From assembly GCA_017965425.1 (NCBI GenBank), contig JAGCPY010000086.1, positions 23,031 to 87,030 on the forward strand: a stretch of 64,000 bases of DNA. The letters are read 5' to 3'. Shown here one piece after another: positions 1-64,000 of the stretch. The first letter of the stretch is position 1, and every line of letters begins with the position of its first letter. The position numbers were made by a program, and so were the translations under genes. Source of the stretch: Bacteroidaceae bacterium (lineage in GTDB: Bacteria; Bacteroidota; Bacteroidia; Bacteroidales; Bacteroidaceae). The notes under the pieces were generated by a model that did not search any database, was not told where the DNA came from, and was given only the letters and a program-made list of their open reading frames with translations.

Positions 1-368
1 ATGAGTGGTGCAGCAAGGAAGAGGACGACGTAGAGAAAGAGTCCAACAATGACGTTGAACCAGAAAACGGCATTGTACTCCTCATGTGTCGGCTCGTGTT
101 TGTTGGCCAATGCCGCGGTGAAACCACTTTCCTGCAACACGCTGGCAATATTGGAAAAAATGACCAACGCGGCCACCTTGCCTGCGTCTTGGGGATTGAT
201 GATGTTAAGTATCCACACGCCGAAGGCGGCCTGCAAGAGCTGGACCATCCCATTGCTGAAACCTCCCCACAAGAGCCCTTGAGCGGTTCGTTGTTTGAGA
301 GACCCGTCCCCAGTCTTCCCTTTGAGGGAGGGATCGGAATGTGTTTGAGAGGGTGGTGCCTGTTTCAA
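1..368 (-). CDS. Wzx-like polysaccharide flippase, 5' end only
   Basis: The frame runs off the left edge, so only about 122 N-terminal residues are present. The minus strand reads [17 protein letters not shown] followed by hydrophobic segments, and then [20 protein letters not shown] and another membrane segment. This is the usual opening of MATE-superfamily lipopolysaccharide/O-antigen flippases, which move lipid-linked sugar units across the inner membrane. No ATG is available upstream. The likely start is a TTG at 368-366 that overlaps the gltX stop (TTGA), suggesting translational coupling to gltX. The first 18 or so codons ([12 protein letters not shown] region) contain a CCCTCCCTcaaAGGGA palindrome like those found inside other genes of this window, so the N-terminus may carry a small inserted repeat. 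Family assignment is fairly sure; the start is uncertain. Confidence 0.7.
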
Positions 369-1915
369 TTCTGAGGAAGTGTGGCTATGGCATAATCCAT
401 TCTGCGCAGGACCTCGTCTTTACCAAGGAAGGCGGCAAGGCCGTACATGTCGGGGCCTTGACCTTCGCCGACGAGACAGACTCGCCAGGCGTTCCAGGGT
501 TTGATACCTGTCTGCTCCACCCACGGGTCAACAATGGCTTTCTGCCCCTCAACACTAAAGTCTTCAACGGTAGCCAGAACATCTCGCAATTGCTTCATCT
601 CAGAGGCTGTTTCCGGTTTCCAGTTCTTTTTGATAAACTTATCTTCCTTGTTGAAGGTTTTCGGGGCGACAAAGAAGAAACGGCAAAGAGGCCAGAGGTC
701 TTGCACAAAGGAAACATTACGTTTTTTAGGACCATCCTTTGTCTGATATTCAATGACCTTGGACTTCATCATGCCCACCACTTCTGCGGCTCGTTTCTCG
801 GTTGTTTCTATGCCTTGTTCGGCCAACAACTTCACGAAAGCGGGTGCCCACTGGTCATCACTCAGTTTCAAAAGGTATTCACGATTGAACCATTGCCCTT
901 TCACGTAATCAAAACGTGCTCCGTTCTTAGAGCATTTCTCGAGGTTGAATTTCTTCACCATTTCATCCAGTGACATGATTTCCTGATCGTCGCCTGGGTT
1001 CCAACCCAACAAAGCGAGGAAATTGATCACTGCTTCGGGAAGATATCCGCTTTCGCGATATCCACTGCTGACTTCTCCCGTTTCAGGATTGTGCCATTCG
1101 AGAGGGAAGACGGGGAATCCGAGTCGGTCGCCATCACGTTTACTGAGCTTGCCCTTGCCGTCGGGCTTCAGGAGCAGAGGCAGATGTGCAAAGCGGGGCA
1201 TCGAATCCTGCCAGCCGAAAGCACGATATAGCAGTACATGGAGCGGAGCAGATGGCAACCATTCTTCGCCTCGGATGACATGGGTGATTTCCATCAGATG
1301 GTCATCTACGATATTAGCGAGATGGTAGGTCGGAAGTCCATCAGCACTTTTCCACAGCACCTTGTCGTCAAGGATGGAGCTGTTGATACACACATCGCCA
1401 CGTATGATGTCATCGACATGCACATCCTCCCCTGGCTCAATGAGGAAACGAACGACGTATGGATGACCTTCGGCTATCAAATGGTCAGTCTCTTCTTGGC
1501 CTAGGGTCAAAGAATTGCGCATCTGACCCCGTGTAGAGGCATCATATTGAAAATTAGCTACCGCTTCACGCTTGGCCGTCAGTTCCTCGGACGTGTCAAA
1601 AGCGATATATGCACGTCCTGCATCCAAGAGCTGTTGCACATATTTCTTGTAGATTTCCTTGCGCTCGCTTTGGCGGTAGGGGCCGTAGTCGCCGCCGAAG
1701 CTGACACCTTCGTCGAACTGGATTCCCAGCCAGCGAAAGGATTCAAGGATGTATTCCTCTGCCCCTGGCACGAACCGAGTAGAGTCCGTATCTTCTATTC
1801 GGAAGATGAGTTGTCCACCATGTTGGCGGGCAAAAAGATAATTATAAAGAGCCGTGCGGACTCCACCAATATGCAGTGGACCTGTAGGGGAAGGTGCAAA
1901 ACGAACGCGAACCAT
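365..1915 (-). CDS. gltX: Glutamate--tRNA ligase
   Basis: Class I aminoacyl-tRNA synthetase that charges tRNA(Glu) with glutamate in the cytoplasm. The 516-residue product opens [18 protein letters not shown], with the HIGH-type signature at residues 14-17. It carries the KMSKS-type signature KLSKR inside [11 protein letters not shown], which is the GluRS form. Length fits bacterial GluRS. The frame is open for 28 more codons upstream, but the ATG at 1915 gives the conserved N-terminus, and a promoter-like element at 1959-1966 lies between the two, so the shorter start is chosen. It is transcribed leftward into the flippase gene, whose TTG start overlaps the gltX stop codon. The upstream neighbour is divergent. 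Confidence 0.97.
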
Positions 1916-1958
1916 AGTTGTTGATGAAAAAAGATTGATGAATGATATATTTTGTGTG

Positions 1959-1966
1959 CAAAGGTA
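1959..1966 (-). promoter_or_regulatory. Promoter -7 element for gltX
   Basis: The minus strand reads TACCTTTG, matching the Bacteroidetes -7 consensus TAnnTTTG, 43 nt before the chosen gltX ATG. I see no TTTG box at the usual 19-21 nt upstream. It lies downstream of the longest possible start of the frame, which supports the ATG at 1915. Confidence 0.5.
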
Positions 1967-2072
1967 GCAATAAAACCACATACTAACACAGAAAATCACT
2001 TATTAAATCATCAAAAACAACCTTCAAGAAGAAAAAAACGAGCATTTCCGTAAGTATTTGTCGCCAAATAAC

Positions 2073-2080
2073 TATTTTTG
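2073..2080 (+). promoter_or_regulatory. Promoter -7 element for the PgpH-like gene
   Basis: TATTTTTG matches TAnnTTTG and sits 44 nt before the ATG at 2125, in the 209-bp divergent region shared with gltX. No clear -33 box is seen at the expected spacing. Confidence 0.35.
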
Positions 2081-2124
2081 TCACCGAATCAAACAGATTA
2101 TCCACGTTCAAACATCCTTTACTC

Positions 2125-4236
2125 ATGAGCCGCTATAACAAACCTGTTGACTTGACCTGGCGCGACATATTGGCGCAAGCAGCCGTCGTGGCTGTGGCTA
2201 TCTTTATCATTGTCTGGTTTCTCCCTCGCGACGAACGCACCAATCTTCACATTGATGTAGGTCGCCCTTGGCTATATAGTCAATTCATTGCTCCGTTTGA
2301 TTTTCCGATCTTCAAGACCGATGAACAATTGAAACAAGAGCGTGACAGCATCCGGAAGCTTTATGAGCCCTATTTTGAGCTACAGGAGGATACCGAATCT
2401 GAAGAACTGACCCATTTCCGGAACGACTTCCGTCCGATGACGGTAGAAGATCTTTCGCCCTCCTACCGCATTTATATCGAAGAACGTTTGCACGCCATCT
2501 ACGGACGTGGCATCATCAGTAACGCAGACCATCAAAGGCTTTTAGAAGACAGTTGTCGAGCTATTCGTATCTTCCACGGCACTACAGCTCAAGCCAAGAG
2601 CGTTTCTGGTTTGCTCTCACAAAAAGCGGCATACGAATATCTGCTAGCAGGAACAGACAGTGCAGAACTCAGCCGTCCCAAGGTTGGAAGTCTAAATTTG
2701 AATCGTTATGTGCGACCCAACCTTGTGTTTGATGAAGCCAAGAGCATTGAACAATGGGAAGCATTGGAAAACACGCTCTCTCCCAGTTCCGGCATGGTGC
2801 TGGCAGGGCAAAGCGTCATTGACCGAGGTGAAATCGTCAGCGAAAAGACATATCAGATTATGCAGAGCTACGAACGAGCCTCTTCTGCGCGCAAGAACAC
2901 GAGCAGGGAGAACCACCTTATCATCCTTGGGCAAACACTTTGTGTGGGCATTATCCTCATTTGTCTTGCTGTCTTCTTCAACCTGTTCCGAATGGACTAT
3001 ATCCGCAATGGACAGAGTATCACGCTACTCATCACATTGGTGCTTTCCTTCCCGCTGATGGCCTCCTTCCTGATTCGCCACACCATGTTATCGGTTTACA
3101 TCATTCCATATACCATGTTGCCCATCTTTATTCGGGTATTCATGGATTCACGAACCGCCTTCATCACTCACGTTGCGACGATAGCCCTTTGTTCTCTCTC
3201 GCTACGTTACCCCTTTGAATTTCTCTCCACGCAATGTGTCGCCGGACTGATTGCCATCTACAGTTTGCGAGAACTTTCCGAACGTTCCCAAATCATTCGT
3301 ACAGCCATTTTGGTAACGGCCGTCACCCTGCTTTTCTTCTTGAGTATTGATCTCATGCACGGTCGTACGCCCTTGGGGGGTGACAGCATGACGACCATCG
3401 ACTGGAGCTTGTACAAGCACATCATACTCAGTGGCGTCCTCTTGCTATTCGCCTATCCTTTCATGGCTTTGCTTGAACGCGTGTTTGGCTTTACCAGCAA
3501 TGTAACTCTTGTAGAGCTTTCCAACATCAATCGCGACCTCTTGCGCCGTCTCTCTGAAGAAGCACCCGGCACGTTTCAACATTCAATGCAGGTAGCTAAT
3601 CTCGCAGCAGAAGCAGCCCGCAAGATTGGTGCCAAAATACAACTTGTCAGAACTGGTGCCCTCTATCATGACATCGGCAAGTTACAGAATCCGGCATTCT
3701 TCACGGAAAATCAACTGGGAGGCATAAACCCACACCAAAAACTTGATGCACGTGAGAGTGCGCGTATTATCATCAACCATGTCATCGATGGCGAACAAAT
3801 GGCGGAGAAAGAGCATTTGCCAAGTGCTATTATTGACTTCATCTCCACTCACCACGGTCATGGTATCGTCAAATATTTCTATGTATCCTATAAGAACCAA
3901 CACCCACGAGAAGATGTAGATCCAGCTCCATTTACCTACCCTGGACGTAATCCACAAACTTCCGAACAAGCCATTCTCATGATGGCAGATGCGGTGGAAG
4001 CTTCAGCACGTTCACTGAAGGAATATAATGAAGAGAGTATCGGTGAACTTGTTGATCGCATCATCGATGCACAAGTCAATGACGGCATGTTCGTCGAGTC
4101 TCCTATCACCTTTTTAGACATCAAGACTGCCAAAGAAGTCTTCAAGGAAAAACTGATGACCATCTACCACACCCGAATCAGCTATCCCATGTTACATGAA
4201 ACGAATGATTCTCAAAGTGGATCTACGTCAAAATAA
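2125..4236 (+). CDS. 7TM-HD family phosphohydrolase, PgpH-like
   Basis: Inner-membrane protein of 703 residues with the full architecture of the 7TMR-HD family. It has an N-terminal membrane segment (about residues 18-35), an extracytoplasmic domain to about 255, a run of seven membrane segments (about 262-450), and a cytoplasmic HD domain with LYHDIGKLQNP (His515-Asp516). Further metal-ligand candidates are in STHHGHG and MMADAVEASARSLKEY. Listeria PgpH, the studied member, hydrolyses c-di-AMP, so that is the likely activity. The 3' end overlaps the convergent priA by 25 bp, so the two transcripts must run into each other. Family assignment is sure; the substrate is inferred. Confidence 0.9.
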   Translation: MSRYNKPVDLTWRDILAQAAVVAVAIFIIVWFLPRDERTNLHIDVGRPWLYSQFIAPFDFPIFKTDEQLKQERDSIRKLYEPYFELQEDTESEELTHFRNDFRPMTVEDLSPSYRIYIEERLHAIYGRGIISNADHQRLLEDSCRAIRIFHGTTAQAKSVSGLLSQKAAYEYLLAGTDSAELSRPKVGSLNLNRYVRPNLVFDEAKSIEQWEALENTLSPSSGMVLAGQSVIDRGEIVSEKTYQIMQSYERASSARKNTSRENHLIILGQTLCVGIILICLAVFFNLFRMDYIRNGQSITLLITLVLSFPLMASFLIRHTMLSVYIIPYTMLPIFIRVFMDSRTAFITHVATIALCSLSLRYPFEFLSTQCVAGLIAIYSLRELSERSQIIRTAILVTAVTLLFFLSIDLMHGRTPLGGDSMTTIDWSLYKHIILSGVLLLFAYPFMALLERVFGFTSNVTLVELSNINRDLLRRLSEEAPGTFQHSMQVANLAAEAARKIGAKIQLVRTGALYHDIGKLQNPAFFTENQLGGINPHQKLDARESARIIINHVIDGEQMAEKEHLPSAIIDFISTHHGHGIVKYFYVSYKNQHPREDVDPAPFTYPGRNPQTSEQAILMMADAVEASARSLKEYNEESIGELVDRIIDAQVNDGMFVESPITFLDIKTAKEVFKEKLMTIYHTRISYPMLHETNDSQSGSTSK

Positions 4237-6218
4237 ATTTGCGAAGAAGTGTAGGTTTTTTGATTCTGCAACTCTGCTTTCACTTGCCAAAGGAGCTGTC
4301 TGATTCGGGCAAGGGGAAGCGACGATTCCAGTTTCAACATGATGCGACGGATAAATAGACTTTGCACTCGTGCCACAGGAGGCTCATCAGGTCCAAGAAC
4401 GCGTGTACCGAACAAGTTACGCAGACGTTGAGTGGCATCACGAGCAAGCATATCGACCACACTTGCATGGCGATGCTTCATGTAAACAAAAATGAGGCGG
4501 GTAAAGGGCGGATAAGTGAACTGTCGCCGCTGAAGCATCTGGTCTTGATACATGGCATCGAAATCATTATCGACAATTTGATGAATGAGTGGCAACGTCA
4601 CATCCATCGCTTGAAGAATGACGATTCCCCGTTGCTGGCGTCTGCCAGCACGTCCCGAGACCTGTGACATCATCTGGAAGGAACGTTCAAAAGCCCTGAA
4701 ATCGGGTTGATGGAGCATGGTATCTGCCGAAAGGATGCCCACAACGCTGACACGTTCAAAATCAAGTCCTTTCGTCACCATTTGTGTTCCTACAAGTATG
4801 TCGGTTTTTCCGCTGGAGAAATCATGAATGATGGATTCATACGCGTTGCGTGTTCGGGTCGTATCAAGATCCATGCGGGCGATGCGGGCTTCTGGAAAAA
4901 AAGTACAGATGTCTTCCTCTATTCGTTCAGTGCCAAATCCATGAGGGCGCAATTGTTCGTTCTCGCAAGCCGGACAACGAGCAGGAATCTCTGCCGTGAA
5001 ACCGCAATAGTGACAAGTCATTCGACCAGAGCGCGCATGTAAGGTGAGTGGCACATCGCAATGCGGGCAATGAGGCACCCATCCACAAACAGGACATTGG
5101 ATATGGGTGGCATAGCCACGGCGGTTTTGAAACAGGATTACCTGTTGTCCAGAGTCCAATGCACTACGCATTCGCTCCAACAACTGAGGAGAGAATGGCC
5201 CAGTCATCATGCGCTTACGGCGTAGTTCCTTGACATCGACTATCTCAATCTCAGGCAACAGCACTTGCCCGAAACGTTCCTTCAAAGTGACGAGCCCATA
5301 CTTACCCGTCCGTGCATTGTAATAGCTTTCCAATGATGGCGTCGCAGTTCCTAAAAGGACTCGGGCTTTGGCACGTGTGGCCATAAGAATAGCTACGTTA
5401 CGGGCGTGATACCGAGGAGCCGGGTCTTGTTGTTTGAAGTTGACTTCATGCTCCTCGTCAACAATGACGAGTCCTAACCTCTGAAAAGGCAAGAAGACGG
5501 AAGAACGTACCCCGACAATTATATCATAAGGCTGGTCAGACAGCTGGCGATACCATACTTCCTCACGTTGTTTATCGGTGAACTTGCTATGGTAAACCCC
5601 CAATCGTTCCCCAAAGACTGCCCGCAAACGGTCTGTTAGTTGGCTGGTCAGTACAATTTCAGGAAGCAGATAGAGCACCTGCTCGCCGTGGGCAATGGCT
5701 TCGGCAATGAGGTGTATGTATATTTCTGTCTTGCCGCTGGAGGTGACACCATGAAGCAGACAAACAGGTAACCGCTGCCATGACTCCTTGATAGCCGTGA
5801 GTGCAGATAGCTGGGCGGGAGACAATACAGGGAAAGCATTCCTCACAGCAGATTCTTCTCTAATCCCTCCTAAATGAAATAAGCTACTGGTACGTAGCGT
5901 CTTCATCTTTGCCGGCAGTGCTGCTTTAAACACTTCACCTATCGTACACAGATAGTAATCGGCCATCCATTGCCAAAGAGACAACTGGCTGGATAAAATG
6001 ACAGGAGTATCGTCAAGAATTTCCACCACATCTTTCACTGTCACTCCAACAGGTTCCTGATCGTGGAGGCGGGCAATGACTCCTGTTGTGACTTTCTTAT
6101 TGCCAAAGGGTACGACGACGCGGCACCCTGCCTGAGCTTGAGACTCCAAACTTGCAGGCAGGGCGTAGGTGAATAATCCCGGAAGAGGGACTGGAAGAAT
6201 TACATCTACGAAAGTCAC
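4212..6218 (-). CDS. priA: Primosomal helicase PriA, short form
   Basis: PriA restarts stalled replication forks as a 3'-5' helicase. The 668-residue product has the DNA 3'-end binding domain (MTFVDVILPVPLPGLFTYAL onwards), Walker A GVTSSGKT at 157-164, Walker B DEEH at 254-257, GTATPSLES, and a cysteine-rich zinc region (CPVCGWVPHCPHC, CHYCG, CPAC). It ends with the second helicase lobe (TKGLDF, QVSGRAGR) and a C-terminal domain. It is shorter than E. coli PriA (732). Only about 25 residues lie between KMKTLR (104-109) and LSPAQ (132), where a winged-helix domain normally sits. The gene overlaps the convergent PgpH-like gene at its 3' end and has about 160 bp upstream to the PorT-like gene. 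Confidence 0.95.
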   Translation of the reverse strand: MTFVDVILPVPLPGLFTYALPASLESQAQAGCRVVVPFGNKKVTTGVIARLHDQEPVGVTVKDVVEILDDTPVILSSQLSLWQWMADYYLCTIGEVFKAALPAKMKTLRTSSLFHLGGIREESAVRNAFPVLSPAQLSALTAIKESWQRLPVCLLHGVTSSGKTEIYIHLIAEAIAHGEQVLYLLPEIVLTSQLTDRLRAVFGERLGVYHSKFTDKQREEVWYRQLSDQPYDIIVGVRSSVFLPFQRLGLVIVDEEHEVNFKQQDPAPRYHARNVAILMATRAKARVLLGTATPSLESYYNARTGKYGLVTLKERFGQVLLPEIEIVDVKELRRKRMMTGPFSPQLLERMRSALDSGQQVILFQNRRGYATHIQCPVCGWVPHCPHCDVPLTLHARSGRMTCHYCGFTAEIPARCPACENEQLRPHGFGTERIEEDICTFFPEARIARMDLDTTRTRNAYESIIHDFSSGKTDILVGTQMVTKGLDFERVSVVGILSADTMLHQPDFRAFERSFQMMSQVSGRAGRRQQRGIVILQAMDVTLPLIHQIVDNDFDAMYQDQMLQRRQFTYPPFTRLIFVYMKHRHASVVDMLARDATQRLRNLFGTRVLGPDEPPVARVQSLFIRRIMLKLESSLPLARIRQLLWQVKAELQNQKTYTSSQIYFDVDPL

Positions 6219-6292
6219 ATGAAAAATAGGTTCACGAGATAGACTTTGAGTGTGTTCTATTCAACACTTTTCGGCATCATTGCCTCTAATCT

Positions 6293-6311
6293 CTTGCGGG
6301 GAAACCGCAAG
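6293..6311. terminator. Short hairpin between PorT-like gene and priA
   Basis: CTTGCGG pairs with CCGCAAG around a 5-nt loop. It lies 67 bp past the stop of the PorT-like gene and 75 bp before priA. There is no T-run on either side, so it may be a weak terminator, an mRNA 3'-end stabiliser, or a leader element of priA. Confidence 0.3.
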
Positions 6312-6377
6312 ACACCAAATGCGTTTGAAGGTAAATCTGCTCGAAAATAGCCTAAGATCAATACAAAGCTAATTCAC

Positions 6378-7010
6378 TTAGAAGAAATAGGCTGCACGAA
6401 TCTGCCACGTCTTGTTTTTCCAATTTGAAACGACATCGTCGCTGACAGACTTCACGGTCACTTCACCCGTCTTGGTCAGCGGGAGGTTATAGTTGAAACC
6501 GACCTGGAGATGATCGAACAAAATGACACCTGCACCGAGATTGGCTGACAGGTGCTGAGCAGCTCCCTCATACAATTCGTTGTAAACACCAGAAGTATTC
6601 GTGATGTCATTGAGGCTCCATTCACGATCACCGACATTAACGCTCCACTGCGGCCCAACAGCTGCATAGAGGGACAGCATTTTTATGAGGCTAATCTGAT
6701 AACGAAGGTTGATGGGCACTTCAATGTAACGCAAATTCTGGCTGCTCTCGCCCATGTCGTTTTTCCTCTGACTAAAAAGTACTGCGCCATCCACGCCAAG
6801 TCCCATTGCAAATTGGTACTTAGCTTTCAAACCGGCAAACCATCCAAGGCTATTCTCTGGATTAACCATTTTTTCCACCTCAGCTTTTGAGAAAGAACTG
6901 GGTGCGTTGATGTTCAGACCAGCTTCCACACCGAATTTCAGCTGTGCATCGGCTGCTACGTTCATGGCCAATAATGCCATAGCAAGAGTAAAAAATCTTT
7001 TCATACACAT
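6378..7010 (-). CDS. PorT-family outer-membrane beta-barrel protein
   Basis: Exported protein of 210 residues. A signal peptide (MKRFFTLAMALLAMNVAADAQ, counted from the third codon) is followed by alternating strands such as FGVEAGLNI, YIEVPINLRYQI, LSLYAAVGPQWSV and LQVGFNYNLPL. It ends in IRAAYFF, a terminal phenylalanine typical of outer-membrane barrels. This is the OMP_b-brl_2/PorT-like fold; whether it is the secretion-system PorT itself cannot be told. It starts 30 bp after porN, in the same direction, so it is probably the last gene of the por operon. The start may be codon 3 (7004). Confidence 0.75.
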   Translation of the reverse strand: MCMKRFFTLAMALLAMNVAADAQLKFGVEAGLNINAPSSFSKAEVEKMVNPENSLGWFAGLKAKYQFAMGLGVDGAVLFSQRKNDMGESSQNLRYIEVPINLRYQISLIKMLSLYAAVGPQWSVNVGDREWSLNDITNTSGVYNELYEGAAQHLSANLGAGVILFDHLQVGFNYNLPLTKTGEVTVKSVSDDVVSNWKNKTWQIRAAYFF

Positions 7011-7040
7011 TTTCGTTTTAAGGGTTGATATTAAAGGTTC

Positions 7041-8213
7041 TTATCTGCGCTGGCGACGGGCTGAAACACGAGGTGCCGAGCTGCCACCACTGCTTTTAGG
7101 TTGTTTGGTCTTAGTTGAGGAAGAAGAACGTCGCGACGAACTGCTTTCGCTGCGTCGTGCTGAGGCTTTAGCCTTTTTTTCCACGACAGGCTCTTGGGCG
7201 ACCTCTTCATTAGCAACTTGTGTGCTATCTGTTGTAGCAGAGGCTTTTGCCACTTTCGCTTTGGATGTTCTCTTGCTCTTCACCGCTTTTGCAAGCAACT
7301 CATCGGAATCCACTGAATCTTCAGGTAATTCCTTGTGCCAGATGCTTTTCTCGAAATCAGCCAGCTGCTGTTCAATGCGTGCCTGTTCGGCGTTCATGGC
7401 CGTGTCATTCTTGCAATAGTTGGAAAGGACGCGCCCCTGCATGTTGTTGGTTTTGTAGATCTTTCCTTCATAGCGGTTAAGGGTGAAGTAGTCATCGGCA
7501 GTCATGTTGGTGACATTGTTCAAGTTAGACGCCATCAAAGGCAGACGCGAGAGATAGGAAGCTACATCATCATATTTCATCCAGAATAGCGGGTATGGCG
7601 TAGCTGCCGCATCCACGTCATTGAAGTCGGTGCCACGCATGAGAACAGGACAGAGCGCAGTAACGCGTGTTTTATAAGTTGCTGAACGCTGATCGAAATA
7701 GCTGGATTCCTTGATGTAATAGCGTGTGACTTCAGGAGAAGGGATGTCACTTTCGGGGACAGTGATTTTGCCATCCTTTTCCTCATAATAAATAGAATAA
7801 CGGTCAAGTAATTCCTTGACATCAGCCTTATCCTTTTCTTCGAAGGATTCGTTGCCGTCGAGCTTGTATTGATATGCAGGGATGCGACCAGAAAGCATGA
7901 GCCTGAAAAGATAGGTGAAGAGGTTCTGGTCCTTTCCATGTGGCTCCACCGGATAGTAGAGAGGTGCGTTGGCATCTTTCATGAGATCCAACTGACGGTA
8001 AATGTCTCGACGCCAGACGACATCCTCAGGCATCTCAGCCGATGTGGGAAACATCAGTGCAGCACGGTCGCTCTTTTTCTCAGCGGGCTTTTGTACAGTA
8101 GCACCCTTACCCTTCCCTGCCACCGTAGTGGGGGTTGTGCGTCGTTTAGCTGGTTGGGCTTGGAGATTGACCCACACCGCCGCTAATATGAATAAAACAA
8201 GGAAACGTTTCAT
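7041..8213 (-). CDS. porN: Type IX secretion ring protein PorN/GldN
   Basis: 390 residues with a signal peptide (MKRFLVLFILAAVWVNLQAQ), then a Lys/Thr-rich linker. The GldN domain begins at EDVVWRRDIYRQLDL and includes NAPLYYPVEP, FRLMLSGRIPAYQY and a long conserved body. In P. gingivalis, PorN and the lipoprotein PorK form the periplasmic ring under the outer membrane. The C-terminal 90 residues are low-complexity, rich in Lys, Arg, Ser and Ala, and probably disordered; they are longer than I expect for the family. It is the fifth gene of porP-K-L-M-N, 24 bp after porM. Confidence 0.92.
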   Translation of the reverse strand: MKRFLVLFILAAVWVNLQAQPAKRRTTPTTVAGKGKGATVQKPAEKKSDRAALMFPTSAEMPEDVVWRRDIYRQLDLMKDANAPLYYPVEPHGKDQNLFTYLFRLMLSGRIPAYQYKLDGNESFEEKDKADVKELLDRYSIYYEEKDGKITVPESDIPSPEVTRYYIKESSYFDQRSATYKTRVTALCPVLMRGTDFNDVDAAATPYPLFWMKYDDVASYLSRLPLMASNLNNVTNMTADDYFTLNRYEGKIYKTNNMQGRVLSNYCKNDTAMNAEQARIEQQLADFEKSIWHKELPEDSVDSDELLAKAVKSKRTSKAKVAKASATTDSTQVANEEVAQEPVVEKKAKASARRSESSSSRRSSSSTKTKQPKSSGGSSAPRVSARRQRR

Positions 8214-8237
8214 AATCCATTCAACATTATTATAATA

Positions 8238-9803
8238 TCAATTGACCGTAACGTCCATGGCTCCGTCCAGCGTTCGTTCCACGCCATCAGGTCCGATGGC
8301 TCGTATGCGGGTGATGAAGAATCGTTTGCCACGTGCTAAACTACGGAACATGTTCTTTTGTCGGGTTGTGAACTCTGCGGAGTTACTGACTTCTGGAATA
8401 GCATTACCCATATTGTCATAGAACACCGTCTCGAATCCCTGAACCTTAAAGGGAATATTGAGCAGTCCATCGTCCACCGCAGCCCCCAGTACATCGGCAT
8501 TCATCAGGACTTGCTTTTGCAGTTTGCCACCCTTGAAACGGTTCTCGCCGCCTTGTCCGTCGGAATAGGCAATGAAAGCAGTCGGGTCAGGCAATTTACG
8601 CACACGGAAGGTGAACTTGCCCATCTCCTGAGTACGTCCTTCAGTATTGGCAGCCACGGTGATTACAGCCTCGCCACCCACGGCAGTCGGACGAGCGACA
8701 TATTTGCCTTCACCTTTTGGAGTGAGGCCACCACCCGTCATCGACACTTGAAGCTTGTTAGCGGGCACTCCTGGCACACTGACCGACATGGGGTTGTCGT
8801 AGCCCGCATAGAGTACGTTCATCAAGTCTGCTGAGACCGTGGCCGAGGGAGCCACGACGGTGTATTTCTGTTCAAAGTTGCGTCGGACCAATTCTCCTTG
8901 GGCGTTCATCATCTCAATGTAGCCGACTAATGTGAAGTCACCTGTGCGTGAGCAGACGGTCTCATAGATGCCGCGGTCGCTCTGTATCTTCTGCCCTCCA
9001 ATGTAAATTGTGGGGCGATTGGTGGTGTCCACGGCCGCCATCAGAATCTGTGCGGAGAACTTGCCACCTTGAACGACGGTTTGTGAGCTGGGTATCACGT
9101 ATGCATTCAGTTCATTAACGTGTATATCCTTCATACCGATATTGGCGGCAAGGCCATGGAGCACTTCACCTTCGGCATAGCGCACATCACTCTGAATCTT
9201 AGTCAGCAAAGTCACGGCTGCAGCAGTAGGCATCGACTCAAACATGTATTCCTGCCAATTCTTGCCCAGTGTTCGGACGCTGGTGGGTATCTCGGTCGAG
9301 AGGTTACTGGCAATGATCCGTCGCTGGGCAGAATCCGTGACCATGCGGATGATGCGTTCGCGGTAGCTGTTGATACCTTTATAAAGCTGTTCGCCCCGAC
9401 CTATACCGGGAGCCAGCATCACACTTGTAGCGGCTTCGAGGTCTTCGCGGTTTCGGATATTGCTTACATCGCCATCTTTGCCATCGCTCTGGCAGACGAT
9501 GAGTTCTTTCAGTTCTTCCGCGAAGTTGAATAGAGAGTCAGACATCTTTCTCACGACCTGCGCTTTGTCATACCACTCTTTCACCTTCTTCGGATTGGCC
9601 TTCATCTGCTCTTCGAAGTCATCATAGATGCCCTTGTTGACCTGCGTCGCATTAGAGGTGGTCGTCTGTAGGCTCTTGTCCACCAAGGAGAAGCCATTGA
9701 GTACGTCGCTCGACACATTCAGCGCGAGCATTGCCATGAGGACGACGTACATCAGATTGATCATCTTCTGACGTGGAGAGACTGGTCTTTTCTTGACTGC
9801 CAT
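8238..9803 (-). CDS. porM: Type IX secretion/gliding motor protein PorM/GldM
   Basis: 521 residues opening MAVKKRPVSPRQKMINLMYV with one membrane helix (about residues 14-35) and a long periplasmic part. That part contains the helical D1 region and the successive beta domains known for GldM/PorM (for example NELNAYVIPSSQTVVQGGKF and NIPFKVQGFETVFYDNMG). PorM pairs with PorL in the inner membrane, and its periplasmic arm reaches the PorK/PorN ring to pass proton-motive energy to the secretion apparatus. It lies between porL (38 bp upstream) and porN (24 bp downstream), in the canonical order. Confidence 0.95.
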   Translation of the reverse strand: MAVKKRPVSPRQKMINLMYVVLMAMLALNVSSDVLNGFSLVDKSLQTTTSNATQVNKGIYDDFEEQMKANPKKVKEWYDKAQVVRKMSDSLFNFAEELKELIVCQSDGKDGDVSNIRNREDLEAATSVMLAPGIGRGEQLYKGINSYRERIIRMVTDSAQRRIIASNLSTEIPTSVRTLGKNWQEYMFESMPTAAAVTLLTKIQSDVRYAEGEVLHGLAANIGMKDIHVNELNAYVIPSSQTVVQGGKFSAQILMAAVDTTNRPTIYIGGQKIQSDRGIYETVCSRTGDFTLVGYIEMMNAQGELVRRNFEQKYTVVAPSATVSADLMNVLYAGYDNPMSVSVPGVPANKLQVSMTGGGLTPKGEGKYVARPTAVGGEAVITVAANTEGRTQEMGKFTFRVRKLPDPTAFIAYSDGQGGENRFKGGKLQKQVLMNADVLGAAVDDGLLNIPFKVQGFETVFYDNMGNAIPEVSNSAEFTTRQKNMFRSLARGKRFFITRIRAIGPDGVERTLDGAMDVTVN

Positions 9804-9841
9804 ATTCTTAACGACTTATGAAACCTATGAGACTCCTGTAT

Positions 9842-10738
9842 TTATACCTGCGGTGCAGCCTTTGGCATATTCACCGTCAGAGCCTCAATCATACGGGCAT
9901 AGACACCATTGAGTTCCTCTATCTGCTTGGCCATCTTGCGGGTTTGATCGTTAATCTGATCAATGGTCCCCACTTGCTGACTGACACTCTTGAGTTGCAT
10001 CTCATAGATGGTATTGATGCCAGTCAAGGTGCGGTTGAGATTGATCATTTCCTCGCTATCCTGTGTCATGCGGCCAGCCTGTTCACGCACCCGTCCCAGA
10101 ACTTCCGTAAGTTGCTGCAACTGATCCACGTATGCCTCGATGGCATCTTCCACTTCGGGAGCATTGGCGGCTTGTGCATTTGTGAGCAGGCCTTGCGCTT
10201 CCTGCCCCAATGCCGCTGCATTGGCAGCCGCCTGTGCAGCCACCGCCAAGTTGGCAGCGTCCGCCGCAGACAGACCCGGTCCGCCTGCTACGACTTGTCC
10301 AGATTCAACGCTGGCCATACCTTCCGTCTGAGAGCCGCCGATAACCACGGTACCACCTGCAGGCGCTCCACCGCCGATGATGACAGTTCCGCCGCCACCG
10401 CCTCCTGCCACAATCGGTTGTGCATCGCCAGCCTCGGCGACGGCCTGTGCGGCGTTTTTCAGAGCTTCCATTTCGTCAAGGGTTACAAATTCCTCGGCCA
10501 ACTCGGTATCTTTCTTGGCATCGAAAGGACGGTCGAAACCGGCAATGAAGAACACGAAGACCTCCGTGCCCATGCCGATAAACAGCATGGCATTAGCGCC
10601 TGGAATATGGGTCAACTTGAAAAGCGTACCGAGAATCACCACGGCAGCGCCCCAGCTGTAGGCGTAGTTCATGAATGTCTGCCCTGGCACGGAATCCATC
10701 CAGTGCTGCAAACGGGCTATCAGGCTGAATTTACTCAT
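9842..10738 (-). CDS. porL: Type IX secretion motor protein PorL/GldL
   Basis: 298 residues with two N-terminal membrane helices (about 27-45 and 49-67), then a long cytoplasmic part. The second helix carries Glu59 in GMGTEVFVFFIAGF, matching the intramembrane glutamate that PorL/GldL needs for proton-driven torque. Residues about 95-190 are an unusual low-complexity Gly/Ala/Val stretch (GGGGGGTVIIGGGAPAGGT) followed by an Ala-rich helix. The end is a heptad-like coiled coil (QLTEVLGRVREQAGRMTQDS onwards). The ATG overlaps the porK stop by 4 bp (ATGA), implying coupled translation of motor and ring genes. Confidence 0.95.
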   Translation of the reverse strand: MSKFSLIARLQHWMDSVPGQTFMNYAYSWGAAVVILGTLFKLTHIPGANAMLFIGMGTEVFVFFIAGFDRPFDAKKDTELAEEFVTLDEMEALKNAAQAVAEAGDAQPIVAGGGGGGTVIIGGGAPAGGTVVIGGSQTEGMASVESGQVVAGGPGLSAADAANLAVAAQAAANAAALGQEAQGLLTNAQAANAPEVEDAIEAYVDQLQQLTEVLGRVREQAGRMTQDSEEMINLNRTLTGINTIYEMQLKSVSQQVGTIDQINDQTRKMAKQIEELNGVYARMIEALTVNMPKAAPQV

Positions 10739-12294
10739 TTCTTTCCTTTATTCTTTTGTCCACTTCCATCTCTTACCATACTGCGCACGCAGCGGAAGCC
10801 GATATAGGAGCGGGGTTGGTTCTGATATTCATAAGAGCGCCATGCAGAGCGAATCATCGACTCTGGATCTTTCCACGATCCGCCTCGCACGCTTTTCTTC
10901 TTCAAACGATAAGGGTCTTCCTTCGCTGCATTATAGCGTAATTCCGGATTCATGTCGCTCATGCTTTCCACGCCAGCTTCTGTATAGACCGTGGATGTCC
11001 ACTCTGCAACATTACCAGCCATGTCATAGAGGCCGTTGGAGTTGGCAGAAAAGATTCCGCATTTCGAGGTGATGAGGGAACCGTCTTTCGTGTAGTTACC
11101 ACGATCGGGTTTAAAATTGGCATAGAAGCACCCCTTGTCGCTCTTCACGTCTTTGGATTCCCACGGAAAAGGATTCCCTTCCTTGCCACGAGCCGCATAT
11201 TCCCATTCCACTTCAGTGGGCAAACGATAGGGCTGCACGTCACCGCCATTGCTGCCCAGTCCTTTCACCAGGAAATCCGTGCGCCAGCGGCAGAAGGCCA
11301 TTGCCTGTTCCCATGTCACGCCGACCACGGGGTAGTCGTCGTAAGCAGGATTAGAAAAGTAGAGACGCAGATAACGCTCATTCTCAGCATTCTGGAAATC
11401 ATTGACCCAGCACGTCGTGTCGGGATAGATATTAACAATATAGGTGTTCAGGAAATCCCACGGCCCACTCAGGGGACGTGTGATGGTTTGGCGGACGATG
11501 TTGCCTTCATCATCGATGTAGGCCGTGTCTTTGCTGATCATCACTTCAGCATCGTCGGCCTCATGGTCGGTATTCAAGTCACGTTTTTCAAAAGAAGAAA
11601 CGCCAATGCCGTTGTCAGTGACATTCTTGAGGCGGTGCTTGCGAAGTGCTGCGGCTGCATAGTCATAGACCTCGTAACGATAATTCATCTGACTGGCATC
11701 CAACATCTTCGTGCCATCAACAGGGTGGACGATGTAAACACTTTCAATGGCACGTGCCTCATCCTCGGTGGCCTTGCGCCAAGGGATTGGTTTATTCCAG
11801 TTGAGGTATGGCGTGATGGGATTATCCTCCTTGTCCACCTCAATCTTGAAGCTCTCGTCGCCTCCAAAAGCCGGGTCAGCCAAGCGCTCACGGATGATGC
11901 TGTCACGAACCCAATACACAAACTGGCGGTACTTGGCATTGGATACCTCTGTCTGATCTATCCAGAAACCGTCCACGCTGATGTCGCGACTTGGAGCGCC
12001 AGCCCCCCACAATGTGTCTTCCTCTTCCAAGCCTACGCGCAGCGAACCTTTTTGCACGGCTACCATACCATAAGGTGCCGGCTCACTGAATGAGACACCG
12101 CGCACACCCGTGATTTCACCGCCCGCCGCCATCGCATTGGACTTGGCACCCGCACACGACGTGAACGTCAGCGCGAACACAGAAAGAATGAGCACCGAAC
12201 ACAGCAACATCCGGAAGCCTCTCTGCGGCTTCCGAAACGTTTCCGTCAGATTTCTGAATATGTCCGTTGTCGTAAACATATCTTTTTCAACCAT
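10735..12294 (-). CDS. porK: Type IX secretion lipoprotein PorK/GldK
   Basis: Lipoprotein of up to 519 residues with lipobox LTFTSC (Cys47 from the first ATG). It has a formylglycine-generating-enzyme/sulfatase-modifying fold: DGFWIDQTEVSNAKYRQFVY, YPVVGVTWEQAMAFCRWR, PYRLPTEVEWEYAARG, NGLYDMAGNVAEWTS, SVRGGSWKDP and GFRCVRS are the hallmark blocks. PorK forms the outer-membrane-bound ring with PorN. The N-terminus before the lipobox is long; a start at codon 29 would leave no basic residue before the hydrophobic core, so the first ATG or codon 6 is favoured. Second gene of the operon, 37 bp after porP. Confidence 0.93.
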   Translation of the reverse strand: MVEKDMFTTTDIFRNLTETFRKPQRGFRMLLCSVLILSVFALTFTSCAGAKSNAMAAGGEITGVRGVSFSEPAPYGMVAVQKGSLRVGLEEEDTLWGAGAPSRDISVDGFWIDQTEVSNAKYRQFVYWVRDSIIRERLADPAFGGDESFKIEVDKEDNPITPYLNWNKPIPWRKATEDEARAIESVYIVHPVDGTKMLDASQMNYRYEVYDYAAAALRKHRLKNVTDNGIGVSSFEKRDLNTDHEADDAEVMISKDTAYIDDEGNIVRQTITRPLSGPWDFLNTYIVNIYPDTTCWVNDFQNAENERYLRLYFSNPAYDDYPVVGVTWEQAMAFCRWRTDFLVKGLGSNGGDVQPYRLPTEVEWEYAARGKEGNPFPWESKDVKSDKGCFYANFKPDRGNYTKDGSLITSKCGIFSANSNGLYDMAGNVAEWTSTVYTEAGVESMSDMNPELRYNAAKEDPYRLKKKSVRGGSWKDPESMIRSAWRSYEYQNQPRSYIGFRCVRSMVRDGSGQKNKGKK

Positions 12295-12331
12295 TCATTT
12301 TTATTTCTTCATTCTTATTCATTGATCTCTT

Positions 12332-13324
12332 TCACAATATCCTCACGCTTTGATGCCTGTTTTTACCCTTCTTGAAAAGGTTGAGTTCGGTCACATAGCC
12401 GATGCTAATCTCATGCGTTCCTTGCAGGGCACCGATGCCACTCGTGTAAATCTCATAACAGTAGCCCAGTTGGATGCCGTGGAAGTCACCACCGATGAGC
12501 ACCGAGGCTGACACTGTCGGGCTGTAGCCCAAACCTGCATACATACGCCCTTTAGGACCATTGTAGAGTAAGCGTGCCGTCACGTCGGCCCTCCAGTTGG
12601 ACAAATCCGAGCGGACGATAGCGGAGGTCTGCATCTTTAATAACGGATTCCTGAGCCGAATATTGTATCCGCCTGTTAAATAAAATGCCGCAGGCACTTC
12701 ATACTCGTTCGCCTTCGTGTCGCCAAGTTCCACCAACGGCGAAAGGATATGCAACATCGAAAAGCCTGCATACCAAGTCTGCGTGTCAAAGCGTAATCCT
12801 GCGTCCAGGTCGAAGGCCGTACCATTCGCCTCGGAGGATGGAAAAGCCGGGTCACCCGTCTCTATCACATCCAACCTGGAACCGTCGAACGATTCCGTCA
12901 GCAGTCCTCCACGCACTCCAACACTCAGGCGTCCACCCCACAATTTCTGGTGGTAAGCATACTGTGCATAGAACTTCTTGTGCTCGAAAAGACCGATTTT
13001 GTCATTCACGAAACCGGCTCCAACACCGTGTGCCGGGCTTAACATCCACAGGGGGATGTCGGCTGTGATGATCATGGTTGCAGGAGCGTGCTCATAGCCC
13101 ATCATCTGCATCGCATAGCCTCCCTGAACGCTCAGTTGGCCATCTAATCCAGATGCCGCAGGATTATAAAACGACTGCAACGACCAATAATGATTGAACG
13201 CCACATCATACTGAGCAGACGCCGATAAAGGCGACAGCCAGCATAATCCAATAATCGCCAACAGTTTATAACAACTGCGGAAAATTGTTCTCTGTGAATG
13301 GATTTTCTTCAGAAAATAAGACAC
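12332..13324 (-). CDS. porP: PorP/SprF-family type IX secretion membrane protein
   Basis: Outer-membrane barrel of the PorP/SprF family: the mature part begins QYDVAFNHYWSLQSFYNPAA and continues through GAGFVNDKIG and GLGYSPTVSASVLIGGDFHG. In P. gingivalis, porP heads the porPKLMN operon, as here. The frame stays open to a TTG at 13345, but that codon lies inside a strong promoter (-7 TACATTTG at 13343-13350, TTTG box 20 nt upstream), so the message should begin near 13337. The next in-frame start is a GTG at 13324, giving 330 residues and a signal peptide (KLLAIIGLCWLSPLSASAQ). The start is an inference from that promoter. Confidence 0.88.
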   Translation of the reverse strand: MSYFLKKIHSQRTIFRSCYKLLAIIGLCWLSPLSASAQYDVAFNHYWSLQSFYNPAASGLDGQLSVQGGYAMQMMGYEHAPATMIITADIPLWMLSPAHGVGAGFVNDKIGLFEHKKFYAQYAYHQKLWGGRLSVGVRGGLLTESFDGSRLDVIETGDPAFPSSEANGTAFDLDAGLRFDTQTWYAGFSMLHILSPLVELGDTKANEYEVPAAFYLTGGYNIRLRNPLLKMQTSAIVRSDLSNWRADVTARLLYNGPKGRMYAGLGYSPTVSASVLIGGDFHGIQLGYCYEIYTSGIGALQGTHEISIGYVTELNLFKKGKNRHQSVRIL

Positions 13325-13342
13325 AACTACTCCATTTGGCCA

Positions 13343-13374
13343 CAAATGTACGACATTTCGCAGACGTGCTCAAA
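13343..13374 (-). promoter_or_regulatory. Promoter of the porPKLMN operon
   Basis: On the minus strand TTTG (13374-13371) is followed after exactly 20 nt by TACATTTG (13350-13343). This is a full match to the Bacteroidetes -33/-7 pair and the best candidate to drive porP to the PorT-like gene. Transcription should begin close to 13337. Confidence 0.7.
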
Positions 13375-13439
13375 TTTTCTTGCAAAATTAGCGTACTAAG
13401 GTGTTATATTTAATAATAATTAACTCAAATTTCAGCTGT

Positions 13440-13740
13440 TAATAACAACCACAAATGACAGGAATAACTCCGATTCTTTATGGAAACTCACGGCAGAAGT
13501 AACTGAAAATGTGAACATGCTTACAGGAGTTGTCAGGAACGTGTACACCTTCCACGCATAAGGTGAACACCTTCCTTGTCGATTGGCAAGAAACGGTTCA
13601 CCAGCCCCTCTCATACATTGTGTTTTAGTCAAAAATCCCTCAATCCCTCACCTGCAATCATCTTTCTTTCAGAGAATTATCGCAATCGGTGAGAGATTGA
13701 GGTTTTTTTATAAAAAAACATGGGTGTGAGTTTACATCTT
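13440..13740. repeat. 22-nt-phased intergenic repeat, copy in front of porP
   Basis: This fills most of the 420-bp gap between the sensor-kinase gene and porP. Two blocks (13536-13587, 52 nt; 13645-13702, 58 nt) align without gaps to 62597-62648 and 63016-63073. Inside the first block, adjacent 22-nt units share ACACCTTCC. The second block carries CCCTCACC and, 43 nt later, GGTGAGAG followed by GATTGAGG and seven T. No open frame of note is present. Confidence 0.7.
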
Positions 13741-13747
13741 CTGTCAC

Positions 13748-16588
13748 TTACCGATTGGCAGCGGGGGTCGTACCATAAGTTTCCTTATAGAGACGGATGA
13801 AATGTGACAGGTCATAGAACCCGCATTGTTCTGCAATGTCCGCAAGCTTAGCCTCGGGATGTTCATGCAGCTGTTGATGAGCGAGATCCATACGCACCTT
13901 CATGATATACTTCTTGGGAGGCATTCCTGTGATGGCATTCATCTTTCTGCGTAATTGTGACGGAGTGATGTATAGCGCCGCCGCAATGCTCTCCACGTCA
14001 CAAGATCCTTGCGGAATGAGCCGCACGACAGTCTCATGCATTCTTCGCAAGAAGTCTTCTGAGCTCGATTGGAAGGACGGCAACTTATTGTCCTCCATCG
14101 GAGAAGAAGGCAATTCCTCTGGAACGGGGGTGGCCACCAAAGCTTCTGGTGACGCTTCATATTTCTCACGGAACAGTCTTCTGAGCTCTAAAAGCTTCTT
14201 GACGCGGACATTCAGTTCCTCTGTGTTAAAAGGCTTGGTAAGATAGGCATCGGCACCAGCCTCCAAACCTCGGATGCGGTCTTCTTCCGTGGCCTTGGCC
14301 GTGATGACGATGAGGGGGATATGATTGGTGACAGGATCTTCGCGCATGGTTCGGCAAAGTTGCAAGCCATCTGTATGCGGCATCATCAAATCGGTGATGA
14401 TGAGATCGGGCAACAGCTCGCGTGCTTTCTGGATGCCTTCTTCTCCATCGCTGGCGAAGTGAACGTCGTAGCCATCCCCCAGTTGATGGCTGATGAGACG
14501 AGCCACGTCGGAATTGTCTTCGACAATCAAGAGGGAAACCCTGTTCCCTGGCTCACGATTGGTCTGTTGACTCCCATTCTCGGACACGGCAGGAAGGGGT
14601 AATGAAGTGGGCTTCGCATAAGGTAGCTGAATCGTGAAAGTTGACCCCTTCTCGACTTGGCTCTTCACTTCTATTTTTCCGTGCAAGGCATCCACGATTT
14701 GCTTCACGAGTGCCAACCCGACGCCACTGCCCTGACCATAAGTTTCATCTGCTTGATAGAACGGCTCAAAAATATTGGGCAAGTCTGTGTCGGCAATGCC
14801 ATGTCCGTGGTCGGTCACGTTCAGAACCACTTGTTTGGCTACGACATGCAACGTAATCCCAATCCGACCACCTTGGGGCGAGAACTTGATGGCGTTTGAA
14901 AGCAAATTACCCACCACCTTCTCAACGTAGTCCTCAGTGAACTCTGCAGGAATCCCCTCTGGATCAGTTTCATAGTCTATGGAGATATCTTTCTGCCGCG
15001 CGACCTCGCGCTGTCTCTCCAATATCATGCCTACGTAAGCGGCGAGGTCTCCCTGAATCTGCTTCTGGGGACCGATGGCCGACTTCACTTTAGAGATGTC
15101 CAACAGCTGATTGACCAATGCCAACAAATGCGTGCCCTGCCGCTCAATGGTTTCGCCTATTTCGCGGAAGTCGGCATTTTCTTGCAATTCCTTTCCCAAG
15201 CCCATGATGACGGTCAGAGGAGTGCGAAACTCATGCGTGACGTTGGTGAAGAACGACTCACGCACTTCCGTCAGTCGCCGCAAAGCATCGGCAGAACGTT
15301 TCTTTTGTCGGAAAGCGAACCAGAGCGAAGCGATAACGGCCGCCAACAACAACACGATCACCAGTGTCGTTGATATGAGAATGCGATTCAAACGGCGGCT
15401 TTCGGTATTTTCCTCCAGCAATTCGTCGTTATGGAACTCTGCATTGGCCTGGCTCATCAATTCCTTCAACTGCTGAGCGTGAATGGTATCCGACATACGG
15501 ATGTAGCGGTTCAGCACATCGAGGGCGCCATGTGGGTCAATAGGCCCCATGGCTTCAGCCAGCGTGCGCAGGTCATTCCATGCAGCATGGGTGTTGCCTA
15601 CTTCTTCTTCCAGCCGAATGGCTTCACGCAACGCCTCCACTGCCTCTTCATGTCGCCCGATGTCAATAAGGTTCCAGCTCTTATATTCCAACGTCAACGC
15701 CAGTTGGTTGCGATCCAGCGGATTCTGGCTTTTCACGATAGCAATGGCTTCATCGGCCACTTGCAACCCCTGTTCATAATCTCCCTTACGATCAAAAGCA
15801 TAGCTTAGCTGCGTCAAGTGGTTAGCCACGCCTGGTTGATAGTTAATCTTGCGAGCCACTTCCACCGCTTTTCTGCCATATTCAATCGCTTTATCCACCT
15901 CCAAGGCACTACAGAAAATTTCACAGGCAATGCCCAGCGTATTATGCAACTGCACACTGTCGCCCAGCAATTCGTTGGTATCGATGGCTTTCAGCACAAG
16001 CGCTTTGGCTTCATCATATTTGCGGAGAGAATGATTGACCAGAGATAAATATAGGAACGCGCGTGAAAGCTGCAAGGTGTTCCCTGTATGCAAACACATA
16101 CGCATGGCCTCACGACCTACTTCCACCGCTGCCATGTAATCACTGGTCTTGAAGAGGCAATAAGCTTTATCACACAGCAAGGTTTCATGAACCTCATTAT
16201 CCTCGTTAGTGATTATTTCAAGTGCTTTGTTGATATAGTTCAAGGCTTCTTTATAATAAGAATTGGTGGTCAAGTATCGTCCCGCCGCAAACCACACAGA
16301 AACATCCTGCTGCTTTGCAGATTGCCGACCGTCATGAGTCGGGGGTTCACCAAAGAACACTGTTTGCTGACCACAGAGCTTCAGCACCTGCTCTCCAATC
16401 TGAAAGCGGGTGGTGCCTTTGCTGCTGTCATAGCATTCCAGCAGCGAATCTAACGTGGCTATGGGGTCGGGCGACTGGGCAAGAGCGGCAGGTGCATTCA
16501 GCAGCCAGATAATCATCAGCAGGCTCGAAGTCCAGCCCACAACGTTCCAATTGCGTTTCAACATAGAAATAACGTCCATTTTGTTCAT
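13748..16588 (-). CDS. Hybrid two-component regulator (TPR, kinase, receiver, AraC)
   Basis: One-polypeptide two-component system of 946 residues. Order: signal/anchor segment (WTSSLLMIIWLLNAPAALAQ), a periplasmic array of TPR helices (about 60-380), a membrane helix (LISTTLVIVLLLAAVIASLW), a histidine kinase with THEFRTPL (His452) and ATPase boxes (NLLSNAIKFSPQGG, GSGVGLALVKQIV), a receiver (LLIVEDNSDVA, ITDLMMPHTDG), and an AraC-type DNA-binding domain to the end. It should sense an external signal and act directly on transcription. It is divergent from the surface cluster at 16841, its likely target. Start: the frame opens at 16693, but a -7 element at 16621-16628 favours the ATG at 16588 (16579 and 16564 are also possible). 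Confidence 0.92.
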   Translation of the reverse strand: MNKMDVISMLKRNWNVVGWTSSLLMIIWLLNAPAALAQSPDPIATLDSLLECYDSSKGTTRFQIGEQVLKLCGQQTVFFGEPPTHDGRQSAKQQDVSVWFAAGRYLTTNSYYKEALNYINKALEIITNEDNEVHETLLCDKAYCLFKTSDYMAAVEVGREAMRMCLHTGNTLQLSRAFLYLSLVNHSLRKYDEAKALVLKAIDTNELLGDSVQLHNTLGIACEIFCSALEVDKAIEYGRKAVEVARKINYQPGVANHLTQLSYAFDRKGDYEQGLQVADEAIAIVKSQNPLDRNQLALTLEYKSWNLIDIGRHEEAVEALREAIRLEEEVGNTHAAWNDLRTLAEAMGPIDPHGALDVLNRYIRMSDTIHAQQLKELMSQANAEFHNDELLEENTESRRLNRILISTTLVIVLLLAAVIASLWFAFRQKKRSADALRRLTEVRESFFTNVTHEFRTPLTVIMGLGKELQENADFREIGETIERQGTHLLALVNQLLDISKVKSAIGPQKQIQGDLAAYVGMILERQREVARQKDISIDYETDPEGIPAEFTEDYVEKVVGNLLSNAIKFSPQGGRIGITLHVVAKQVVLNVTDHGHGIADTDLPNIFEPFYQADETYGQGSGVGLALVKQIVDALHGKIEVKSQVEKGSTFTIQLPYAKPTSLPLPAVSENGSQQTNREPGNRVSLLIVEDNSDVARLISHQLGDGYDVHFASDGEEGIQKARELLPDLIITDLMMPHTDGLQLCRTMREDPVTNHIPLIVITAKATEEDRIRGLEAGADAYLTKPFNTEELNVRVKKLLELRRLFREKYEASPEALVATPVPEELPSSPMEDNKLPSFQSSSEDFLRRMHETVVRLIPQGSCDVESIAAALYITPSQLRRKMNAITGMPPKKYIMKVRMDLAHQQLHEHPEAKLADIAEQCGFYDLSHFIRLYKETYGTTPAANR

Positions 16589-16620
16589 TCGAAAGAACTG
16601 TTTAATGTGATTTGGCGCAC

Positions 16621-16628
16621 CAAAAGTA
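16621..16628 (-). promoter_or_regulatory. Promoter -7 element for the hybrid regulator
   Basis: The minus strand reads TACTTTTG (TAnnTTTG), 33 nt before the ATG at 16588. No clear TTTG box lies 19-21 nt upstream. It supports discarding the longer N-terminus. Confidence 0.45.
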
Positions 16629-16736
16629 CAGAAAAAGTTGTAAATATTAACACGTTTTGAGCCCTTGAAACACATAATGTTCAAAAAATACATATTTTTT
16701 TTTGATATTTACATACCATCGTATTCATTTTGGCCG

Positions 16737-16744
16737 TATCTTTG
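16737..16744 (+). promoter_or_regulatory. Promoter -7 element of the surface cluster
   Basis: TATCTTTG matches TAnnTTTG, giving a leader of about 90 nt before the ATG at 16841. The usual -33 TTTG is missing at the right distance, as might be expected if the divergent AraC-type regulator activates it. Confidence 0.5.
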
Positions 16745-16840
16745 TTGCGTCTTTCTCTTTTTAAGAGCTAAAAAAGGGCCTCAAACCTTTAAAAACGTCT
16801 AATAATTCCATCACATTTTAACATCTTAACTTTTGTTCGT

Positions 16841-19800
16841 ATGAAAAAAATCTTTTCTCTATTGGCGCTGGTGCTCACGTGCGTGGGCGTGAATGCGCAA
16901 TGGTGGCAGGGTCTCGAACCGGACGAGTATGCGTACAATGACAATACCGTTGTCCACGCACAACTCACGACGAATCTGGCCAGCACCGATCTGAACATCG
17001 CCGCGTTCATCGATGGAGCGTGCCGTGCATCGGCCTATCCTGAGAGGGATGAATCAGGGATGCCCAAAATGTCAGAGAGCGGCAAGCCTGTATACATCTT
17101 CAACGTGCGAGGCAACTTGAACACGACACCTTCCGACGAAGGAAAGGAAATCAAATTCATGCTTTTTGATCCGAACACGGGTTTTGAGTATGAACTTAAC
17201 CAAAAGCTTACCTTCGATGGTGGAACACATGGCGGCAACATCTCTAACCCGACTATTAACTTTGAGCTGACAGCACCTGTTGGCGGCTGGTCACTCAACT
17301 TAGTCGAAGTGGAAGTGGGCAAACGTTACAATCTTGCCAACTACCTGACGGTGGAACCTGCAGGAGCTCAACTTCCTTCCAACTTGTGGTGGAAGGTGTT
17401 CATCGATCCCGATGGTGCGCAAGACATCAGTCCATACGTCCTTCATGAGGATTCTGTCGTGACGGGTGTGTCTCCTTATGATGGTTTGACGTTGCAACTG
17501 CTTTCTCCTGGCGATCCAACAGGTTCTATGGCGGCTGGCCTCTTGGCTGAATGTATCTTCAATGTCGTGCAATATGCCACGGGCATTGAGCTGATTGAGC
17601 CCACCACCATCACTGTGAAGAAAGATGACTTTGGTGCGATGAGTATGGCCATGCAGAGAGGAACAGCTTATAAGCTGAATCCCGAAAACGCTGTTGACAC
17701 AGTTGAATGGGAGGTCGAAGACGCAACCATCCTCCAGTGGAGTGAGCGTGGCTATTATATCCCCGTTAAGGGTGGTACAACGCGCATACGCCCGTACTTT
17801 ACTGATAGAAATAACAACAAGGTCTATCCTGCCAACGACGCATGGATTACCGTCAACGTCATCGTGCCTGTGGAGAGCATCGACATCGACCTCTCCCTCT
17901 TCAACGGAAAGTTCTTGGCCAATATGGGTGATACCCACCTCTACGAGCGTCTGAAACGTTTAGTAAAGATCACGCCTCAGGATGCAGACCAGACATACAC
18001 AGTTGAAGTCGAAACGCCAGGAGCCGTGACCCTCATAGGTAACACCACTCTCCATGCAGTACAACAGGGCGTGTCTACTGTCAAGGTCATTGCCAAAGGT
18101 GGCGACGACGTGACGGGTGCTCCCCTCTCAGCATCGGTTGACATTAAAGTCTTGAGTCCCCTCATCTCTGCCCAGATTCAGCAACCTACCATTTATATTC
18201 CTCTCATAGATGGAGTTGCTCAGAACATCGACGGCTATGTGCGTGACAATGTGATCTTTGATCCGAGTGACGGTTCGAATATGGGATTCTGCTCTTTCAC
18301 CCAAGATGGTACCAATTCCATCACTGCCGAGGGCGCTGGCATTGATATGGCCGGCATAATGGGTACCTTTACCGCAGTGGCTGCCGGCACCACCACCTTC
18401 ACCATCGAACTCAAATGGCCGGACTATGACAATTGGGGTGTCAATGGTGACGAGTTGCAGTACTTGACAACACCTTATACCTTTAAGATTGTGGTGACGG
18501 AGCAGTCTACGTTGATGGGCTTCAATGTGAGTGTGACCCCCGTTGCTGCCGGACAGACTGGCACACTGACCCTGATTCCGCAGCCTGTTGGAGCAACCTT
18601 CGAACCGGAATCCATTGTTGTTAAGATTTACAATGGGTTGGAAGGAGTTTGGGCAAACCTGATTACTTCCACGAAGAAGTCTGCCGCCGCAGACAAGATT
18701 GTCTATGAGTTTACCTCTGCGATTCCTGGACTTATCAGAGTCGCGGCAACCGACGTGGCAGGCGCTCGGTATACCATCAACGATGGTGCCTATCTCGAAT
18801 TCGAAGTAGGCAATCCGCTTCATCTCAGCACGGGATGGCAGTGGCGCAGTAACCCATACGGTGCCATCAAGGCAGCCGATTTCGAAAAGGTCTTCACCAC
18901 AGCCGCCCTTGATGAAATCCGCACCAGCAACCAGCTGCTCTATAATGACCCGTCATGGGGATTCTACGGAACACTCACCAACTCAAGAGGTATTCTGCAG
19001 GATCAGTGCTATAAGATCAAGATGAAGGCAGAGAGAGATACCGTGCTCTTTGCGGATCAAAACCTTGTCAACGGCACCTTCTCTGAGACCGACGGTTCCT
19101 ACTCCGTGGTTCTCAAGCCCGGATGGAACTGGATTGGCTCTCCTTACCTCTTCGACCATTCGTTGAGCGCCGCCATCGAGTCCAATGAAGGCTTGCTGTC
19201 TGGTACTGTAATCATTGGCAAGAACAGTCATGTCGAGCTCAACGAACTTGGCGTCTGGGAACCCAGTGGAATGATCTTGAAGGCTGGAGAAGGCTATGTC
19301 ATTAAGAACCTTTCCAATGCAGACGTTACCCTCAACTTCCGCAGCGAACTGAGCATGACTCCTCAAAACGAAGGTGCACAGAGTGGTGTGAAAGCCTTTG
19401 GACTGCGTGACAACGTCTGGGAATATGACCACTCTCGCTTCATGAACAACATGACGATGGTGGCCACGCTCGAAGGTATCGACCATCCTGAGCAGTACAG
19501 CATCGGCGCCTTCGTAGGCGAAGAGTGCCGTGGCGAAGGCTTTGTCTCGAACGGCAAGGCATTCATCACCGTACATTGTGATGCAGGTGAGTATGTGACC
19601 TTCAAGCTCTACAACCCCAGCACCAACGAGTACAGCAACATTCACGAAGGACTGCAAGCCCAGACTCGCGTGGGTTCGCTGAAAGCTCCTTTCCGCCTGC
19701 ACACTGGCAATGGAGCCGATGGCATTCAGAACCTCAACGGCAACAGCAGTAATACAGAGAGCTATGACCTCAGCGGTCGTCGCATCAACAGCCAGCAGCG

Positions 19801-19858
19801 TGGCGTAAGCATTCGCCGCCAGGCCGACGGAACCATGCACAAGGTTATTGTGAAATAA
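16841..19858 (+). CDS. Secreted surface protein with type IX sorting tail
   Basis: 1005 residues. It has a signal peptide (MKKIFSLLALVLTCVGVNAQ) and a beta-rich module at about 28-130 (LNIAAFIDGACRASAYPERD). Ig-like/Big-type repeats follow to about 650, then a Trp-rich region (TGWQWRSNPYG, GWNWIGSPY) and a second copy of the module near 870-950 (YSIGAFVGEECRGEGFVSNG). The tail YDLSGRRINSQQRGVSIRRQ with a basic end (KVIVK) is a type A-like C-terminal sorting domain, so export by the neighbouring type IX system and surface anchoring are likely. First gene of the cluster divergent from the hybrid regulator; a large hairpin follows its stop. The ligand or function is unknown. Confidence 0.85.
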   Translation: MKKIFSLLALVLTCVGVNAQWWQGLEPDEYAYNDNTVVHAQLTTNLASTDLNIAAFIDGACRASAYPERDESGMPKMSESGKPVYIFNVRGNLNTTPSDEGKEIKFMLFDPNTGFEYELNQKLTFDGGTHGGNISNPTINFELTAPVGGWSLNLVEVEVGKRYNLANYLTVEPAGAQLPSNLWWKVFIDPDGAQDISPYVLHEDSVVTGVSPYDGLTLQLLSPGDPTGSMAAGLLAECIFNVVQYATGIELIEPTTITVKKDDFGAMSMAMQRGTAYKLNPENAVDTVEWEVEDATILQWSERGYYIPVKGGTTRIRPYFTDRNNNKVYPANDAWITVNVIVPVESIDIDLSLFNGKFLANMGDTHLYERLKRLVKITPQDADQTYTVEVETPGAVTLIGNTTLHAVQQGVSTVKVIAKGGDDVTGAPLSASVDIKVLSPLISAQIQQPTIYIPLIDGVAQNIDGYVRDNVIFDPSDGSNMGFCSFTQDGTNSITAEGAGIDMAGIMGTFTAVAAGTTTFTIELKWPDYDNWGVNGDELQYLTTPYTFKIVVTEQSTLMGFNVSVTPVAAGQTGTLTLIPQPVGATFEPESIVVKIYNGLEGVWANLITSTKKSAAADKIVYEFTSAIPGLIRVAATDVAGARYTINDGAYLEFEVGNPLHLSTGWQWRSNPYGAIKAADFEKVFTTAALDEIRTSNQLLYNDPSWGFYGTLTNSRGILQDQCYKIKMKAERDTVLFADQNLVNGTFSETDGSYSVVLKPGWNWIGSPYLFDHSLSAAIESNEGLLSGTVIIGKNSHVELNELGVWEPSGMILKAGEGYVIKNLSNADVTLNFRSELSMTPQNEGAQSGVKAFGLRDNVWEYDHSRFMNNMTMVATLEGIDHPEQYSIGAFVGEECRGEGFVSNGKAFITVHCDAGEYVTFKLYNPSTNEYSNIHEGLQAQTRVGSLKAPFRLHTGNGADGIQNLNGNSSNTESYDLSGRRINSQQRGVSIRRQADGTMHKVIVK

Positions 19859-19871
19859 AATCCTCTTTGGA

Positions 19872-19925
19872 GTAAGGCTTCTGGGGTGATGACGCTATCT
19901 GCCCCAGAAACCCCAGAAGCCTTAC
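19872..19925. terminator. 15-bp inverted repeat after the first cluster gene
   Basis: Positions 19872-19886 and 19911-19925 are perfect inverted copies (GTAAGGCTTCTGGGG) around 24 nt, beginning 13 nt after the stop at 19858. Only an A/T-rich tail follows, without a clean T-run. It could terminate part of the transcripts and so make the first gene more abundant than the rest. Confidence 0.55.
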
Positions 19926-19982
19926 TTATATTTATTATTTAATTAAGGAACGCGCACACGCGCGATAACGACATCCTGAAAC

Positions 19983-21788
19983 ATGAGCAGTCACCCTTTC
20001 AGAAAATATCTGATGGTTATTCTGACGCTGGCCGCAATGTCTGTTGACGTGGCGGCACAGTCGTTGTCTCTCAACACCATCTCCACCATCGCCAAGAGCG
20101 ACCCCCTCGTTATCACGGGTGCCGTTGGAACACAGAACACTTACCGCTATTCCTCAGTGGGTACTGGCTATGCGTCGCCCATGAGCAACAGCATCTATGC
20201 CAACCTGAACATTAGCGTCTATGGCATCTCCATGCCGTTCGCGCTTTACTTCACCAATGATGGGTTGGATTGGAACTATCCCCATCTGACCTTCCACCTG
20301 ACCCCCGCCTACAAGAACTGGCGTGGTCACTTCGGCCAAAGTACAATGGCCTTCAGTTCCTACGTCATGAACACATCCTTCAATGGCGTTGGACTGGAAT
20401 ATAATTCCGAAAGGATTCGTGCAGGTGCCTTCTATGGTGTCCTGCGTAGTGCCGTCAACGACGATCCCACCGATCCCTTTGCCCGTATGCCGCAGTACAA
20501 GCGGGTGGGCTGGGGCTTCAAGGCCGGCTACGGCACAGGTCGCAACTACATCGACGTCTACTTCCTCCGCGCATACGACCGTCCGAGTTCGATTGACGAT
20601 ACTTGGCGACGCTATATTTCCCCCCAGGAGAACATTGCCATCGGCGTGAAAGGTGCCTTGGCTCCCACCAAGTGGCTGTCTTTCACAGGTAATGTGGCTA
20701 CCTCTCTCTTCTCCACCGATACCGATGCCCCCAAGCTCGACACTCTTGCCACCCCGGCGGCCAGTCGCTTCAGCAATGGCATCATGGACATCCGCTATTC
20801 GTCCATGGCCCGCTTTGCCGGTGATGTCAACGTCAACCTGACCTTCCCAGGCATATCCGGCTCCATCACCTACCGCATCGTACAGCCCGACTATACTTCA
20901 CTCGGCACCTACTACATGGCCAACAACTACCACTCTTTGGGTGTGTCGTTGAATACCATGCTCTTCCGCAAAATCTCCCTAGCAGGTAACTTCTCAGGAC
21001 AGTCGGACAACCTCACTGACCAGCAGATGTATACCACCAAAGGCTTCATCTATTCCGCGATGGCCTCTACCCGCATTGGCAACCACTTCAATATCTCTGC
21101 CGGATACAACGGCTACACGCAGGTGCAGAGCGATGGCACGGCTCGCGTCAACGATACCATCAAGGTACATCGTCGCACCTCCAGCTTCACCTGTACACCT
21201 TCCTACATGACCGACAACGAGACGCTGGCACACATGGCATCCATCTCCTTCAACTACACTTCCAATAAAGACCTGAACAAGTTTGCCATTGGTGAAAGTG
21301 ACGTGAAGACTACCGCCATCGGTGCCAACTATACCATGAGCGTCAAGCCTTGGAACACCGACTTCGGCATCACATTGAGCAATCAGCAGTCTTTAGGTTA
21401 CAAGACAAAATACGTCAGCCGCATCGCAACCTTCAACACCGGACACACCTTCTTCGAGGCAAACCCGTTGAATGTATCCGGCTCCATTTCCATGATATAC
21501 AACGAGGTGGAACGACAGAGCAAGAGCCTGAATATCGGTGGCGACATCAGTGCCTCCTATACCTTGAAGCAATACCACGTCTTCACGACCTCCGCCTCCT
21601 TCTATAAATACGGCGACGTGAATCCTACGAAGTTGCGCAGCAACCTCGACCGCACCGACATTACCGTCAGTTTGAACTATGCCTACACCTTCAGCCTCTT
21701 TGCCATCAAGCGCAAGGACGATGCAAGCATCTACCAGAAGAAATGGCTCAAGAAAGCAACAGAAATCTCTGAAGGTTTCTCGGAGTGA
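19983..21788 (+). CDS. Outer-membrane beta-barrel protein of the surface cluster
   Basis: 601 residues with an N-terminal signal (KYLMVILTLAAMSVDVAAQ). The rest is almost entirely alternating amphipathic strands rich in Tyr, Phe, Ser and Asn (for example YANLNISVYGISMPFALYF, HFNISAGYNGYTQ, DITVSLNYAYTFSL). That pattern indicates a large outer-membrane barrel. No plug domain or TonB box is seen, so it is not a SusC-type transporter. I do not recognise the specific family. It lies between the sorting-tail protein and the giant repeat protein (43 bp before the latter) and could anchor or pass one of them. Confidence 0.75.
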   Translation: MSSHPFRKYLMVILTLAAMSVDVAAQSLSLNTISTIAKSDPLVITGAVGTQNTYRYSSVGTGYASPMSNSIYANLNISVYGISMPFALYFTNDGLDWNYPHLTFHLTPAYKNWRGHFGQSTMAFSSYVMNTSFNGVGLEYNSERIRAGAFYGVLRSAVNDDPTDPFARMPQYKRVGWGFKAGYGTGRNYIDVYFLRAYDRPSSIDDTWRRYISPQENIAIGVKGALAPTKWLSFTGNVATSLFSTDTDAPKLDTLATPAASRFSNGIMDIRYSSMARFAGDVNVNLTFPGISGSITYRIVQPDYTSLGTYYMANNYHSLGVSLNTMLFRKISLAGNFSGQSDNLTDQQMYTTKGFIYSAMASTRIGNHFNISAGYNGYTQVQSDGTARVNDTIKVHRRTSSFTCTPSYMTDNETLAHMASISFNYTSNKDLNKFAIGESDVKTTAIGANYTMSVKPWNTDFGITLSNQQSLGYKTKYVSRIATFNTGHTFFEANPLNVSGSISMIYNEVERQSKSLNIGGDISASYTLKQYHVFTTSASFYKYGDVNPTKLRSNLDRTDITVSLNYAYTFSLFAIKRKDDASIYQKKWLKKATEISEGFSE

Positions 21789-21831
21789 GCAGATAATAAA
21801 TGAATAATGAATCAAAGATATATATAAGGTT

Positions 21832-24800
21832 ATGATTACCGAAAAAGCCTATAAGTCCTATCAGACCCATGAGTCCCATACGGCTCATAAGTCCCATAGC
21901 ACCTTCCTGTTATTTCTCCTTTTCTCATTATTTAGTTTCTTTTCTGCTCCGCTCCGCGCTCAGGATGTGACGGTGACGGTCACCCCGACCCAACCCATCC
22001 TGCCGCCGCAAGTGATGCTCTACATCACGGAGCCAGCCAACTATTTTAATATCTCCCTGACCAACACGGGTAAGGACATTGCCAATGTCTATCTGGTCAT
22101 GCAGGTGGAGCAGGTCAACCCCAGCAGCGGACTCAGCATCACCACACCTGCCAACCGTCAGCCCAAGATGCCTATCGTGGTGCCAGCCAATGGTTCCCGC
22201 ATCCTCGCTCCCGCTGAGGTACGTGGCCTCTTCAACCATATCCCGCTCAATGAAATCAAGGCACCGAACGACCTCTTTGACAACTATACCAATGGTTCTT
22301 TCGGTCTTTTACCTGAGGGACAATATGAACTTCACTTCACGGCCTACCGTTGGGATCCTACCCTGCCTGATCCTGTGGTAGCCAGTTCTCCTACAGGTGG
22401 TTTGGCCGTGTTCAATGTCTGTTATAAAGCACAGGCTCCTGAGTTCCTGACTCCTGCCGTTATCAGTCAGGATTTGATGGCCGTGGCCGAAATCGACCCC
22501 TTGGCACCTCAGTTCACTTGGAAAGCACCTGTTGTGGCCTGCAATCCCACGGTCTTGCAGTACACCTACTCCCTCCGCATTGTGGAGGTGTTGCCGAATC
22601 AGTTGCCGGACAACTCAATGGATCACAACCCTGTGGTTTATCAGGCGTCCAACCTTTCGACACCGATGTGCATGATACCCCAGACCGTCATCAAGCAGAT
22701 GAAGGAAGGAACAACTTATGCTGCACAGGTGACTGCCGTCTCGGCCAATGTCAACAAGCAGATGCTCAACTACGTCAGTATCGAGAACGACGGAAAGAGC
22801 ACCTATAAGCTCTTCCGCCTCAAAGCCTCTGAAAAGCCGAAGGTCGTTCCCAATATCGATCAGGAACGTAAAAATGACGATGTTGATGAAGAGCTAAAAA
22901 AGAAAGAAGAGGAAGACAAGAATAAGGAAGATGAAGAAGGCTTCATCCGTTTCGGTAAATCCGAAGGTGTGGGTACAGAAGACAAGGACTCTCTCTTCAC
23001 CTACCGTAATCCAGTCCTGCTGGCACCTTCCTTCGTTGAAGGTGGCGTGCGGCAAGTCTTCACCAACGACCCGATTGAGGTCAAATGGGATCCCGTTTGG
23101 CATATCGGCGGTGCGGGTAAGAATCCCGACGATAACAAGTTTGAGTATGAAGTACGCCTCTATAAGGGCGACGAGGAAGCCGACCGCGAGGAAACGATGA
23201 AGACCGAACCCATTTGGAAACTTCGTACCAAGGAGCTCACCACTACCATCGAATGGGAGGATATTGAGAAAAAAACCAAAGTCGGCGACTATCTCCTGCT
23301 CGAAGTCAAGCCCATCATCACCAAGGGTAAGAGCATCGCCTTCACAGAGGACGACAACATCAATGACTTTGGCCTCAACGAGCGATTGAGCAGGAAGTAC
23401 TTCCAGTGCGAGGCCAGAGTGGAAATCAATGACAAGAACCCGACATCCAAGTCTGCACAGGATTTGAAGGGCAAGGTGGTAGCCATCGGCGAATACTTCC
23501 TCACCATCGACGACATCAAGGGTTCCGGTGATATGGGTTTCTCGGGCTCCGGTCGTGTGGAATGGAAGCCTTTCGGTGCCAGCATCATGGTCTGCGTGAC
23601 CTTTGATAATCTGAAAATCAATAAGTCCGACATCGTTTATGAAGGCATCTGCGTGAGTGCCAAGGCACCTGAGATGTTGAGTAGTATGGCGGTCGTTGAC
23701 AAACTCTTTAGTGACTGGGGTATTGACAACCTGATAGGAGAATCCGGCCTGCCTTATGCCGACAAGTTACAGACCGAGGCCACTGGCAAGATCAAGAGCA
23801 TTGCTGAGAAAGCCAACATCGGCGACTACTATGCAAAGATTCAGAAAGGCAAGGATCTCTTCAAGCTTCTCACCTCTGGCAAGATGGACAAGCTTTATAT
23901 GCCTGTCAAGTTCCCGACGGAAGTTCTGCCCAGCAAGTTCGATGCGGTAGACCTTCAGATTGTGGAAATGAAGTTTGCTGCCACCTATGCTACCATGAAC
24001 ATCATGGGCGAGGCCATCATGCCCGAATGTGATGTCTTGAAGAGCAAAGTGCTCCTTTTTGGCGCGCCGCGCATCTGTATCTCCCCCAACAAGTTCTTAC
24101 CAGACGATGGACAAATCGCCCTGTTAGGTGACTTCACCCTGACGCCCTCCGATATGGAGATAACTTTCAAGGCACCGAAGGATCCCATCACCCCCAAGGA
24201 CGGTTGTTATATTTCATGGAATTCAACCGAGAAAGGTTCCAAGCTGGAGCTCCTCGGCATTGATGCCGACATGAAAGTCGAAGGAATGTACAAGGAGGTC
24301 AACGGTAAGCTCACCAACGATCTTGCCGTCATGAACCTCCGTGCATCCGTCGGCAGTTGGGACGATCTCCTTGTGGATAACATTTCGGTTGAGGACTTCC
24401 AACTCAAGGATCTTCCTGGATGGACTTTCCAGGCACAGGATGTGGTTTATGACCACTCTGACTACCGCAACTCCGACAAGATGGGCGAGTTCCCTAGCGG
24501 TTACGACAAGAAGGAAAGCGAATGTGATAAAGATATCAATAAATGGCATGGTTTGCACATCGGCAAGGTGGGCGTGGCCTTCCCCAAGTCTCTGGAATTA
24601 GGCGATATCGATGAAGAACACAAGGACAAACGCCTCTGGGTCGGTGCCAAGGAGATGTTCATCGACAAGTCCGGCGTCACCGTCATCATAGGTGCCAATA
24701 ATGTCTTCGAAGCCAAAGAAGGTACCCTCGGAGGTTGGGGCATCAGCCTCGATGAGGCCCACGTCCAGATTATCCAGAACGACTTCGACAACTGCGGCTT

Positions 24801-27800
24801 CACGGGACAGATCAACGTGCCCATCCTTAAGCGGCAGAAAGGAAGCGAACATGAGGGTGAGTTCGGTAATGTGAAATACACCTGCCAGATACGCGACCTC
24901 AGTAATCCTAAAAACGAGAAAGGCAAGAAAAACACCAAGGACAAACCTACCCGTTTATCGTATATCTTCCTTACCGAGCAGGTCGAACCCCTTGACTTCA
25001 GCTTCCTCGTGGCTCAGGCCGAACTGGATCCTGTTCAGACTTACTTCCTCGTCGATGCCTACGACGATGACAAGAAACCCGGCGAGATCAAGACACAGAT
25101 TGAACTGTGCCTCGGCGGTGATATCGGCATCGGCTTGATCGACAATGCCAACGCATGGCTGAAAGAGAAGACCGAATCCCTGCCTTTGCAGCTGAAGATT
25201 CCAGAACTCCACTTCACGAAGATGCGATTCTCCAACGTGTCAGAGTCTGATGACTGGGTCATCAACGACAAACGCGTGGAAGATAAGCGCAAGGCACGCG
25301 ATGAAAAGGCTCAGGCCATCCACGATGCGGCTCTGAAGATACTGGTCGAGGGCAAGGAATTCAATGTGGGTACCACGCAGGAGCCTTTCTACATCGACCT
25401 CGGCGAATGGTCATTCTCCTCTGCTCCGAAACACCTCGGTCCCTTCTCCTTCAACCTCACTGAGTTCAAGCCAAACTTTGAATCCAAGAACAAGAAAGTC
25501 ACCTTGGAGGTCGGTGGCTCCATAGGGCTGTGCGAAGTGCTCGACGTGGGGGCTAAGGTCCTCATCAGCGCCAAAGTGGACATCCCGGACATCAAGAAAC
25601 CGAAGACATGGTCCATCAGCGACGGCGACGTGGAGTTCAAGAAGTTGGAACTTGACCTTGACTGGACGGCCCTTCACTTCCATGGTGAACTCGAGGCTAC
25701 CACAGAACCTGACAAGGGTTATTCTGGTGCGCTCGACATCGAGATCGTCGGTTTCTTCAAACTCGACTGCAAGGGCGGTTACTACGAACACAAGAAGGAC
25801 GAGAAGGATAACAACGACCGCGACTTTGCCTGGGGTTACTTCATGGCCAGCATCGAGAGCGGTGCGGGCATCCACGTCGATCCCGTGGTCATCAACCGCA
25901 TTTCCGGTGGTTTCTTCTTCAACTGCCGGCCCACTAAAGGCAAGAACAAGTTCGATGGTGATCCCAAGGCCGCTTATGGCAATATCGGTGTGGCTTTCGG
26001 ACTCGGGCTCAGCACCACGGCAGGCGAACAAGCTCTCAAGGCCGACCTCGATATGCTTGTCGTTTACGACAGCTATAACAAATGCCTCTCCACCTTCATG
26101 CTAAATGGTAAGGTAGAGGCTGTCGGTGGCATGATTAAGGCGGAATGCTCACTGATCTACGAAAATGAGAAGAATACTGCCCACGAAACTGTCAACCGCT
26201 ATCTCTGTCTGAACCTCACCGTGGAGGCGGGTATGGATTCCAATGCACTTCTTGATAAGGTCAAGGGCATGAATGCTTCTTTGGAAAAGCTGCAAGGCAA
26301 GCTCGATGAGTTCCAAGGTGAGATTGACGGTGTCTACCAGAGGGTGAAGAACGCCTCGTCGGGCATGGGAGCCCTGTCGGGCGACTATGAAAACCCGAAC
26401 AGCGACGGCACGGAAGTCAAAGAAAAGAACAAGGAACAGTCAAAAGAGTTTGAAGCCTCGGCTGGAAGCGTCAAGGTTTCGCTGGAATTCAAAGTCACCT
26501 GGGTCAAGGACAAAGTAGCGTACAAAACGCCTAAGTGGCATCTCTACCTCGGAGAACCTGACAAGGCTCATCGCTGTACCTTCACCTACCTGAAGTTCAA
26601 GAGTCCCATCTGCTCCGTGGACATCGGTGCCGATGGTTACCTCTGCCTCGGCAATGAACTGCCCAACGGCGGTGCCCTACCTGATATTCCTGACAAGATT
26701 ACCAAGTTCCTCGCAGGCGAGAAGAGCTCTACCACCGACATGGGTGCCGACTTGGGCAAGGCACAGCGCAGCCGCAAGGCTGCCGCCAAGGCCCTCCTCG
26801 ATCCCAACAGCCTCAATGGCGGTGTCATGGTGGGCGCCAGCGCGTGGGGTTCCATCAATATTGACCTCGGCCTGCTCTATGGTTCTCTGGAAGCTATTGC
26901 CGGCTTCGATGCCGCTTTGGTCAACTATGGCGACATGGCCTACTGTATGAACAGCGGCAAGGCGATGGGTTACAAGGGTTGGTATGCGATGGGTCAGCTC
27001 TATGCTTACTTGGCAGCCGAACTCGGCGTACACATACACATCGGCAACTTCATCAACGAGAAGATCAGCATCCTCGATGCCGGTATCGGCGGTGTTCTGG
27101 AGATGGGTCTTCCGAATCCCACTTGGATGGAAGGTTCTGCCCGCATCAAGATCAGCTTGCTCGGCGGTCTCTGCAAAATCAATAAGAAGTTCGACTTCTC
27201 GGCAGGTGACCACTGCGTACCGTTCAAGGGCAATGCCCTCGACGGCTTCGAGATGTTCCAAAGCGTCAGCCACGGTTCCGACAGCCTCTATCAGGCACTC
27301 CTGGATCCCACCTTCGCCATCTCTGTCGACGATGCCAAGCACATGACCTTCACCACCCAGTCCTCCATCGGCAGCCACTATCGCCTCCTTGATCCTTCTT
27401 GGGAGGCTGAACTGGCAGATAAGGACGAGACCACCGAAGAGGACATCGAGAAGGCGATGGCTCTCAACGCCAGCCGCACCTACGTCTTCGACATGGATCA
27501 GGACCTGAACTACTATGGCATGAAGAAAGGTGTCCGCCTCTTCGACCTTGGCACCGCAGCAACCGACCTCATCAAGAATGGCAAGGGCACGAAAGACGAG
27601 TTGGACAAGGCCATGAGAACCAATACTTATTGGACTACTGCACAAAATGCCCAAGATGATAAACCGCTCTTTAAGAATCTGAGCGATTATGTGAGCAACA
27701 TTATGTATGAGCGGAGCGGTACCGTTGCGGAAACGAGTATGATCATGAGTTCCCCGGAACTCAATTCTTCCGTAACAGACTACCTTGCGGACACATGGCA

Positions 27801-30800
27801 ATCGCGCATTGATGAGGTGATTACCACCGGTACATTGACCGTCAAGGATGGCAAAAAGAACGTCCAGCTAACGGCGCTGGAGTACAACCCCACGGAGGTG
27901 AATTGTAGCTTCCGTGAGCAAAAGGGTACTACCTTCCACCTGACGGGCATGAACCTCAAGCCTGGACATAGCTATGTCCTGTTCCTCATGGCCGATGCCT
28001 ACGAGATTGACAATGGTCGTCGCGTCTGGTGTGAGTACATCAAGGATGGCAAGCCGAAACGCATCCACTGGCGGCAGACCAAGGCTTGGTTCTTCCGCGT
28101 CAAGAGCAATACTGAGGATAAAATTATCACCGACTCCCTGCGCGACCTCGAACCCTATATCGCTCTGGCATATCCATCCTATAATGGTACCCGTGTGCTC
28201 GATAATCATGGCGAAGGTGACGTGAGAGCCTACTTCGATGACATCATGAAGCCCACCATCGCCCTCAACCGCGACATCCGGACTTCGCTGCCTGCCAACA
28301 AGATGAAGTGGGTGCTCGAAGGCTATACTGCCGCTGGCGACACCCTGAAGCCCCAGACCCGTAATGCCGTTTACCAACAAAATGGCAACTGCATCAACCT
28401 CGAGCCTTCATCGCCCTTCAAGCCTTTCGATGAATTCACCGCTGCCGCAAAAGGCAAATCGAATTACGACTTCAGTCAAGAGAAGTACCGCCTGAAGCTG
28501 CTCTACACCTACCGGCACAAAGAACTGGTTACCGGTCAAAGGGCCAAGTTCATGAAAGACCCATATTATGACCGGGGCGACAGCACTGTTGCACTCGTCG
28601 ATATGCCCATCATCACCCTGCCTCACGACGTGACGCTCAATCGTGGCACCTTCACCGACTCTTGGAAGGTGGTGACCCAGAAAGAAAATACGGAATTGCT
28701 GGCTTACACCAAGCCCTTCGTCGGAGCCACGATGGACAGCATTCCCAACATCCTTTATGAGAGTGATTACACTTCGAAAGGGCTGACCGATGAGGACTTC
28801 GTCTTCAAGAACACAAAGTTCGAAAGTGCCAACTTGCCCTACCGACTCATCGACCCGTACATGTACTTCGCCTACCTCGGCAAGTGGGTATTCATCGGCG
28901 ACCGCGAGATCGGCACATACGCCTTCGACAATACGCCTGTGAAGTTCGGCTCCGAGAGCCTCATCTACAACTACAACGGCACCGTCGTCAACAGCGAATT
29001 CCTGAAGGTCGACAAGAAGAAGGGCGAGAAGAACAAGACGCTCTTAGAACTGCGTGATCAGATGTATTCCGTCTGGAACACCTGGAACTACAACGACGGC
29101 AACCATCCCAAGTATCCGTTGCCTTCCGTTGGCAGTACCATCGGTGGCGTCACTGCCAACAACCAGGATGGCAAGACCAGCACTGTGACACCGATCGACA
29201 TCAACCATGTCTACACGGTGAAACTCGACTACTCCTACGTCTTTGAAGACTTGGTGAAAGACTATGTGGCGGTCTATAATGTGGCCGATCAGTTAAGCAC
29301 TAAGCTGAGGTCAGCCTCCCGCGACGTCCTGAATAAGTTCTATAACAGAATGAACATTGAAAAGGGTTCGTGCAACAGCAAGCTCTTCAACACCAACTTC
29401 AACTATGATTTGAAGCAGTGGAACAATCTCCACCGTGGCCAGTATATTGAGATTGAGGATCGTGGCTACAACGTCCGCGTGCCTTACTACCAGTTGCCGC
29501 TCATCTTCGGTGGATGCTTCGGCAGCGACAACGATGTGGCCGTCTATGGTGCACCCACCAGCAACCCACAGACGTTGGATAAGAGCTACCGTACCCTTGG
29601 TGCCTCCATCGGCGAGGACGACCTCTCCTCCGGCGACGGCGATCCCGAATATGCTCGCCTCAGCAAGCGGTGGGACACCCAGGCTTCCAACCTCCTCTTC
29701 TTCCGCCTCTGCGGTGCCACGAAAGGCGACAAGATTTATGGCTACGACAACTACCTCTTCAGCGTCTATAAAGAACTCTACGACAACAACTATCCCAGCA
29801 GCTACCATGTCAACTGGGATGACTTCCAGCGCAACAAGGCTCTGGAGCAGGTGACGCGCTTCAAGGCACGCATCTACCGTGTCGACGGCTATGATATTGA
29901 CAAGGGTCTCTACGTGGTCACCGACAAGAACAAGGGACGCGGTGGCGGCCCGTGGGAAGAGTCTGTGAACATCGGCATGGAAACCAGTTACATCAAAAAC
30001 CTTGCTGATATGTACAAGTCTGTGGAGGAGCAGGATGCTTACCGCGAGACCCACTACGACAAGCAGATACCGCAGGTGCTTTGGTGCAATGACACCAAGA
30101 CCCTCATCTTCCTGTGTACTTCACAGATATGGAAAGCAGGTGACAAGTATCCGTCTGGCGGAAAGGACATGAAGGGAACCGTCACCTGGGTATACACCGA
30201 AGATCGGGTGAAGGACAAGAACTGGCGCAATTACACCATCATGCAGAATTGCACCAACGTCTATGTCAACCAATCGTTCGGCTTGCGCACCTACGAAGGC
30301 ACGGATGACCTGAAAGGTTTCTTCGAGGACTTCAAAAAGCTGACCACGGTCAAGAATGTGGGTGTCCTCACCTCTGCCTCCACCAAGGACATGTCTTATA
30401 TGTTCAAGGGCTGCGAGAAACTGACCGACGTTGATTTCGACAACAAATACTATACCACTTGGACAAAGAGCGTTACCTCCATGTCCCACATGTTCGATGG
30501 CTGCAAGAGTCTCAAGAAGCTCGATCTGACTCAGTTCAACACCTCCAAGGTCAGGGGCATGACGTCGATGTTCGAAGGCTGTGAGTCGCTGACCTCTGTA
30601 GACCTCAGCTCGTTCACAGGCGAGTCGCTTATGGGTACCAGCTACATGTTCTATGGCTGTAAGAATCTCAGCTCCATTGACATCAGTACGATAGGCGGCG
30701 TCGAATTGACCAGCAGTGTGTCCCGCATGTTTGAAGGCTGTACTGCCCTGCGCACCCTGCACATGGATATCCTCGACCCACGTCAGATGACCGAATGGGA

Positions 30801-33800
30801 AATGCGCGATATGTTCAAGGGCGTGAGCAACCGCCTCACGTGCTACTATTATAGTGGCCTCCATCAGTACATCGTCAAGCAGATACCCGGCACGAAGAAG
30901 GCTGTGGCCGACCAGCGCGCCAAGGTGGTCTATGGCCGTTGCAGCAATGGCGACGAGGCACTCTTCTTCCTCTTCACGCCCAACAAGTTCAAGGTGGGTT
31001 ACAGCTACACCATCACTCCGCAGTATGTGGATCTCGACGGTTCCATGAGCAATAGCGACATTTGGAATAAGAAGTATCCTGAGACCGAGTACAATGTCAC
31101 CGTCAAGGGCGTATGGCAGGGCGATGATGTCACCAACACATGGGGCGCGCCCCAGTGGAGCACGGGAGCCAGCACCGTGAAGTATGTCTATATCGACAAA
31201 GCCTTCAGCTCTGCCAAGCCGGCGAGCACCTACAGTTGGTTCAAGAACTTCTCGAATGTGCGTGCGTTCCATGGCCTATGCTACCTGAACACCGAATTGG
31301 TTACCGACATGAGCTACATGTTCCAAAACTGTTCGCAGGTGGAGCGTCTGGGGCTTGGTAATTTTGACTCAGGCGGTTTCCGTGTTGACACGAAATTCCA
31401 GGTGGCTAATGTCACCAAGATGACCAGCATGTTCCAGGGCTGCTCGAAGTTGGAAGAGTTGTCGATGTACAAATGGGATGTCTCGAAGGTCACCACGACG
31501 TACAACATGTTCAATGGTTGCTCCAAGCTCACGTTCACCGATTATAGGACCAAATGGCCGCTCAATGATTTCAAGAATGTGACCGACATGAGCTACATGT
31601 TCGCTAACTGTAGCAGCTTAGAGAATACAGATCCTTTGTATGGACTCCGCATCGCGACCGACAAGGTCACCGACATGAGCCGCATGTTCTCAGGCTGCTC
31701 GTCCATGAAGGTGATACCCTATTTCACCAGTACCGAGAAGGTGACCAAGATGAACGGCATGTTCAGTAGCTGTAGCAATCTCCAGAAAGCCGACTTCACC
31801 CCATATAAGACCGACAATCTGAAGCAGGTCGAGCGCATGTTCGATTACTGCTCTTCCATGGAGGAAATCAACCTCGGAAACAACACGCTGAGTCAGGTGA
31901 CGTCTGCCACGGACATGTTCAGAAACGTGAACAAGCCGAGCTATATCTACCTGCCAGGCGATGCCACGCGCATCATCAATGTCTGCTCGGCATCGACCTT
32001 CCCCAACCGCATCATCCTCTCACCGGCCTACGCCATCGTGCTGCGGTCAGGTTCCTATTTCGAGATGATGCTCTATGGCAAGCGTACCACGCTGAAGAGC
32101 GGCGACCGTTGCGACATCTATCCCTACGAGGGCTACACCGTCGAAAAAGTGCTGTCGAGTACCAACATCCAGAACAGCACCGACCGTCCGGAGTGGGAGA
32201 ATTGGTATAGCATCTATCCGAAGATCAAGAAGATTGTCATCCATTCCTCCTTCAGCGACGTGCCCTTGCTCAATGCCAAAATGTATTTCGCCGATATGTC
32301 GGAGTTGACCGAAATAAAGGGCTTGGGCAATTTGGATGTGTCGAAGGCCAAGGATGTCAGTTACATGTTCAGCGGCTGTCCCAAGCTGGAAACCGTCGAC
32401 GGCACCATCTATTTGACCAGCGCCACTAACGCAGCCAGTATGTTCTGGGGGTGCAAGAGTCTGAAGAAGATACCTGTCAGCTTCAGCACTTCAGATGTCC
32501 TGATCAGAACGGACGGCATGTTCCAGGGCTGCTCCAGTGTTTCGGAGATTGGAAGCTCTTACAATTATCCTCGTCTGGGCAACGTGGAAAACATGTCCTA
32601 TATGTTCTCCGGATGTTCCAATCTCTACAATTTGGCCATTTCACGCCTGAATACCTCGAAGGCAACCACCATGGAAGGCATGTTCTCCGGTTGCAGCAGC
32701 CTCAGCGAAAGCTCGCTCAAGGGCATCAAGAGCTTCGATACCAAGAACGTGACCAGTATGGCCTATATGCTCAAGGGTACCCAGATGTCCGAGCTTGACC
32801 TCTCGACCTGGAATACCGGCGCGGTGACCAACATGAGTGGTATGTTTGCCGACTGCAGCCAGCTGCGCAAGGTTCAGTTGGGCAGCAACTGGACGCTGAG
32901 CAATCTGAAGAGCTACACCACCACAGCCGGCTTCTCCGGCGTGCATGACCTGGCTGTCCTGGTGCCTGCCGCCAAGCTCAGCAGCATTAAGTCGGCCTTT
33001 ACCGACAAACAGGGCTTCAAGGTCGGCTCCACGGGACAGTTCTATGACGAGAATGTGAAGGGCACCGCACAGGTTATTTGGACAAGGAGCAACAAGACCC
33101 TGACGTTCTACTATGGTATGCCTGTGGGCTCCACGTTCAACAACCTGACTGTCACCCAGAAGTGGACTGGTGATGATGTGCTCAGCAACTCGAACACGAA
33201 GGCCAAATGGATTGATGCTGTCAAGGGCGACGTGACCACCGTGACGTTCGACAAGACATTCAGTGAGGCCCGCCCGACAACCACGAAGGGCTGGTTCAAT
33301 GGCTGCAAGAAGCTCACGACCATCAATGGCCTGGAGAACCTCTGCACGTGCTATTCTGTCACCGATATGTCCTACATGTTCAACGAGTGTGAGGGCTTGA
33401 CAGAACTGTCGTTCGACAACAGTCGTCCGCTCTGGGGCACTTCCAAGGTCACCAACATGTCCAGCATGTTCAGCGGGTGCAAGAACCTGAAGAAACTCGT
33501 GCTGACACGCTTCAATACAGAGAAGGTGACCAATATGTTCAGCTTGTTCTATGACCTGCGTGGAATAGAGAAACTCGACGTGAGTATGTTCAATACGTCC
33601 TCCGTGACCACAGCCACCTACCTCTTCTATTACATGACCAACCTGCGCACCCTCATCGTCGGTTCCAACTTCACCTTCCCGAAGTTGTCGAGCACGGCTT
33701 ATGCAGCGTTCAGCGGTGTCAAGAAGTGTGAGATAACGGCCACGTCTACGGTTATCAACAGCGTGAAATCCAGCATCAAGAGCAAGCTGGGCTTCATCGA

Positions 33801-35346
33801 GAAGACCGACGACACCAATGGCGACTTCGTGGCTTCAGACTCGAAGTCGGTGCAAGCCATCTGGACGAAGGACAACAAGACGCTGACGTTCTACTATGGT
33901 AAGCAATACAAGAAGGATGGTAAGTTCAATGGAAAGACCATCACCGAGGTGTGGAGCGTCCGCTCCGGCTACACTCCTTGGCGTGATACCGTGAAGGGCA
34001 TCATGACCACCGCCACGATTGATCCGTCGATGGCAGACTATGGTATGACCAGCTATTCCTATTGGTTCGCCGATTGTGCCAAGCTGACCACCATCAACGG
34101 CCTTACGAATCTGAAAACGAGCAGTTGCACGAGCTACAGCTATATGTTCTCAGGCTGTTCGGCCCTTACGACCCTCGATGTCAGCAAGTTCATGACCGAT
34201 TGGTCTCTATCGCAGTCTACGCGCATCAACCTGTCCGGCATGTTCTACAATTGCGAGTCGCTGAAATCATTAGATGTCAGCCAGTGGACAGAGACCAAAC
34301 GTGTGTCTAGCATGTCCTATATGTTCAAGGGCTGTAGCTCGTTGACGAAACTCGACATGAGCAAGTGGAACACCCAGGAAGTCACAACCATGTGCAGTAT
34401 GTTCAGCGGCTGTACAGATCTCACGAGCATCTCCTTCGGCAGCAGTTGGAATACCTCGAAGGTGACCGACATGAGCTATATGTTCATGGACTGCGAGAGC
34501 CTGAAGTACATTCCTGTCGAGTACCTGAACCCGCAGAGCGTGACCACCATGAGGGCGATGTTCAAGAACTGCTACGATTGGGCGGCATCCTTTGGACCGT
34601 ATGCGCCTTGGAAGTGGAACGTCGAAAAGGTGAAAGACATGAGCGAAATGTTCTTCGAGTGCGAGAGCGTCACCTCGTTGAACCTGACCGAGTGGAAGAC
34701 GTCGAGCGTGACCAATATGTCCAATATGTTTGCCTACTGTAAGAAGATTACAGACCGCAGCACAATCAGCCATTTACTTGATGTATCCAAACTCGATGTG
34801 TCGAAGGTGACGGATATGAGTGGAATGTTCAAAGGCTGCGGCGGCATCCGCGATCTGGACCTGAGCCAGTGGAACACCAACTCACTGACGAACATGAAGG
34901 AAATGTTCTACTACTGCTCCAAGCTGGAAACCATCGACCTCAGCCACTTCGACCTCTCCAAGGTCACCAATATGTATCAGGCGTTCTATAACTGCACCAG
35001 CGCCAATACCGTCGACCTGCGAGTGTCCAAGGTTTGGAAGGCCAGTACGAAGAATTGTCTCAACTATGCCTTCAGCTATGTGAAGGGACATGTCCTCTTG
35101 AACCACAATGCCCAGATTACTGGCGAAAGCAAGTATGCCTGCTCAAACTACTCCAATCAATTCTTGATCAGAGACTGTGATTCGGGTACCTACAAGACCG
35201 ACATGGTGAAGACATTGAAGAACCTTGGGTCCAAGACGTACAAAGCCCTCCCCAATGCTACCCAGGAATGGAAAGATAGAGATGGCAAGATTTGGTGGTA
35301 CACCATCAATTCAAGAAATGGTGCGTACCAAACGGTATATGAATAA
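21832..35346 (+). CDS. Giant secreted BspA/DUF285-repeat surface protein
   Basis: 4504 residues, by far the largest gene here. The signal core (LLFLLFSLFSFFSAPLRAQ) follows a His/Ser-rich leader of about 25 residues encoded by AAGTCCCAT-like repeats. Residues about 45-190 resemble the TANFOR domain of Bacteroidetes surface proteins. Then come fibronectin-like regions, an acidic Lys/Glu linker near 343-370, and a long unrecognised beta-rich part (about 560-2740). From about 2745 to 4450 there are 36 BspA/DUF285 units of the type DMSYMFSGCSSLxxLDLS, in five blocks starting near 2745, 3042, 3401, 3746 and 4007. Each block opens with a beta module (IWTKDNKTLTFYYG). BspA-type repeats in other oral bacteria bind fibronectin, fibrinogen or other cells. 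No type IX tail is evident. Function is inferred as adhesion. Confidence 0.85.
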   Translation: MITEKAYKSYQTHESHTAHKSHSTFLLFLLFSLFSFFSAPLRAQDVTVTVTPTQPILPPQVMLYITEPANYFNISLTNTGKDIANVYLVMQVEQVNPSSGLSITTPANRQPKMPIVVPANGSRILAPAEVRGLFNHIPLNEIKAPNDLFDNYTNGSFGLLPEGQYELHFTAYRWDPTLPDPVVASSPTGGLAVFNVCYKAQAPEFLTPAVISQDLMAVAEIDPLAPQFTWKAPVVACNPTVLQYTYSLRIVEVLPNQLPDNSMDHNPVVYQASNLSTPMCMIPQTVIKQMKEGTTYAAQVTAVSANVNKQMLNYVSIENDGKSTYKLFRLKASEKPKVVPNIDQERKNDDVDEELKKKEEEDKNKEDEEGFIRFGKSEGVGTEDKDSLFTYRNPVLLAPSFVEGGVRQVFTNDPIEVKWDPVWHIGGAGKNPDDNKFEYEVRLYKGDEEADREETMKTEPIWKLRTKELTTTIEWEDIEKKTKVGDYLLLEVKPIITKGKSIAFTEDDNINDFGLNERLSRKYFQCEARVEINDKNPTSKSAQDLKGKVVAIGEYFLTIDDIKGSGDMGFSGSGRVEWKPFGASIMVCVTFDNLKINKSDIVYEGICVSAKAPEMLSSMAVVDKLFSDWGIDNLIGESGLPYADKLQTEATGKIKSIAEKANIGDYYAKIQKGKDLFKLLTSGKMDKLYMPVKFPTEVLPSKFDAVDLQIVEMKFAATYATMNIMGEAIMPECDVLKSKVLLFGAPRICISPNKFLPDDGQIALLGDFTLTPSDMEITFKAPKDPITPKDGCYISWNSTEKGSKLELLGIDADMKVEGMYKEVNGKLTNDLAVMNLRASVGSWDDLLVDNISVEDFQLKDLPGWTFQAQDVVYDHSDYRNSDKMGEFPSGYDKKESECDKDINKWHGLHIGKVGVAFPKSLELGDIDEEHKDKRLWVGAKEMFIDKSGVTVIIGANNVFEAKEGTLGGWGISLDEAHVQIIQNDFDNCGFTGQINVPILKRQKGSEHEGEFGNVKYTCQIRDLSNPKNEKGKKNTKDKPTRLSYIFLTEQVEPLDFSFLVAQAELDPVQTYFLVDAYDDDKKPGEIKTQIELCLGGDIGIGLIDNANAWLKEKTESLPLQLKIPELHFTKMRFSNVSESDDWVINDKRVEDKRKARDEKAQAIHDAALKILVEGKEFNVGTTQEPFYIDLGEWSFSSAPKHLGPFSFNLTEFKPNFESKNKKVTLEVGGSIGLCEVLDVGAKVLISAKVDIPDIKKPKTWSISDGDVEFKKLELDLDWTALHFHGELEATTEPDKGYSGALDIEIVGFFKLDCKGGYYEHKKDEKDNNDRDFAWGYFMASIESGAGIHVDPVVINRISGGFFFNCRPTKGKNKFDGDPKAAYGNIGVAFGLGLSTTAGEQALKADLDMLVVYDSYNKCLSTFMLNGKVEAVGGMIKAECSLIYENEKNTAHETVNRYLCLNLTVEAGMDSNALLDKVKGMNASLEKLQGKLDEFQGEIDGVYQRVKNASSGMGALSGDYENPNSDGTEVKEKNKEQSKEFEASAGSVKVSLEFKVTWVKDKVAYKTPKWHLYLGEPDKAHRCTFTYLKFKSPICSVDIGADGYLCLGNELPNGGALPDIPDKITKFLAGEKSSTTDMGADLGKAQRSRKAAAKALLDPNSLNGGVMVGASAWGSINIDLGLLYGSLEAIAGFDAALVNYGDMAYCMNSGKAMGYKGWYAMGQLYAYLAAELGVHIHIGNFINEKISILDAGIGGVLEMGLPNPTWMEGSARIKISLLGGLCKINKKFDFSAGDHCVPFKGNALDGFEMFQSVSHGSDSLYQALLDPTFAISVDDAKHMTFTTQSSIGSHYRLLDPSWEAELADKDETTEEDIEKAMALNASRTYVFDMDQDLNYYGMKKGVRLFDLGTAATDLIKNGKGTKDELDKAMRTNTYWTTAQNAQDDKPLFKNLSDYVSNIMYERSGTVAETSMIMSSPELNSSVTDYLADTWQSRIDEVITTGTLTVKDGKKNVQLTALEYNPTEVNCSFREQKGTTFHLTGMNLKPGHSYVLFLMADAYEIDNGRRVWCEYIKDGKPKRIHWRQTKAWFFRVKSNTEDKIITDSLRDLEPYIALAYPSYNGTRVLDNHGEGDVRAYFDDIMKPTIALNRDIRTSLPANKMKWVLEGYTAAGDTLKPQTRNAVYQQNGNCINLEPSSPFKPFDEFTAAAKGKSNYDFSQEKYRLKLLYTYRHKELVTGQRAKFMKDPYYDRGDSTVALVDMPIITLPHDVTLNRGTFTDSWKVVTQKENTELLAYTKPFVGATMDSIPNILYESDYTSKGLTDEDFVFKNTKFESANLPYRLIDPYMYFAYLGKWVFIGDREIGTYAFDNTPVKFGSESLIYNYNGTVVNSEFLKVDKKKGEKNKTLLELRDQMYSVWNTWNYNDGNHPKYPLPSVGSTIGGVTANNQDGKTSTVTPIDINHVYTVKLDYSYVFEDLVKDYVAVYNVADQLSTKLRSASRDVLNKFYNRMNIEKGSCNSKLFNTNFNYDLKQWNNLHRGQYIEIEDRGYNVRVPYYQLPLIFGGCFGSDNDVAVYGAPTSNPQTLDKSYRTLGASIGEDDLSSGDGDPEYARLSKRWDTQASNLLFFRLCGATKGDKIYGYDNYLFSVYKELYDNNYPSSYHVNWDDFQRNKALEQVTRFKARIYRVDGYDIDKGLYVVTDKNKGRGGGPWEESVNIGMETSYIKNLADMYKSVEEQDAYRETHYDKQIPQVLWCNDTKTLIFLCTSQIWKAGDKYPSGGKDMKGTVTWVYTEDRVKDKNWRNYTIMQNCTNVYVNQSFGLRTYEGTDDLKGFFEDFKKLTTVKNVGVLTSASTKDMSYMFKGCEKLTDVDFDNKYYTTWTKSVTSMSHMFDGCKSLKKLDLTQFNTSKVRGMTSMFEGCESLTSVDLSSFTGESLMGTSYMFYGCKNLSSIDISTIGGVELTSSVSRMFEGCTALRTLHMDILDPRQMTEWEMRDMFKGVSNRLTCYYYSGLHQYIVKQIPGTKKAVADQRAKVVYGRCSNGDEALFFLFTPNKFKVGYSYTITPQYVDLDGSMSNSDIWNKKYPETEYNVTVKGVWQGDDVTNTWGAPQWSTGASTVKYVYIDKAFSSAKPASTYSWFKNFSNVRAFHGLCYLNTELVTDMSYMFQNCSQVERLGLGNFDSGGFRVDTKFQVANVTKMTSMFQGCSKLEELSMYKWDVSKVTTTYNMFNGCSKLTFTDYRTKWPLNDFKNVTDMSYMFANCSSLENTDPLYGLRIATDKVTDMSRMFSGCSSMKVIPYFTSTEKVTKMNGMFSSCSNLQKADFTPYKTDNLKQVERMFDYCSSMEEINLGNNTLSQVTSATDMFRNVNKPSYIYLPGDATRIINVCSASTFPNRIILSPAYAIVLRSGSYFEMMLYGKRTTLKSGDRCDIYPYEGYTVEKVLSSTNIQNSTDRPEWENWYSIYPKIKKIVIHSSFSDVPLLNAKMYFADMSELTEIKGLGNLDVSKAKDVSYMFSGCPKLETVDGTIYLTSATNAASMFWGCKSLKKIPVSFSTSDVLIRTDGMFQGCSSVSEIGSSYNYPRLGNVENMSYMFSGCSNLYNLAISRLNTSKATTMEGMFSGCSSLSESSLKGIKSFDTKNVTSMAYMLKGTQMSELDLSTWNTGAVTNMSGMFADCSQLRKVQLGSNWTLSNLKSYTTTAGFSGVHDLAVLVPAAKLSSIKSAFTDKQGFKVGSTGQFYDENVKGTAQVIWTRSNKTLTFYYGMPVGSTFNNLTVTQKWTGDDVLSNSNTKAKWIDAVKGDVTTVTFDKTFSEARPTTTKGWFNGCKKLTTINGLENLCTCYSVTDMSYMFNECEGLTELSFDNSRPLWGTSKVTNMSSMFSGCKNLKKLVLTRFNTEKVTNMFSLFYDLRGIEKLDVSMFNTSSVTTATYLFYYMTNLRTLIVGSNFTFPKLSSTAYAAFSGVKKCEITATSTVINSVKSSIKSKLGFIEKTDDTNGDFVASDSKSVQAIWTKDNKTLTFYYGKQYKKDGKFNGKTITEVWSVRSGYTPWRDTVKGIMTTATIDPSMADYGMTSYSYWFADCAKLTTINGLTNLKTSSCTSYSYMFSGCSALTTLDVSKFMTDWSLSQSTRINLSGMFYNCESLKSLDVSQWTETKRVSSMSYMFKGCSSLTKLDMSKWNTQEVTTMCSMFSGCTDLTSISFGSSWNTSKVTDMSYMFMDCESLKYIPVEYLNPQSVTTMRAMFKNCYDWAASFGPYAPWKWNVEKVKDMSEMFFECESVTSLNLTEWKTSSVTNMSNMFAYCKKITDRSTISHLLDVSKLDVSKVTDMSGMFKGCGGIRDLDLSQWNTNSLTNMKEMFYYCSKLETIDLSHFDLSKVTNMYQAFYNCTSANTVDLRVSKVWKASTKNCLNYAFSYVKGHVLLNHNAQITGESKYACSNYSNQFLIRDCDSGTYKTDMVKTLKNLGSKTYKALPNATQEWKDRDGKIWWYTINSRNGAYQTVYE

Positions 35347-35365
35347 TAAAAGAAAGCATCTGTAT

Positions 35366-37657
35366 ATGAAATGTAAATCCATATTGTTGAGCGCCCTCTT
35401 CCTGACCTGTGGCCTGACGGCCACGGCTCAGGTCGCAGACACCACGGGTATTAATCCTCATACAGCGGTCAAACAGCCACGGGTGTTGCCGCGCCTGACA
35501 ACTAAAATCCACCTCCAGACACGCGCCTATGGCGACAGCATTGTGCTGCGCTGGGCCACCGAGGACTTCGTGTCCTACAACTATCTGGCCCGCCTCGGCG
35601 TCAACGTGCTGCGTGTGCCGCGTGGCATGGTGGGTGACACGTTGGATGTCCCCGAGTTCCGCATCGACACGATGGCCTACGAGCTGCTGCCCCTCACCTT
35701 GGAACAGTTCCGCAAGAAGTATGCCCCCACCGACAGCAGCGCCTACATCGCAATGGGGTTGCTCTATGGTGATAAGGAGAACGTACACAAGGCGGGTGAA
35801 GGCTTCGCCTCTGAGACGCAGAACCGAAGCGACGATCAGGACATCTCCTACGGCTTCGCCATGTTGGTGGCCGACTGGCGCAAGGACCTGGCCACAGACA
35901 TGGCTGTGCGCTTCACCGACAAGGATGTGGAACCCGGACGCATCTACGACTACTACGTCCAGCCCACGGTCTGGGAGAATGGCGGTAAGCTCATCTTTGA
36001 GCCGGGCGTGGCAGAGGGCGTGGCAAACGTGCCTTACGTGCCCGAACCTTACTTGCCCCACATGAAAGACTCCGTCGCTTCCAATCACTCCGTGCAGTTA
36101 GGCTGGTGGGACGGTTTGCACTCCAGCTTTGAGGTGGAACGCCGACAATCGGCGGATCTGAAGGGACAGGCCGTCGACGACACCTGGCAACGCATCACCC
36201 GCAAGCCCTACGTGCCGATGGTGCAGCAGCCTGAGGGCGAGGACTACTGCCTTGTGGTCGACTCCGTGCCGCAGTTGGGACTCTGGAACTATCGCATTTT
36301 TGGTTACGATCCTTTCGGTGAACTGACGGAACCTGCCGAGCGAAGCATCATGGTCATGGACCTTGACCCGCCGACACCAGCCAACCTGAAGTACATCGTC
36401 ATCGAGCGTCCCGACGACAACGACCTCATGTCAAAGGTCATCGCACACGTCGTCTGGGAGAAGGACTCCATCGAAGAGGATATGGCTGGCTATCGCATCT
36501 TCTACAAGCCGATGCGCGACAACGGCAACGGATGGCAAGCCATGAACTTCGACCTCATCGCACCCCAGGACACGTTGTTCTCCATCGACATGACGGGCAA
36601 GCGTACGGGTATGATGTATATCTCGGCCTACGACGAGACAGGCAACGAGTCGAAGTCCTTCATGCAGCAAATCCGTCTGACGGACTATAAGGCTCCGGCC
36701 GTACCCGACAACTTCCGTGCCGAAGTGCGGAAGATCGACATCGAGACAGACACGGCTGTGCTGCGTACTAAGTGGGCTTACGTAGACCTCTACTGGCAGC
36801 CCAAGGCCGAAGACGATGATATCGACTACTTTGATATTGCCTTTGCCAACGACAGTACCCACGAGTTCCTCGTCCGCAACGAAGGTGGTATCCGCCAGTC
36901 TGCCTACACCGACTCCCTCTCGCTGAATGCCAACCAGAAGTATATCTATTACAAGGTGCGTGCGATCGACCAGAGCACGAACATCGGTGATTGGAGCGAT
37001 TGGATTCAGGTGGAACGTCCACACATGACACCGCCGACGCAGCCTCACTTGGGCGAGTCCAGTCACTCCAATGAGCATGGTATGCACATGGAATGGGTCG
37101 TGGGAGCAGATGCCGACATGAAAGAACATGTCCTCTACCGCCGTCTCGGTGAGGATGGCGAGGAAGAGGTGCTTGCCCGCTACGATGCCGACTCGGTGAA
37201 AGCTCACAACAACATCATCATCGTCGACGACAATCCGCCCTACGTGCAACGCGGACGCTACTATTACTGGATGTCGAGCGAGAACGCTTCGCCTTTCATC
37301 AGCCATAGCATGGCCGTGAGCTGGAAGCATCAGGGACCGCGTTTTATCGCTGTGGATACCAAGCTCGAAGGAACCTTCCGTAGCGACGAGAAAGCCGTCG
37401 CCCTAGGATGGGGACTTGATCCCACGTCCCTGCCCGAAGGCGACTGGTATTGGGCCATCTTCCGCAAGGCTCCCGGTTCCGACAAGTTCGTCTACTACAT
37501 GTCTGCCGAGCAGAATGCCCGCACCTATACCGACCATAGCCTCAGCGCCGGTGAATCGGCATCGTATTATATCCGCCTGCAGTTCGAAGACGGACGGTTC
37601 AGTCCCAACTCGAACGAGGTCACCATCACCTATCAGGAACAACCCACAAATCCATGA
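35366..37657 (+). CDS. Secreted fibronectin type III-like repeat protein
   Basis: 763 residues from the ATG at 35366, which gives a clean signal peptide (MKCKSILLSALFLTCGLTAT). Another ATG at 35339 overlaps the giant gene's stop; the frame is open still further upstream but only inside that gene. The body shows repeated beta-sandwich blocks with FN3-type features (QLGWWDGLHSSFEVERR, VPDNFRAEVRKID, YYKVRAIDQSTNIGDWSDW, YYIRLQFEDGRFSPNSNEVT). It ends without a sorting tail. The stop overlaps the next gene by 4 bp (ATGA), and the gap to the giant gene is 19 bp, so these genes are co-translated. Likely a surface partner of the giant protein. Confidence 0.8.
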   Translation: MKCKSILLSALFLTCGLTATAQVADTTGINPHTAVKQPRVLPRLTTKIHLQTRAYGDSIVLRWATEDFVSYNYLARLGVNVLRVPRGMVGDTLDVPEFRIDTMAYELLPLTLEQFRKKYAPTDSSAYIAMGLLYGDKENVHKAGEGFASETQNRSDDQDISYGFAMLVADWRKDLATDMAVRFTDKDVEPGRIYDYYVQPTVWENGGKLIFEPGVAEGVANVPYVPEPYLPHMKDSVASNHSVQLGWWDGLHSSFEVERRQSADLKGQAVDDTWQRITRKPYVPMVQQPEGEDYCLVVDSVPQLGLWNYRIFGYDPFGELTEPAERSIMVMDLDPPTPANLKYIVIERPDDNDLMSKVIAHVVWEKDSIEEDMAGYRIFYKPMRDNGNGWQAMNFDLIAPQDTLFSIDMTGKRTGMMYISAYDETGNESKSFMQQIRLTDYKAPAVPDNFRAEVRKIDIETDTAVLRTKWAYVDLYWQPKAEDDDIDYFDIAFANDSTHEFLVRNEGGIRQSAYTDSLSLNANQKYIYYKVRAIDQSTNIGDWSDWIQVERPHMTPPTQPHLGESSHSNEHGMHMEWVVGADADMKEHVLYRRLGEDGEEEVLARYDADSVKAHNNIIIVDDNPPYVQRGRYYYWMSSENASPFISHSMAVSWKHQGPRFIAVDTKLEGTFRSDEKAVALGWGLDPTSLPEGDWYWAIFRKAPGSDKFVYYMSAEQNARTYTDHSLSAGESASYYIRLQFEDGRFSPNSNEVTITYQEQPTNP

Positions 37658-38505
37658 GCCTCATGAGAAAATTTGCTAAGACACTTCGCCTGCTTTGCTG
37701 CACCTCCCTTCTCGTGCAGCTCGCCAGTTGCGGCCTGCTCGACTTCGACGTCGATAGCGACTTCTCGAAGATAGCCGCCGAAATGTCGCTCAACTACGAT
37801 ACCGTCCATGTGCTGGTCGGCGACACCGTGGACCTGCGACCGTCGTTTAAACCAGATACACTGAACCTGCGCGATGTCTATGTGTCAACGTCTGATACAG
37901 ACGTGGTGGTGGTTGATATGCTGACGGGACGAATTTCTGCCGTCGGCGTGGGATGGGCCAAGCTCTATGTGCAGTCGGTGTCGGCGCGCTTGCAGGACAG
38001 CTGCACCGTCCATGTCATGGAGACGTGGGTGGACAAAACGGCCATCTATCCTTACGAAACGGTGTTCTATGCCGAGGTAACCGTCAACGGGAAGTCCCTG
38101 ACCGAGGCGGACATGGAGAACATCAAGGTGGGTGCCTTCGTGAACGACGAGCTTCGCTGCTTAGGCGAGTTCCTCAATATTCACGGAGTCGGACGAATGG
38201 TGTTCCGTGTGGGAGGCGAAGACACCTTTGGCAATATCTATCCGTCTGCGACGCAGGAAGACGAGAACGTCGATGAGGAGGACGAGGACGAATCCATTTT
38301 TGGCGACAAGGATGTCTTTGATGATGACGAAGAGGAGGAAGAGGAACAGGAGAACGTGTTCGTTCCCTCGGACAAACCGCTGCCCATCGTCTTCCGCTGC
38401 CACGACAGAAAGAGAATGAAGCTCTATGAGTGCGCTGTCAAACCCGTCTTTGATGGCGGAAGGCAAGGTGAGCCGTCGAAACCCTATAAAATAGTATTCA
38501 AGTAA
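37654..38505 (+). CDS. Lipoprotein with Ig-like and GAF-ECRG-type module
   Basis: 283 residues. A signal with lipobox QLASC makes it a lipoprotein. A Big-type Ig-like domain follows (VHVLVGDTVDLRPSFKPDTL, SAVGVGWAKLYVQSV). Next is a module, TVFYAEVTVNG with IKVGAFVNDELRCLGEF, that matches the two modules in the 1005-residue protein of this cluster. A long acidic stretch (about residues 206-238, mainly Asp and Glu) splits the module before its final strands. The start codon overlaps the previous stop (ATGA); codon 4 is an alternative. It likely holds part of the surface complex to the outer membrane. Confidence 0.75.
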   Translation: MSLMRKFAKTLRLLCCTSLLVQLASCGLLDFDVDSDFSKIAAEMSLNYDTVHVLVGDTVDLRPSFKPDTLNLRDVYVSTSDTDVVVVDMLTGRISAVGVGWAKLYVQSVSARLQDSCTVHVMETWVDKTAIYPYETVFYAEVTVNGKSLTEADMENIKVGAFVNDELRCLGEFLNIHGVGRMVFRVGGEDTFGNIYPSATQEDENVDEEDEDESIFGDKDVFDDDEEEEEEQENVFVPSDKPLPIVFRCHDRKRMKLYECAVKPVFDGGRQGEPSKPYKIVFK

Positions 38506-38521
38506 CTTAAAATATACATCT

Positions 38522-41023
38522 ATGAATAATCATCATCAGAGAGGTTGGGGATGGATCCTCGTTTTATTCGCTATACTCTTGACGGGCTGTACCCTCTCGA
38601 TGGAGGAATGGCAAGTGGCAGAGGAGGATAAAGGCTTCGACGAACCTGAGACCGTTGAGTATGAATACGGAACCCTCACCTATCAATACAAGGAGGGCGT
38701 ACGTTCCATCACCGAGAATGTCCAGCAGTATATCATCCGTTACGAGAACCTGCCGGAAGAGCATATCATCCTCTATTTCATGGATAATACGCCCAAGGAC
38801 TGGGTACCCCAGAAAGGGGATCTCCTGACGTCCATGTGTACGCTTACGCTGCCTTTCGGACTGAACCACCGTGTGACCTCTGTGGTCAAGGCCGATGGCA
38901 TGTACAAGGTGGAGTGTGAACCTGCCACACGTGATGATATCTTTGAGGATCTTGTTTTTGAATTCGACGCAGATTATCATGTCCCTAACGTTGCTGCCTA
39001 CGACAGTCTTGCCCTGGACAGCCTTGGCATCGATCCCAACGACCTCATAATGGAGGATTTCTCCATGATGGAGGAACACTATGGCCAAGGGGCCATGACG
39101 CGTGCCGGATACCATTCGAGACTTCGTTGGCGTGATACACCTGCGTTCCGGAAACTGCGGGAGGCTGGACTCGTCAGCCTCGGAGGAACACGTGCGGGCG
39201 ATGATGATGATGATAAACCTAAAACAACAGAAGATGATAAGGACGAGTCTCAGGTATTCTTCCTGAGTAATCTCGGGATTACGGTGAACTTCGGGCAGAA
39301 TGTCTCGCTCTCCCTGGGCGGATCCATCACCACGCATGAGGTAGAGCATGTGTGGATGCATGAGGACAAGAAGAAGGATTACAGGAAGCAGGTAACAACC
39401 ACCAGTAACTATACTGATTATGATGTGGACGTCCGCTTGGGAGTCAGTAAGAATTTCGCCAAAGATCCAGAGAAGTGGAATCCCAAGGATCTTCAGGAAA
39501 TGATGGGGATTCTGAAAGTAGTGAAAGATAATCTTTCGGGCTTGCCGAAAGAGCTGAAGCAACATAAAAAACCTCTTACCTTTGTCAATATCCGTGCCCC
39601 GATACCTGGTACGGTGTTCTTCCTCGTTCTCAAATTAGAGGGAGGTGTCACGCTCGAAGGAGGAGCGCATGGCTATTTCGAGGCCACTGTTCATGACCCT
39701 GTTACGAAATCAACGTATGTCTACGATAAGGGAAATGAAAGCAGCATACCCCGCAAAAATGCTTCCAAGGATGAAAAGGACAAGAAGGGTATCGTCAAGG
39801 CGGGGTACACCGAGTTGAAAGATATGTCGCTGGTGGGCGACATGAAGCTTGAAGTATGGATTAGACCTGCCATTGGTGTTGAGCTGTCTGCAACAGGATT
39901 GGGTTGTGACTTGGGTTTCAAGGCATCGGTTGGCGCGAAGGCCAAGGTTGATATCGCATCGTTCACGGGTTCAAAAACGGTGGTGATGCCCTCCACACCG
40001 GATGGATTGGAATTCTACCTCTCAGGTGAATTGGCGGCAACTGCATACTGGTCTCCGGCAGGATTCAATCTCTTTGAAGCCAAATATACCTTCTGGAATC
40101 CTTATAAGAAATTGGGAGAGATTATCTTTTCGCCCGTCGTCAACAAGGGCAACGTGAATAGTTCCATTAAAGAGCTTGGCGACGACAAACGGAAATTCCA
40201 CGTGGATTATAGTTTCAGCGAAACCTGGCTTGGTGTCCGGCCCATCAGCAAACATGTTTTCTTACCGCGACTGAGGGTGTATCATGGGGCATTCACGGGG
40301 AAGTGCTTAGAGCTCAAGACTGGCGATGGCCTTACAGAACAAGAACTGGCGAAGCGCACCACCTATGAGTTCGACTTTGACGATGATGATCTGTTGAGCA
40401 AGGAGGCAACATATATCTGCGTGCCATGTATCTATGACTTCAATGATGACAGGACGTATGAATTCCGGGATGCAGCCAAGGTCTTTGGCGACGGAGGACC
40501 CATCATCAAGTTCCTGGATTTCAAACAGCGGTACGGAACTACTGCAAGTATGTATTTGAGTCAAAAGACGGATCTTTTCTTTGATCAGGAAATAGTTGAT
40601 CAGTATTACAAGGTATTCCGTGATCGATTCGGACTCAAGAAAGGCGATGAGAAGTACGTGAGATTCTTTGAGTTTGGCGCAAAGTACGAGGTCAAGAACA
40701 TCAATTTGTATAAGAAGTGGGGACTGAAGGTGAAGATATGTGTACATTCTAGTGGCAGGACTCTGATAGAGAAAGATATAGATGTGGTCACCTATGATGA
40801 AGACACAGGTTCGGAAAATTCTAAAACTCCTGGTAAGAAAACAGCCGTCATCTCTTTTGTTACCAACTATGACGATGATTTGGATGTGTATCTGACGCCC
40901 TATGTCTATGACATAAACGGTGAACGTACAGACTTCCCGACCACAGGACCAAAGTTCCTTGATGGCCATTCATTCTACAAGAAATTCGATTGGTCGGGCG
41001 ACTGGGGTTCAATGGACCTCTAA
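38522..41023 (+). CDS. Large lipoprotein, last gene of the surface cluster
   Basis: 833 residues with lipobox LLTGC near residue 23. The N-terminal third includes a conserved-looking beta region and an Asp-rich linker (AGDDDDDKPKTTEDDKDES). The middle has Gly-rich alternating strands (NLGITVNFGQNVSLSLGGSI, GCDLGFKASVGAKAKVDI, LSGELAATAYWSPAGFNL) that could form a barrel or a long beta-solenoid. I do not recognise a family. It starts 16 bp after the previous gene and is followed by 880 bp without genes, so it closes the operon. Confidence 0.7.
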   Translation: MNNHHQRGWGWILVLFAILLTGCTLSMEEWQVAEEDKGFDEPETVEYEYGTLTYQYKEGVRSITENVQQYIIRYENLPEEHIILYFMDNTPKDWVPQKGDLLTSMCTLTLPFGLNHRVTSVVKADGMYKVECEPATRDDIFEDLVFEFDADYHVPNVAAYDSLALDSLGIDPNDLIMEDFSMMEEHYGQGAMTRAGYHSRLRWRDTPAFRKLREAGLVSLGGTRAGDDDDDKPKTTEDDKDESQVFFLSNLGITVNFGQNVSLSLGGSITTHEVEHVWMHEDKKKDYRKQVTTTSNYTDYDVDVRLGVSKNFAKDPEKWNPKDLQEMMGILKVVKDNLSGLPKELKQHKKPLTFVNIRAPIPGTVFFLVLKLEGGVTLEGGAHGYFEATVHDPVTKSTYVYDKGNESSIPRKNASKDEKDKKGIVKAGYTELKDMSLVGDMKLEVWIRPAIGVELSATGLGCDLGFKASVGAKAKVDIASFTGSKTVVMPSTPDGLEFYLSGELAATAYWSPAGFNLFEAKYTFWNPYKKLGEIIFSPVVNKGNVNSSIKELGDDKRKFHVDYSFSETWLGVRPISKHVFLPRLRVYHGAFTGKCLELKTGDGLTEQELAKRTTYEFDFDDDDLLSKEATYICVPCIYDFNDDRTYEFRDAAKVFGDGGPIIKFLDFKQRYGTTASMYLSQKTDLFFDQEIVDQYYKVFRDRFGLKKGDEKYVRFFEFGAKYEVKNINLYKKWGLKVKICVHSSGRTLIEKDIDVVTYDEDTGSENSKTPGKKTAVISFVTNYDDDLDVYLTPYVYDINGERTDFPTTGPKFLDGHSFYKKFDWSGDWGSMDL

Positions 41024-41109
41024 TCATGAAGGTGTCGGAGGTCTTTTAAGGTTTTGCCTTTAAAGAAGATCTCCGAAGATGAAGTATCAGGCGTCGCAAG
41101 CGCCGAGCG

Positions 41110-41171
41110 GACGATGATTGACGTTTAAATATATTATTCTCAGTGGATAATATTTGACGTCAATCATCGTC
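41110..41171. repeat. Inverted repeat with GATTGACGT arms
   Basis: GACGATGATTGACGT (41110-41124) and its exact reverse complement (41157-41171) flank a 32-nt A/T-rich centre that can itself pair in part. It lies 87 bp past the last cluster gene. The word GATTGACGT also recurs in the repeat at 50411-50492. It might act as a transcript end or a protein-binding site. Confidence 0.6.
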
Positions 41172-41193
41172 AATCTAATTGTGGCGAGTGAAG

Positions 41194-41354
41194 GTATATA
41201 CGTGTGCGCAGGAACGTATATACGTGTTTGCATGAACGTGTATACGTGTTTGGGAAAAGGTATATACGTGTGCGGCAGAACCCTTAAGACAGTTTGGCAA
41301 AACCCTTAAGAGGGTTGGGCAAAAGGGTTAGGACAGTTGGGCGGAAGGGTTAGG
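41194..41354. repeat. 22-nt tandem repeat, seven units
   Basis: Units begin at 41194, 41216, 41238, 41260, 41282, 41304 and 41326, each exactly 22 nt. The first four share GTATATACGTGT; the last three have switched to CCTTAAGA or GGTTAGGA followed by CAGTTTGGCAAAA-like ends. There are no unique spacers, so this is not a CRISPR. Units differ by several bases yet keep their length, suggesting that the 22-nt spacing (about two helical turns) is what is kept. Confidence 0.85.
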
Positions 41355-41847
41355 ATTCATTTGATTCTCCTTCGCGCGCGTGAAAGTTTTTCTTAAAGCC
41401 TACACGGATTTTGGATAAATAGTTGAGAAACAATGAAAAGACGCCATTTAAATACCCTTTAAATACCGATTTAATGGGGTTTAAATAGGGCTAAATAGGC
41501 ATTTTTAATGAATTTTAATATGGTTTTTCCTGCAAAAATCCTTTATTTTTACACATTAAACATGCTATTTTGACCCTAAAATGGCCTTTTAATACCTAAA
41601 AACACCTATATTTTGACTTGAAAAGTGCCTATTTAAACTCCAAAAACGCCTATTTAAGGGGTTTTAGAGGCATTTATTTGCATTTTAACTTACTGAGCAT
41701 CTGCGAGTAAATCCTTTTTTGTGTACCTGTCGCAGAAAAAAACTCATACGCATGATTGGAACATCCAATCGCTACAGTATTTACAGGAACGTTCGCCGAA
41801 TTAACAATCTTTAATAGATAGTTGGCGTGAATAGAAGAATTTCTGCC

Positions 41848-41855
41848 TATCTTTG
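41848..41855 (+). promoter_or_regulatory. Promoter -7 element for pruA
   Basis: TATCTTTG (TAnnTTTG) lies 48 nt before the pruA ATG. No matching -33 box is seen. Confidence 0.5.
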
Positions 41856-41903
41856 CACGATTCAAAGCGCCATTTAAATACCAACTACTAAAATATCATT
41901 ATC

Positions 41904-43529
41904 ATGCGTAACGCTATTATCAATTTCCCCGTCCCGGCCAATGAGCCGGTGAAAGCTTACCTGAAAGGTTCGCCCGAACGTGTCGCCCTGGAAGCAGAGC
42001 TTGAACGTCAAAGCAACATCGTCGTAGACATCCCCATCATCATCGGTGGCAAGGAGATTCGCACCGGCAACACCGGTACCGTGACCTGCCCCCACGACCA
42101 CAAGCATGTGCTGGCTACCTATCACAAAGTCAGCGAGAAAGAGGTGCAGCTGGCCATTGAGACGGCCATGAAGGCATGGCAGGAATGGTCGAAGACGGAC
42201 TGGACCGTGCGCGCTGGCATCGCCATGAAGATGGCTGAACTGCTGGCCACCAAGTACCGCCCCATCATGAATGCCGCCTGTATGTTGGGCCAGAGCAAGA
42301 ACATCTATCAGGCAGAAATCGACTCGGCCTGCGAGACCATCGACTTCTTCCGCTACAACGTGCACTACGCCTCCAAAATCTATGCCATGCAGCCCAAGGA
42401 CGGCGCAGGTAACATCAACCACACCGAGTACCGCCCGTTGGAAGGTTTCGTGCTGGCCGTGACACCATTCAACTTCACCAGCATCGCCTCGAACCTGTGC
42501 ATGACGCCTGTGTTGATGGGCAATGTGGCCGTGTGGAAACCCTCCACTACCGCCCTGCTCTCGAACTACTACCTGATGCAGCTCTACAAGGAAGCCGGAC
42601 TGCCCGACGGCGTCATCAACTTCCTGCCCGGCAGCGGTGCCCTCATCGGCAAAGTATGCACGGAAAGCAAGTACTTCGCTGGCATCCACTTCACAGGCAG
42701 CACCGCCACCTTCAAGAGCTTATGGGGACAGGCCTGCTCGAACCTCGACCGCTATATCTCCTACCCACGTCTGGTGGGCGAGACGGGTGGCAAGGACTTC
42801 ATCTTCGTACATCCCTCTGCCGATGCAAAGGCTGTGGCTACGGCTGCCTTCTGCGGCGCCTTTGAGTTCCAGGGACAGAAGTGCTCTGCGGCTTCCCGCA
42901 TGTATATCCCGAAGAGCCTCTGGCCCGGTGTCCTCGAAGACATCAAGCGCATGGCTGCGGAAATCAAGATGGGCGACGTCCGCGATCCGATGAACTTCGT
43001 CAACGCCGTCATCGACGAAGCCAGCTTTGACAAGTGCAAGAGCTACATCGACTTCGCCCTCGCTGCTGACGATGCCAAGGTGGTGCTCGGCGGCAAGTGC
43101 GACAAGACGGTGGGCTGGTTCGTAGAGCCGACAGTCATCGAGACCAGCAACCCGCGCTTCAAGTCGATGGAAGAGGAGATCTTCGGTCCCATCATCACCG
43201 TCTATCCCTACGACGACGACAAGGTGGACGAGACGGCTGCGCTCTGCGACGAGACCTCACCATACGGACTGACCGGTGCCGTCTTCGGTCGTGACCGCCT
43301 GGCCGTGGAGAAGATTGCCGACAAGCTGGCATACGCTGCCGGCAACTTCTATATCAACGACAAGCCCACAGGCGCCGTTGTCGGTATGCAACCCTTCGGA
43401 GGAGCACGTGCCAGCGGCACCAACGACAAGGCTGGTGGCGAATTCAACCTCATCCGTTGGATTATCCCAAGAGTCATCAAGGAAACGCTGGTCAGTCCTA
43501 CGGATTACAGATATACTTACATGAAATGA
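41904..43529 (+). CDS. pruA: 1-pyrroline-5-carboxylate dehydrogenase
   Basis: Aldehyde dehydrogenase-family enzyme of 541 residues that oxidises P5C/glutamate semialdehyde to glutamate with NAD+, the second step of proline breakdown. Seen: VLAVTPFNFTSIASNL, GETGGKDFIFV with the general-base Glu, and FQGQKCSAASRMYIP with the catalytic Cys. FGPIITVYPYDD and the C-terminal GMQPFGGARASGTNDKAGG are hallmarks of the monofunctional PruA/ALDH4 group. No PutA domain is attached. It is preceded by the gene-free repeat interval and followed after 77 bp by a secreted-protein operon with no metabolic link to it. Confidence 0.95.
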   Translation: MRNAIINFPVPANEPVKAYLKGSPERVALEAELERQSNIVVDIPIIIGGKEIRTGNTGTVTCPHDHKHVLATYHKVSEKEVQLAIETAMKAWQEWSKTDWTVRAGIAMKMAELLATKYRPIMNAACMLGQSKNIYQAEIDSACETIDFFRYNVHYASKIYAMQPKDGAGNINHTEYRPLEGFVLAVTPFNFTSIASNLCMTPVLMGNVAVWKPSTTALLSNYYLMQLYKEAGLPDGVINFLPGSGALIGKVCTESKYFAGIHFTGSTATFKSLWGQACSNLDRYISYPRLVGETGGKDFIFVHPSADAKAVATAAFCGAFEFQGQKCSAASRMYIPKSLWPGVLEDIKRMAAEIKMGDVRDPMNFVNAVIDEASFDKCKSYIDFALAADDAKVVLGGKCDKTVGWFVEPTVIETSNPRFKSMEEEIFGPIITVYPYDDDKVDETAALCDETSPYGLTGAVFGRDRLAVEKIADKLAYAAGNFYINDKPTGAVVGMQPFGGARASGTNDKAGGEFNLIRWIIPRVIKETLVSPTDYRYTYMK

Positions 43530-43544
43530 TAAAAAAACCATCAA

Positions 43545-43586
43545 GCCCACCCCCGACCCCTCCCTGGGGAGGGGAGAGGAGTGGGC
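43545..43586. repeat. GC-rich palindrome before the sorting-tail gene
   Basis: GCCCAC and GTGGGC enclose CCCCTCCC-tg-GGGAGGGG, a nearly complete hairpin in the 77-bp gap after pruA. It could terminate pruA, but it is the same CCCTCCC/GGGAGGG type as palindromes found inside coding regions at 313-337, 45122-45153 and 46734-46823, so it is listed as one copy of a dispersed repeat. Confidence 0.65.
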
Positions 43587-43606
43587 AATTTGTTGACTAT
43601 AAAGCT

Positions 43607-44857
43607 ATGAAAACCGAAACATTTACAAGATGGCTGTGGATCATCATATTCACAGCATTACCGACATTCGTAAGTGCCATGCCAGAGGGTAGTGGTGAAA
43701 TAGGTGCAGTCAGTATCAAATGCATGTCACAGATCAAGTCGAACTTTATGCCTTATGAATATGAGTATCCGCATGAATCTCATTACGGGAAATTCGGAAT
43801 CTCAAATGCTGGGCCAATGATAGTGGATGTTGAAACATCAGACAATCAGGTTAGTTTGACTCTGAGAAATGTAACATATTATGACTATGACTCCTATTTG
43901 AATGCAATCGGAAACATTTCCTATGCAAATATTCCTGTTGAAGCAGATGGAACCATTGTTACTCAAGATGCTTATCCTGCTTTTTCCCCTGGCGATCTTG
44001 AAGGTGTCACCTATTGGGAAGGGGTGAGGGAATATGGTGCATATCCGTCTGAGATCAATGGCTTCTGGAAAGACGGATTATTGAACGTGGTCATCAAAAT
44101 ATGGGTCACTTGCACATATAATGGCGAAAGCGGTGAGATGTTCCATCAGATTACCCTTTCCGAGATGCCGTCTGAATATCAATATAGTCGCGGTGTGACG
44201 GCTGGGAACTATGGCACAATAGTACTTCCTTTTAAGCCCGAACGCATATCGGGCATCGCTCAACTTTATTCTCTTGCAGGAAAAAAGCTGGATAGCAATG
44301 GAAAAATAGAAGGTTTTGTTTTGCAACCGGAAACGGAGTGGGAGGCTGGTGTGCCTTACATATTCTTTTCAAATGACGATGAAATCACAGCATGGGCATC
44401 AGGTGATGCAGAGTATGCAGGGAGACCATTGAATAAACATTATGATGAGAAATGGAGGGTAAATACATTTTCCAATAATGCCTTACAGGGAACTTACGAA
44501 AAGAGTACGACTTACGACATCGGCTACATATCGTTTATCGATGACGGTTGTGGCTACTATGAGGAATGGGTGACTTATCCGGTTTATCTGTTAAGCAACA
44601 ATCAGTTTGTCCGGGCAGGTGCACGTAGCTATGTTGACTCCAACAGAGCGTACATCATATCGTCCAGGGTGCCGGAATTTACAGAGAGCAACGATGCAAA
44701 GTACGTATTTTTCAATGTGGATAGTACGACGGATATCACAGACGCGCGGAATCACTCTATCAGCAATGATAGAATCTACAATCTTGCGGGTCAAAGACTT
44801 CCTTCACCTCAAAAAGGTGTTAACATTGTGAATGGTAAAAAAGTCATCATTAAATAG
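43607..44857 (+). CDS. Secreted protein with type IX sorting-like tail
   Basis: 416 residues from the ATG at 43607, which starts a signal peptide (FTRWLWIIIFTALPTFVSA). The longer open frame upstream reads through pruA and the GC-rich palindrome and is not used. The mature part is beta-rich with no family I can name. The C-terminus RIYNLAGQRLPSPQKGVNIV ending GKKVIIK matches the short Prevotella form of the type IX sorting tail, so it should be exported by the por system. It heads a small operon with a 60-residue peptide, a zincin lipoprotein and a GH35 enzyme. Confidence 0.75.
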   Translation: MKTETFTRWLWIIIFTALPTFVSAMPEGSGEIGAVSIKCMSQIKSNFMPYEYEYPHESHYGKFGISNAGPMIVDVETSDNQVSLTLRNVTYYDYDSYLNAIGNISYANIPVEADGTIVTQDAYPAFSPGDLEGVTYWEGVREYGAYPSEINGFWKDGLLNVVIKIWVTCTYNGESGEMFHQITLSEMPSEYQYSRGVTAGNYGTIVLPFKPERISGIAQLYSLAGKKLDSNGKIEGFVLQPETEWEAGVPYIFFSNDDEITAWASGDAEYAGRPLNKHYDEKWRVNTFSNNALQGTYEKSTTYDIGYISFIDDGCGYYEEWVTYPVYLLSNNQFVRAGARSYVDSNRAYIISSRVPEFTESNDAKYVFFNVDSTTDITDARNHSISNDRIYNLAGQRLPSPQKGVNIVNGKKVIIK

Positions 44858-44865
44858 CAGACAAA

Positions 44866-45048
44866 ATGAAAAAGATATATCATCAACCGATGTTGAATAC
44901 ATTCCGTCTAGAAGCAATTAGTTACTGTATATTGAGTCAATATCATCCTACTATTCCAGCAAACAACAATCCGCAGACAGATGTTGTTGCCGATACGAAA
45001 GTTGTGAACGATTGGAATATTTGGGAAGACTTTAATGAAGAAGAGTAA
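44866..45048 (+). CDS. Small peptide of the MKK-Y-P type
   Basis: 60 residues, starting MKKIYHQPMLNTFRLEAISY and ending in an acidic Trp-containing tail (NDWNIWEDFNEEE). There is no signal peptide or membrane segment. It starts 8 bp after the sorting-tail gene and stops 23 bp before the zincin gene, so it is almost surely translated with them. Short proteins with a basic MKK-x-Y-x-x-P start and an acidic Trp end are frequent in Bacteroidales and have no known role. The 61-residue frame at 62151 has a similar opening. Confidence 0.6.
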   Translation: MKKIYHQPMLNTFRLEAISYCILSQYHPTIPANNNPQTDVVADTKVVNDWNIWEDFNEEE

Positions 45049-45071
45049 ATCCTATGTTTTTTCAGAATAGC

Positions 45072-45911
45072 ATGAAGATTAAGTCCCTTTTGTTTGTCCT
45101 TACATTATTGATAACATCCTGCTCCCCCTCTATCCAGAGAGGGGAGGGGGATAGGCTTTCATTTGATGTCCCTGAATGCGTCGTCAGCAGCGTCCCCGAC
45201 TCCCTTGGGTTGGACTCCTTCTACGTGAAGTACGTGGATGTGAACGGCCTGCCGCTGGTATCCTCGTGGCGTGTGCCTGACTCGGCTTTTGTGGCAGCAC
45301 ACCGGACACTCTATGCGATGACGTGTATGCTGAAGCCTGCTGTATTGGATTCCATGATCAAAGCCCATGCCCGCGTGGCCATCATGGCACGCTACGAAGG
45401 CACAACCGACCTGCCTGAGCACCATTACCTCATCAACGACACCGCCCTGAATTGGGACCTGCGTGCCAGAGGCTTAGGCGGAACGGTAGAAGAACCCCTG
45501 ACGAGCTGTGCCGAAGAGAACGTGCTGGGATACCAGATTGACAAATATCACGCCGAAGACATCCTCATCCACGAGTTCGCACATGCCATCCATTGCATCG
45601 GACTCATGCTCGCTGAGCCAGACTTCGACAGCCGCCTGAAACAACTCTATGAAAACGCCAAGACCAGCGGCATCCTTGACGGCACCTATCGCATCACCGA
45701 CCACATGGAATACTTTGCCGAGGCCGTACAAGACTGGTTCAACGTCAATGCCGAGATGCCACACCCCGACGGCAAGCACAACTGGTGCAACACCCGCGAG
45801 GAACTGAAGGTCTATGACCCCGACCTCTACGCCCTCCTTGCCGAGCACTTCCCCGAAACTGACTACCCCATCAGCAAGCACAAGAAAGTCAACGAATGCC
45901 ATAAGCCGTGA
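45072..45911 (+). CDS. Putative zincin metallopeptidase lipoprotein
   Basis: 279 residues from the ATG at 45072, giving a signal and lipobox LLITSC. The sequence LIHEFAHAIHC carries the HExxH zinc motif, and HMEYFAEAVQDWF downstream can supply the glutamate ligand, as in gluzincins. Right after the lipidated cysteine, SPSIQRGEGD is encoded by a GC-rich palindrome (45122-45153) of the dispersed type, so the start of the mature chain may be an inserted repeat. Its stop overlaps the GTG start of the GH35 gene by 4 bp. It probably acts at the outer surface or in the periplasm; the substrate is unknown. Confidence 0.65.
   Translation: MKIKSLLFVLTLLITSCSPSIQRGEGDRLSFDVPECVVSSVPDSLGLDSFYVKYVDVNGLPLVSSWRVPDSAFVAAHRTLYAMTCMLKPAVLDSMIKAHARVAIMARYEGTTDLPEHHYLINDTALNWDLRARGLGGTVEEPLTSCAEENVLGYQIDKYHAEDILIHEFAHAIHCIGLMLAEPDFDSRLKQLYENAKTSGILDGTYRITDHMEYFAEAVQDWFNVNAEMPHPDGKHNWCNTREELKVYDPDLYALLAEHFPETDYPISKHKKVNECHKP
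45122..45153. repeat. GC-rich palindrome inside zincin lipoprotein gene
   Basis: CCCCTCT and AGAGGGG pair around 4 nt, directly after the lipobox codons. Translated in frame it gives a short Ser/Pro/Arg/Gly stretch. It belongs with the palindromes at 43545-43586 and 46734-46823. Confidence 0.55.
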
Positions 45912-48142
45912 AAACGTCCCTCTTCCTCCTTGCCCTCCTCTTCTGCTTAGGCAGCAACACCGCCGAAGCCCAATCGTTCGGACTCCCCGTCACATGGGAC
46001 CGTCACAGTCTCCTCATCGACGGACATCGTGTGTGTCCTGTCATGGGCGAGATTCACTACAGCCGTGTGCCTGCCGATGAGTGGCCTGTAGAAGTGAGGA
46101 AGATGCGCGAGGGCGGCGTGACCCTCATCGCCACTTACGTCTTCTGGAACCATATCGAGGAACTGGAGAACCAATTCGACTGGAGCGGTCAGCGCGACCT
46201 GCGCCGTTTCCTCGAGGTGTGTAAGGAAGAGGGGATGCCCGTGGTGCTGCGCATGGGACCGTGGTGCCACGGCGAGGTGCGCAATGGCGGTCTGCCCGAA
46301 TGGCTGTTCGAGCAACCAGTCCCGCTTAAGATGCGCTCCGAGGACCCGCGTTTCCTCGCCTACGTCACCCGTCTCTATCGGCAGATCTTCACGCAGGTGC
46401 AGGGTTTGCAGTGGAAGGACGGCGGCCCCGTCATCGCAGCACAGTTCGACAACGAATACCGCGGCCCTGCCTCCTATCTGCTGGCGCTGAAGCGCATCGC
46501 CCTCAGCATCGGGTTCGACCTCCCTTTCTATACCCGCACGGGTTGGCCCGAACTCTCGACACCCATGCCCTTCGGCGAGATGCTGCCCCTCTACGGCGAC
46601 TATGCCGACGGCTTCTGGGACAAGAGCACCCGCGAAGGGGTCGGCAGCTACTACAAGGCTTTCAACTTCAAAGGACAAGTGAAGCCCGCCACCAACATGG
46701 GAGCACCAGACCAAGCATCGGATTCTCCCCTCGCCCTCCCTCACAGGGAGGGAGCTGTTACCCTTGCAGACAACAGCCTTTCATCCACTCCGACACATTC
46801 TGCCCCCTCCCTGCAAGGGAGGGCGGGGGGTGGGTCTCCCTCCTACCCCTACTTCACCTGCGAGCTCGGCGGAGGCATGGCGACCGCTTACCACCGTCGT
46901 CCTTACGTCTATCCCGAGGATGCCTACGCCATGGCGCTCGTGAAGCTCGGAAGCGGCAGTAACCTCCTTGGCTACTACATGTACCACGGCGGCACCAACC
47001 CCGAAGGCAAGCGGCACACCCTGAATGAATGCCAGACGTCGCCCTTCACCGCCAACAACGACCTTCCCGTCTGCACCTACGACTTCCAGGCGCCTCTCGG
47101 AGAGTTCGGGCAGACCTATCCGCACTACTACCGCCTGCGTCCCCTGCACCTCTTCATGCACGACTTCGGCGAACGCCTCGCAGCGATGGAAGCGCAGTTC
47201 CCCATGCCGCAGGACCTGAAGCAGGGCGACGACACCCACCTGCGCTGGTCTCTCCGCACCGACGGACACAGCGCCTTCCTCTTCATCAACAACTACGAAC
47301 GCTTCGCCGACCTCTCGCCGAAGACCGCCACCGGCCTCGAAGCCTGCGGCGTGCGCTTCCCTAAGGTCACCATACCCGCAGGCACGTCGGCCATCTTCCC
47401 CGTGAACGTCGAGGGCATCCGTTACGCCACCGCACAGCTCGTGGCCTGCCGCGACGGCAAGCTCTACCTCATGCAGATTCCCGGCATACCCGCCACCATC
47501 GCCCTCCAGAGCGGCAAGACACTGAAGAACGCGAAGCCGCGCGGCCTCGCCAAGCCCCTATACGATAACATCTACCTCCTCTCCCAAGCCGAAGCCGAGC
47601 GCCTCTTCCTTTCCCAAAATCATAGTATGGCTGGCGTTTCCCCTGCTAGCCAAAATACGTTGATGTCCTCGAAAAAAGGCGATTGTGTTAGTGTGGCTGG
47701 CGGTTTTTCCGCCAGCACCTCCCTCCCCTTCTCCAAAATCCAGGCACCCGGTCCCCTCCGCGCCATCACCAAAGGCCGTGCCAAGGTCGCAGCAGCCCCC
47801 ACAGAGGAAGACTGGCAGCACGCCGCCGTGTATAGGCTCTCTCTGCCGACGGATTCTTCATCCTTCACTCCTGATTCTTCATCCTTCATTCTTCATTCTT
47901 CATTCCTGCGCATCTCCTACCGTGGCGACTGTGCCCGCCTCTATGCCAATGGTCGCCTCATTGCCGATAACTTCTACTATGGACGTCCCTTCCTCTTCGG
48001 CCTATGGCGACTGCCCGCAGGCACCGCCGACCTGGAACTGCGCATCCTGCCCCTCCAGCCCGACGCACCCATCTACATGCCCCGCGAGGCTGACAGCACC
48101 CCAGGCGAAGAAGTCATCAAAGTAGAAGTCGTGAAAGAGTGA
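45908..48142 (+). CDS. GH35 beta-galactosidase with repeat insertions
   Basis: Exported glycosidase of 744 residues. It has a signal peptide (LLALLFCLGSNTAEAQ), a GH35 barrel starting LLIDGHRVCPVMGEIHYSRV, WNHIEELENQFDWSG, and PWCHGEVRNGGLPEWL. GGPVIAAQFDNEYRG contains the acid/base Glu of the NEY motif, and FTCELGGGMATAYHRR plausibly contains the nucleophile. The start is a GTG overlapping the zincin stop (GTGA). Three stretches look inserted in frame: about residues 275-315 (two CCCTCCCT palindromes, just before the nucleophile region), about 576-606 (GGCTGGC/GCCAGC palindromes), and about 647-663 (TCTTCATCCTTCA repeats). Whether the enzyme still works is open. Confidence 0.85.
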   Translation: MKTSLFLLALLFCLGSNTAEAQSFGLPVTWDRHSLLIDGHRVCPVMGEIHYSRVPADEWPVEVRKMREGGVTLIATYVFWNHIEELENQFDWSGQRDLRRFLEVCKEEGMPVVLRMGPWCHGEVRNGGLPEWLFEQPVPLKMRSEDPRFLAYVTRLYRQIFTQVQGLQWKDGGPVIAAQFDNEYRGPASYLLALKRIALSIGFDLPFYTRTGWPELSTPMPFGEMLPLYGDYADGFWDKSTREGVGSYYKAFNFKGQVKPATNMGAPDQASDSPLALPHREGAVTLADNSLSSTPTHSAPSLQGRAGGGSPSYPYFTCELGGGMATAYHRRPYVYPEDAYAMALVKLGSGSNLLGYYMYHGGTNPEGKRHTLNECQTSPFTANNDLPVCTYDFQAPLGEFGQTYPHYYRLRPLHLFMHDFGERLAAMEAQFPMPQDLKQGDDTHLRWSLRTDGHSAFLFINNYERFADLSPKTATGLEACGVRFPKVTIPAGTSAIFPVNVEGIRYATAQLVACRDGKLYLMQIPGIPATIALQSGKTLKNAKPRGLAKPLYDNIYLLSQAEAERLFLSQNHSMAGVSPASQNTLMSSKKGDCVSVAGGFSASTSLPFSKIQAPGPLRAITKGRAKVAAAPTEEDWQHAAVYRLSLPTDSSSFTPDSSSFILHSSFLRISYRGDCARLYANGRLIADNFYYGRPFLFGLWRLPAGTADLELRILPLQPDAPIYMPREADSTPGEEVIKVEVVKE
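46734..46823. repeat. Two in-frame GC-rich palindromes in the GH35 gene
   Basis: CCCTCCCT-CAC-AGGGAGGG (46734-46752) and CCCTCCCT-GCA-AGGGAGGG (46805-46823) are the same 8-bp-stem hairpin, 71 nt apart. With the sequence between them they encode a low-complexity stretch rich in Pro, Leu, Ser and Gly. The reading frame is kept. Confidence 0.75.
47631..47727. repeat. GGCTGGC palindromes in frame in the GH35 gene
   Basis: GGCTGGCGTTTCCCCTGCTAGCC and then GGCTGGCGG-TTTTT-CCGCCAGC form two hairpins about 65 nt apart within the coding region. They encode AGVSPAS and AGGFSAS, near-copies of one another and foreign to the enzyme family. Confidence 0.65.
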
Positions 48143-48172
48143 AAAGTGAAAACTTTCACTTTTCACTCTTTC
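48133..48172. terminator. 19-bp perfect hairpin at the GH35 stop codon
   Basis: GAAAGAGTGAAAAGTGAAA (48133-48151) is followed after 2 nt by its exact reverse complement (48154-48172). The stop codon of the GH35 gene lies inside the left arm. It may end the operon transcript, but the word GTGAAAAGTGAA also occurs twice in the GH2 coding region near 57354-57375, so it is also a dispersed repeat. Confidence 0.7.
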
Positions 48173-48482
48173 ATTTTTCATTAAGATAGCTCACCTTAAA
48201 CTCCCCGCCTAACCTTTTCACCTCATTCCTCTTCCTCTGTCGGGGCAAATTCCTAAGCCTATCCCCTGACTCCTCTAAGCCTTTCTCCATATTTTGTCGG
48301 AGCTGAAAGCCAACTATTCCCGTCCCTTTCTGCGTATTGAGTAGAAGCTGCCCCCCCTTTTCCCGTCCCTTCCATCACCTTTCTTGGTGCTCATTGCATC
48401 CCGACATGCATTTTTCTCCCTTTTCTTTCCTCCCCTTCCCCAACTTTTCGCTATCTTTGTCGCGGAATTAAGATAAACAGAT
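48143..48482. other. Pyrimidine-rich interval before the TA remnant
   Basis: 340 bp without a gene, strongly C/T-rich on the + strand. It contains the right arm of the hairpin above and ends in a promoter element that is duplicated 530 bp downstream. Nothing else is recognisable. Confidence 0.6.
48407..48466 (+). repeat. Duplicated promoter segment, copy 1
   Basis: About 60 bp, including TTTTTCTCCCTTTTCTT, CCTTCCCCAACTTTTCG, the -7 element TATCTTTG (48452-48459) and GTCGCGGA. It recurs at 48938-48996 with few changes. This copy lies 24 nt before the small antitoxin-like gene and should drive it. Confidence 0.7.
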
Positions 48483-48773
48483 ATGAAAGAGTACCCACAT
48501 TTGGAAGATGAGGCTCCGCAGGTTCAAGAGTCTGTAGCGGCTTATGCTTCTTCTACTTCTACCGTCTTCAATCCATCTCAACAACTATTGCTGAGAATGT
48601 TTGCATACGACAGTTCCGAAGAGGGGCTCAAAGACTTGCAACACGTATTGACAACGCATTATAGGGATCTTGCCGACAAGGCTCTTAATGAGCTTTGGGA
48701 TAGCGGACAACTCGACCAAAGCAGGCTATCAGAACTACGCGGTATGCACATTCGTGATATCTTGAAGAACTGA
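48483..48773 (+). CDS. Small antitoxin-like protein
   Basis: 96 residues (MKEYPHLEDEAPQVQESVAA onwards), acidic at the N-terminus, ending in an amphipathic helix (LSELRGMHIRDILKN). There is no recognisable DNA-binding motif. It is followed after 2 bp by the first 20 codons of a PIN-domain toxin, the layout of a type II toxin-antitoxin pair in which the antitoxin comes first. Antitoxin identity is inferred from this position only. Confidence 0.5.
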   Translation: MKEYPHLEDEAPQVQESVAAYASSTSTVFNPSQQLLLRMFAYDSSEEGLKDLQHVLTTHYRDLADKALNELWDSGQLDQSRLSELRGMHIRDILKN

Positions 48774-48775
48774 GC

Positions 48776-48835
48776 ATGAGGAAGATCGTTCTTGATACCA
48801 ATTCTCTTGTCCAATGCATTTCTCCTAAGAGTTTC
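48776..48835 (+). pseudogene. PIN-domain toxin remnant, 5' end only
   Basis: The first 20 or so codons read MRKIVLDTNSLVQCISPKS. The VLDTNxLxQ motif with the first metal-binding Asp is the start of VapC-like PIN ribonucleases. After that the frame continues to 49000 but loses all similarity, and no later Asp/Glu ligands appear. A terminator-like hairpin and a second copy of the upstream promoter follow at once. A deletion or recombination between repeats seems to have removed the toxin body. Confidence 0.55.
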
Positions 48836-48878
48836 TATCCATTTTGCCTAACATTATTTATCGTCTCTCTTTATCCTC

Positions 48879-48907
48879 AGCCCTCCGCTCAGAGGGCTTT
48901 CTTCTTT
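48879..48907 (+). terminator. Intrinsic terminator after the toxin remnant
   Basis: AGCCCTC, 6-nt loop, GAGGGCT, followed by TTCTTCTTT. It would end transcription from the antitoxin-like gene. Confidence 0.55.
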
Positions 48908-48937
48908 GGTAAAACGTGGCAGGAGGCACCTGTCCCC

Positions 48938-48996
48938 ACATTTTTTCTCCCTTTTCTTGCTTCCCTTCCCCAACTTTTCGCTATCTTTGTCGCGGA
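48938..48996 (+). repeat. Duplicated promoter segment, copy 2
   Basis: Second copy of the segment at 48407-48466, again with TATCTTTG (48982-48989) and GTCGCGGA. It lies about 330 nt before the methyltransferase gene and would start a long leader transcript near 48996. Confidence 0.7.
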
Positions 48997-48999
48997 TTA

Positions 49000-49319
49000 G
49001 GGCGTGAAGTGCCCCTTTCCAAGACATATCGGTAAAGCATTCGCTATTATTTCGCGTTCAGCCAAAAGCGTAGGAAACTTATTGGGAATAACAACGCAAC
49101 GAGATAATACGTGATAGAGGTGTTCGTAAGGGGCATCTCTCCACCTAAATAAATAGCAATGCATACACGCTTCGGCGTGTTGCATTCCTTGTTTAGGTGG
49201 ATGAGGTTCCCTTCCTACGCTACCTCAAAGCTGAACGCAAATAAGGTGCATCACGCCTTTTTTGCGTCTTGGCGTGATTGATAGTTGAGTGCCAATGAAC
49301 TAACTATCAATCACGCATC
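49000..49319 (+). ncRNA. Structured leader upstream of the methyltransferase
   Basis: 320 nt with a dense set of inverted repeats. TGCCCCTT (49010-49017) pairs with AAGGGGCA (49128-49135). CCACCTAAA/TTTAGGTGG (49141-49149, 49192-49200) encloses AATGCA/TGCATT and ACACGC-TTCG-GCGTGT, the last with a stable UUCG loop. At the end ATCACGCC (49250-49257) and AACTATCAATCACGC (49302-49316) compete for GGCGTGATTGATAGTT (49271-49286). The second of these hairpins stops 3 nt before the ATG. It could be a regulatory leader or a separate small RNA. No known RNA family is recognised. Confidence 0.5.
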
Positions 49320-50417
49320 ATGGCAAATAAGAATCTGAATGCCGCCAAGACGGCAAAGAAGGATGAGTTCTACACGCAGCTGACCGACATCGAACGTGAG
49401 CTGCAGCACTACTGGCCGCACTTCCGTGACAAGGTGGTGCTCTGCAACTGCGACGACCCTTACGAGAGTAACTTCTTCAAGTATTTCGCCCTGCGCTTCA
49501 ACCAGCTGGGCCTGAAGAAGCTCATCTGCACGTGCTACAATGGCTCGCCCGTGCAAGGCAATGAGCTGATGCTGGACTTCGGCGACTTCACGGAAGAGCC
49601 GAAGAAGATTGCCTTCAAGGTGGAAATCACGGAGGTCAAGGACATGAACGGCGACGGAGCTGTTGATCTCTCGGACGTGCAGTACCTCCTGCAGAACGAC
49701 AAGAACGTGCTGGGCATCCTGAAGACAGGCGACTTCCGCGACCCAGAATGCATAGAGTTACTGAAGGAAGCCGACATCGTAGTCACCAACCCTCCCTTCT
49801 CGCTGTTCCGCGAGTATATCGGACAGCTGATGGAGTACGGGAAGAAGTTTTTGATTGTGGGAAATCAAGGTGCAATTATTTATAAAGAGATATTCCCACA
49901 TGTGATTGAAAATAGGATTTGGTTAGGCTATGGATTTAAGGGAGGTGCAACACATTTTGTTTCACCTTATGAAGATATTGCAACAGCAACAGATCATAAA
50001 GAAGGCATGATTAGAGTTTCAGGTGTCCATTGGTTTACGAATCTCGATATTCCTAAACGTAATGAGTTTATAGACCTAGTTTGCAGGTATTCTCCTGAGG
50101 AATATCCTATGTATGATAATTACAATGCAATAAATGTTAATAAGACTCAAGACATACCCTGTAATTATGAAGGACTAATGGGAGTGCCTATTACGTTCCT
50201 TGATAAATATAATCCTAATCAATTCGAGATTATTTGGCAGGCCAGTGGAAACACCCGTGCATCTGCCCCAAGTTATGTTCTAAAAGAGGTTGGATATAAG
50301 CCTCATCCTGAGGATAGGGGCGGTTGCGGTGTTGTCAACGGGAAAAGACAATATAGCCGCATCCTCATCCGCAACAAGCATCCCCAACCCTCCAACAATA
50401 GTATTCACGAAGATTGA
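49320..50417 (+). CDS. EcoRI-family adenine-specific DNA methyltransferase
   Basis: 365 residues. It resembles the EcoRI-type N6-adenine methyltransferase family: NAAKTAKKDEFYTQLTDIER at the start, and catalytic motif NPPFSLFREY (Asn157-Pro-Pro-Phe160). Residues 108-119, DMNGDGAVDLSD, form a loop with the Asp/Asn spacing of an EF-hand or dockerin calcium site, just before the catalytic motif. The first 520 bp are GC-rich like the neighbours, while about 49845-50320 is distinctly A/T-rich, suggesting a mosaic gene. A DUF262-HNH nuclease gene lies about 100 bp downstream, so the pair may be a restriction-modification or methylation-guarded defence unit. Confidence 0.8.
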   Translation: MANKNLNAAKTAKKDEFYTQLTDIERELQHYWPHFRDKVVLCNCDDPYESNFFKYFALRFNQLGLKKLICTCYNGSPVQGNELMLDFGDFTEEPKKIAFKVEITEVKDMNGDGAVDLSDVQYLLQNDKNVLGILKTGDFRDPECIELLKEADIVVTNPPFSLFREYIGQLMEYGKKFLIVGNQGAIIYKEIFPHVIENRIWLGYGFKGGATHFVSPYEDIATATDHKEGMIRVSGVHWFTNLDIPKRNEFIDLVCRYSPEEYPMYDNYNAINVNKTQDIPCNYEGLMGVPITFLDKYNPNQFEIIWQASGNTRASAPSYVLKEVGYKPHPEDRGGCGVVNGKRQYSRILIRNKHPQPSNNSIHED

Positions 50418-50492
50418 CGTTAGGATTCATGTAGATTGACGTCTTATCTCAGCTCTATTTGTCGTCAATCCTCGTCAATCTAAGCGTCAATC
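50411..50492. repeat. AGATTGACGT repeats with 22-nt spacing
   Basis: AGATTGACGT occurs at 50411 and 50433, exactly 22 nt apart. Then CGTCAATC, its inverse, occurs at 50463, 50473 and 50485, the outer two also 22 nt apart. This fills the gap between methyltransferase and nuclease genes. The word is shared with the inverted repeat at 41110-41171. It could be a paired operator or a transcript hairpin. Confidence 0.65.
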
Positions 50493-50513
50493 AGATTAAA
50501 ATCTATTCTGGTT

Positions 50514-51641
50514 ATGATGACAATCAAGCAAACAGAGATAACCGTGGGCGAGATTACCCGTGGTTATGTGAACAACGACGAGCAAGGTGTCCGCGGCTAT
50601 GACGGACAACTGGATATCCGTCCGCCTTACCAACGCGAGTTCATCTACAACGAGAAGGAACAGCAGGCCGTCATCACGACCGTGCTGAACGGCTACCCGC
50701 TGAACGTGATGTACTGGGTGCGGCGCAGCGACGATGCCGACTGTCCCTACGAAGTGATGGACGGTCAGCAGCGCACGCTCTCGCTCTGCGAATACGTGGC
50801 CGGCAAGTTCGCCTACGACTTCAAGAACTTCTTCAACCAACCCGTCGACATCCAGCAGCGCATCCTCGACTACCGGCTGACCATCTACGTCTGCGAGGGC
50901 GAGCCATCGGAGAAGCTGGAGTGGTTCCGGACCATCAACATCGCCGGCAAACCCTTGAACGAACAGGAAATCAACAACGCCGTCTATGCAGGTCCCTTCG
51001 TAAGCGATGCCAAACGTCATTTCTCGAAGTCCAACTGCGGAGCCTATCGCCTGGGCAAGGACCTCGTCAACGGAACGCCTATCCGTCAGGACTTCCTGCG
51101 GAAGGCCCTGGAATGGATGGCCGACCATGAGACACGTCAGGGCAAGCGGCAGACCATTGTCGGCTACATGGCAGCCCACCAGCACGACCCGAATGCCAAC
51201 AACCTTTGGTCGTACTTCCAGACGGTTCTGAACTGGGCCGTCACGAACTTCGACATGAAGCGCTTCAAGAAGATCATGAAAGGCTTGGACTGGGCGCAGC
51301 TCTATGATGACTTCGGCAGCGAGACGCTGGACACCGTAGCCCTGGGCAAGCGTATCTCAGCACTGATGCGAGACACAAATGAGATTGGTAAGCAGTCAGG
51401 CATCATCCCCTACGTGCTGACAGGCGACGAGCATTACCTCGACCTCCGTGCCTTCCCCGAAGACATCAAGTTAGCCGTTTGGGAACAGCAGCACCACATC
51501 TGTCCCCTCTGCGGCAAAGAGTACGACCTAGAGTTCATGGAGGGCGACCACATCACCCCTTGGCGCGACGGCGGCCGCACCGTCATCGAGAACTGCCAGA
51601 TGCTGTGCAGGGAATGCAACAGAAGGAAAGGAGCAAAATAA
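50514..51641 (+). CDS. DUF262-HNH nuclease
   Basis: 375 residues. The N-terminal DUF262 (ParB/sulfiredoxin-like) domain shows DIRPPYQREFIYNEKEQQAV and YEVMDGQQRTLSLCEYV; in GmrSD-type type IV restriction enzymes the DUF262 part binds and hydrolyses nucleotides. The C-terminus is an HNH nuclease with CPLCGKEYDLEF (Cys330), MEGDHITPWRDGGRTVIENC (His346) and LCRECNRRKG, so both zinc-type cysteine pairs and the catalytic His are present. It follows the EcoRI-family methyltransferase. It is likely a DNA-cutting defence enzyme; target and modification dependence are not known. The start may be the second Met. Confidence 0.8.
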   Translation: MMTIKQTEITVGEITRGYVNNDEQGVRGYDGQLDIRPPYQREFIYNEKEQQAVITTVLNGYPLNVMYWVRRSDDADCPYEVMDGQQRTLSLCEYVAGKFAYDFKNFFNQPVDIQQRILDYRLTIYVCEGEPSEKLEWFRTINIAGKPLNEQEINNAVYAGPFVSDAKRHFSKSNCGAYRLGKDLVNGTPIRQDFLRKALEWMADHETRQGKRQTIVGYMAAHQHDPNANNLWSYFQTVLNWAVTNFDMKRFKKIMKGLDWAQLYDDFGSETLDTVALGKRISALMRDTNEIGKQSGIIPYVLTGDEHYLDLRAFPEDIKLAVWEQQHHICPLCGKEYDLEFMEGDHITPWRDGGRTVIENCQMLCRECNRRKGAK

Positions 51642-51656
51642 AAAACAATTAAGGAA

Positions 51657-51698
51657 GATTGCCACAAGGCTTGCACCGGGTGCTTCCTTGTGGCAATC
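51657..51698. terminator. Bidirectional terminator-like palindrome
   Basis: GATTGCCACAAGG (51657-51669) and CCTTGTGGCAATC (51686-51698) are perfect inverted copies, and the 16 nt between them (GCACC-GGGTGC core) can pair too. It sits between the convergent nuclease gene and the 115-residue gene, 15 bp after the nuclease stop. Confidence 0.75.
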
Positions 51699-51704
51699 AT
51701 TGTC

Positions 51705-52052
51705 TTAAATCGGTTCCACGTCTTCAAGCTCATCAATTAGTTCTATCAGTGGCTTGCCATCAATTGTGAACTGTTCAATAAGCTCATTAGCACTAGGGAA
51801 TATCTGATACTCTTTTGTGAAATGCTCATCACAAACAGAAGCATGGCCTTCATGGCGAAGCAGATAGTAAGTTTTTCCCTTATATACAAATTGTGCATCA
51901 TAATTCTGAACTGCATAATCATAAAAGAGGACTTCTTCTGCAGCATTCTTGTAGCCATAGTATTCATCTCCATATTTTTCATAATTTGGAGGATACTTGG
52001 CATTTTCCCTAAAGCCAGCCAAATTGATGCAAACATCATTAGGATTGTCCAT
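51705..52052 (-). CDS. Hypothetical protein, third gene of DUF4417 operon
   Basis: 115 residues, acidic, rich in Tyr (NYEKYGDEYYGYKNAAEEVL, VYKGKTYYLLRHEGHASV). No signal, membrane segment or known motif. It starts 7 bp after the 123-residue gene. Small acidic proteins in this position are often immunity partners of an upstream toxin, but nothing in the sequence proves it. Confidence 0.6.
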   Translation of the reverse strand: MDNPNDVCINLAGFRENAKYPPNYEKYGDEYYGYKNAAEEVLFYDYAVQNYDAQFVYKGKTYYLLRHEGHASVCDEHFTKEYQIFPSANELIEQFTIDGKPLIELIDELEDVEPI

Positions 52053-52059
52053 AAGTAAT

Positions 52060-52431
52060 CTATTTAAAGTTGCGAACTGTGTTTAATAAATCTAGTTGAA
52101 CTTGGATAAGAGGATGAGCGTCCTCTTCCTGACCACCATTTTTCCAATAGTGAAAGTGAGGCTTCAGACCATAATGATCATCAGTGTGTATTTCCCAAAT
52201 CTTCTTCCCGTTAGAGTCATATTGTGCAATGCACTTAACATCGCTGCCATTCTTCTTAAAGATAGCATATATTCTATTCGGTGTATGACTCTCTTCTGGA
52301 AGTTTTAGCGGAGCTTTGGGATTTTTCATTTGAAGAATTTTTATGTTCTCTCCTATACTACCAATAGTCTTCCAATGACGGTTTTCTTCCTTGTTGGTCG
52401 CACCCTTTGCGAAACTACCGTTTGCTCCCAT
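52060..52431 (-). CDS. Hypothetical protein, possible toxin-like domain
   Basis: 123 residues, basic and His-rich: MGANGSFAKGATNKEENRHW, then NRIYAIFKKNGSDVKCIAQY and HTDDHYGLKPHFHYWKNGGQ. The pattern of a short beta hairpin (QYDSNGKKIWEIHTDDH) followed by clustered histidines resembles C-terminal nuclease-like domains of polymorphic toxins, but I cannot name a family. The start overlaps the DUF4417 gene by 17 bp. The small acidic gene after it would fit an immunity role. Confidence 0.55.
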   Translation of the reverse strand: MGANGSFAKGATNKEENRHWKTIGSIGENIKILQMKNPKAPLKLPEESHTPNRIYAIFKKNGSDVKCIAQYDSNGKKIWEIHTDDHYGLKPHFHYWKNGGQEEDAHPLIQVQLDLLNTVRNFK

Positions 52432-53152
52432 GACGCATCCTGTTTAAGTGTTCATTTGTGTAATACAAACTGATCTCTGTATATTCACCTGGCATGATGT
52501 CGCCATAGCGCAGGATTAAAGAGGGTTCAAGGATGCGGATTGCTTCCTCGTAACCTTTCATCCACAGATACTTGGAAGCATCACATCCGATGATGCCTGT
52601 GCAATTGATGGCAATCATGGTGTGATGAGGGACGGCGGCAAAGCTATAAGAGTAGCTATCAGGTGTGGACCAGGTAACGTTATAGATTACAGGCACACCG
52701 TTGGCTTGCCAATAGGCAGCCAATTCGCGATTTCTATAGGCATTATGCCTACGTGTTTCGGCTGGCATGTTCGCCATCTGAGAGAAATCCGTAGAGAGTA
52801 CTGATGGAAAGCTTTGAATGACTGACAGATATTTCGCAGGTTGACGATAGTACTTTTCGAATAGCGCGTCGTCAACATAGAAACATGGCGTACAAGTGTA
52901 ATCCTTTCCTGCAACCGCTACATTAATGGGCACTATTCGTGTGGGGACGTCTATCTTGTACTCCTTTATTAATGGCATACCGGATACGGGGTCAATCGAA
53001 ATATTGCCAAACTCACTTAGATGGTATTGCTCGGCAATGGTTGGATGATGTCGTTTCTTAACATCAATCCGTTTTGGGCGGTGAGGCAGTTTGTTATCTG
53101 TTGGTACTGCTTCACCAAATAAGTCTTTGTTAAAATTGGATGTCATAAACAC
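52415..53152 (-). CDS. DUF4417-like protein
   Basis: 245 residues. VLSTDFSQMANMPAETRRHN, NRELAAYWQANGVPVIYNVT, TIAINCTGIIGCDASKYLWM and IRILEPSLILRYGDIM follow the pattern of DUF4417, a family common in phages, plasmids and accessory islands with no settled function. It is the first gene of a three-gene minus-strand operon, with the next gene overlapping by 17 bp. Codon 3 (53146) is an alternative start. Confidence 0.7.
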   Translation of the reverse strand: MFMTSNFNKDLFGEAVPTDNKLPHRPKRIDVKKRHHPTIAEQYHLSEFGNISIDPVSGMPLIKEYKIDVPTRIVPINVAVAGKDYTCTPCFYVDDALFEKYYRQPAKYLSVIQSFPSVLSTDFSQMANMPAETRRHNAYRNRELAAYWQANGVPVIYNVTWSTPDSYSYSFAAVPHHTMIAINCTGIIGCDASKYLWMKGYEEAIRILEPSLILRYGDIMPGEYTEISLYYTNEHLNRMRHGSKR

Positions 53153-53334
53153 TAATTTATGTTAAACATACATGGTTGATAATCTCCATTCCCTTAATGT
53201 TTGTTTTAAGGGAAGCGATTTTATGGATATCCGTTTGCATAAACAAAGACTATTTTGGAACTTTGCAGGGCCGCTTCGGATTCCAAGCTATGGTGGGACT
53301 CCTGATTTTTCCATCGTAGCTGAATCAGTGCTCC

Positions 53335-53368
53335 GCCCCCTCCGTCCGTCAACGTCGGGGGCTTTTTT
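53335..53368 (+). terminator. Terminator on the + strand without a gene
   Basis: GCCCCC, 16-nt loop, GGGGGC, then six T. It points rightward, yet the genes on both sides are on the minus strand. A second small inverted repeat, CCCTTAA/TTAAGGG, lies at about 53191-53211. A short + strand transcript may end here. Confidence 0.5.
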
Positions 53369-53391
53369 CGTCCCTTTGATGTATCACTGTC

Positions 53392-53931
53392 TCATAGGCA
53401 TCCTCCTTTCTTCTCTATCTCAGCTGTCCACGCTTGAAGTCGTTTATCCCTCTCGTCCTTGGGCAGCCGAGGGTTTGTCTGATATAACAATTCTATTCTC
53501 TCAATAGCAACTTGATACGAGATGATGCCGTTGTCAACTAGACGGTCAAAGACATGAAGGATTCCATGAACCTCAATGCCATCGAAGGCTGTAACAGTTT
53601 TTAGCTTGCGGTCACCAGTGAGCAGCATGTAGTTGTTAGCCTTGGCGTAGTACCACACCGAGCAATCTGTGAACGATAGATTAGTTTGATTCTCGTATTG
53701 CTGAAACAGACGACCAATCTCTGCTATTTCTTTGGACTCAAGATTTGGAATGTGGAGCTTGCCTGATTCCAAATATGGGGTGACCTTTGCCTGCTGTTCT
53801 TCGCGCAGCAGTTCCAGCATCACAAAACGAGTGGTGTGCACTTCCCATGGGATGGAGAAGAACTCCTCCAAAAGGCCGACATTGAACAGGTCAATGAATA
53901 TATTTGTGTCGTTAACAACAATCTTCTCCAT
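53392..53931 (-). CDS. PIN-domain protein, toxin of TA-like pair
   Basis: 179 residues. MEKIVVNDTNIFIDLFNVGL holds the first acidic residue of the PIN fold, with further candidates in RFVMLELLREEQ and in FTDCSVWYYAKANNYMLLTG with a following DRKL. PIN proteins of this size are usually toxic ribonucleases. Its start codon overlaps the stop of the upstream XRE-ImmA/IrrE gene by one base (TGATG), so the two are translated together. The usual reading is toxin downstream of a regulator or antitoxin. Confidence 0.8.
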   Translation of the reverse strand: MEKIVVNDTNIFIDLFNVGLLEEFFSIPWEVHTTRFVMLELLREEQQAKVTPYLESGKLHIPNLESKEIAEIGRLFQQYENQTNLSFTDCSVWYYAKANNYMLLTGDRKLKTVTAFDGIEVHGILHVFDRLVDNGIISYQVAIERIELLYQTNPRLPKDERDKRLQAWTAEIEKKGGCL

Positions 53932-55004
53932 CAGATGACATTCAAATGCTTACGGACTGTGGTAACCGAACTATGTAGAAGGTTGGCAGCCTTGGACGTA
54001 CTGATTAAGTCCTTGGCCGCTGCAGCATACACCATTGTCTCAAACTTCTTGGAGAAAGCTTCCTGAAAGAAGGAGTCTTCAACGAACTTTTTCCATGAGT
54101 CATTTTTTCTCTTCAGAATACAGTAGGACTTGTATTTACTATCATTGATGATTCCATTATCATGCAAGCTGTGCATGATGGCATCAAATGAAATGCCATA
54201 GACCATCTGCAGCTGGCGAACCTCAGAGGTAGAAATCCGTTCGCCCGGCGTGAAAATGTTCTTGAGGACTCTGGACGGCAGAAGCATCTCACTCGCAAAA
54301 GCATCGCAGAGCTTTTCCTTCTCTCGCAACGTCAGCGAGGGTGAGAAACGTTTGTCAAAGAGCAAGTGTCCGAGCTCATGCAATGCAGTGAAGCGGCGGC
54401 GCTCCACATGTTCCTGCCTCTTGTTGAGAACAACGATATAGTCCTTACCGTTGACAATGCCGCTGACACCGTCGAAACCCTTAGGGGCATCAGTACAAAT
54501 GACCTTGACACCATGAGCTTCAAGGACATCCTGTACATTGCCAATGGCATCGAATCCCAAATCCCAGTCCTCTCTTAAACGATTGGCCAGCGCACGCATC
54601 TGGTCGGGACGGGACAAGGGCTCTCCTTCCATTCTTGGGGCGGGTCCCTTGTCCTTACCCAAGATCTCTTCTACTTCCAGATATCGCTCCACCTCATCTT
54701 GAATTTGAACCTTTAGCGCTTTGACATCCTTTGCGCTGGTGTCTGACTTCTTCCGGAAGGAAACCTGAAACTCATTCAAATCAAAAGTGAAAGGACGATA
54801 GAAATAGTCTGGCTCCACACCTAAAGCGACACATAATGCGCATAGGACATCATCGCTGGGCATCATTTGCCCCGACTCGTATTTAGAGATTGCCTGCTTG
54901 GAAACAAGGCCGCCAATTTTAGACACCAATTGATCCATGGATAATTGTTTCAATATCCTTGCTTGCTTTAGTCGCTGAGCGAAAACATTTAATACATTTG
55001 GCAT
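53931..55004 (-). CDS. XRE regulator with ImmA/IrrE metallopeptidase domain
   Basis: 357 residues. The N-terminal helix-turn-helix (RLKQARILKQLSMDQLVSKI, SKQAISKYESGQMMPSDDVL) is of the Cro/cI type. The middle carries FTALHELGHLLFD, the HExxH zinc motif (209-213), with DAFASEMLLP supplying the next ligand, as in ImmA/IrrE (COG2856). The C-terminal part ends in another helix-turn-helix-like stretch (STSKAANLLHSSVTTVRKHL). Proteins of this kind act as repressors relieved by proteolysis and also as antitoxin partners of PIN toxins, as here. It is the first gene of the pair. Confidence 0.88.
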   Translation of the reverse strand: MPNVLNVFAQRLKQARILKQLSMDQLVSKIGGLVSKQAISKYESGQMMPSDDVLCALCVALGVEPDYFYRPFTFDLNEFQVSFRKKSDTSAKDVKALKVQIQDEVERYLEVEEILGKDKGPAPRMEGEPLSRPDQMRALANRLREDWDLGFDAIGNVQDVLEAHGVKVICTDAPKGFDGVSGIVNGKDYIVVLNKRQEHVERRRFTALHELGHLLFDKRFSPSLTLREKEKLCDAFASEMLLPSRVLKNIFTPGERISTSEVRQLQMVYGISFDAIMHSLHDNGIINDSKYKSYCILKRKNDSWKKFVEDSFFQEAFSKKFETMVYAAAAKDLISTSKAANLLHSSVTTVRKHLNVI

Positions 55005-55044
55005 GACACTATTCTTATCTTATACGTTCTCTTGAATTTGTTGA

Positions 55045-55052
55045 CAAAAGTA
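55045..55052 (-). promoter_or_regulatory. Promoter -7 element of the XRE/PIN pair
   Basis: The minus strand reads TACTTTTG, 40 nt before the start at 55004. No -33 TTTG at the standard spacing. Confidence 0.4.
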
Positions 55053-55225
55053 CAAATTTTATAATTATGTCAATATGGAAATAGATAACTTCTTTCATAG
55101 GAATGGGATATTTAACATTTATTTATACATTATGTAAACTACAGCCTCGAATGAGGGTGATGCCTCGGTCGGAAGGAAGAAGAACAGGGATGAAGAGGTC
55201 GGGTGAGACATTTCTGGCCGTAAAA

Positions 55226-55257
55226 TTTGGTGCGATGGACATTGACGCGTATCTTTG
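55226..55257 (+). promoter_or_regulatory. Promoter of the GH2 gene
   Basis: TTTG (55226-55229), 20 nt, then TATCTTTG (55250-55257): a full Bacteroidetes -33/-7 pair, 19 nt before the ATG at 55277. Confidence 0.7.
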
Positions 55258-55276
55258 TAGCCAAAATTAGCGCGTT

Positions 55277-57979
55277 ATGATGAACAAGCATCTTCTTTTC
55301 AGCCTTCTTTTCTTGTGTGGCAGCGCCTTCTGCACGGCAGCGGCACAGGACGTTATCGATCTCTCTGGCACGTGGCACCTCGCCTCGCGACTGGATGCGT
55401 CGCAGGTACAGCTTCCCGGTTCACTGCTCACCAACGGCCTTGGCGATGAGGTGACGGTGGACACCCGCTGGACGGGGTCGCTCTACGACAGCAGTTTCTT
55501 CTTTAATCCTTTCATGGAGCCTTACCGCCGTGCAGGACAGATGAAGTTCCCCTTCTTCCTCACGCCGCAGAAGCATTTCACGGGCGAGGCTACCTACAGC
55601 CGCACGGTGCGCATTCCCAAAGGATGGAAGAGGCAGCGTGTCACCCTCTTCCTCGAACGGCCGCATATAGAGACGACAGTCGTGGTGAACGGACAAGAGG
55701 TGGGACATCAGATGTCCCTCTCCGTGCCGCATCAGTACGACCTCACCCCTTACCTGCGCTTTGGTCGAGACAACGATCTCTCCATCCGCATCTACAATGG
55801 CATCGAGAACGTCTGCGTCGGACAGGACAGCCATAGCGTCACCGACCAGACGCAGGGCAACTGGAACGGCATCGCTGGACGTATCGAACTACGTTGCGAA
55901 CCGCTTATCTGGCGCCGACGTGTCGTGACTGACATTGCCACCCAAACTGCACACATCACCCTCAACGAACGGACTTTCGACGTTCACATCCCCGACGCTC
56001 AGCCGTGGAGCGAGACATCGCCGAAGCTCTATACGGCGACCATCGACTACGAGGGTGTGCCCGTGCGTGTATCCTTCGGTTTCCGCGAGGTGGCCGTGAG
56101 CGGGCGTGACATCCTGCTGAACGGGAAGCGCATCCATCTCCGAGGCACGGTGGGAAACTGTTGCTTCCCCGAGACGGGCTTCCCGCCGACGGACACTGCC
56201 TCGTGGGAACGTATATTCCGGAAGTGCAAGGCTTTTGGCCTCAACCACATCCGCTTCCACAGCTACTGCCCGCCCGAAGCGGCTTTTGTGGCTGCCGACC
56301 GTCTGGGATTCTACCTGCAGCCTGAGGGACCCTCGTGGCCTAATCACGGTGTGAAGTTAGGTAACGGAATGCCCATCGACAAATATCTCGCGGACGAGTG
56401 CCGTGCCATCCTCGACACCTATGGTCATCATCCCTCATTCATCATGCTGGCAGCGGGCAACGAGCCTGCAGGCAAGTGGGTGGAATGGGGCGTAGGGTTC
56501 GTACGGGACATGAAAGCATACGACCCCTCGCGCATCTACACCGTGGCCAGTGTCGGCGGCGGATGGGAGTGGGACTACGGCTCGGAATACCACGTCAAGG
56601 GCGGAGCCCGCGGGCTGGAATGGAACCGGCGCCAGCCGAGCAGCGACGATGATTTCGCAGAACAGATAGCGAAGCCGAGGAACTATAAGGAAGGAGCATA
56701 CCCCCAGCCTGGTCCTGGTGTCCTTATCTCCCACGAACAGGGGCAGTGGTGTGCTTTCCCCGATTTCAAAGAGATTCCGCAATACACCGGCGCCTACAAG
56801 GCTCGTAACTTCGAGATCTTCCGCGACCTGCTGGCGGCACATGGCATGGCGGCACAGGCAGAGAAGTTCCTCATGGCCAGCGGACGGCTGCAGACGCTGG
56901 CATATAAGTACGAGATAGAGCGCCACCTGCGCACGCCCGACTATGCCGGCTTCCAGCTGCTGGGACTGAATGACTACAGCGGACAGGGAACGGCACTCGT
57001 GGGCGTACTCAACGTGCATTGGCGCGAGAAAGGTTACTGCACCGCAGCGGACTGGCGTGAGTTCTGCAGCGACATCGTGCCGCTGGCAAGCCTGCCGCGT
57101 TTCACCTATTCGACGTCGGACACCCTCCGTGCGCATACCTTATTATATAATATGAGCGACAGGGAGGTCTCGCGTCTGCGGTATTCCATCGCCGACGGTC
57201 AACGGATATTGAAAGAGGGCGTATGTGCCGTGGGAGAGGACATCGTCTATCAGCTCTCCACGATAGAGAAGGCCTGCAAGCTCACACTGACCCTCACGGC
57301 GGATGCCGGACACCAGAACCACTGGAACGTATGGGTGTACCCTGAAGGAGTGAAAAGTGAAAGAGTGAAAAGTGAACAATATATGACTTCCTCGCTGGAT
57401 TCCGCACTGACAGCGCTGGCTGCAGGGCGTGATGTCCTCTTGCTTGCCGGAGGTCAGATCAAGTATGGTAACGACGTCGTGCACAGGTTCCTGCCCGTCT
57501 TCTGGAACACGTCATGGTTCAAGATGAAACCGCCTCACACCACAGGAGCCTTCATCCAGGCAGGGCATCCCATCTTCCGGGACTTCCCCACAGACGACTG
57601 GCAGGACTTGCAGTGGTGGGAGCTTACCAACCGTGCCCAGTGCATCAACCTCGCCGAGTTCCCAAGCGACTATCAGCCCATCGTGCAACCTATCGACACG
57701 TGGCACCTCTCCCGCAAACTCGGTATGCTCGTCGAGGCGCGTGTGGGCAAGGGACGTCTCATCCTCACCACCTTCGACCTCTCCACCGCCCTCGACCGCC
57801 GCATCGTGGCACGACAACTGCGCCAGAGCATCCTCAGCTATATGGCCTCAGATGACTTCCACCCCACCCTCACACTGACACCAGAAGTGCTGCACCATCT
57901 CTTCGAGCGCGAGGCACCAGCGGTGGATATGTTCACCAAAGAATCGCCCGACGAGCTGAAACCCAAATTTCAGAACTGA
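55277..57979 (+). CDS. GH2-family glycoside hydrolase
   Basis: Exported enzyme of 900 residues with a signal peptide (FSLLFLCGSAFCTAAAQ). A GH2 sugar-binding domain follows (IDLSGTWHLASRLDASQVQL, GEATYSRTVRIPKGWKRQ, RPHIETTVVVNGQEVG), then the Ig-like domain and the catalytic barrel: DILLNGKRIHLRGTVGNCC, NHIRFHSYCPPEAAF, and AAGNEPAGKW with the acid/base Glu. The C-terminal 250 residues form added beta domains. Near residues 692-706, EGVKSERVKSEQYM is encoded by GTGAAAAGTGAA repeats like the hairpin at 48133 and looks inserted. The product sugar is not clear from sequence (beta-galactosidase or beta-glucuronidase types are possible). It stands alone and converges on the fimbrillin gene. Confidence 0.85.
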   Translation: MMNKHLLFSLLFLCGSAFCTAAAQDVIDLSGTWHLASRLDASQVQLPGSLLTNGLGDEVTVDTRWTGSLYDSSFFFNPFMEPYRRAGQMKFPFFLTPQKHFTGEATYSRTVRIPKGWKRQRVTLFLERPHIETTVVVNGQEVGHQMSLSVPHQYDLTPYLRFGRDNDLSIRIYNGIENVCVGQDSHSVTDQTQGNWNGIAGRIELRCEPLIWRRRVVTDIATQTAHITLNERTFDVHIPDAQPWSETSPKLYTATIDYEGVPVRVSFGFREVAVSGRDILLNGKRIHLRGTVGNCCFPETGFPPTDTASWERIFRKCKAFGLNHIRFHSYCPPEAAFVAADRLGFYLQPEGPSWPNHGVKLGNGMPIDKYLADECRAILDTYGHHPSFIMLAAGNEPAGKWVEWGVGFVRDMKAYDPSRIYTVASVGGGWEWDYGSEYHVKGGARGLEWNRRQPSSDDDFAEQIAKPRNYKEGAYPQPGPGVLISHEQGQWCAFPDFKEIPQYTGAYKARNFEIFRDLLAAHGMAAQAEKFLMASGRLQTLAYKYEIERHLRTPDYAGFQLLGLNDYSGQGTALVGVLNVHWREKGYCTAADWREFCSDIVPLASLPRFTYSTSDTLRAHTLLYNMSDREVSRLRYSIADGQRILKEGVCAVGEDIVYQLSTIEKACKLTLTLTADAGHQNHWNVWVYPEGVKSERVKSEQYMTSSLDSALTALAAGRDVLLLAGGQIKYGNDVVHRFLPVFWNTSWFKMKPPHTTGAFIQAGHPIFRDFPTDDWQDLQWWELTNRAQCINLAEFPSDYQPIVQPIDTWHLSRKLGMLVEARVGKGRLILTTFDLSTALDRRIVARQLRQSILSYMASDDFHPTLTLTPEVLHHLFEREAPAVDMFTKESPDELKPKFQN

Positions 57980-58071
57980 CTCACCCTGACAGAGTACTGT
58001 CATGGAATTGTTCGTGGACATTCAATTATTGGTGTCCGGTAAAAACGGCCTAATATAAGAATGGGATATAT

Positions 58072-58122
58072 ACACCAAGCCCCCTTGCATGGCGGAGAGC
58101 CAACTGCAAGGGGGCTTGGTGT
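58072..58122. terminator. 18-bp bidirectional terminator
   Basis: Perfect inverted arms of 18 bp (58072-58089 and 58105-58122, core AAGCCCCCTTGCA) with a 15-nt loop, between the convergent GH2 and fimbrillin genes, 22 bp from the latter's stop. Confidence 0.85.
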
Positions 58123-58144
58123 GAGAAGGAATTACAGATGGTGC

Positions 58145-61100
58145 TTAGTCGTAGATGTCGTATGCCGCCCATCCGCTTGGGATGCCGTCTGTGCCTGTTG
58201 GCCAGGTGGTGACACCCTTGCTGTAGAAGAAGGAGCCATTGGAAGCCACTCCGTTGAGCCATTCGTCCGTGTAGCTGGAGGAAGGATTATGAAGCATCGA
58301 TTTCACCGTTGTCAGGGCCGAGCAACTCCTATACATATTCTTATAGCAGTCGGTGGCGCCGGCAGTAGCAGGCAGCAACGGAGCACTGACAAGGTTCTGG
58401 CATCCTTGGAACATGCTCTCGTAGCAGCTTGTCACCAATGTGGTGGCAGGCATCACCAGACCATCGATGCTTTCCAACGTCCTGTTCGCGTCTGTTCCGA
58501 ACTGAGGATTATAGAACAGCGAACAGAAGGTGAAGGTGGAACCATCCTGGAATGCTGTCTTGCCCTTGAAGTCAGTGCCCCAGGTCAGCGACATGATGTT
58601 ACCGGACAACTCATAGCTACCTGTCGTCCTGAAATAGTTGTAATAATACGTAAGGCCTGATTTAATACAGTAGGTAGCATTGGTACCTCTGACATATATC
58701 TTATCCCCCTTAGAAACGGCAGCTATCTTTGTGCCTTCATTGAGGTTTGTCAGGCTTTCGCCAGCACCATCATACGACGACGTAACGCTCTGCCAACTAC
58801 TTTCATCGGCGGGTGTCTTCGTCCACTGAATCGTCCTACTGGTTTGTATGGCTTGTGCATCAGCCCAATACAAACCTCCGGCCTCCAAGAATGTAAAGGT
58901 GAGGTATTGCTCTGCGGGATCTTCTTCTTCAGAAGCGGAATCAATCTCGCCGTCCCACAACACGGGTTTCACGCTGAGACATTCGCACATGTCACCACGG
59001 ATGAAGTTGTGGGTATCGATGAGGGGGTAGAAGTAGAGATGGAGCTGCCAGTTCTCATCGTCGGTGAAGGGCGTGGCAGTGTGGTAGAATCCGTTGGCAG
59101 CATTCGAAGTCCAAGGTTGGTGTAGGCCTCGTGAGTGGAGGTCGTAGCCACTAGAGGTAGTACGTATGCCAGAAGCATGGAACTGAAGCGTCTTTCCACT
59201 ACCCTCGTCAGTGTTGGCCGTATAGGTACAGATAATGCCGCGCTGCAAAATTTGAGCATCGGTCTGGGTAGAGGCGGATATTTCTCCAAAGCCGGCCCGG
59301 CGTAGGTGCGTGAGGTATTTCGACGGTGGCACGCAGTAGCCCACGGGCGACGGGTCGTAGATGGTCTTGCCTTGGAAGAGCCAGGTGCCGCCGTTGGTGA
59401 TGTAGTACTTCTGCAGTCTGGCAGCCCAAAGGTTCGACGGTGTCTGCGCACCGTAGTTGTAGAGGTCGCCATCGCTCTGTCCGTAGATGGTGTTCGGCGT
59501 GCGTATCATGTTGCCCACGGTTGTGGTCTGGCCTAAGACGAAGAGCGAGGCTCTTGCTCCGCCTTCCATGTTGTTCCTAAAGTCTCGGTAACCTTTCGGC
59601 CCGCGTGGTGCGCCTTGGTTGGTTTGCATGTCGGCAGGATCGACGTTACCTCGCACGGGATCTTTACGTCCCCACTGGTAGAGCACGTTGGTAAAGTAGG
59701 TGGTGAAGGCACGTCGCTTCAGCTGCTCGGCATCGATGGTAATGATGTTCCCAGACTCCTTCTGCTTCAACCGTGCATGGCCGGTGCGTGTCTGTTCGGG
59801 GACATCGACACCGCCCGGCACCCATCCGATGTTGGTGTTGGCGTATGTCACTTCGTTACCTTCGAGGTTGAGCGTAGTGTTGTCCTTGATGAACCAGTCA
59901 GGATCGACCATCCATATATGCCAGCTCCACACGATATTGTCGCCCACGGGCTTTGCGTTGCGCACGCCGATGACGGCATTGCCGTAGTTGAAGTCATCGG
60001 GCTTCACCTCGAACTTAATATAATTCGCACCTTCATATTTCGACGGGGTGTTATAGCCGTCGTCGTCATAGACGCCAGTGTCGATGTCGGGTATCACCTT
60101 GATGACCGTGCCATCATTGCGCTCGGCTCTTTCGGCGTCCGTCTCTATATATCCGGCCGGATGGTTATTGTCAGACCCCATCGATGCGCGGAGCGTAGCG
60201 ATATTGGCGGCAGACTGGTCCGCTGCAGCGTTGCCCTCAGCCCATACGAGTGCAGCTCCCACAGCCTCTTGGCGACCGTGGTATTTCAGGTCTTCATTGA
60301 TATATGGGCTTTGGATGTCTAAGTCGAAAGCGTTCTTGAACGTGGGCCACGCATTGTTTTGTGACACGCCCGGAGCGTAAGCATTGGTGTTTACCCCTCC
60401 GTTGGTGATGGCGTTGCCATAGACAAGGGGGATGACGTAGGTGCCGGGGCCTGCCACCATGTAGCAGTTCGACGTGCAGCGCTTACGGCGTCGCTTCGTC
60501 TGGTCGTGGCTCCACATGGAGAGGTCTTTCACGGGCATCATGATGGTGTTGATGGCAATCTTGAAGAGCCTGATGTCATCGCTCTCACCTTCGTGTGCTC
60601 CAGCGTGATCCGTCTTGACTTCAGTGTCGTAGCTGCCTGTGGAATGGTCATAGACTTGTATCCATCCGTTGTTGCCCTTCTTCCATAGGGTTTGGTCGGC
60701 ACCGCCGTCGCCCACGCCAATGGCGTCGGCCTCGGTCTCCTCATATTCCGGCCACCACTCCACATTGGTCTTGTTGCCCTTGGAGTCCATCTTGTAGCTG
60801 CGGATGAAGACATCCTCTTCCGAAGTGCCGGCGTATGCAACAGCTGTTCCTGATGTACCATAGTTTTTGGCAGTAGCCGTGTTGTAGTCGAAGACATACA
60901 CGAAGTCGGAGAGCGACATGGTGTAGGTATAGGTATAGCCGGGGAGCCAGGTCTTGGGCGTGGTGCCGTCAGTCTCCAAGAGGTTCACGCTGAGCGACAT
61001 GTTCTTCGTGGCCGTGCTCTCACCGTCGGGGGTGAGTTCGCAGGTCAGCAGCACCTTGGCACCTGCGGGAACCTGCTGCGGCAACATCATGAAGACGTTG

Positions 61101-62107
61101 CCGCCTGCATCGGGATTCAGTTCCACGGGGGACGTCTCTCCCGTCAGCGTCTTGGCGGGCGCATAGCTGAAATCACCTGTACCGACACTTGTATCTACCG
61201 TCCAGCGGGCACCGTCGTAGGGGTCATCGCCCACCTGCCACGTTCCTTTCTTATAGACACCCGTGATCTGGATGTTCGTCACCTTGACGTCGTAGGTCGT
61301 GAGGCCGTCGCTCCAGCGGAAGTTATCCTTCGGAGTGCCGCCGTCGGCAGGCGTGCCGTCGGGCGTGCTGCCATGTTTGAAATTGAACTTGATGGCCGCC
61401 ATGACATGGTCGAAGGGCAGCTGCACATCTTCGCCCTTCGCCACGCCGGTGTCTTTGGCCGTGAGGATGTCGAGCTGCTTGGTGACATCGGTGGGTACGG
61501 TGTAGGTCAGGATGGGTACGCCGTTGCTGTTGGCCGTCATGCTCAGGCCGTTGTCGGTGCTGGGGTTGTCGAAATAGGGGGCATAGCCGTAGAAGTCGGC
61601 CGTGCCGCTGTCCCATACCCCTTGGATTTCCTGTTCCTTCTTGTTCCAGGCATAAGGCGAAGAGGACTCAGTGCCGTCGGGGGTAATCTCGGCGTAGCTG
61701 AGGATGACGCCCCGGTCGCTGGTGCGGGTGGCATAGACACCGAAGCTCGAAATCTTGGTGCTGCTGCTGCTGAGGCTGAACACGTCATTGGTATAACGGA
61801 CGCCGCGCGTCTCTGCTCCTGAGATGTTGCCGTCTTCATTATTGATAGACGCTTCAAGCTGTGGACTCATGGTGGGTGTCACCTCTGTATGCAGGTAGAT
61901 GGGTTCACCGTTGAGGCTGCATTCCATCTTCATCGGCGCTTCCACGGCAGAGCGCGACACCTTGTTACCGTCGGCCCAGCCTTGTCCCTCGCTGACGTTG
62001 AAATAGAGATAGCCAGGCTGACGGCCAGGCCCCACGCCTGTGTCATCCGAACATGCGGTCAGCGCCAAGACTGCCAACGCTACACCGAAAAATCTTTTCA
62101 TCTTCAT
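58145..62107 (-). CDS. Fimbrillin-like lipoprotein with BspA-type tail
   Basis: 1320 residues from the ATG at 62107, giving MKMKRFFGVALAVLALTACS with the lipidated Cys19. The first 350-400 residues follow the Bacteroidales fimbrillin (Mfa-like) pattern: FSLSSSSTKISSFGVYATRT, WDSGTADFYGYAPYFD, QLPFDHVMAAIKFNF and the YTYTMSL strand. A very long region follows (for example NMSLSVNLLE, ENWQLHLYFYPLID). The end carries BspA-like units (TTLVTSCYESMFQGCQNLVS, ATDCYKNMYRSCSALTTVKS) and closes with WPTGTDGIPSGWAAYDIYD, a common ending of Bacteroides BspA-like proteins. It is likely a surface or fimbria-associated adhesin. The frame extends upstream to 62197 but overlaps a small gene there. Confidence 0.8.
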   Translation of the reverse strand: MKMKRFFGVALAVLALTACSDDTGVGPGRQPGYLYFNVSEGQGWADGNKVSRSAVEAPMKMECSLNGEPIYLHTEVTPTMSPQLEASINNEDGNISGAETRGVRYTNDVFSLSSSSTKISSFGVYATRTSDRGVILSYAEITPDGTESSSPYAWNKKEQEIQGVWDSGTADFYGYAPYFDNPSTDNGLSMTANSNGVPILTYTVPTDVTKQLDILTAKDTGVAKGEDVQLPFDHVMAAIKFNFKHGSTPDGTPADGGTPKDNFRWSDGLTTYDVKVTNIQITGVYKKGTWQVGDDPYDGARWTVDTSVGTGDFSYAPAKTLTGETSPVELNPDAGGNVFMMLPQQVPAGAKVLLTCELTPDGESTATKNMSLSVNLLETDGTTPKTWLPGYTYTYTMSLSDFVYVFDYNTATAKNYGTSGTAVAYAGTSEEDVFIRSYKMDSKGNKTNVEWWPEYEETEADAIGVGDGGADQTLWKKGNNGWIQVYDHSTGSYDTEVKTDHAGAHEGESDDIRLFKIAINTIMMPVKDLSMWSHDQTKRRRKRCTSNCYMVAGPGTYVIPLVYGNAITNGGVNTNAYAPGVSQNNAWPTFKNAFDLDIQSPYINEDLKYHGRQEAVGAALVWAEGNAAADQSAANIATLRASMGSDNNHPAGYIETDAERAERNDGTVIKVIPDIDTGVYDDDGYNTPSKYEGANYIKFEVKPDDFNYGNAVIGVRNAKPVGDNIVWSWHIWMVDPDWFIKDNTTLNLEGNEVTYANTNIGWVPGGVDVPEQTRTGHARLKQKESGNIITIDAEQLKRRAFTTYFTNVLYQWGRKDPVRGNVDPADMQTNQGAPRGPKGYRDFRNNMEGGARASLFVLGQTTTVGNMIRTPNTIYGQSDGDLYNYGAQTPSNLWAARLQKYYITNGGTWLFQGKTIYDPSPVGYCVPPSKYLTHLRRAGFGEISASTQTDAQILQRGIICTYTANTDEGSGKTLQFHASGIRTTSSGYDLHSRGLHQPWTSNAANGFYHTATPFTDDENWQLHLYFYPLIDTHNFIRGDMCECLSVKPVLWDGEIDSASEEEDPAEQYLTFTFLEAGGLYWADAQAIQTSRTIQWTKTPADESSWQSVTSSYDGAGESLTNLNEGTKIAAVSKGDKIYVRGTNATYCIKSGLTYYYNYFRTTGSYELSGNIMSLTWGTDFKGKTAFQDGSTFTFCSLFYNPQFGTDANRTLESIDGLVMPATTLVTSCYESMFQGCQNLVSAPLLPATAGATDCYKNMYRSCSALTTVKSMLHNPSSSYTDEWLNGVASNGSFFYSKGVTTWPTGTDGIPSGWAAYDIYD

Positions 62108-62150
62108 TGCTGCTGATATTTCTTTTGTCTGTTCTACAAAGTATTCTGTG

Positions 62151-62336
62151 TTAAGGAGTAGATGTGATGTCAGTAACACCGATGTCTGACATTCCAAATT
62201 CCTCCACGGTTATGTCTTCTGCTTTCCAGTTGTTGGTCTTGGTCTTGCCTTCAATTTTCTGGTTGGAGAATTGCATCAACGGCTGACCTGATACAGAGAT
62301 CCGGCGGGTAAATAGTCCTTGATAATTACGTTTCAT
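62151..62336 (-). CDS. Small peptide upstream of the fimbrillin-like gene
   Basis: 61 residues starting MKRNYQGLFTRRISVSGQPL and ending in the acidic stretch AEDITVEEFGMSDIG. There is no signal or membrane segment. It lies directly between a full promoter (62406-62437) and the fimbrillin start, 43 bp before it, so it is the first frame of that transcript. It has the same basic-start, acidic-end layout as the 60-residue peptide at 44866. It may be a leader peptide; function unknown. Confidence 0.5.
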   Translation of the reverse strand: MKRNYQGLFTRRISVSGQPLMQFSNQKIEGKTKTNNWKAEDITVEEFGMSDIGVTDITSTP

Positions 62337-62405
62337 TTGCTCACTAATTGATAAATTAAAGGTTTGCGATTGCCACAGAACCTTGTCATGACATTAAAAA
62401 TCGCG

Positions 62406-62437
62406 CAAAGGTACGGGTTTATCACCATATAAACAAA
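62406..62437 (-). promoter_or_regulatory. Promoter of the fimbrillin operon
   Basis: On the minus strand TTTG (62437-62434), 20 nt, TACCTTTG (62413-62406): a full -33/-7 match. The leader to the small peptide is about 65 nt. Confidence 0.7.
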
Positions 62438-62499
62438 AGAAAAACAAAAAAAATAGCTAAAGATTTAACATAGGCATATTTTGAACACATTCCTCAATT

Positions 62500-63100
62500 C
62501 CTCACCTTGGAGGATAATTATCTGGAAGGTTGTCGCTTGCAGGTAAAGCCACCACATATTTCGGCAAGAACCAGAAAAGATGCTAACGTTCTTCACGGAA
62601 CGTACACACCTTCTCGTCGGAAGGTGAATAACTTCCTTATCCAGTGGCCGCTCCTTCCGTTCAGCAAGCAGGAGATTGGCCACCTTCACCCTCCTACACC
62701 GCTTTTTCAAGAAAAAAGCCTCAATCCCTCACCATTTGACCTTTCACATTGAAAACGAACCACTTACAGGTGAGGGATTGGTGAGGGAATGGTGAGGGAT
62801 GGTGAGGGAAGGCTTCATGCTCTTCATGCGCCAAAGGAATCAACCATTGATTATCAAGGTTTTACAAATGCAAATAATCATTCATGAAACGCTGATTGTT
62901 GTCCAATTAAAGCCCAATTAACGTCTAATCAACGATTCATTAGCGTTTCATTTACAACTAATTATCGTTTCATTTGAATCAATCCCTCACCATCCCTCAC
63001 CATTCCCTCACCATTCCCTCACCTGCAAGCATCTCATTCTAAGCACAATATGACGTTTGGTGAGGGATTGAGGTTTTTTTCGCGAAAAACAGGGTGGCGT
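62500..63100. repeat. 22-nt-phased intergenic repeat, long copy
   Basis: It contains the same two blocks as 13536-13702 (here 62597-62648 and 63016-63073), but 367 nt apart instead of 57. The extra 310 nt is close to 14 units of 22. Between them lie GTGAGGGAT-type units 10-11 nt apart (62768-62815), a stretch where ATTANCGTTTCATTT recurs at 22 nt (about 62915-62975), and CCCTCACCATT units of 11 nt (about 62984-63020). The right end has CCCTCACC, GGTGAGGG and seven T. Confidence 0.75.
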
Positions 63101-63592
63101 GAGTGGAAACGTAACAGTATATTGAACCAACAAGCTGATTATTAGCAATCTCTATTCATGTTTTGAAAGAAAGCGCAAAATCATATCGCCATGTAATCCG
63201 TAACTTAGCGCCACCAATATGCTTTGCCCTACCAGATCGAGCATATCGTGAACCTTTGTACTCAGGAGCCACTATAATCCCACGGTGGGGGATGGGCTGA
63301 CTGCTCATTGGCCTTTTAGGCCGTTAAATACCACTTGCGAAACTTGAATTAGTTATATTTAACAATAAATGAATGTGGATGGAAAATTTTAAAGATCAAG
63401 CAACAAGTGTCATTATATGATTGTTTTATAGCTTATTTTTCTTTGCTTTTAGAGCCTTTCAGACACCTTCATGCCCAGCTAAATGCTTTAATATTTGTTA
63501 ATTATTTACCCCCCCGAATTTGTTAATAAACCATAAAACTCCACCTCTTTATATCTATACTATTTGCCAAAAAGCTTACCTTTGTACCAAAA
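63101..63592. other. Interval without a recognisable gene
   Basis: About 490 bp, A/T-rich in its second half. It has a small palindrome GGCCTTTTAGGCC at about 63311-63323 and a + strand -7-like element TACCTTTG at 63577-63584, which points into the 3' end of the transposase fragment and so may have belonged to a gene displaced by the insertion. No other signal is seen. Confidence 0.5.
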
Positions 63593-63997
63593 TCAGAGTC
63601 GATGGCACATTAGTGGGTCTGCGAGGCCTACACCTGGCCTTATACACGGAACCTTGACAACTCTGATATTGTGGACATTACATGTCTCTTCCTGTTGGTT
63701 TGGCTGACAGGGAGGGGAGGTTGTTATCTGTTCTCGTGAATGCGCTCTCGTGCGCCATCGGCCCTTTTTGACTTCACTATTCGGCGGAGGGGGAAAAGTC
63801 CGTGGATAAGCCCCCATGCCACCTAACCAAAATATCTTAGCGCAACGGAACATGAAGAAGGGCAGGTCATTGACCCCATGCATCTGTGCTCTTAAGCCCT
63901 TCACCTTTGAATTGAAAGACTCTGCAGATGCATTGGTCGACCTGTTGTTGAAGTAGTTCAGTATGTATTCCTCTTTGCTCTTGATGGTATCGCGCAC
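63593..63997 (-). mobile_element. Transposase fragment, C-terminal part
   Basis: 134 residues reaching the right edge. VRDTIKSKEEYILNYFNNRS followed by TNASAESFNSKVKGLRAQ and FFMFRCAKIF is the end of a DDE transposase of the ISL3/ISAon1 type that is common in Bacteroidetes; ASAESFNSK includes the final catalytic Glu. The codon just before VRDT is TAA (64000-63998), so either the gene is broken or this is the second frame of a two-frame element. About 75 residues after KIFW are unlike the family and may be run-on past the true end. Terminal repeats could not be identified. Confidence 0.65.
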
Positions 63998-64000
63998 TTA

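Follow-up and report, generated by a model that had tools for sequence, protein, structure and literature searches.

A conserved six-gene cassette of Bacteroidales in which a predicted outer-membrane barrel adjoins a giant protein with a TANFOR-like head

What might six adjoining genes build together when every product appears to be exported and one is a giant? The question is raised by a window of 64,000 nucleotides, the whole stretch of Bacteroidaceae DNA that was analysed, in which a six-gene cassette (A to F) and a divergent regulator occupy positions 13748..41023. A sequence-only reading had placed six rightward genes here, the third for a protein of 4504 residues, and all of them lie where it put them. 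In the lettering used here, A is taken to have a T9SS-type tail, B to be the predicted barrel, C the giant, D the FN3 protein, and E and F lipoproteins. The features are as follows.

13748..16693, minus strand: hybrid regulator (REG) with TPR, HisKA, HATPase, receiver and AraC parts (Pfam domains), divergent from A
16737..16744, plus strand: candidate Bacteroidales -7 promoter box TATCTTTG before A
16841..19858, plus strand: A, an exported protein weakly similar to Big_2 that ends in a T9SS type A-like tail
19870..19927, plus strand: stem-loop between A and B, then a U-rich stretch
19983..21788, plus strand: B, outer-membrane beta-barrel of 601 aa predicted from sequence pattern
21832..35346, plus strand: C, giant exported protein of 4504 aa in one open frame
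21862..22845, plus strand: residues 11-338 of C, TANFOR-like and FN3-like head (E 3.5e-20 to the ten-head HMM described below)
23464..27381, plus strand: residues ~545-1850 of C, conserved beta-rich core, a separate gene at some loci
30172..35343, plus strand: residues 2781-4504 of C, PARCEL/DUF285 leucine-rich repeat tip
35366..37657, plus strand: D, exported array of FN3 domains
37654..38505, plus strand: E, lipoprotein in which a Big_2-like domain is joined by a homologue of the N-terminal domain of A
38522..41023, plus strand: F, 833-aa lipoprotein whose lipid cysteine is followed by an acidic region

The genes are closely but not uniformly spaced. Small gaps or 4-bp overlaps had been claimed throughout; the gaps are indeed small between B and C (43 nt), C and D (19 nt) and E and F (16 nt), whereas an overlap of 4 bp occurs at D-E only, and A-B spacing is not tight because its 124-nt gap houses a strong stem-loop. 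D, which is the FN3 array it had been thought to resemble, most likely starts at the ATG at 35366; the mechanical open reading frame begins with a TTG at 35225, inside C. Signal peptides or lipoboxes, judged by eye, are seen in all six products, in agreement with the export signals reported earlier.

Neighbourhoods in other genomes bear out the operon of six genes and show its conservation. In scorable loci of the same family the order B to C is kept in 27/27, C to D in 21/21, D to E in 20/20 and E to F in 14/16 (the E profile was built from a length-filtered set, since A shares a domain with E), and in 75 of the 76 loci where it could be scored, A immediately precedes B. The six genes thus stay together, as the neighbourhood test proposed with the sequence-only reading had asked. 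The source genome holds three copies of the cassette; B matches number up to four per genome, with more than one in 4 of the 30 B-bearing family genomes. Pairwise distances for A, B, C and D across 37 loci correlate at r 0.70-0.90, with 0 of 999 permutations as high, a correlation to which shared species descent could by itself contribute. Chance neighbours or separately expressed genes would be an extremely improbable account. The 124-nt A-B gap with its stem-loop could stop transcription after A, but identical gene order in independent genomes, together with several copies in one genome, argues that the cassette is not a product of chance, and a chance neighbourhood appears largely refuted. 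The six genes may share one transcript, and their products may form one complex. Many of the named cassette records are rumen and hindgut assemblies, and the cassette would represent a large unannotated apparatus of Bacteroidales.

Beyond the family, B, C and D form what is, judged by homology, a phylum-wide core. B is the best-conserved cassette member, with 66% mean column identity among 6 copies. In a phylum-wide sample of 395 genomes, 64 have B, and its partner can be followed through the head of C. A profile was built from ten heads selected by TIGR02542, none of them from a C protein, with seeds from six B-bearing genomes. It matches all 64 B-bearing genomes and 14 of the 96 B-less genomes tested (p 2e-29), and still 58 of 58 when the six seed-supplying genomes are left out. 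In whole-genome searches with the same profile, the window C matches at E 7.1e-15 and the C4 copy at 1.3e-11. Of 916 ORFs the profile matches 93: 90 carry the label C, and the other 3 are large ORFs that immediately follow B. It misses 31 of the 108 C proteins longer than 1400 aa at E<1e-5. Of 84 B places, 53 are followed directly, on the same strand and at <=1.3 kb, by a TANFOR head, and 20 more have one within 15 kb (73/84 in total), while 11, including the third copy in the source genome, have none within that distance.

The curated model TIGR02542 exceeds its own cut-off (67 bits) in 0 of 395 genomes and gives 0 matches in the source genome; below the cut-off it matches 12 of the 395, and 11 of these 12 have B (p 1e-8). 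At E<=0.1 it matches 8 of 67 heads, the best at 4.6e-13 (~51 bits), the 67 rows including two neighbouring T9SS-tail proteins (L121, L123). By its head, C is to be read as a relative of TANFOR proteins, differing from the curated ones in that its head falls below the TIGR02542 cut-off. Locus architecture is consistent with this kinship. At L224-L226 one gene encodes the TANFOR-type protein and another, directly after B, the C core; the two are also separate at L119, and in the window they are fused to one chain. At L121 and L123 a T9SS-tail protein, B and a TANFOR-type protein follow one another in the order of A-B-C.

TANFOR proteins are described as polymorphic toxins of Bacteroidetes whose export is unsolved (PMC7073777). 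Their discoverers suggested T9SS export from the neighbouring genes, and Jana, Salomon and Bosis (2020) hypothesise that the proteins exit the cell (PMC7073777). B is a candidate for an unreported outer-membrane partner of the family. Neither 'barrel' nor 'porin' occurs in that paper's text, and no C core, E or F was seen in parts of it (PMC7073777). Searches of open-access papers, without their supplements, found no link between TANFOR proteins and a barrel. A survey of neighbourhoods by domain may have missed B, since B has no curated Pfam or NCBIfam match.

B is a predicted outer-membrane barrel, with an amphipathic strand pattern according to a rough home-made score used without a control. 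A search against PDB sequences found nothing for it. In two-partner secretion and CDI (CdiB/CdiA), a barrel gene is immediately followed by one for a giant protein whose N-terminal head is conserved. B and C show the same arrangement, the barrel gene lying immediately 5' of the giant gene, but B has no POTRA or Omp85 match and the head of C differs. SprF/PorP provide a precedent for outer-membrane carriers (PMC9143113, PMC12618676, PMC12635249), and with their type B CTD adhesins they resemble B and C in that the barrel gene adjoins that of a giant protein. Unlike SprF/PorP, however, B has 601 aa, nearly twice the 337 aa of the window PorP, to which hhalign finds no relation (probability 0.6%, from a shallow alignment); unlike the type B CTD adhesins, the window C has no type B tail. 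Profile comparison with PorV, likewise from a shallow alignment, shows no similarity. Membership of B in the PorP/SprF or PorV family was rejected, given no curated match and no profile relation.

The best reading of these patterns is that B serves TANFOR-headed proteins as their dedicated carrier or anchor at the outer membrane, and that the branch seen here is an adhesion or recognition form. To the fuller proposal, in which the operon is the Bacteroidales branch of a phylum-wide B/C/D system and B carries or anchors the TANFOR-headed C at the outer membrane, we assign a probability of about 0.5. Against it count the 11 B places with no head nearby, the 14 B-less genomes that have one, the 31 large C proteins missed by the ten-head profile, the lack of any TIGR02542 match above the cut-off, the missing similarity of B to PorP and PorV, and the missing T9SS tail of the window C. 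C, which has a Sec signal, would cross the inner membrane by Sec, and its TANFOR-like head would dock on B. B would then carry or anchor C at the outer membrane, by analogy with SprF for SprB, leaving the long core and the LRR tip outside the cell. The complex might be braced by D together with the two lipoproteins, of which E, showing the same domain as A, may tether A. The tip of C could recognise a partner such as a host glycoprotein, a plant particle, a protozoon or another cell. A tentative extension, which we would not yet favour, makes B the first of a third class of outer-membrane carriers in Bacteroidota, besides PorV and PorP/SprF; this class would recognise a TANFOR head at the N-terminus rather than a tail at the C-terminus, and B would so be the partner that has been missing for the export or anchoring of TANFOR toxins and adhesins alike.

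C might instead be a true TANFOR polymorphic toxin directed at other cells, with B as its exporter and a toxin tip of unrecognised type. Like TANFOR proteins (TIGR02542), C combines a TANFOR-like and FN3 head with a Sec signal and large size, and the loci are alike in their T9SS-tail neighbours (A homologues) and FN3 neighbours (D). Published TANFOR proteins carry toxins and adjoin T9SS-tail and FN3 genes (PMC7073777). Flavobacterium-like loci have a single cluster that includes B, the C core and TANFOR-type proteins. The tails of C were compared in a set of 67 rows, comprising 65 C or TANFOR-type proteins and the two neighbours at L121 and L123. At E<=1e-3 these tails match 17 Pfam and 5 NCBIfam families, and none of the 22 is known as a toxin family, which sets C apart from TANFOR toxins. 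Unrecognised toxins would escape such a scan, and at L224-L229, too, no toxin domain was found in the TANFOR-type proteins.

Two further observations speak against a toxin. The last 300 aa of C align in 25/25 pairs at 75-95% core identity, 36/38 at 60-75%, 94/99 at 50-60%, 238/406 at 40-50% and 354/1200 at 30-40%, so that tails seem mostly to follow the core. The gene directly after C is also, in all 21 scorable loci, that of the FN3 protein D and not a small immunity gene, again unlike TANFOR toxins. A toxin role is regarded as unlikely.

The tip bears on where C resides. TIGR02167 detects it with 344.9 bits, and DUF285/LRR_5 repeats with 21 PARCEL stretches are present; PARCEL-like motif runs occur in 11 cassette loci by a loose pattern applied without a control. 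Tips come in two kinds, PARCEL and internalin/LRR_4-type, the latter in the third copy of the source genome and at locus L107. Such PARCEL/BspA-type and internalin-type LRR tips are known from surface proteins. They count against a periplasmic position, in which C would stay beneath B as a scaffold of the envelope while A, E and F alone would be exposed outside. For that position speaks the combination of a Sec signal with no T9SS tail or CTD, type B included, at E<=1 in the window C; two T9SS-tail matches do occur in the set of 67, most likely those of the T9SS-tail neighbour proteins at L121 and L123. The hypothesis of Jana et al. that TANFOR proteins leave the cell points the other way (PMC7073777), and a periplasmic scaffold is judged rather unlikely. 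C resembles PARCEL/DUF285 (PMC2996958) and BspA-type LRR proteins in its repeat tip and differs from them in that the repeats are added onto a TANFOR-headed, barrel-linked protein; in a word search of PMC2996958, 'Bacteroid' and 'Prevotella' occur 0 times and 'Flavobacter' once. The core of C gave one weak match to PDB sequences (E 0.21). A relation of F to this core was considered and rejected, profile comparison showing none.

In outline, a barrel, lipoproteins and a hybrid kinase/AraC regulator also resemble polysaccharide loci, and B could import a substrate that C, D, E and F capture, with that regulator in control, as in SusC/SusD-like nutrient capture. The six proteins contain no SusC/D and no glycosidase or other enzyme domain, and B matches no curated family, so this is quite improbable. 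A polysaccharide utilisation locus, which the sequence-only reading had set aside for want of a SusC/SusD pair or glycosidase, is rejected here as well.

The description of A as a sorting-tail protein finds support in relatives, 7 of 20 A homologues matching TIGR04183 at E<=1 (best 8.5e-7) and 4 of 20 matching PF18962 at E<=0.1, whereas the window copy matches neither at E<=1; a similar C-terminal tail is visible by eye in most of the A proteins listed. A would leave the cell via the T9SS through this tail. With its T9SS-type tail, A presumably needs the T9SS, and the proposal of a self-contained assembly is not supported.

The stem-loop after A is itself a recurrent element. The 124-nt gap folds with an MFE of -46.8 (z -7.2), and a strong hairpin is found in 49 of 67 A-B gaps of >=30 nt versus 4 of 57 for B-C. 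Its sequence occurs once in the source genome, and an origin from a repeat family was rejected on that count. An Rfam search of the window returned zero matches, and a terminator scan 3' of F found nothing. The hairpin is a candidate attenuator or stabiliser of A mRNA, and it might allow A to be made in excess. The sequence-only reading had overlooked it, as it had the kinship of C with TANFOR proteins and the phylum-wide B-C-D core.

Expression would be turned on by the divergent TPR-kinase-AraC regulator. The TPR-kinase-receiver-AraC build described earlier is confirmed. When the nearest gene of >=200 aa upstream is taken at each of 54 loci, it encodes an AraC-type regulator in 30; among the other non-cassette genes of these loci, 4 of 127 do so. 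Of these 30, 22 match the window regulator in the TPR part and 19 in the kinase-receiver part, while 11 have no kinase. The remaining 24 of 54 loci lack such a regulator in that place, which counts against the proposed regulation.

Just beyond the regulator lies porPKLMN (7041-13345), as had been noticed. PorP, PorK, PorM and PorN are found at 0 of the other cassette loci fetched, within a few kb of flank; the adjacency looks particular to the source genome, and porPKLMN as part of the cassette system was rejected. SprA does not separate genomes with B from those without, being present in 27 of 30 with B and in 20 of 25 hand-picked ones without (p 0.45). At the candidate promoter box before A, all 6 close relatives that were aligned fit TAnnTTTG, which we take to be the Bacteroidales -7 motif.

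The six-gene cassette A to F follows a divergently transcribed regulator and porNMLKP, with intergenic gaps of 124, 43, 19, -4 and 16 nt from A to F (D starting at ATG 35366):

7041-13345, minus strand: porNMLKP
13748-16693, minus strand: TPR-kinase-receiver-AraC regulator
16841-41023, rightward: six genes A-F
A: exported protein with a T9SS-style tail
B: predicted barrel
C: giant protein of 4504 residues
D: FN3 array
E and F: lipoproteins

A small TDE1717-type barrel at 6378-7010, scoring below that model's cut-off, ends the por operon.

B, with a mean column identity of 66% across six copies, is a good probe for the cassette; F is a poor one because it diverges fast, and as a lone probe it was found in 6 of 151 family genomes. 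With the window genome counted in, B is present in 30/301 family genomes and in 64/395 genomes sampled across the phylum. The sequence-only reading was correct in describing the six genes as one rightward run. In 28 same-family loci C is the next gene after B in 27/27, D follows C in 21/21, E follows D in 20/20 and F follows E in 14/16, counting only loci with enough remaining sequence and tolerating one intervening ORF. In the named-record set (the window plus the best 80 of 123 loci found), C directly follows B in 80/80 scorable cases, A precedes B in 75/76 and D follows C in 39/45. Three of the six D misses (L160, L183, L199) do have D, masked by a called antisense ORF; in the others (L131, L184, L202) C is split or short. 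The two sets share genomes, and their counts are not additive. In L131 (11881-21809), two ORFs hold the C core and the PARCEL tail separately, which are in a single frame in the window; this is a split gene or a disruption.

Many named records are assemblies of Prevotellaceae or Bacteroidaceae from the rumen and hindgut, and isolates include Hallella seregens ATCC 51272 and Prevotella sp. P3-122. The window genome itself carries three cassettes: the window, a copy on contig C4 (L011) with all six genes, and a copy on contig C59 (L106) that shows A, B, C and D, the last of these lying at the edge of the stretch covered. The latter has two tandem A genes, B, and then a 4130-aa C with internalin/LRR_4-type repeats. 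Two tandem A genes precede B in at least 12 of the 80 named cassettes (L162, L171, L173-L175, L190, L192, L195, L199, L200, L207, L208).

The observation reaches wider than could be seen from one sequence, and B-C-D is more widely distributed than A, E and F. B is present among the ORFs of 19 out of 20 phylum-level stretches, and C follows it in 12 of the 19 by the C-core model. Three more (L121, L123, L125) have after B a large ORF of 974-4137 aa with a TANFOR-type head and no C-core label, and in L128 C lies just before B; L111, L114 and L124 have neither C nor a large TANFOR-headed ORF beside B. D follows C in 11/13 scorable stretches, and E follows in 0/10.

In 30/54 loci the first gene upstream that reaches 200 aa encodes an AraC-type regulator, compared with 4/127 other genes in those loci (p 2e-15). 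Of the 30 regulators, 20 are transcribed divergently and 10 co-directionally; a TPR match is present in 22 and a kinase match in 19. A candidate -7 box upstream of A fits TAnnTTTG in 6/6 aligned relatives.

The A-B gap is marked by a strong stem (a run of at least 7 pairs at z<=-3, mononucleotide shuffles). In gaps of at least 30 nt it occurs in 49/67 A-B gaps, and elsewhere in 4/57 (B-C), 1/16 (C-D), 0/9 (D-E), 0/4 (E-F) and 1/10 (tandem A). For gaps of any length, where short gaps from twice-fetched genomes may be counted double, the counts are 49/88, 4/106, 1/65, 0/21, 0/14 and 1/14, respectively. The window stem has z -7.2 with dinucleotide shuffles, and stem sequences differ among loci. 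In a separate fold, at least 6 T within 12 nt follow 18/51 strong hairpins, which makes plain termination an unlikely general function; attenuation, A-mRNA stabilisation and processing remain candidates. The A-B gap (19859-19982) also holds, just before B, a second small GC-rich stem of the ACGCGCACACGCG type; close relatives retain it and, by eye, show what look like paired changes.

C begins with a head homologous to TANFOR proteins, published Bacteroidetes polymorphic toxins. Residues 11-338 match (E 3.5e-20) a profile of ten heads selected with TIGR02542, no C protein of B-C cassettes being among the seeds. Against 916 ORFs this profile gave 93 matches below 1e-5, namely 90 C-labelled ORFs and three large ORFs after B, and it matches 77/108 C ORFs longer than 1400 aa; the L011 and L106 C proteins were unmatched in that search. 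A whole-genome search with the ten heads recovered C from the window (7.1e-15) and from contig C4 (1.3e-11) and missed the one on C59. TIGR02542 itself matches 8/67 heads at E<=0.1 and nothing in the window genome. All ten seed heads fall below its curated cut-off of 67 bits and no match in 395 genomes exceeds it, so the label "TANFOR-type" stands for homology rather than certified membership.

Beyond the head lies a beta-rich core kept to about residue 1890, followed by a middle part that varies; the window C ends in a leucine-rich tip of the PARCEL/DUF285 kind. A loose pattern picks up PARCEL-like motif runs in 11 cassette loci. Among five further long tails scanned, L106 and L107 have LRR_4/internalin-type repeats instead and three have no LRR. 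Tails mostly track the core by descent, and known toxin domains were not found in 67 scanned. Because neither a toxin, nor an immunity gene, nor a match above the curated cut-off was found, C is classed among the relatives of TANFOR proteins and not among the TANFOR polymorphic toxins.

With a profile free of C proteins, B and TANFOR-type heads remain linked: the profile matches 64/64 B-bearing genomes of the phylum sample and 14/96 B-less ones (0/16 and 14/80 in two batches), and 58/58 B-bearing genomes after removal of six that supplied seeds (p 2e-29). TIGR02542 alone agrees, 11/12 matching genomes also having B (p 1e-8). Of the 84 sites with B, 53 are followed directly by a same-strand head at 1.3 kb or less, another 20 have a head within 15 kb, and 11 have none in that range. 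In three Flavobacterium-like loci (L224-L226, genus inferred), one run holds a protein with a T9SS tail, a TANFOR-type protein, other exported proteins, B and a headless C core; a PKD protein precedes B in L224. Head and core are separate genes there and a single chain in the window, which argues that the two act together. Near the TANFOR-type genes of Flavobacterium-like loci there is a recurrent secreted protein, about 390-410 aa long, whose C-terminal ends look alike by eye (L121 9840-11012, L225 11252-12421, L227 7805-9040). In the available text of Jana et al. (PMC7073777), SprB, FN3, PKD and T9SS-tail domains are enriched near TANFOR genes and T9SS export of TANFOR proteins is proposed; the words "barrel" and "porin" are absent from that text.

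A mechanism can be proposed around the observed conservation, homology, co-occurrence, split and fused forms, stem-loop and regulator adjacency. B would be a barrel serving to carry or anchor C through its head, while the tip of C would face outward and recognise some partner. A would be exported by the T9SS and abundant, and E might help hold it via a domain common to both (hhalign E 7e-10). By the comparisons run, B is unrelated to SprF/PorP or PorV, known outer-membrane carriers of Bacteroidota, which leaves a barrel that may work like SprF without belonging to SprF. One genome (G010), listed as 100% complete, has several cassettes and no SprA match, reflecting an assembly gap or a real loss.

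Downstream of the cassette, an ORF at 43457-44857, behind an L-glutamate gamma-semialdehyde dehydrogenase gene, resembles the A/E models and has a T9SS-style tail; an NCBIfam search of it gave no match. A run of small genes at 49320-55004 resembles, by eye, a modification or defence plus toxin-antitoxin patch. At 55277-57979, 14 kb downstream of the cassette, lies a protein resembling exo-beta-1,4-galactosidase (NF049890; its 1114.7 bits fall short of the cut-off, 1500).
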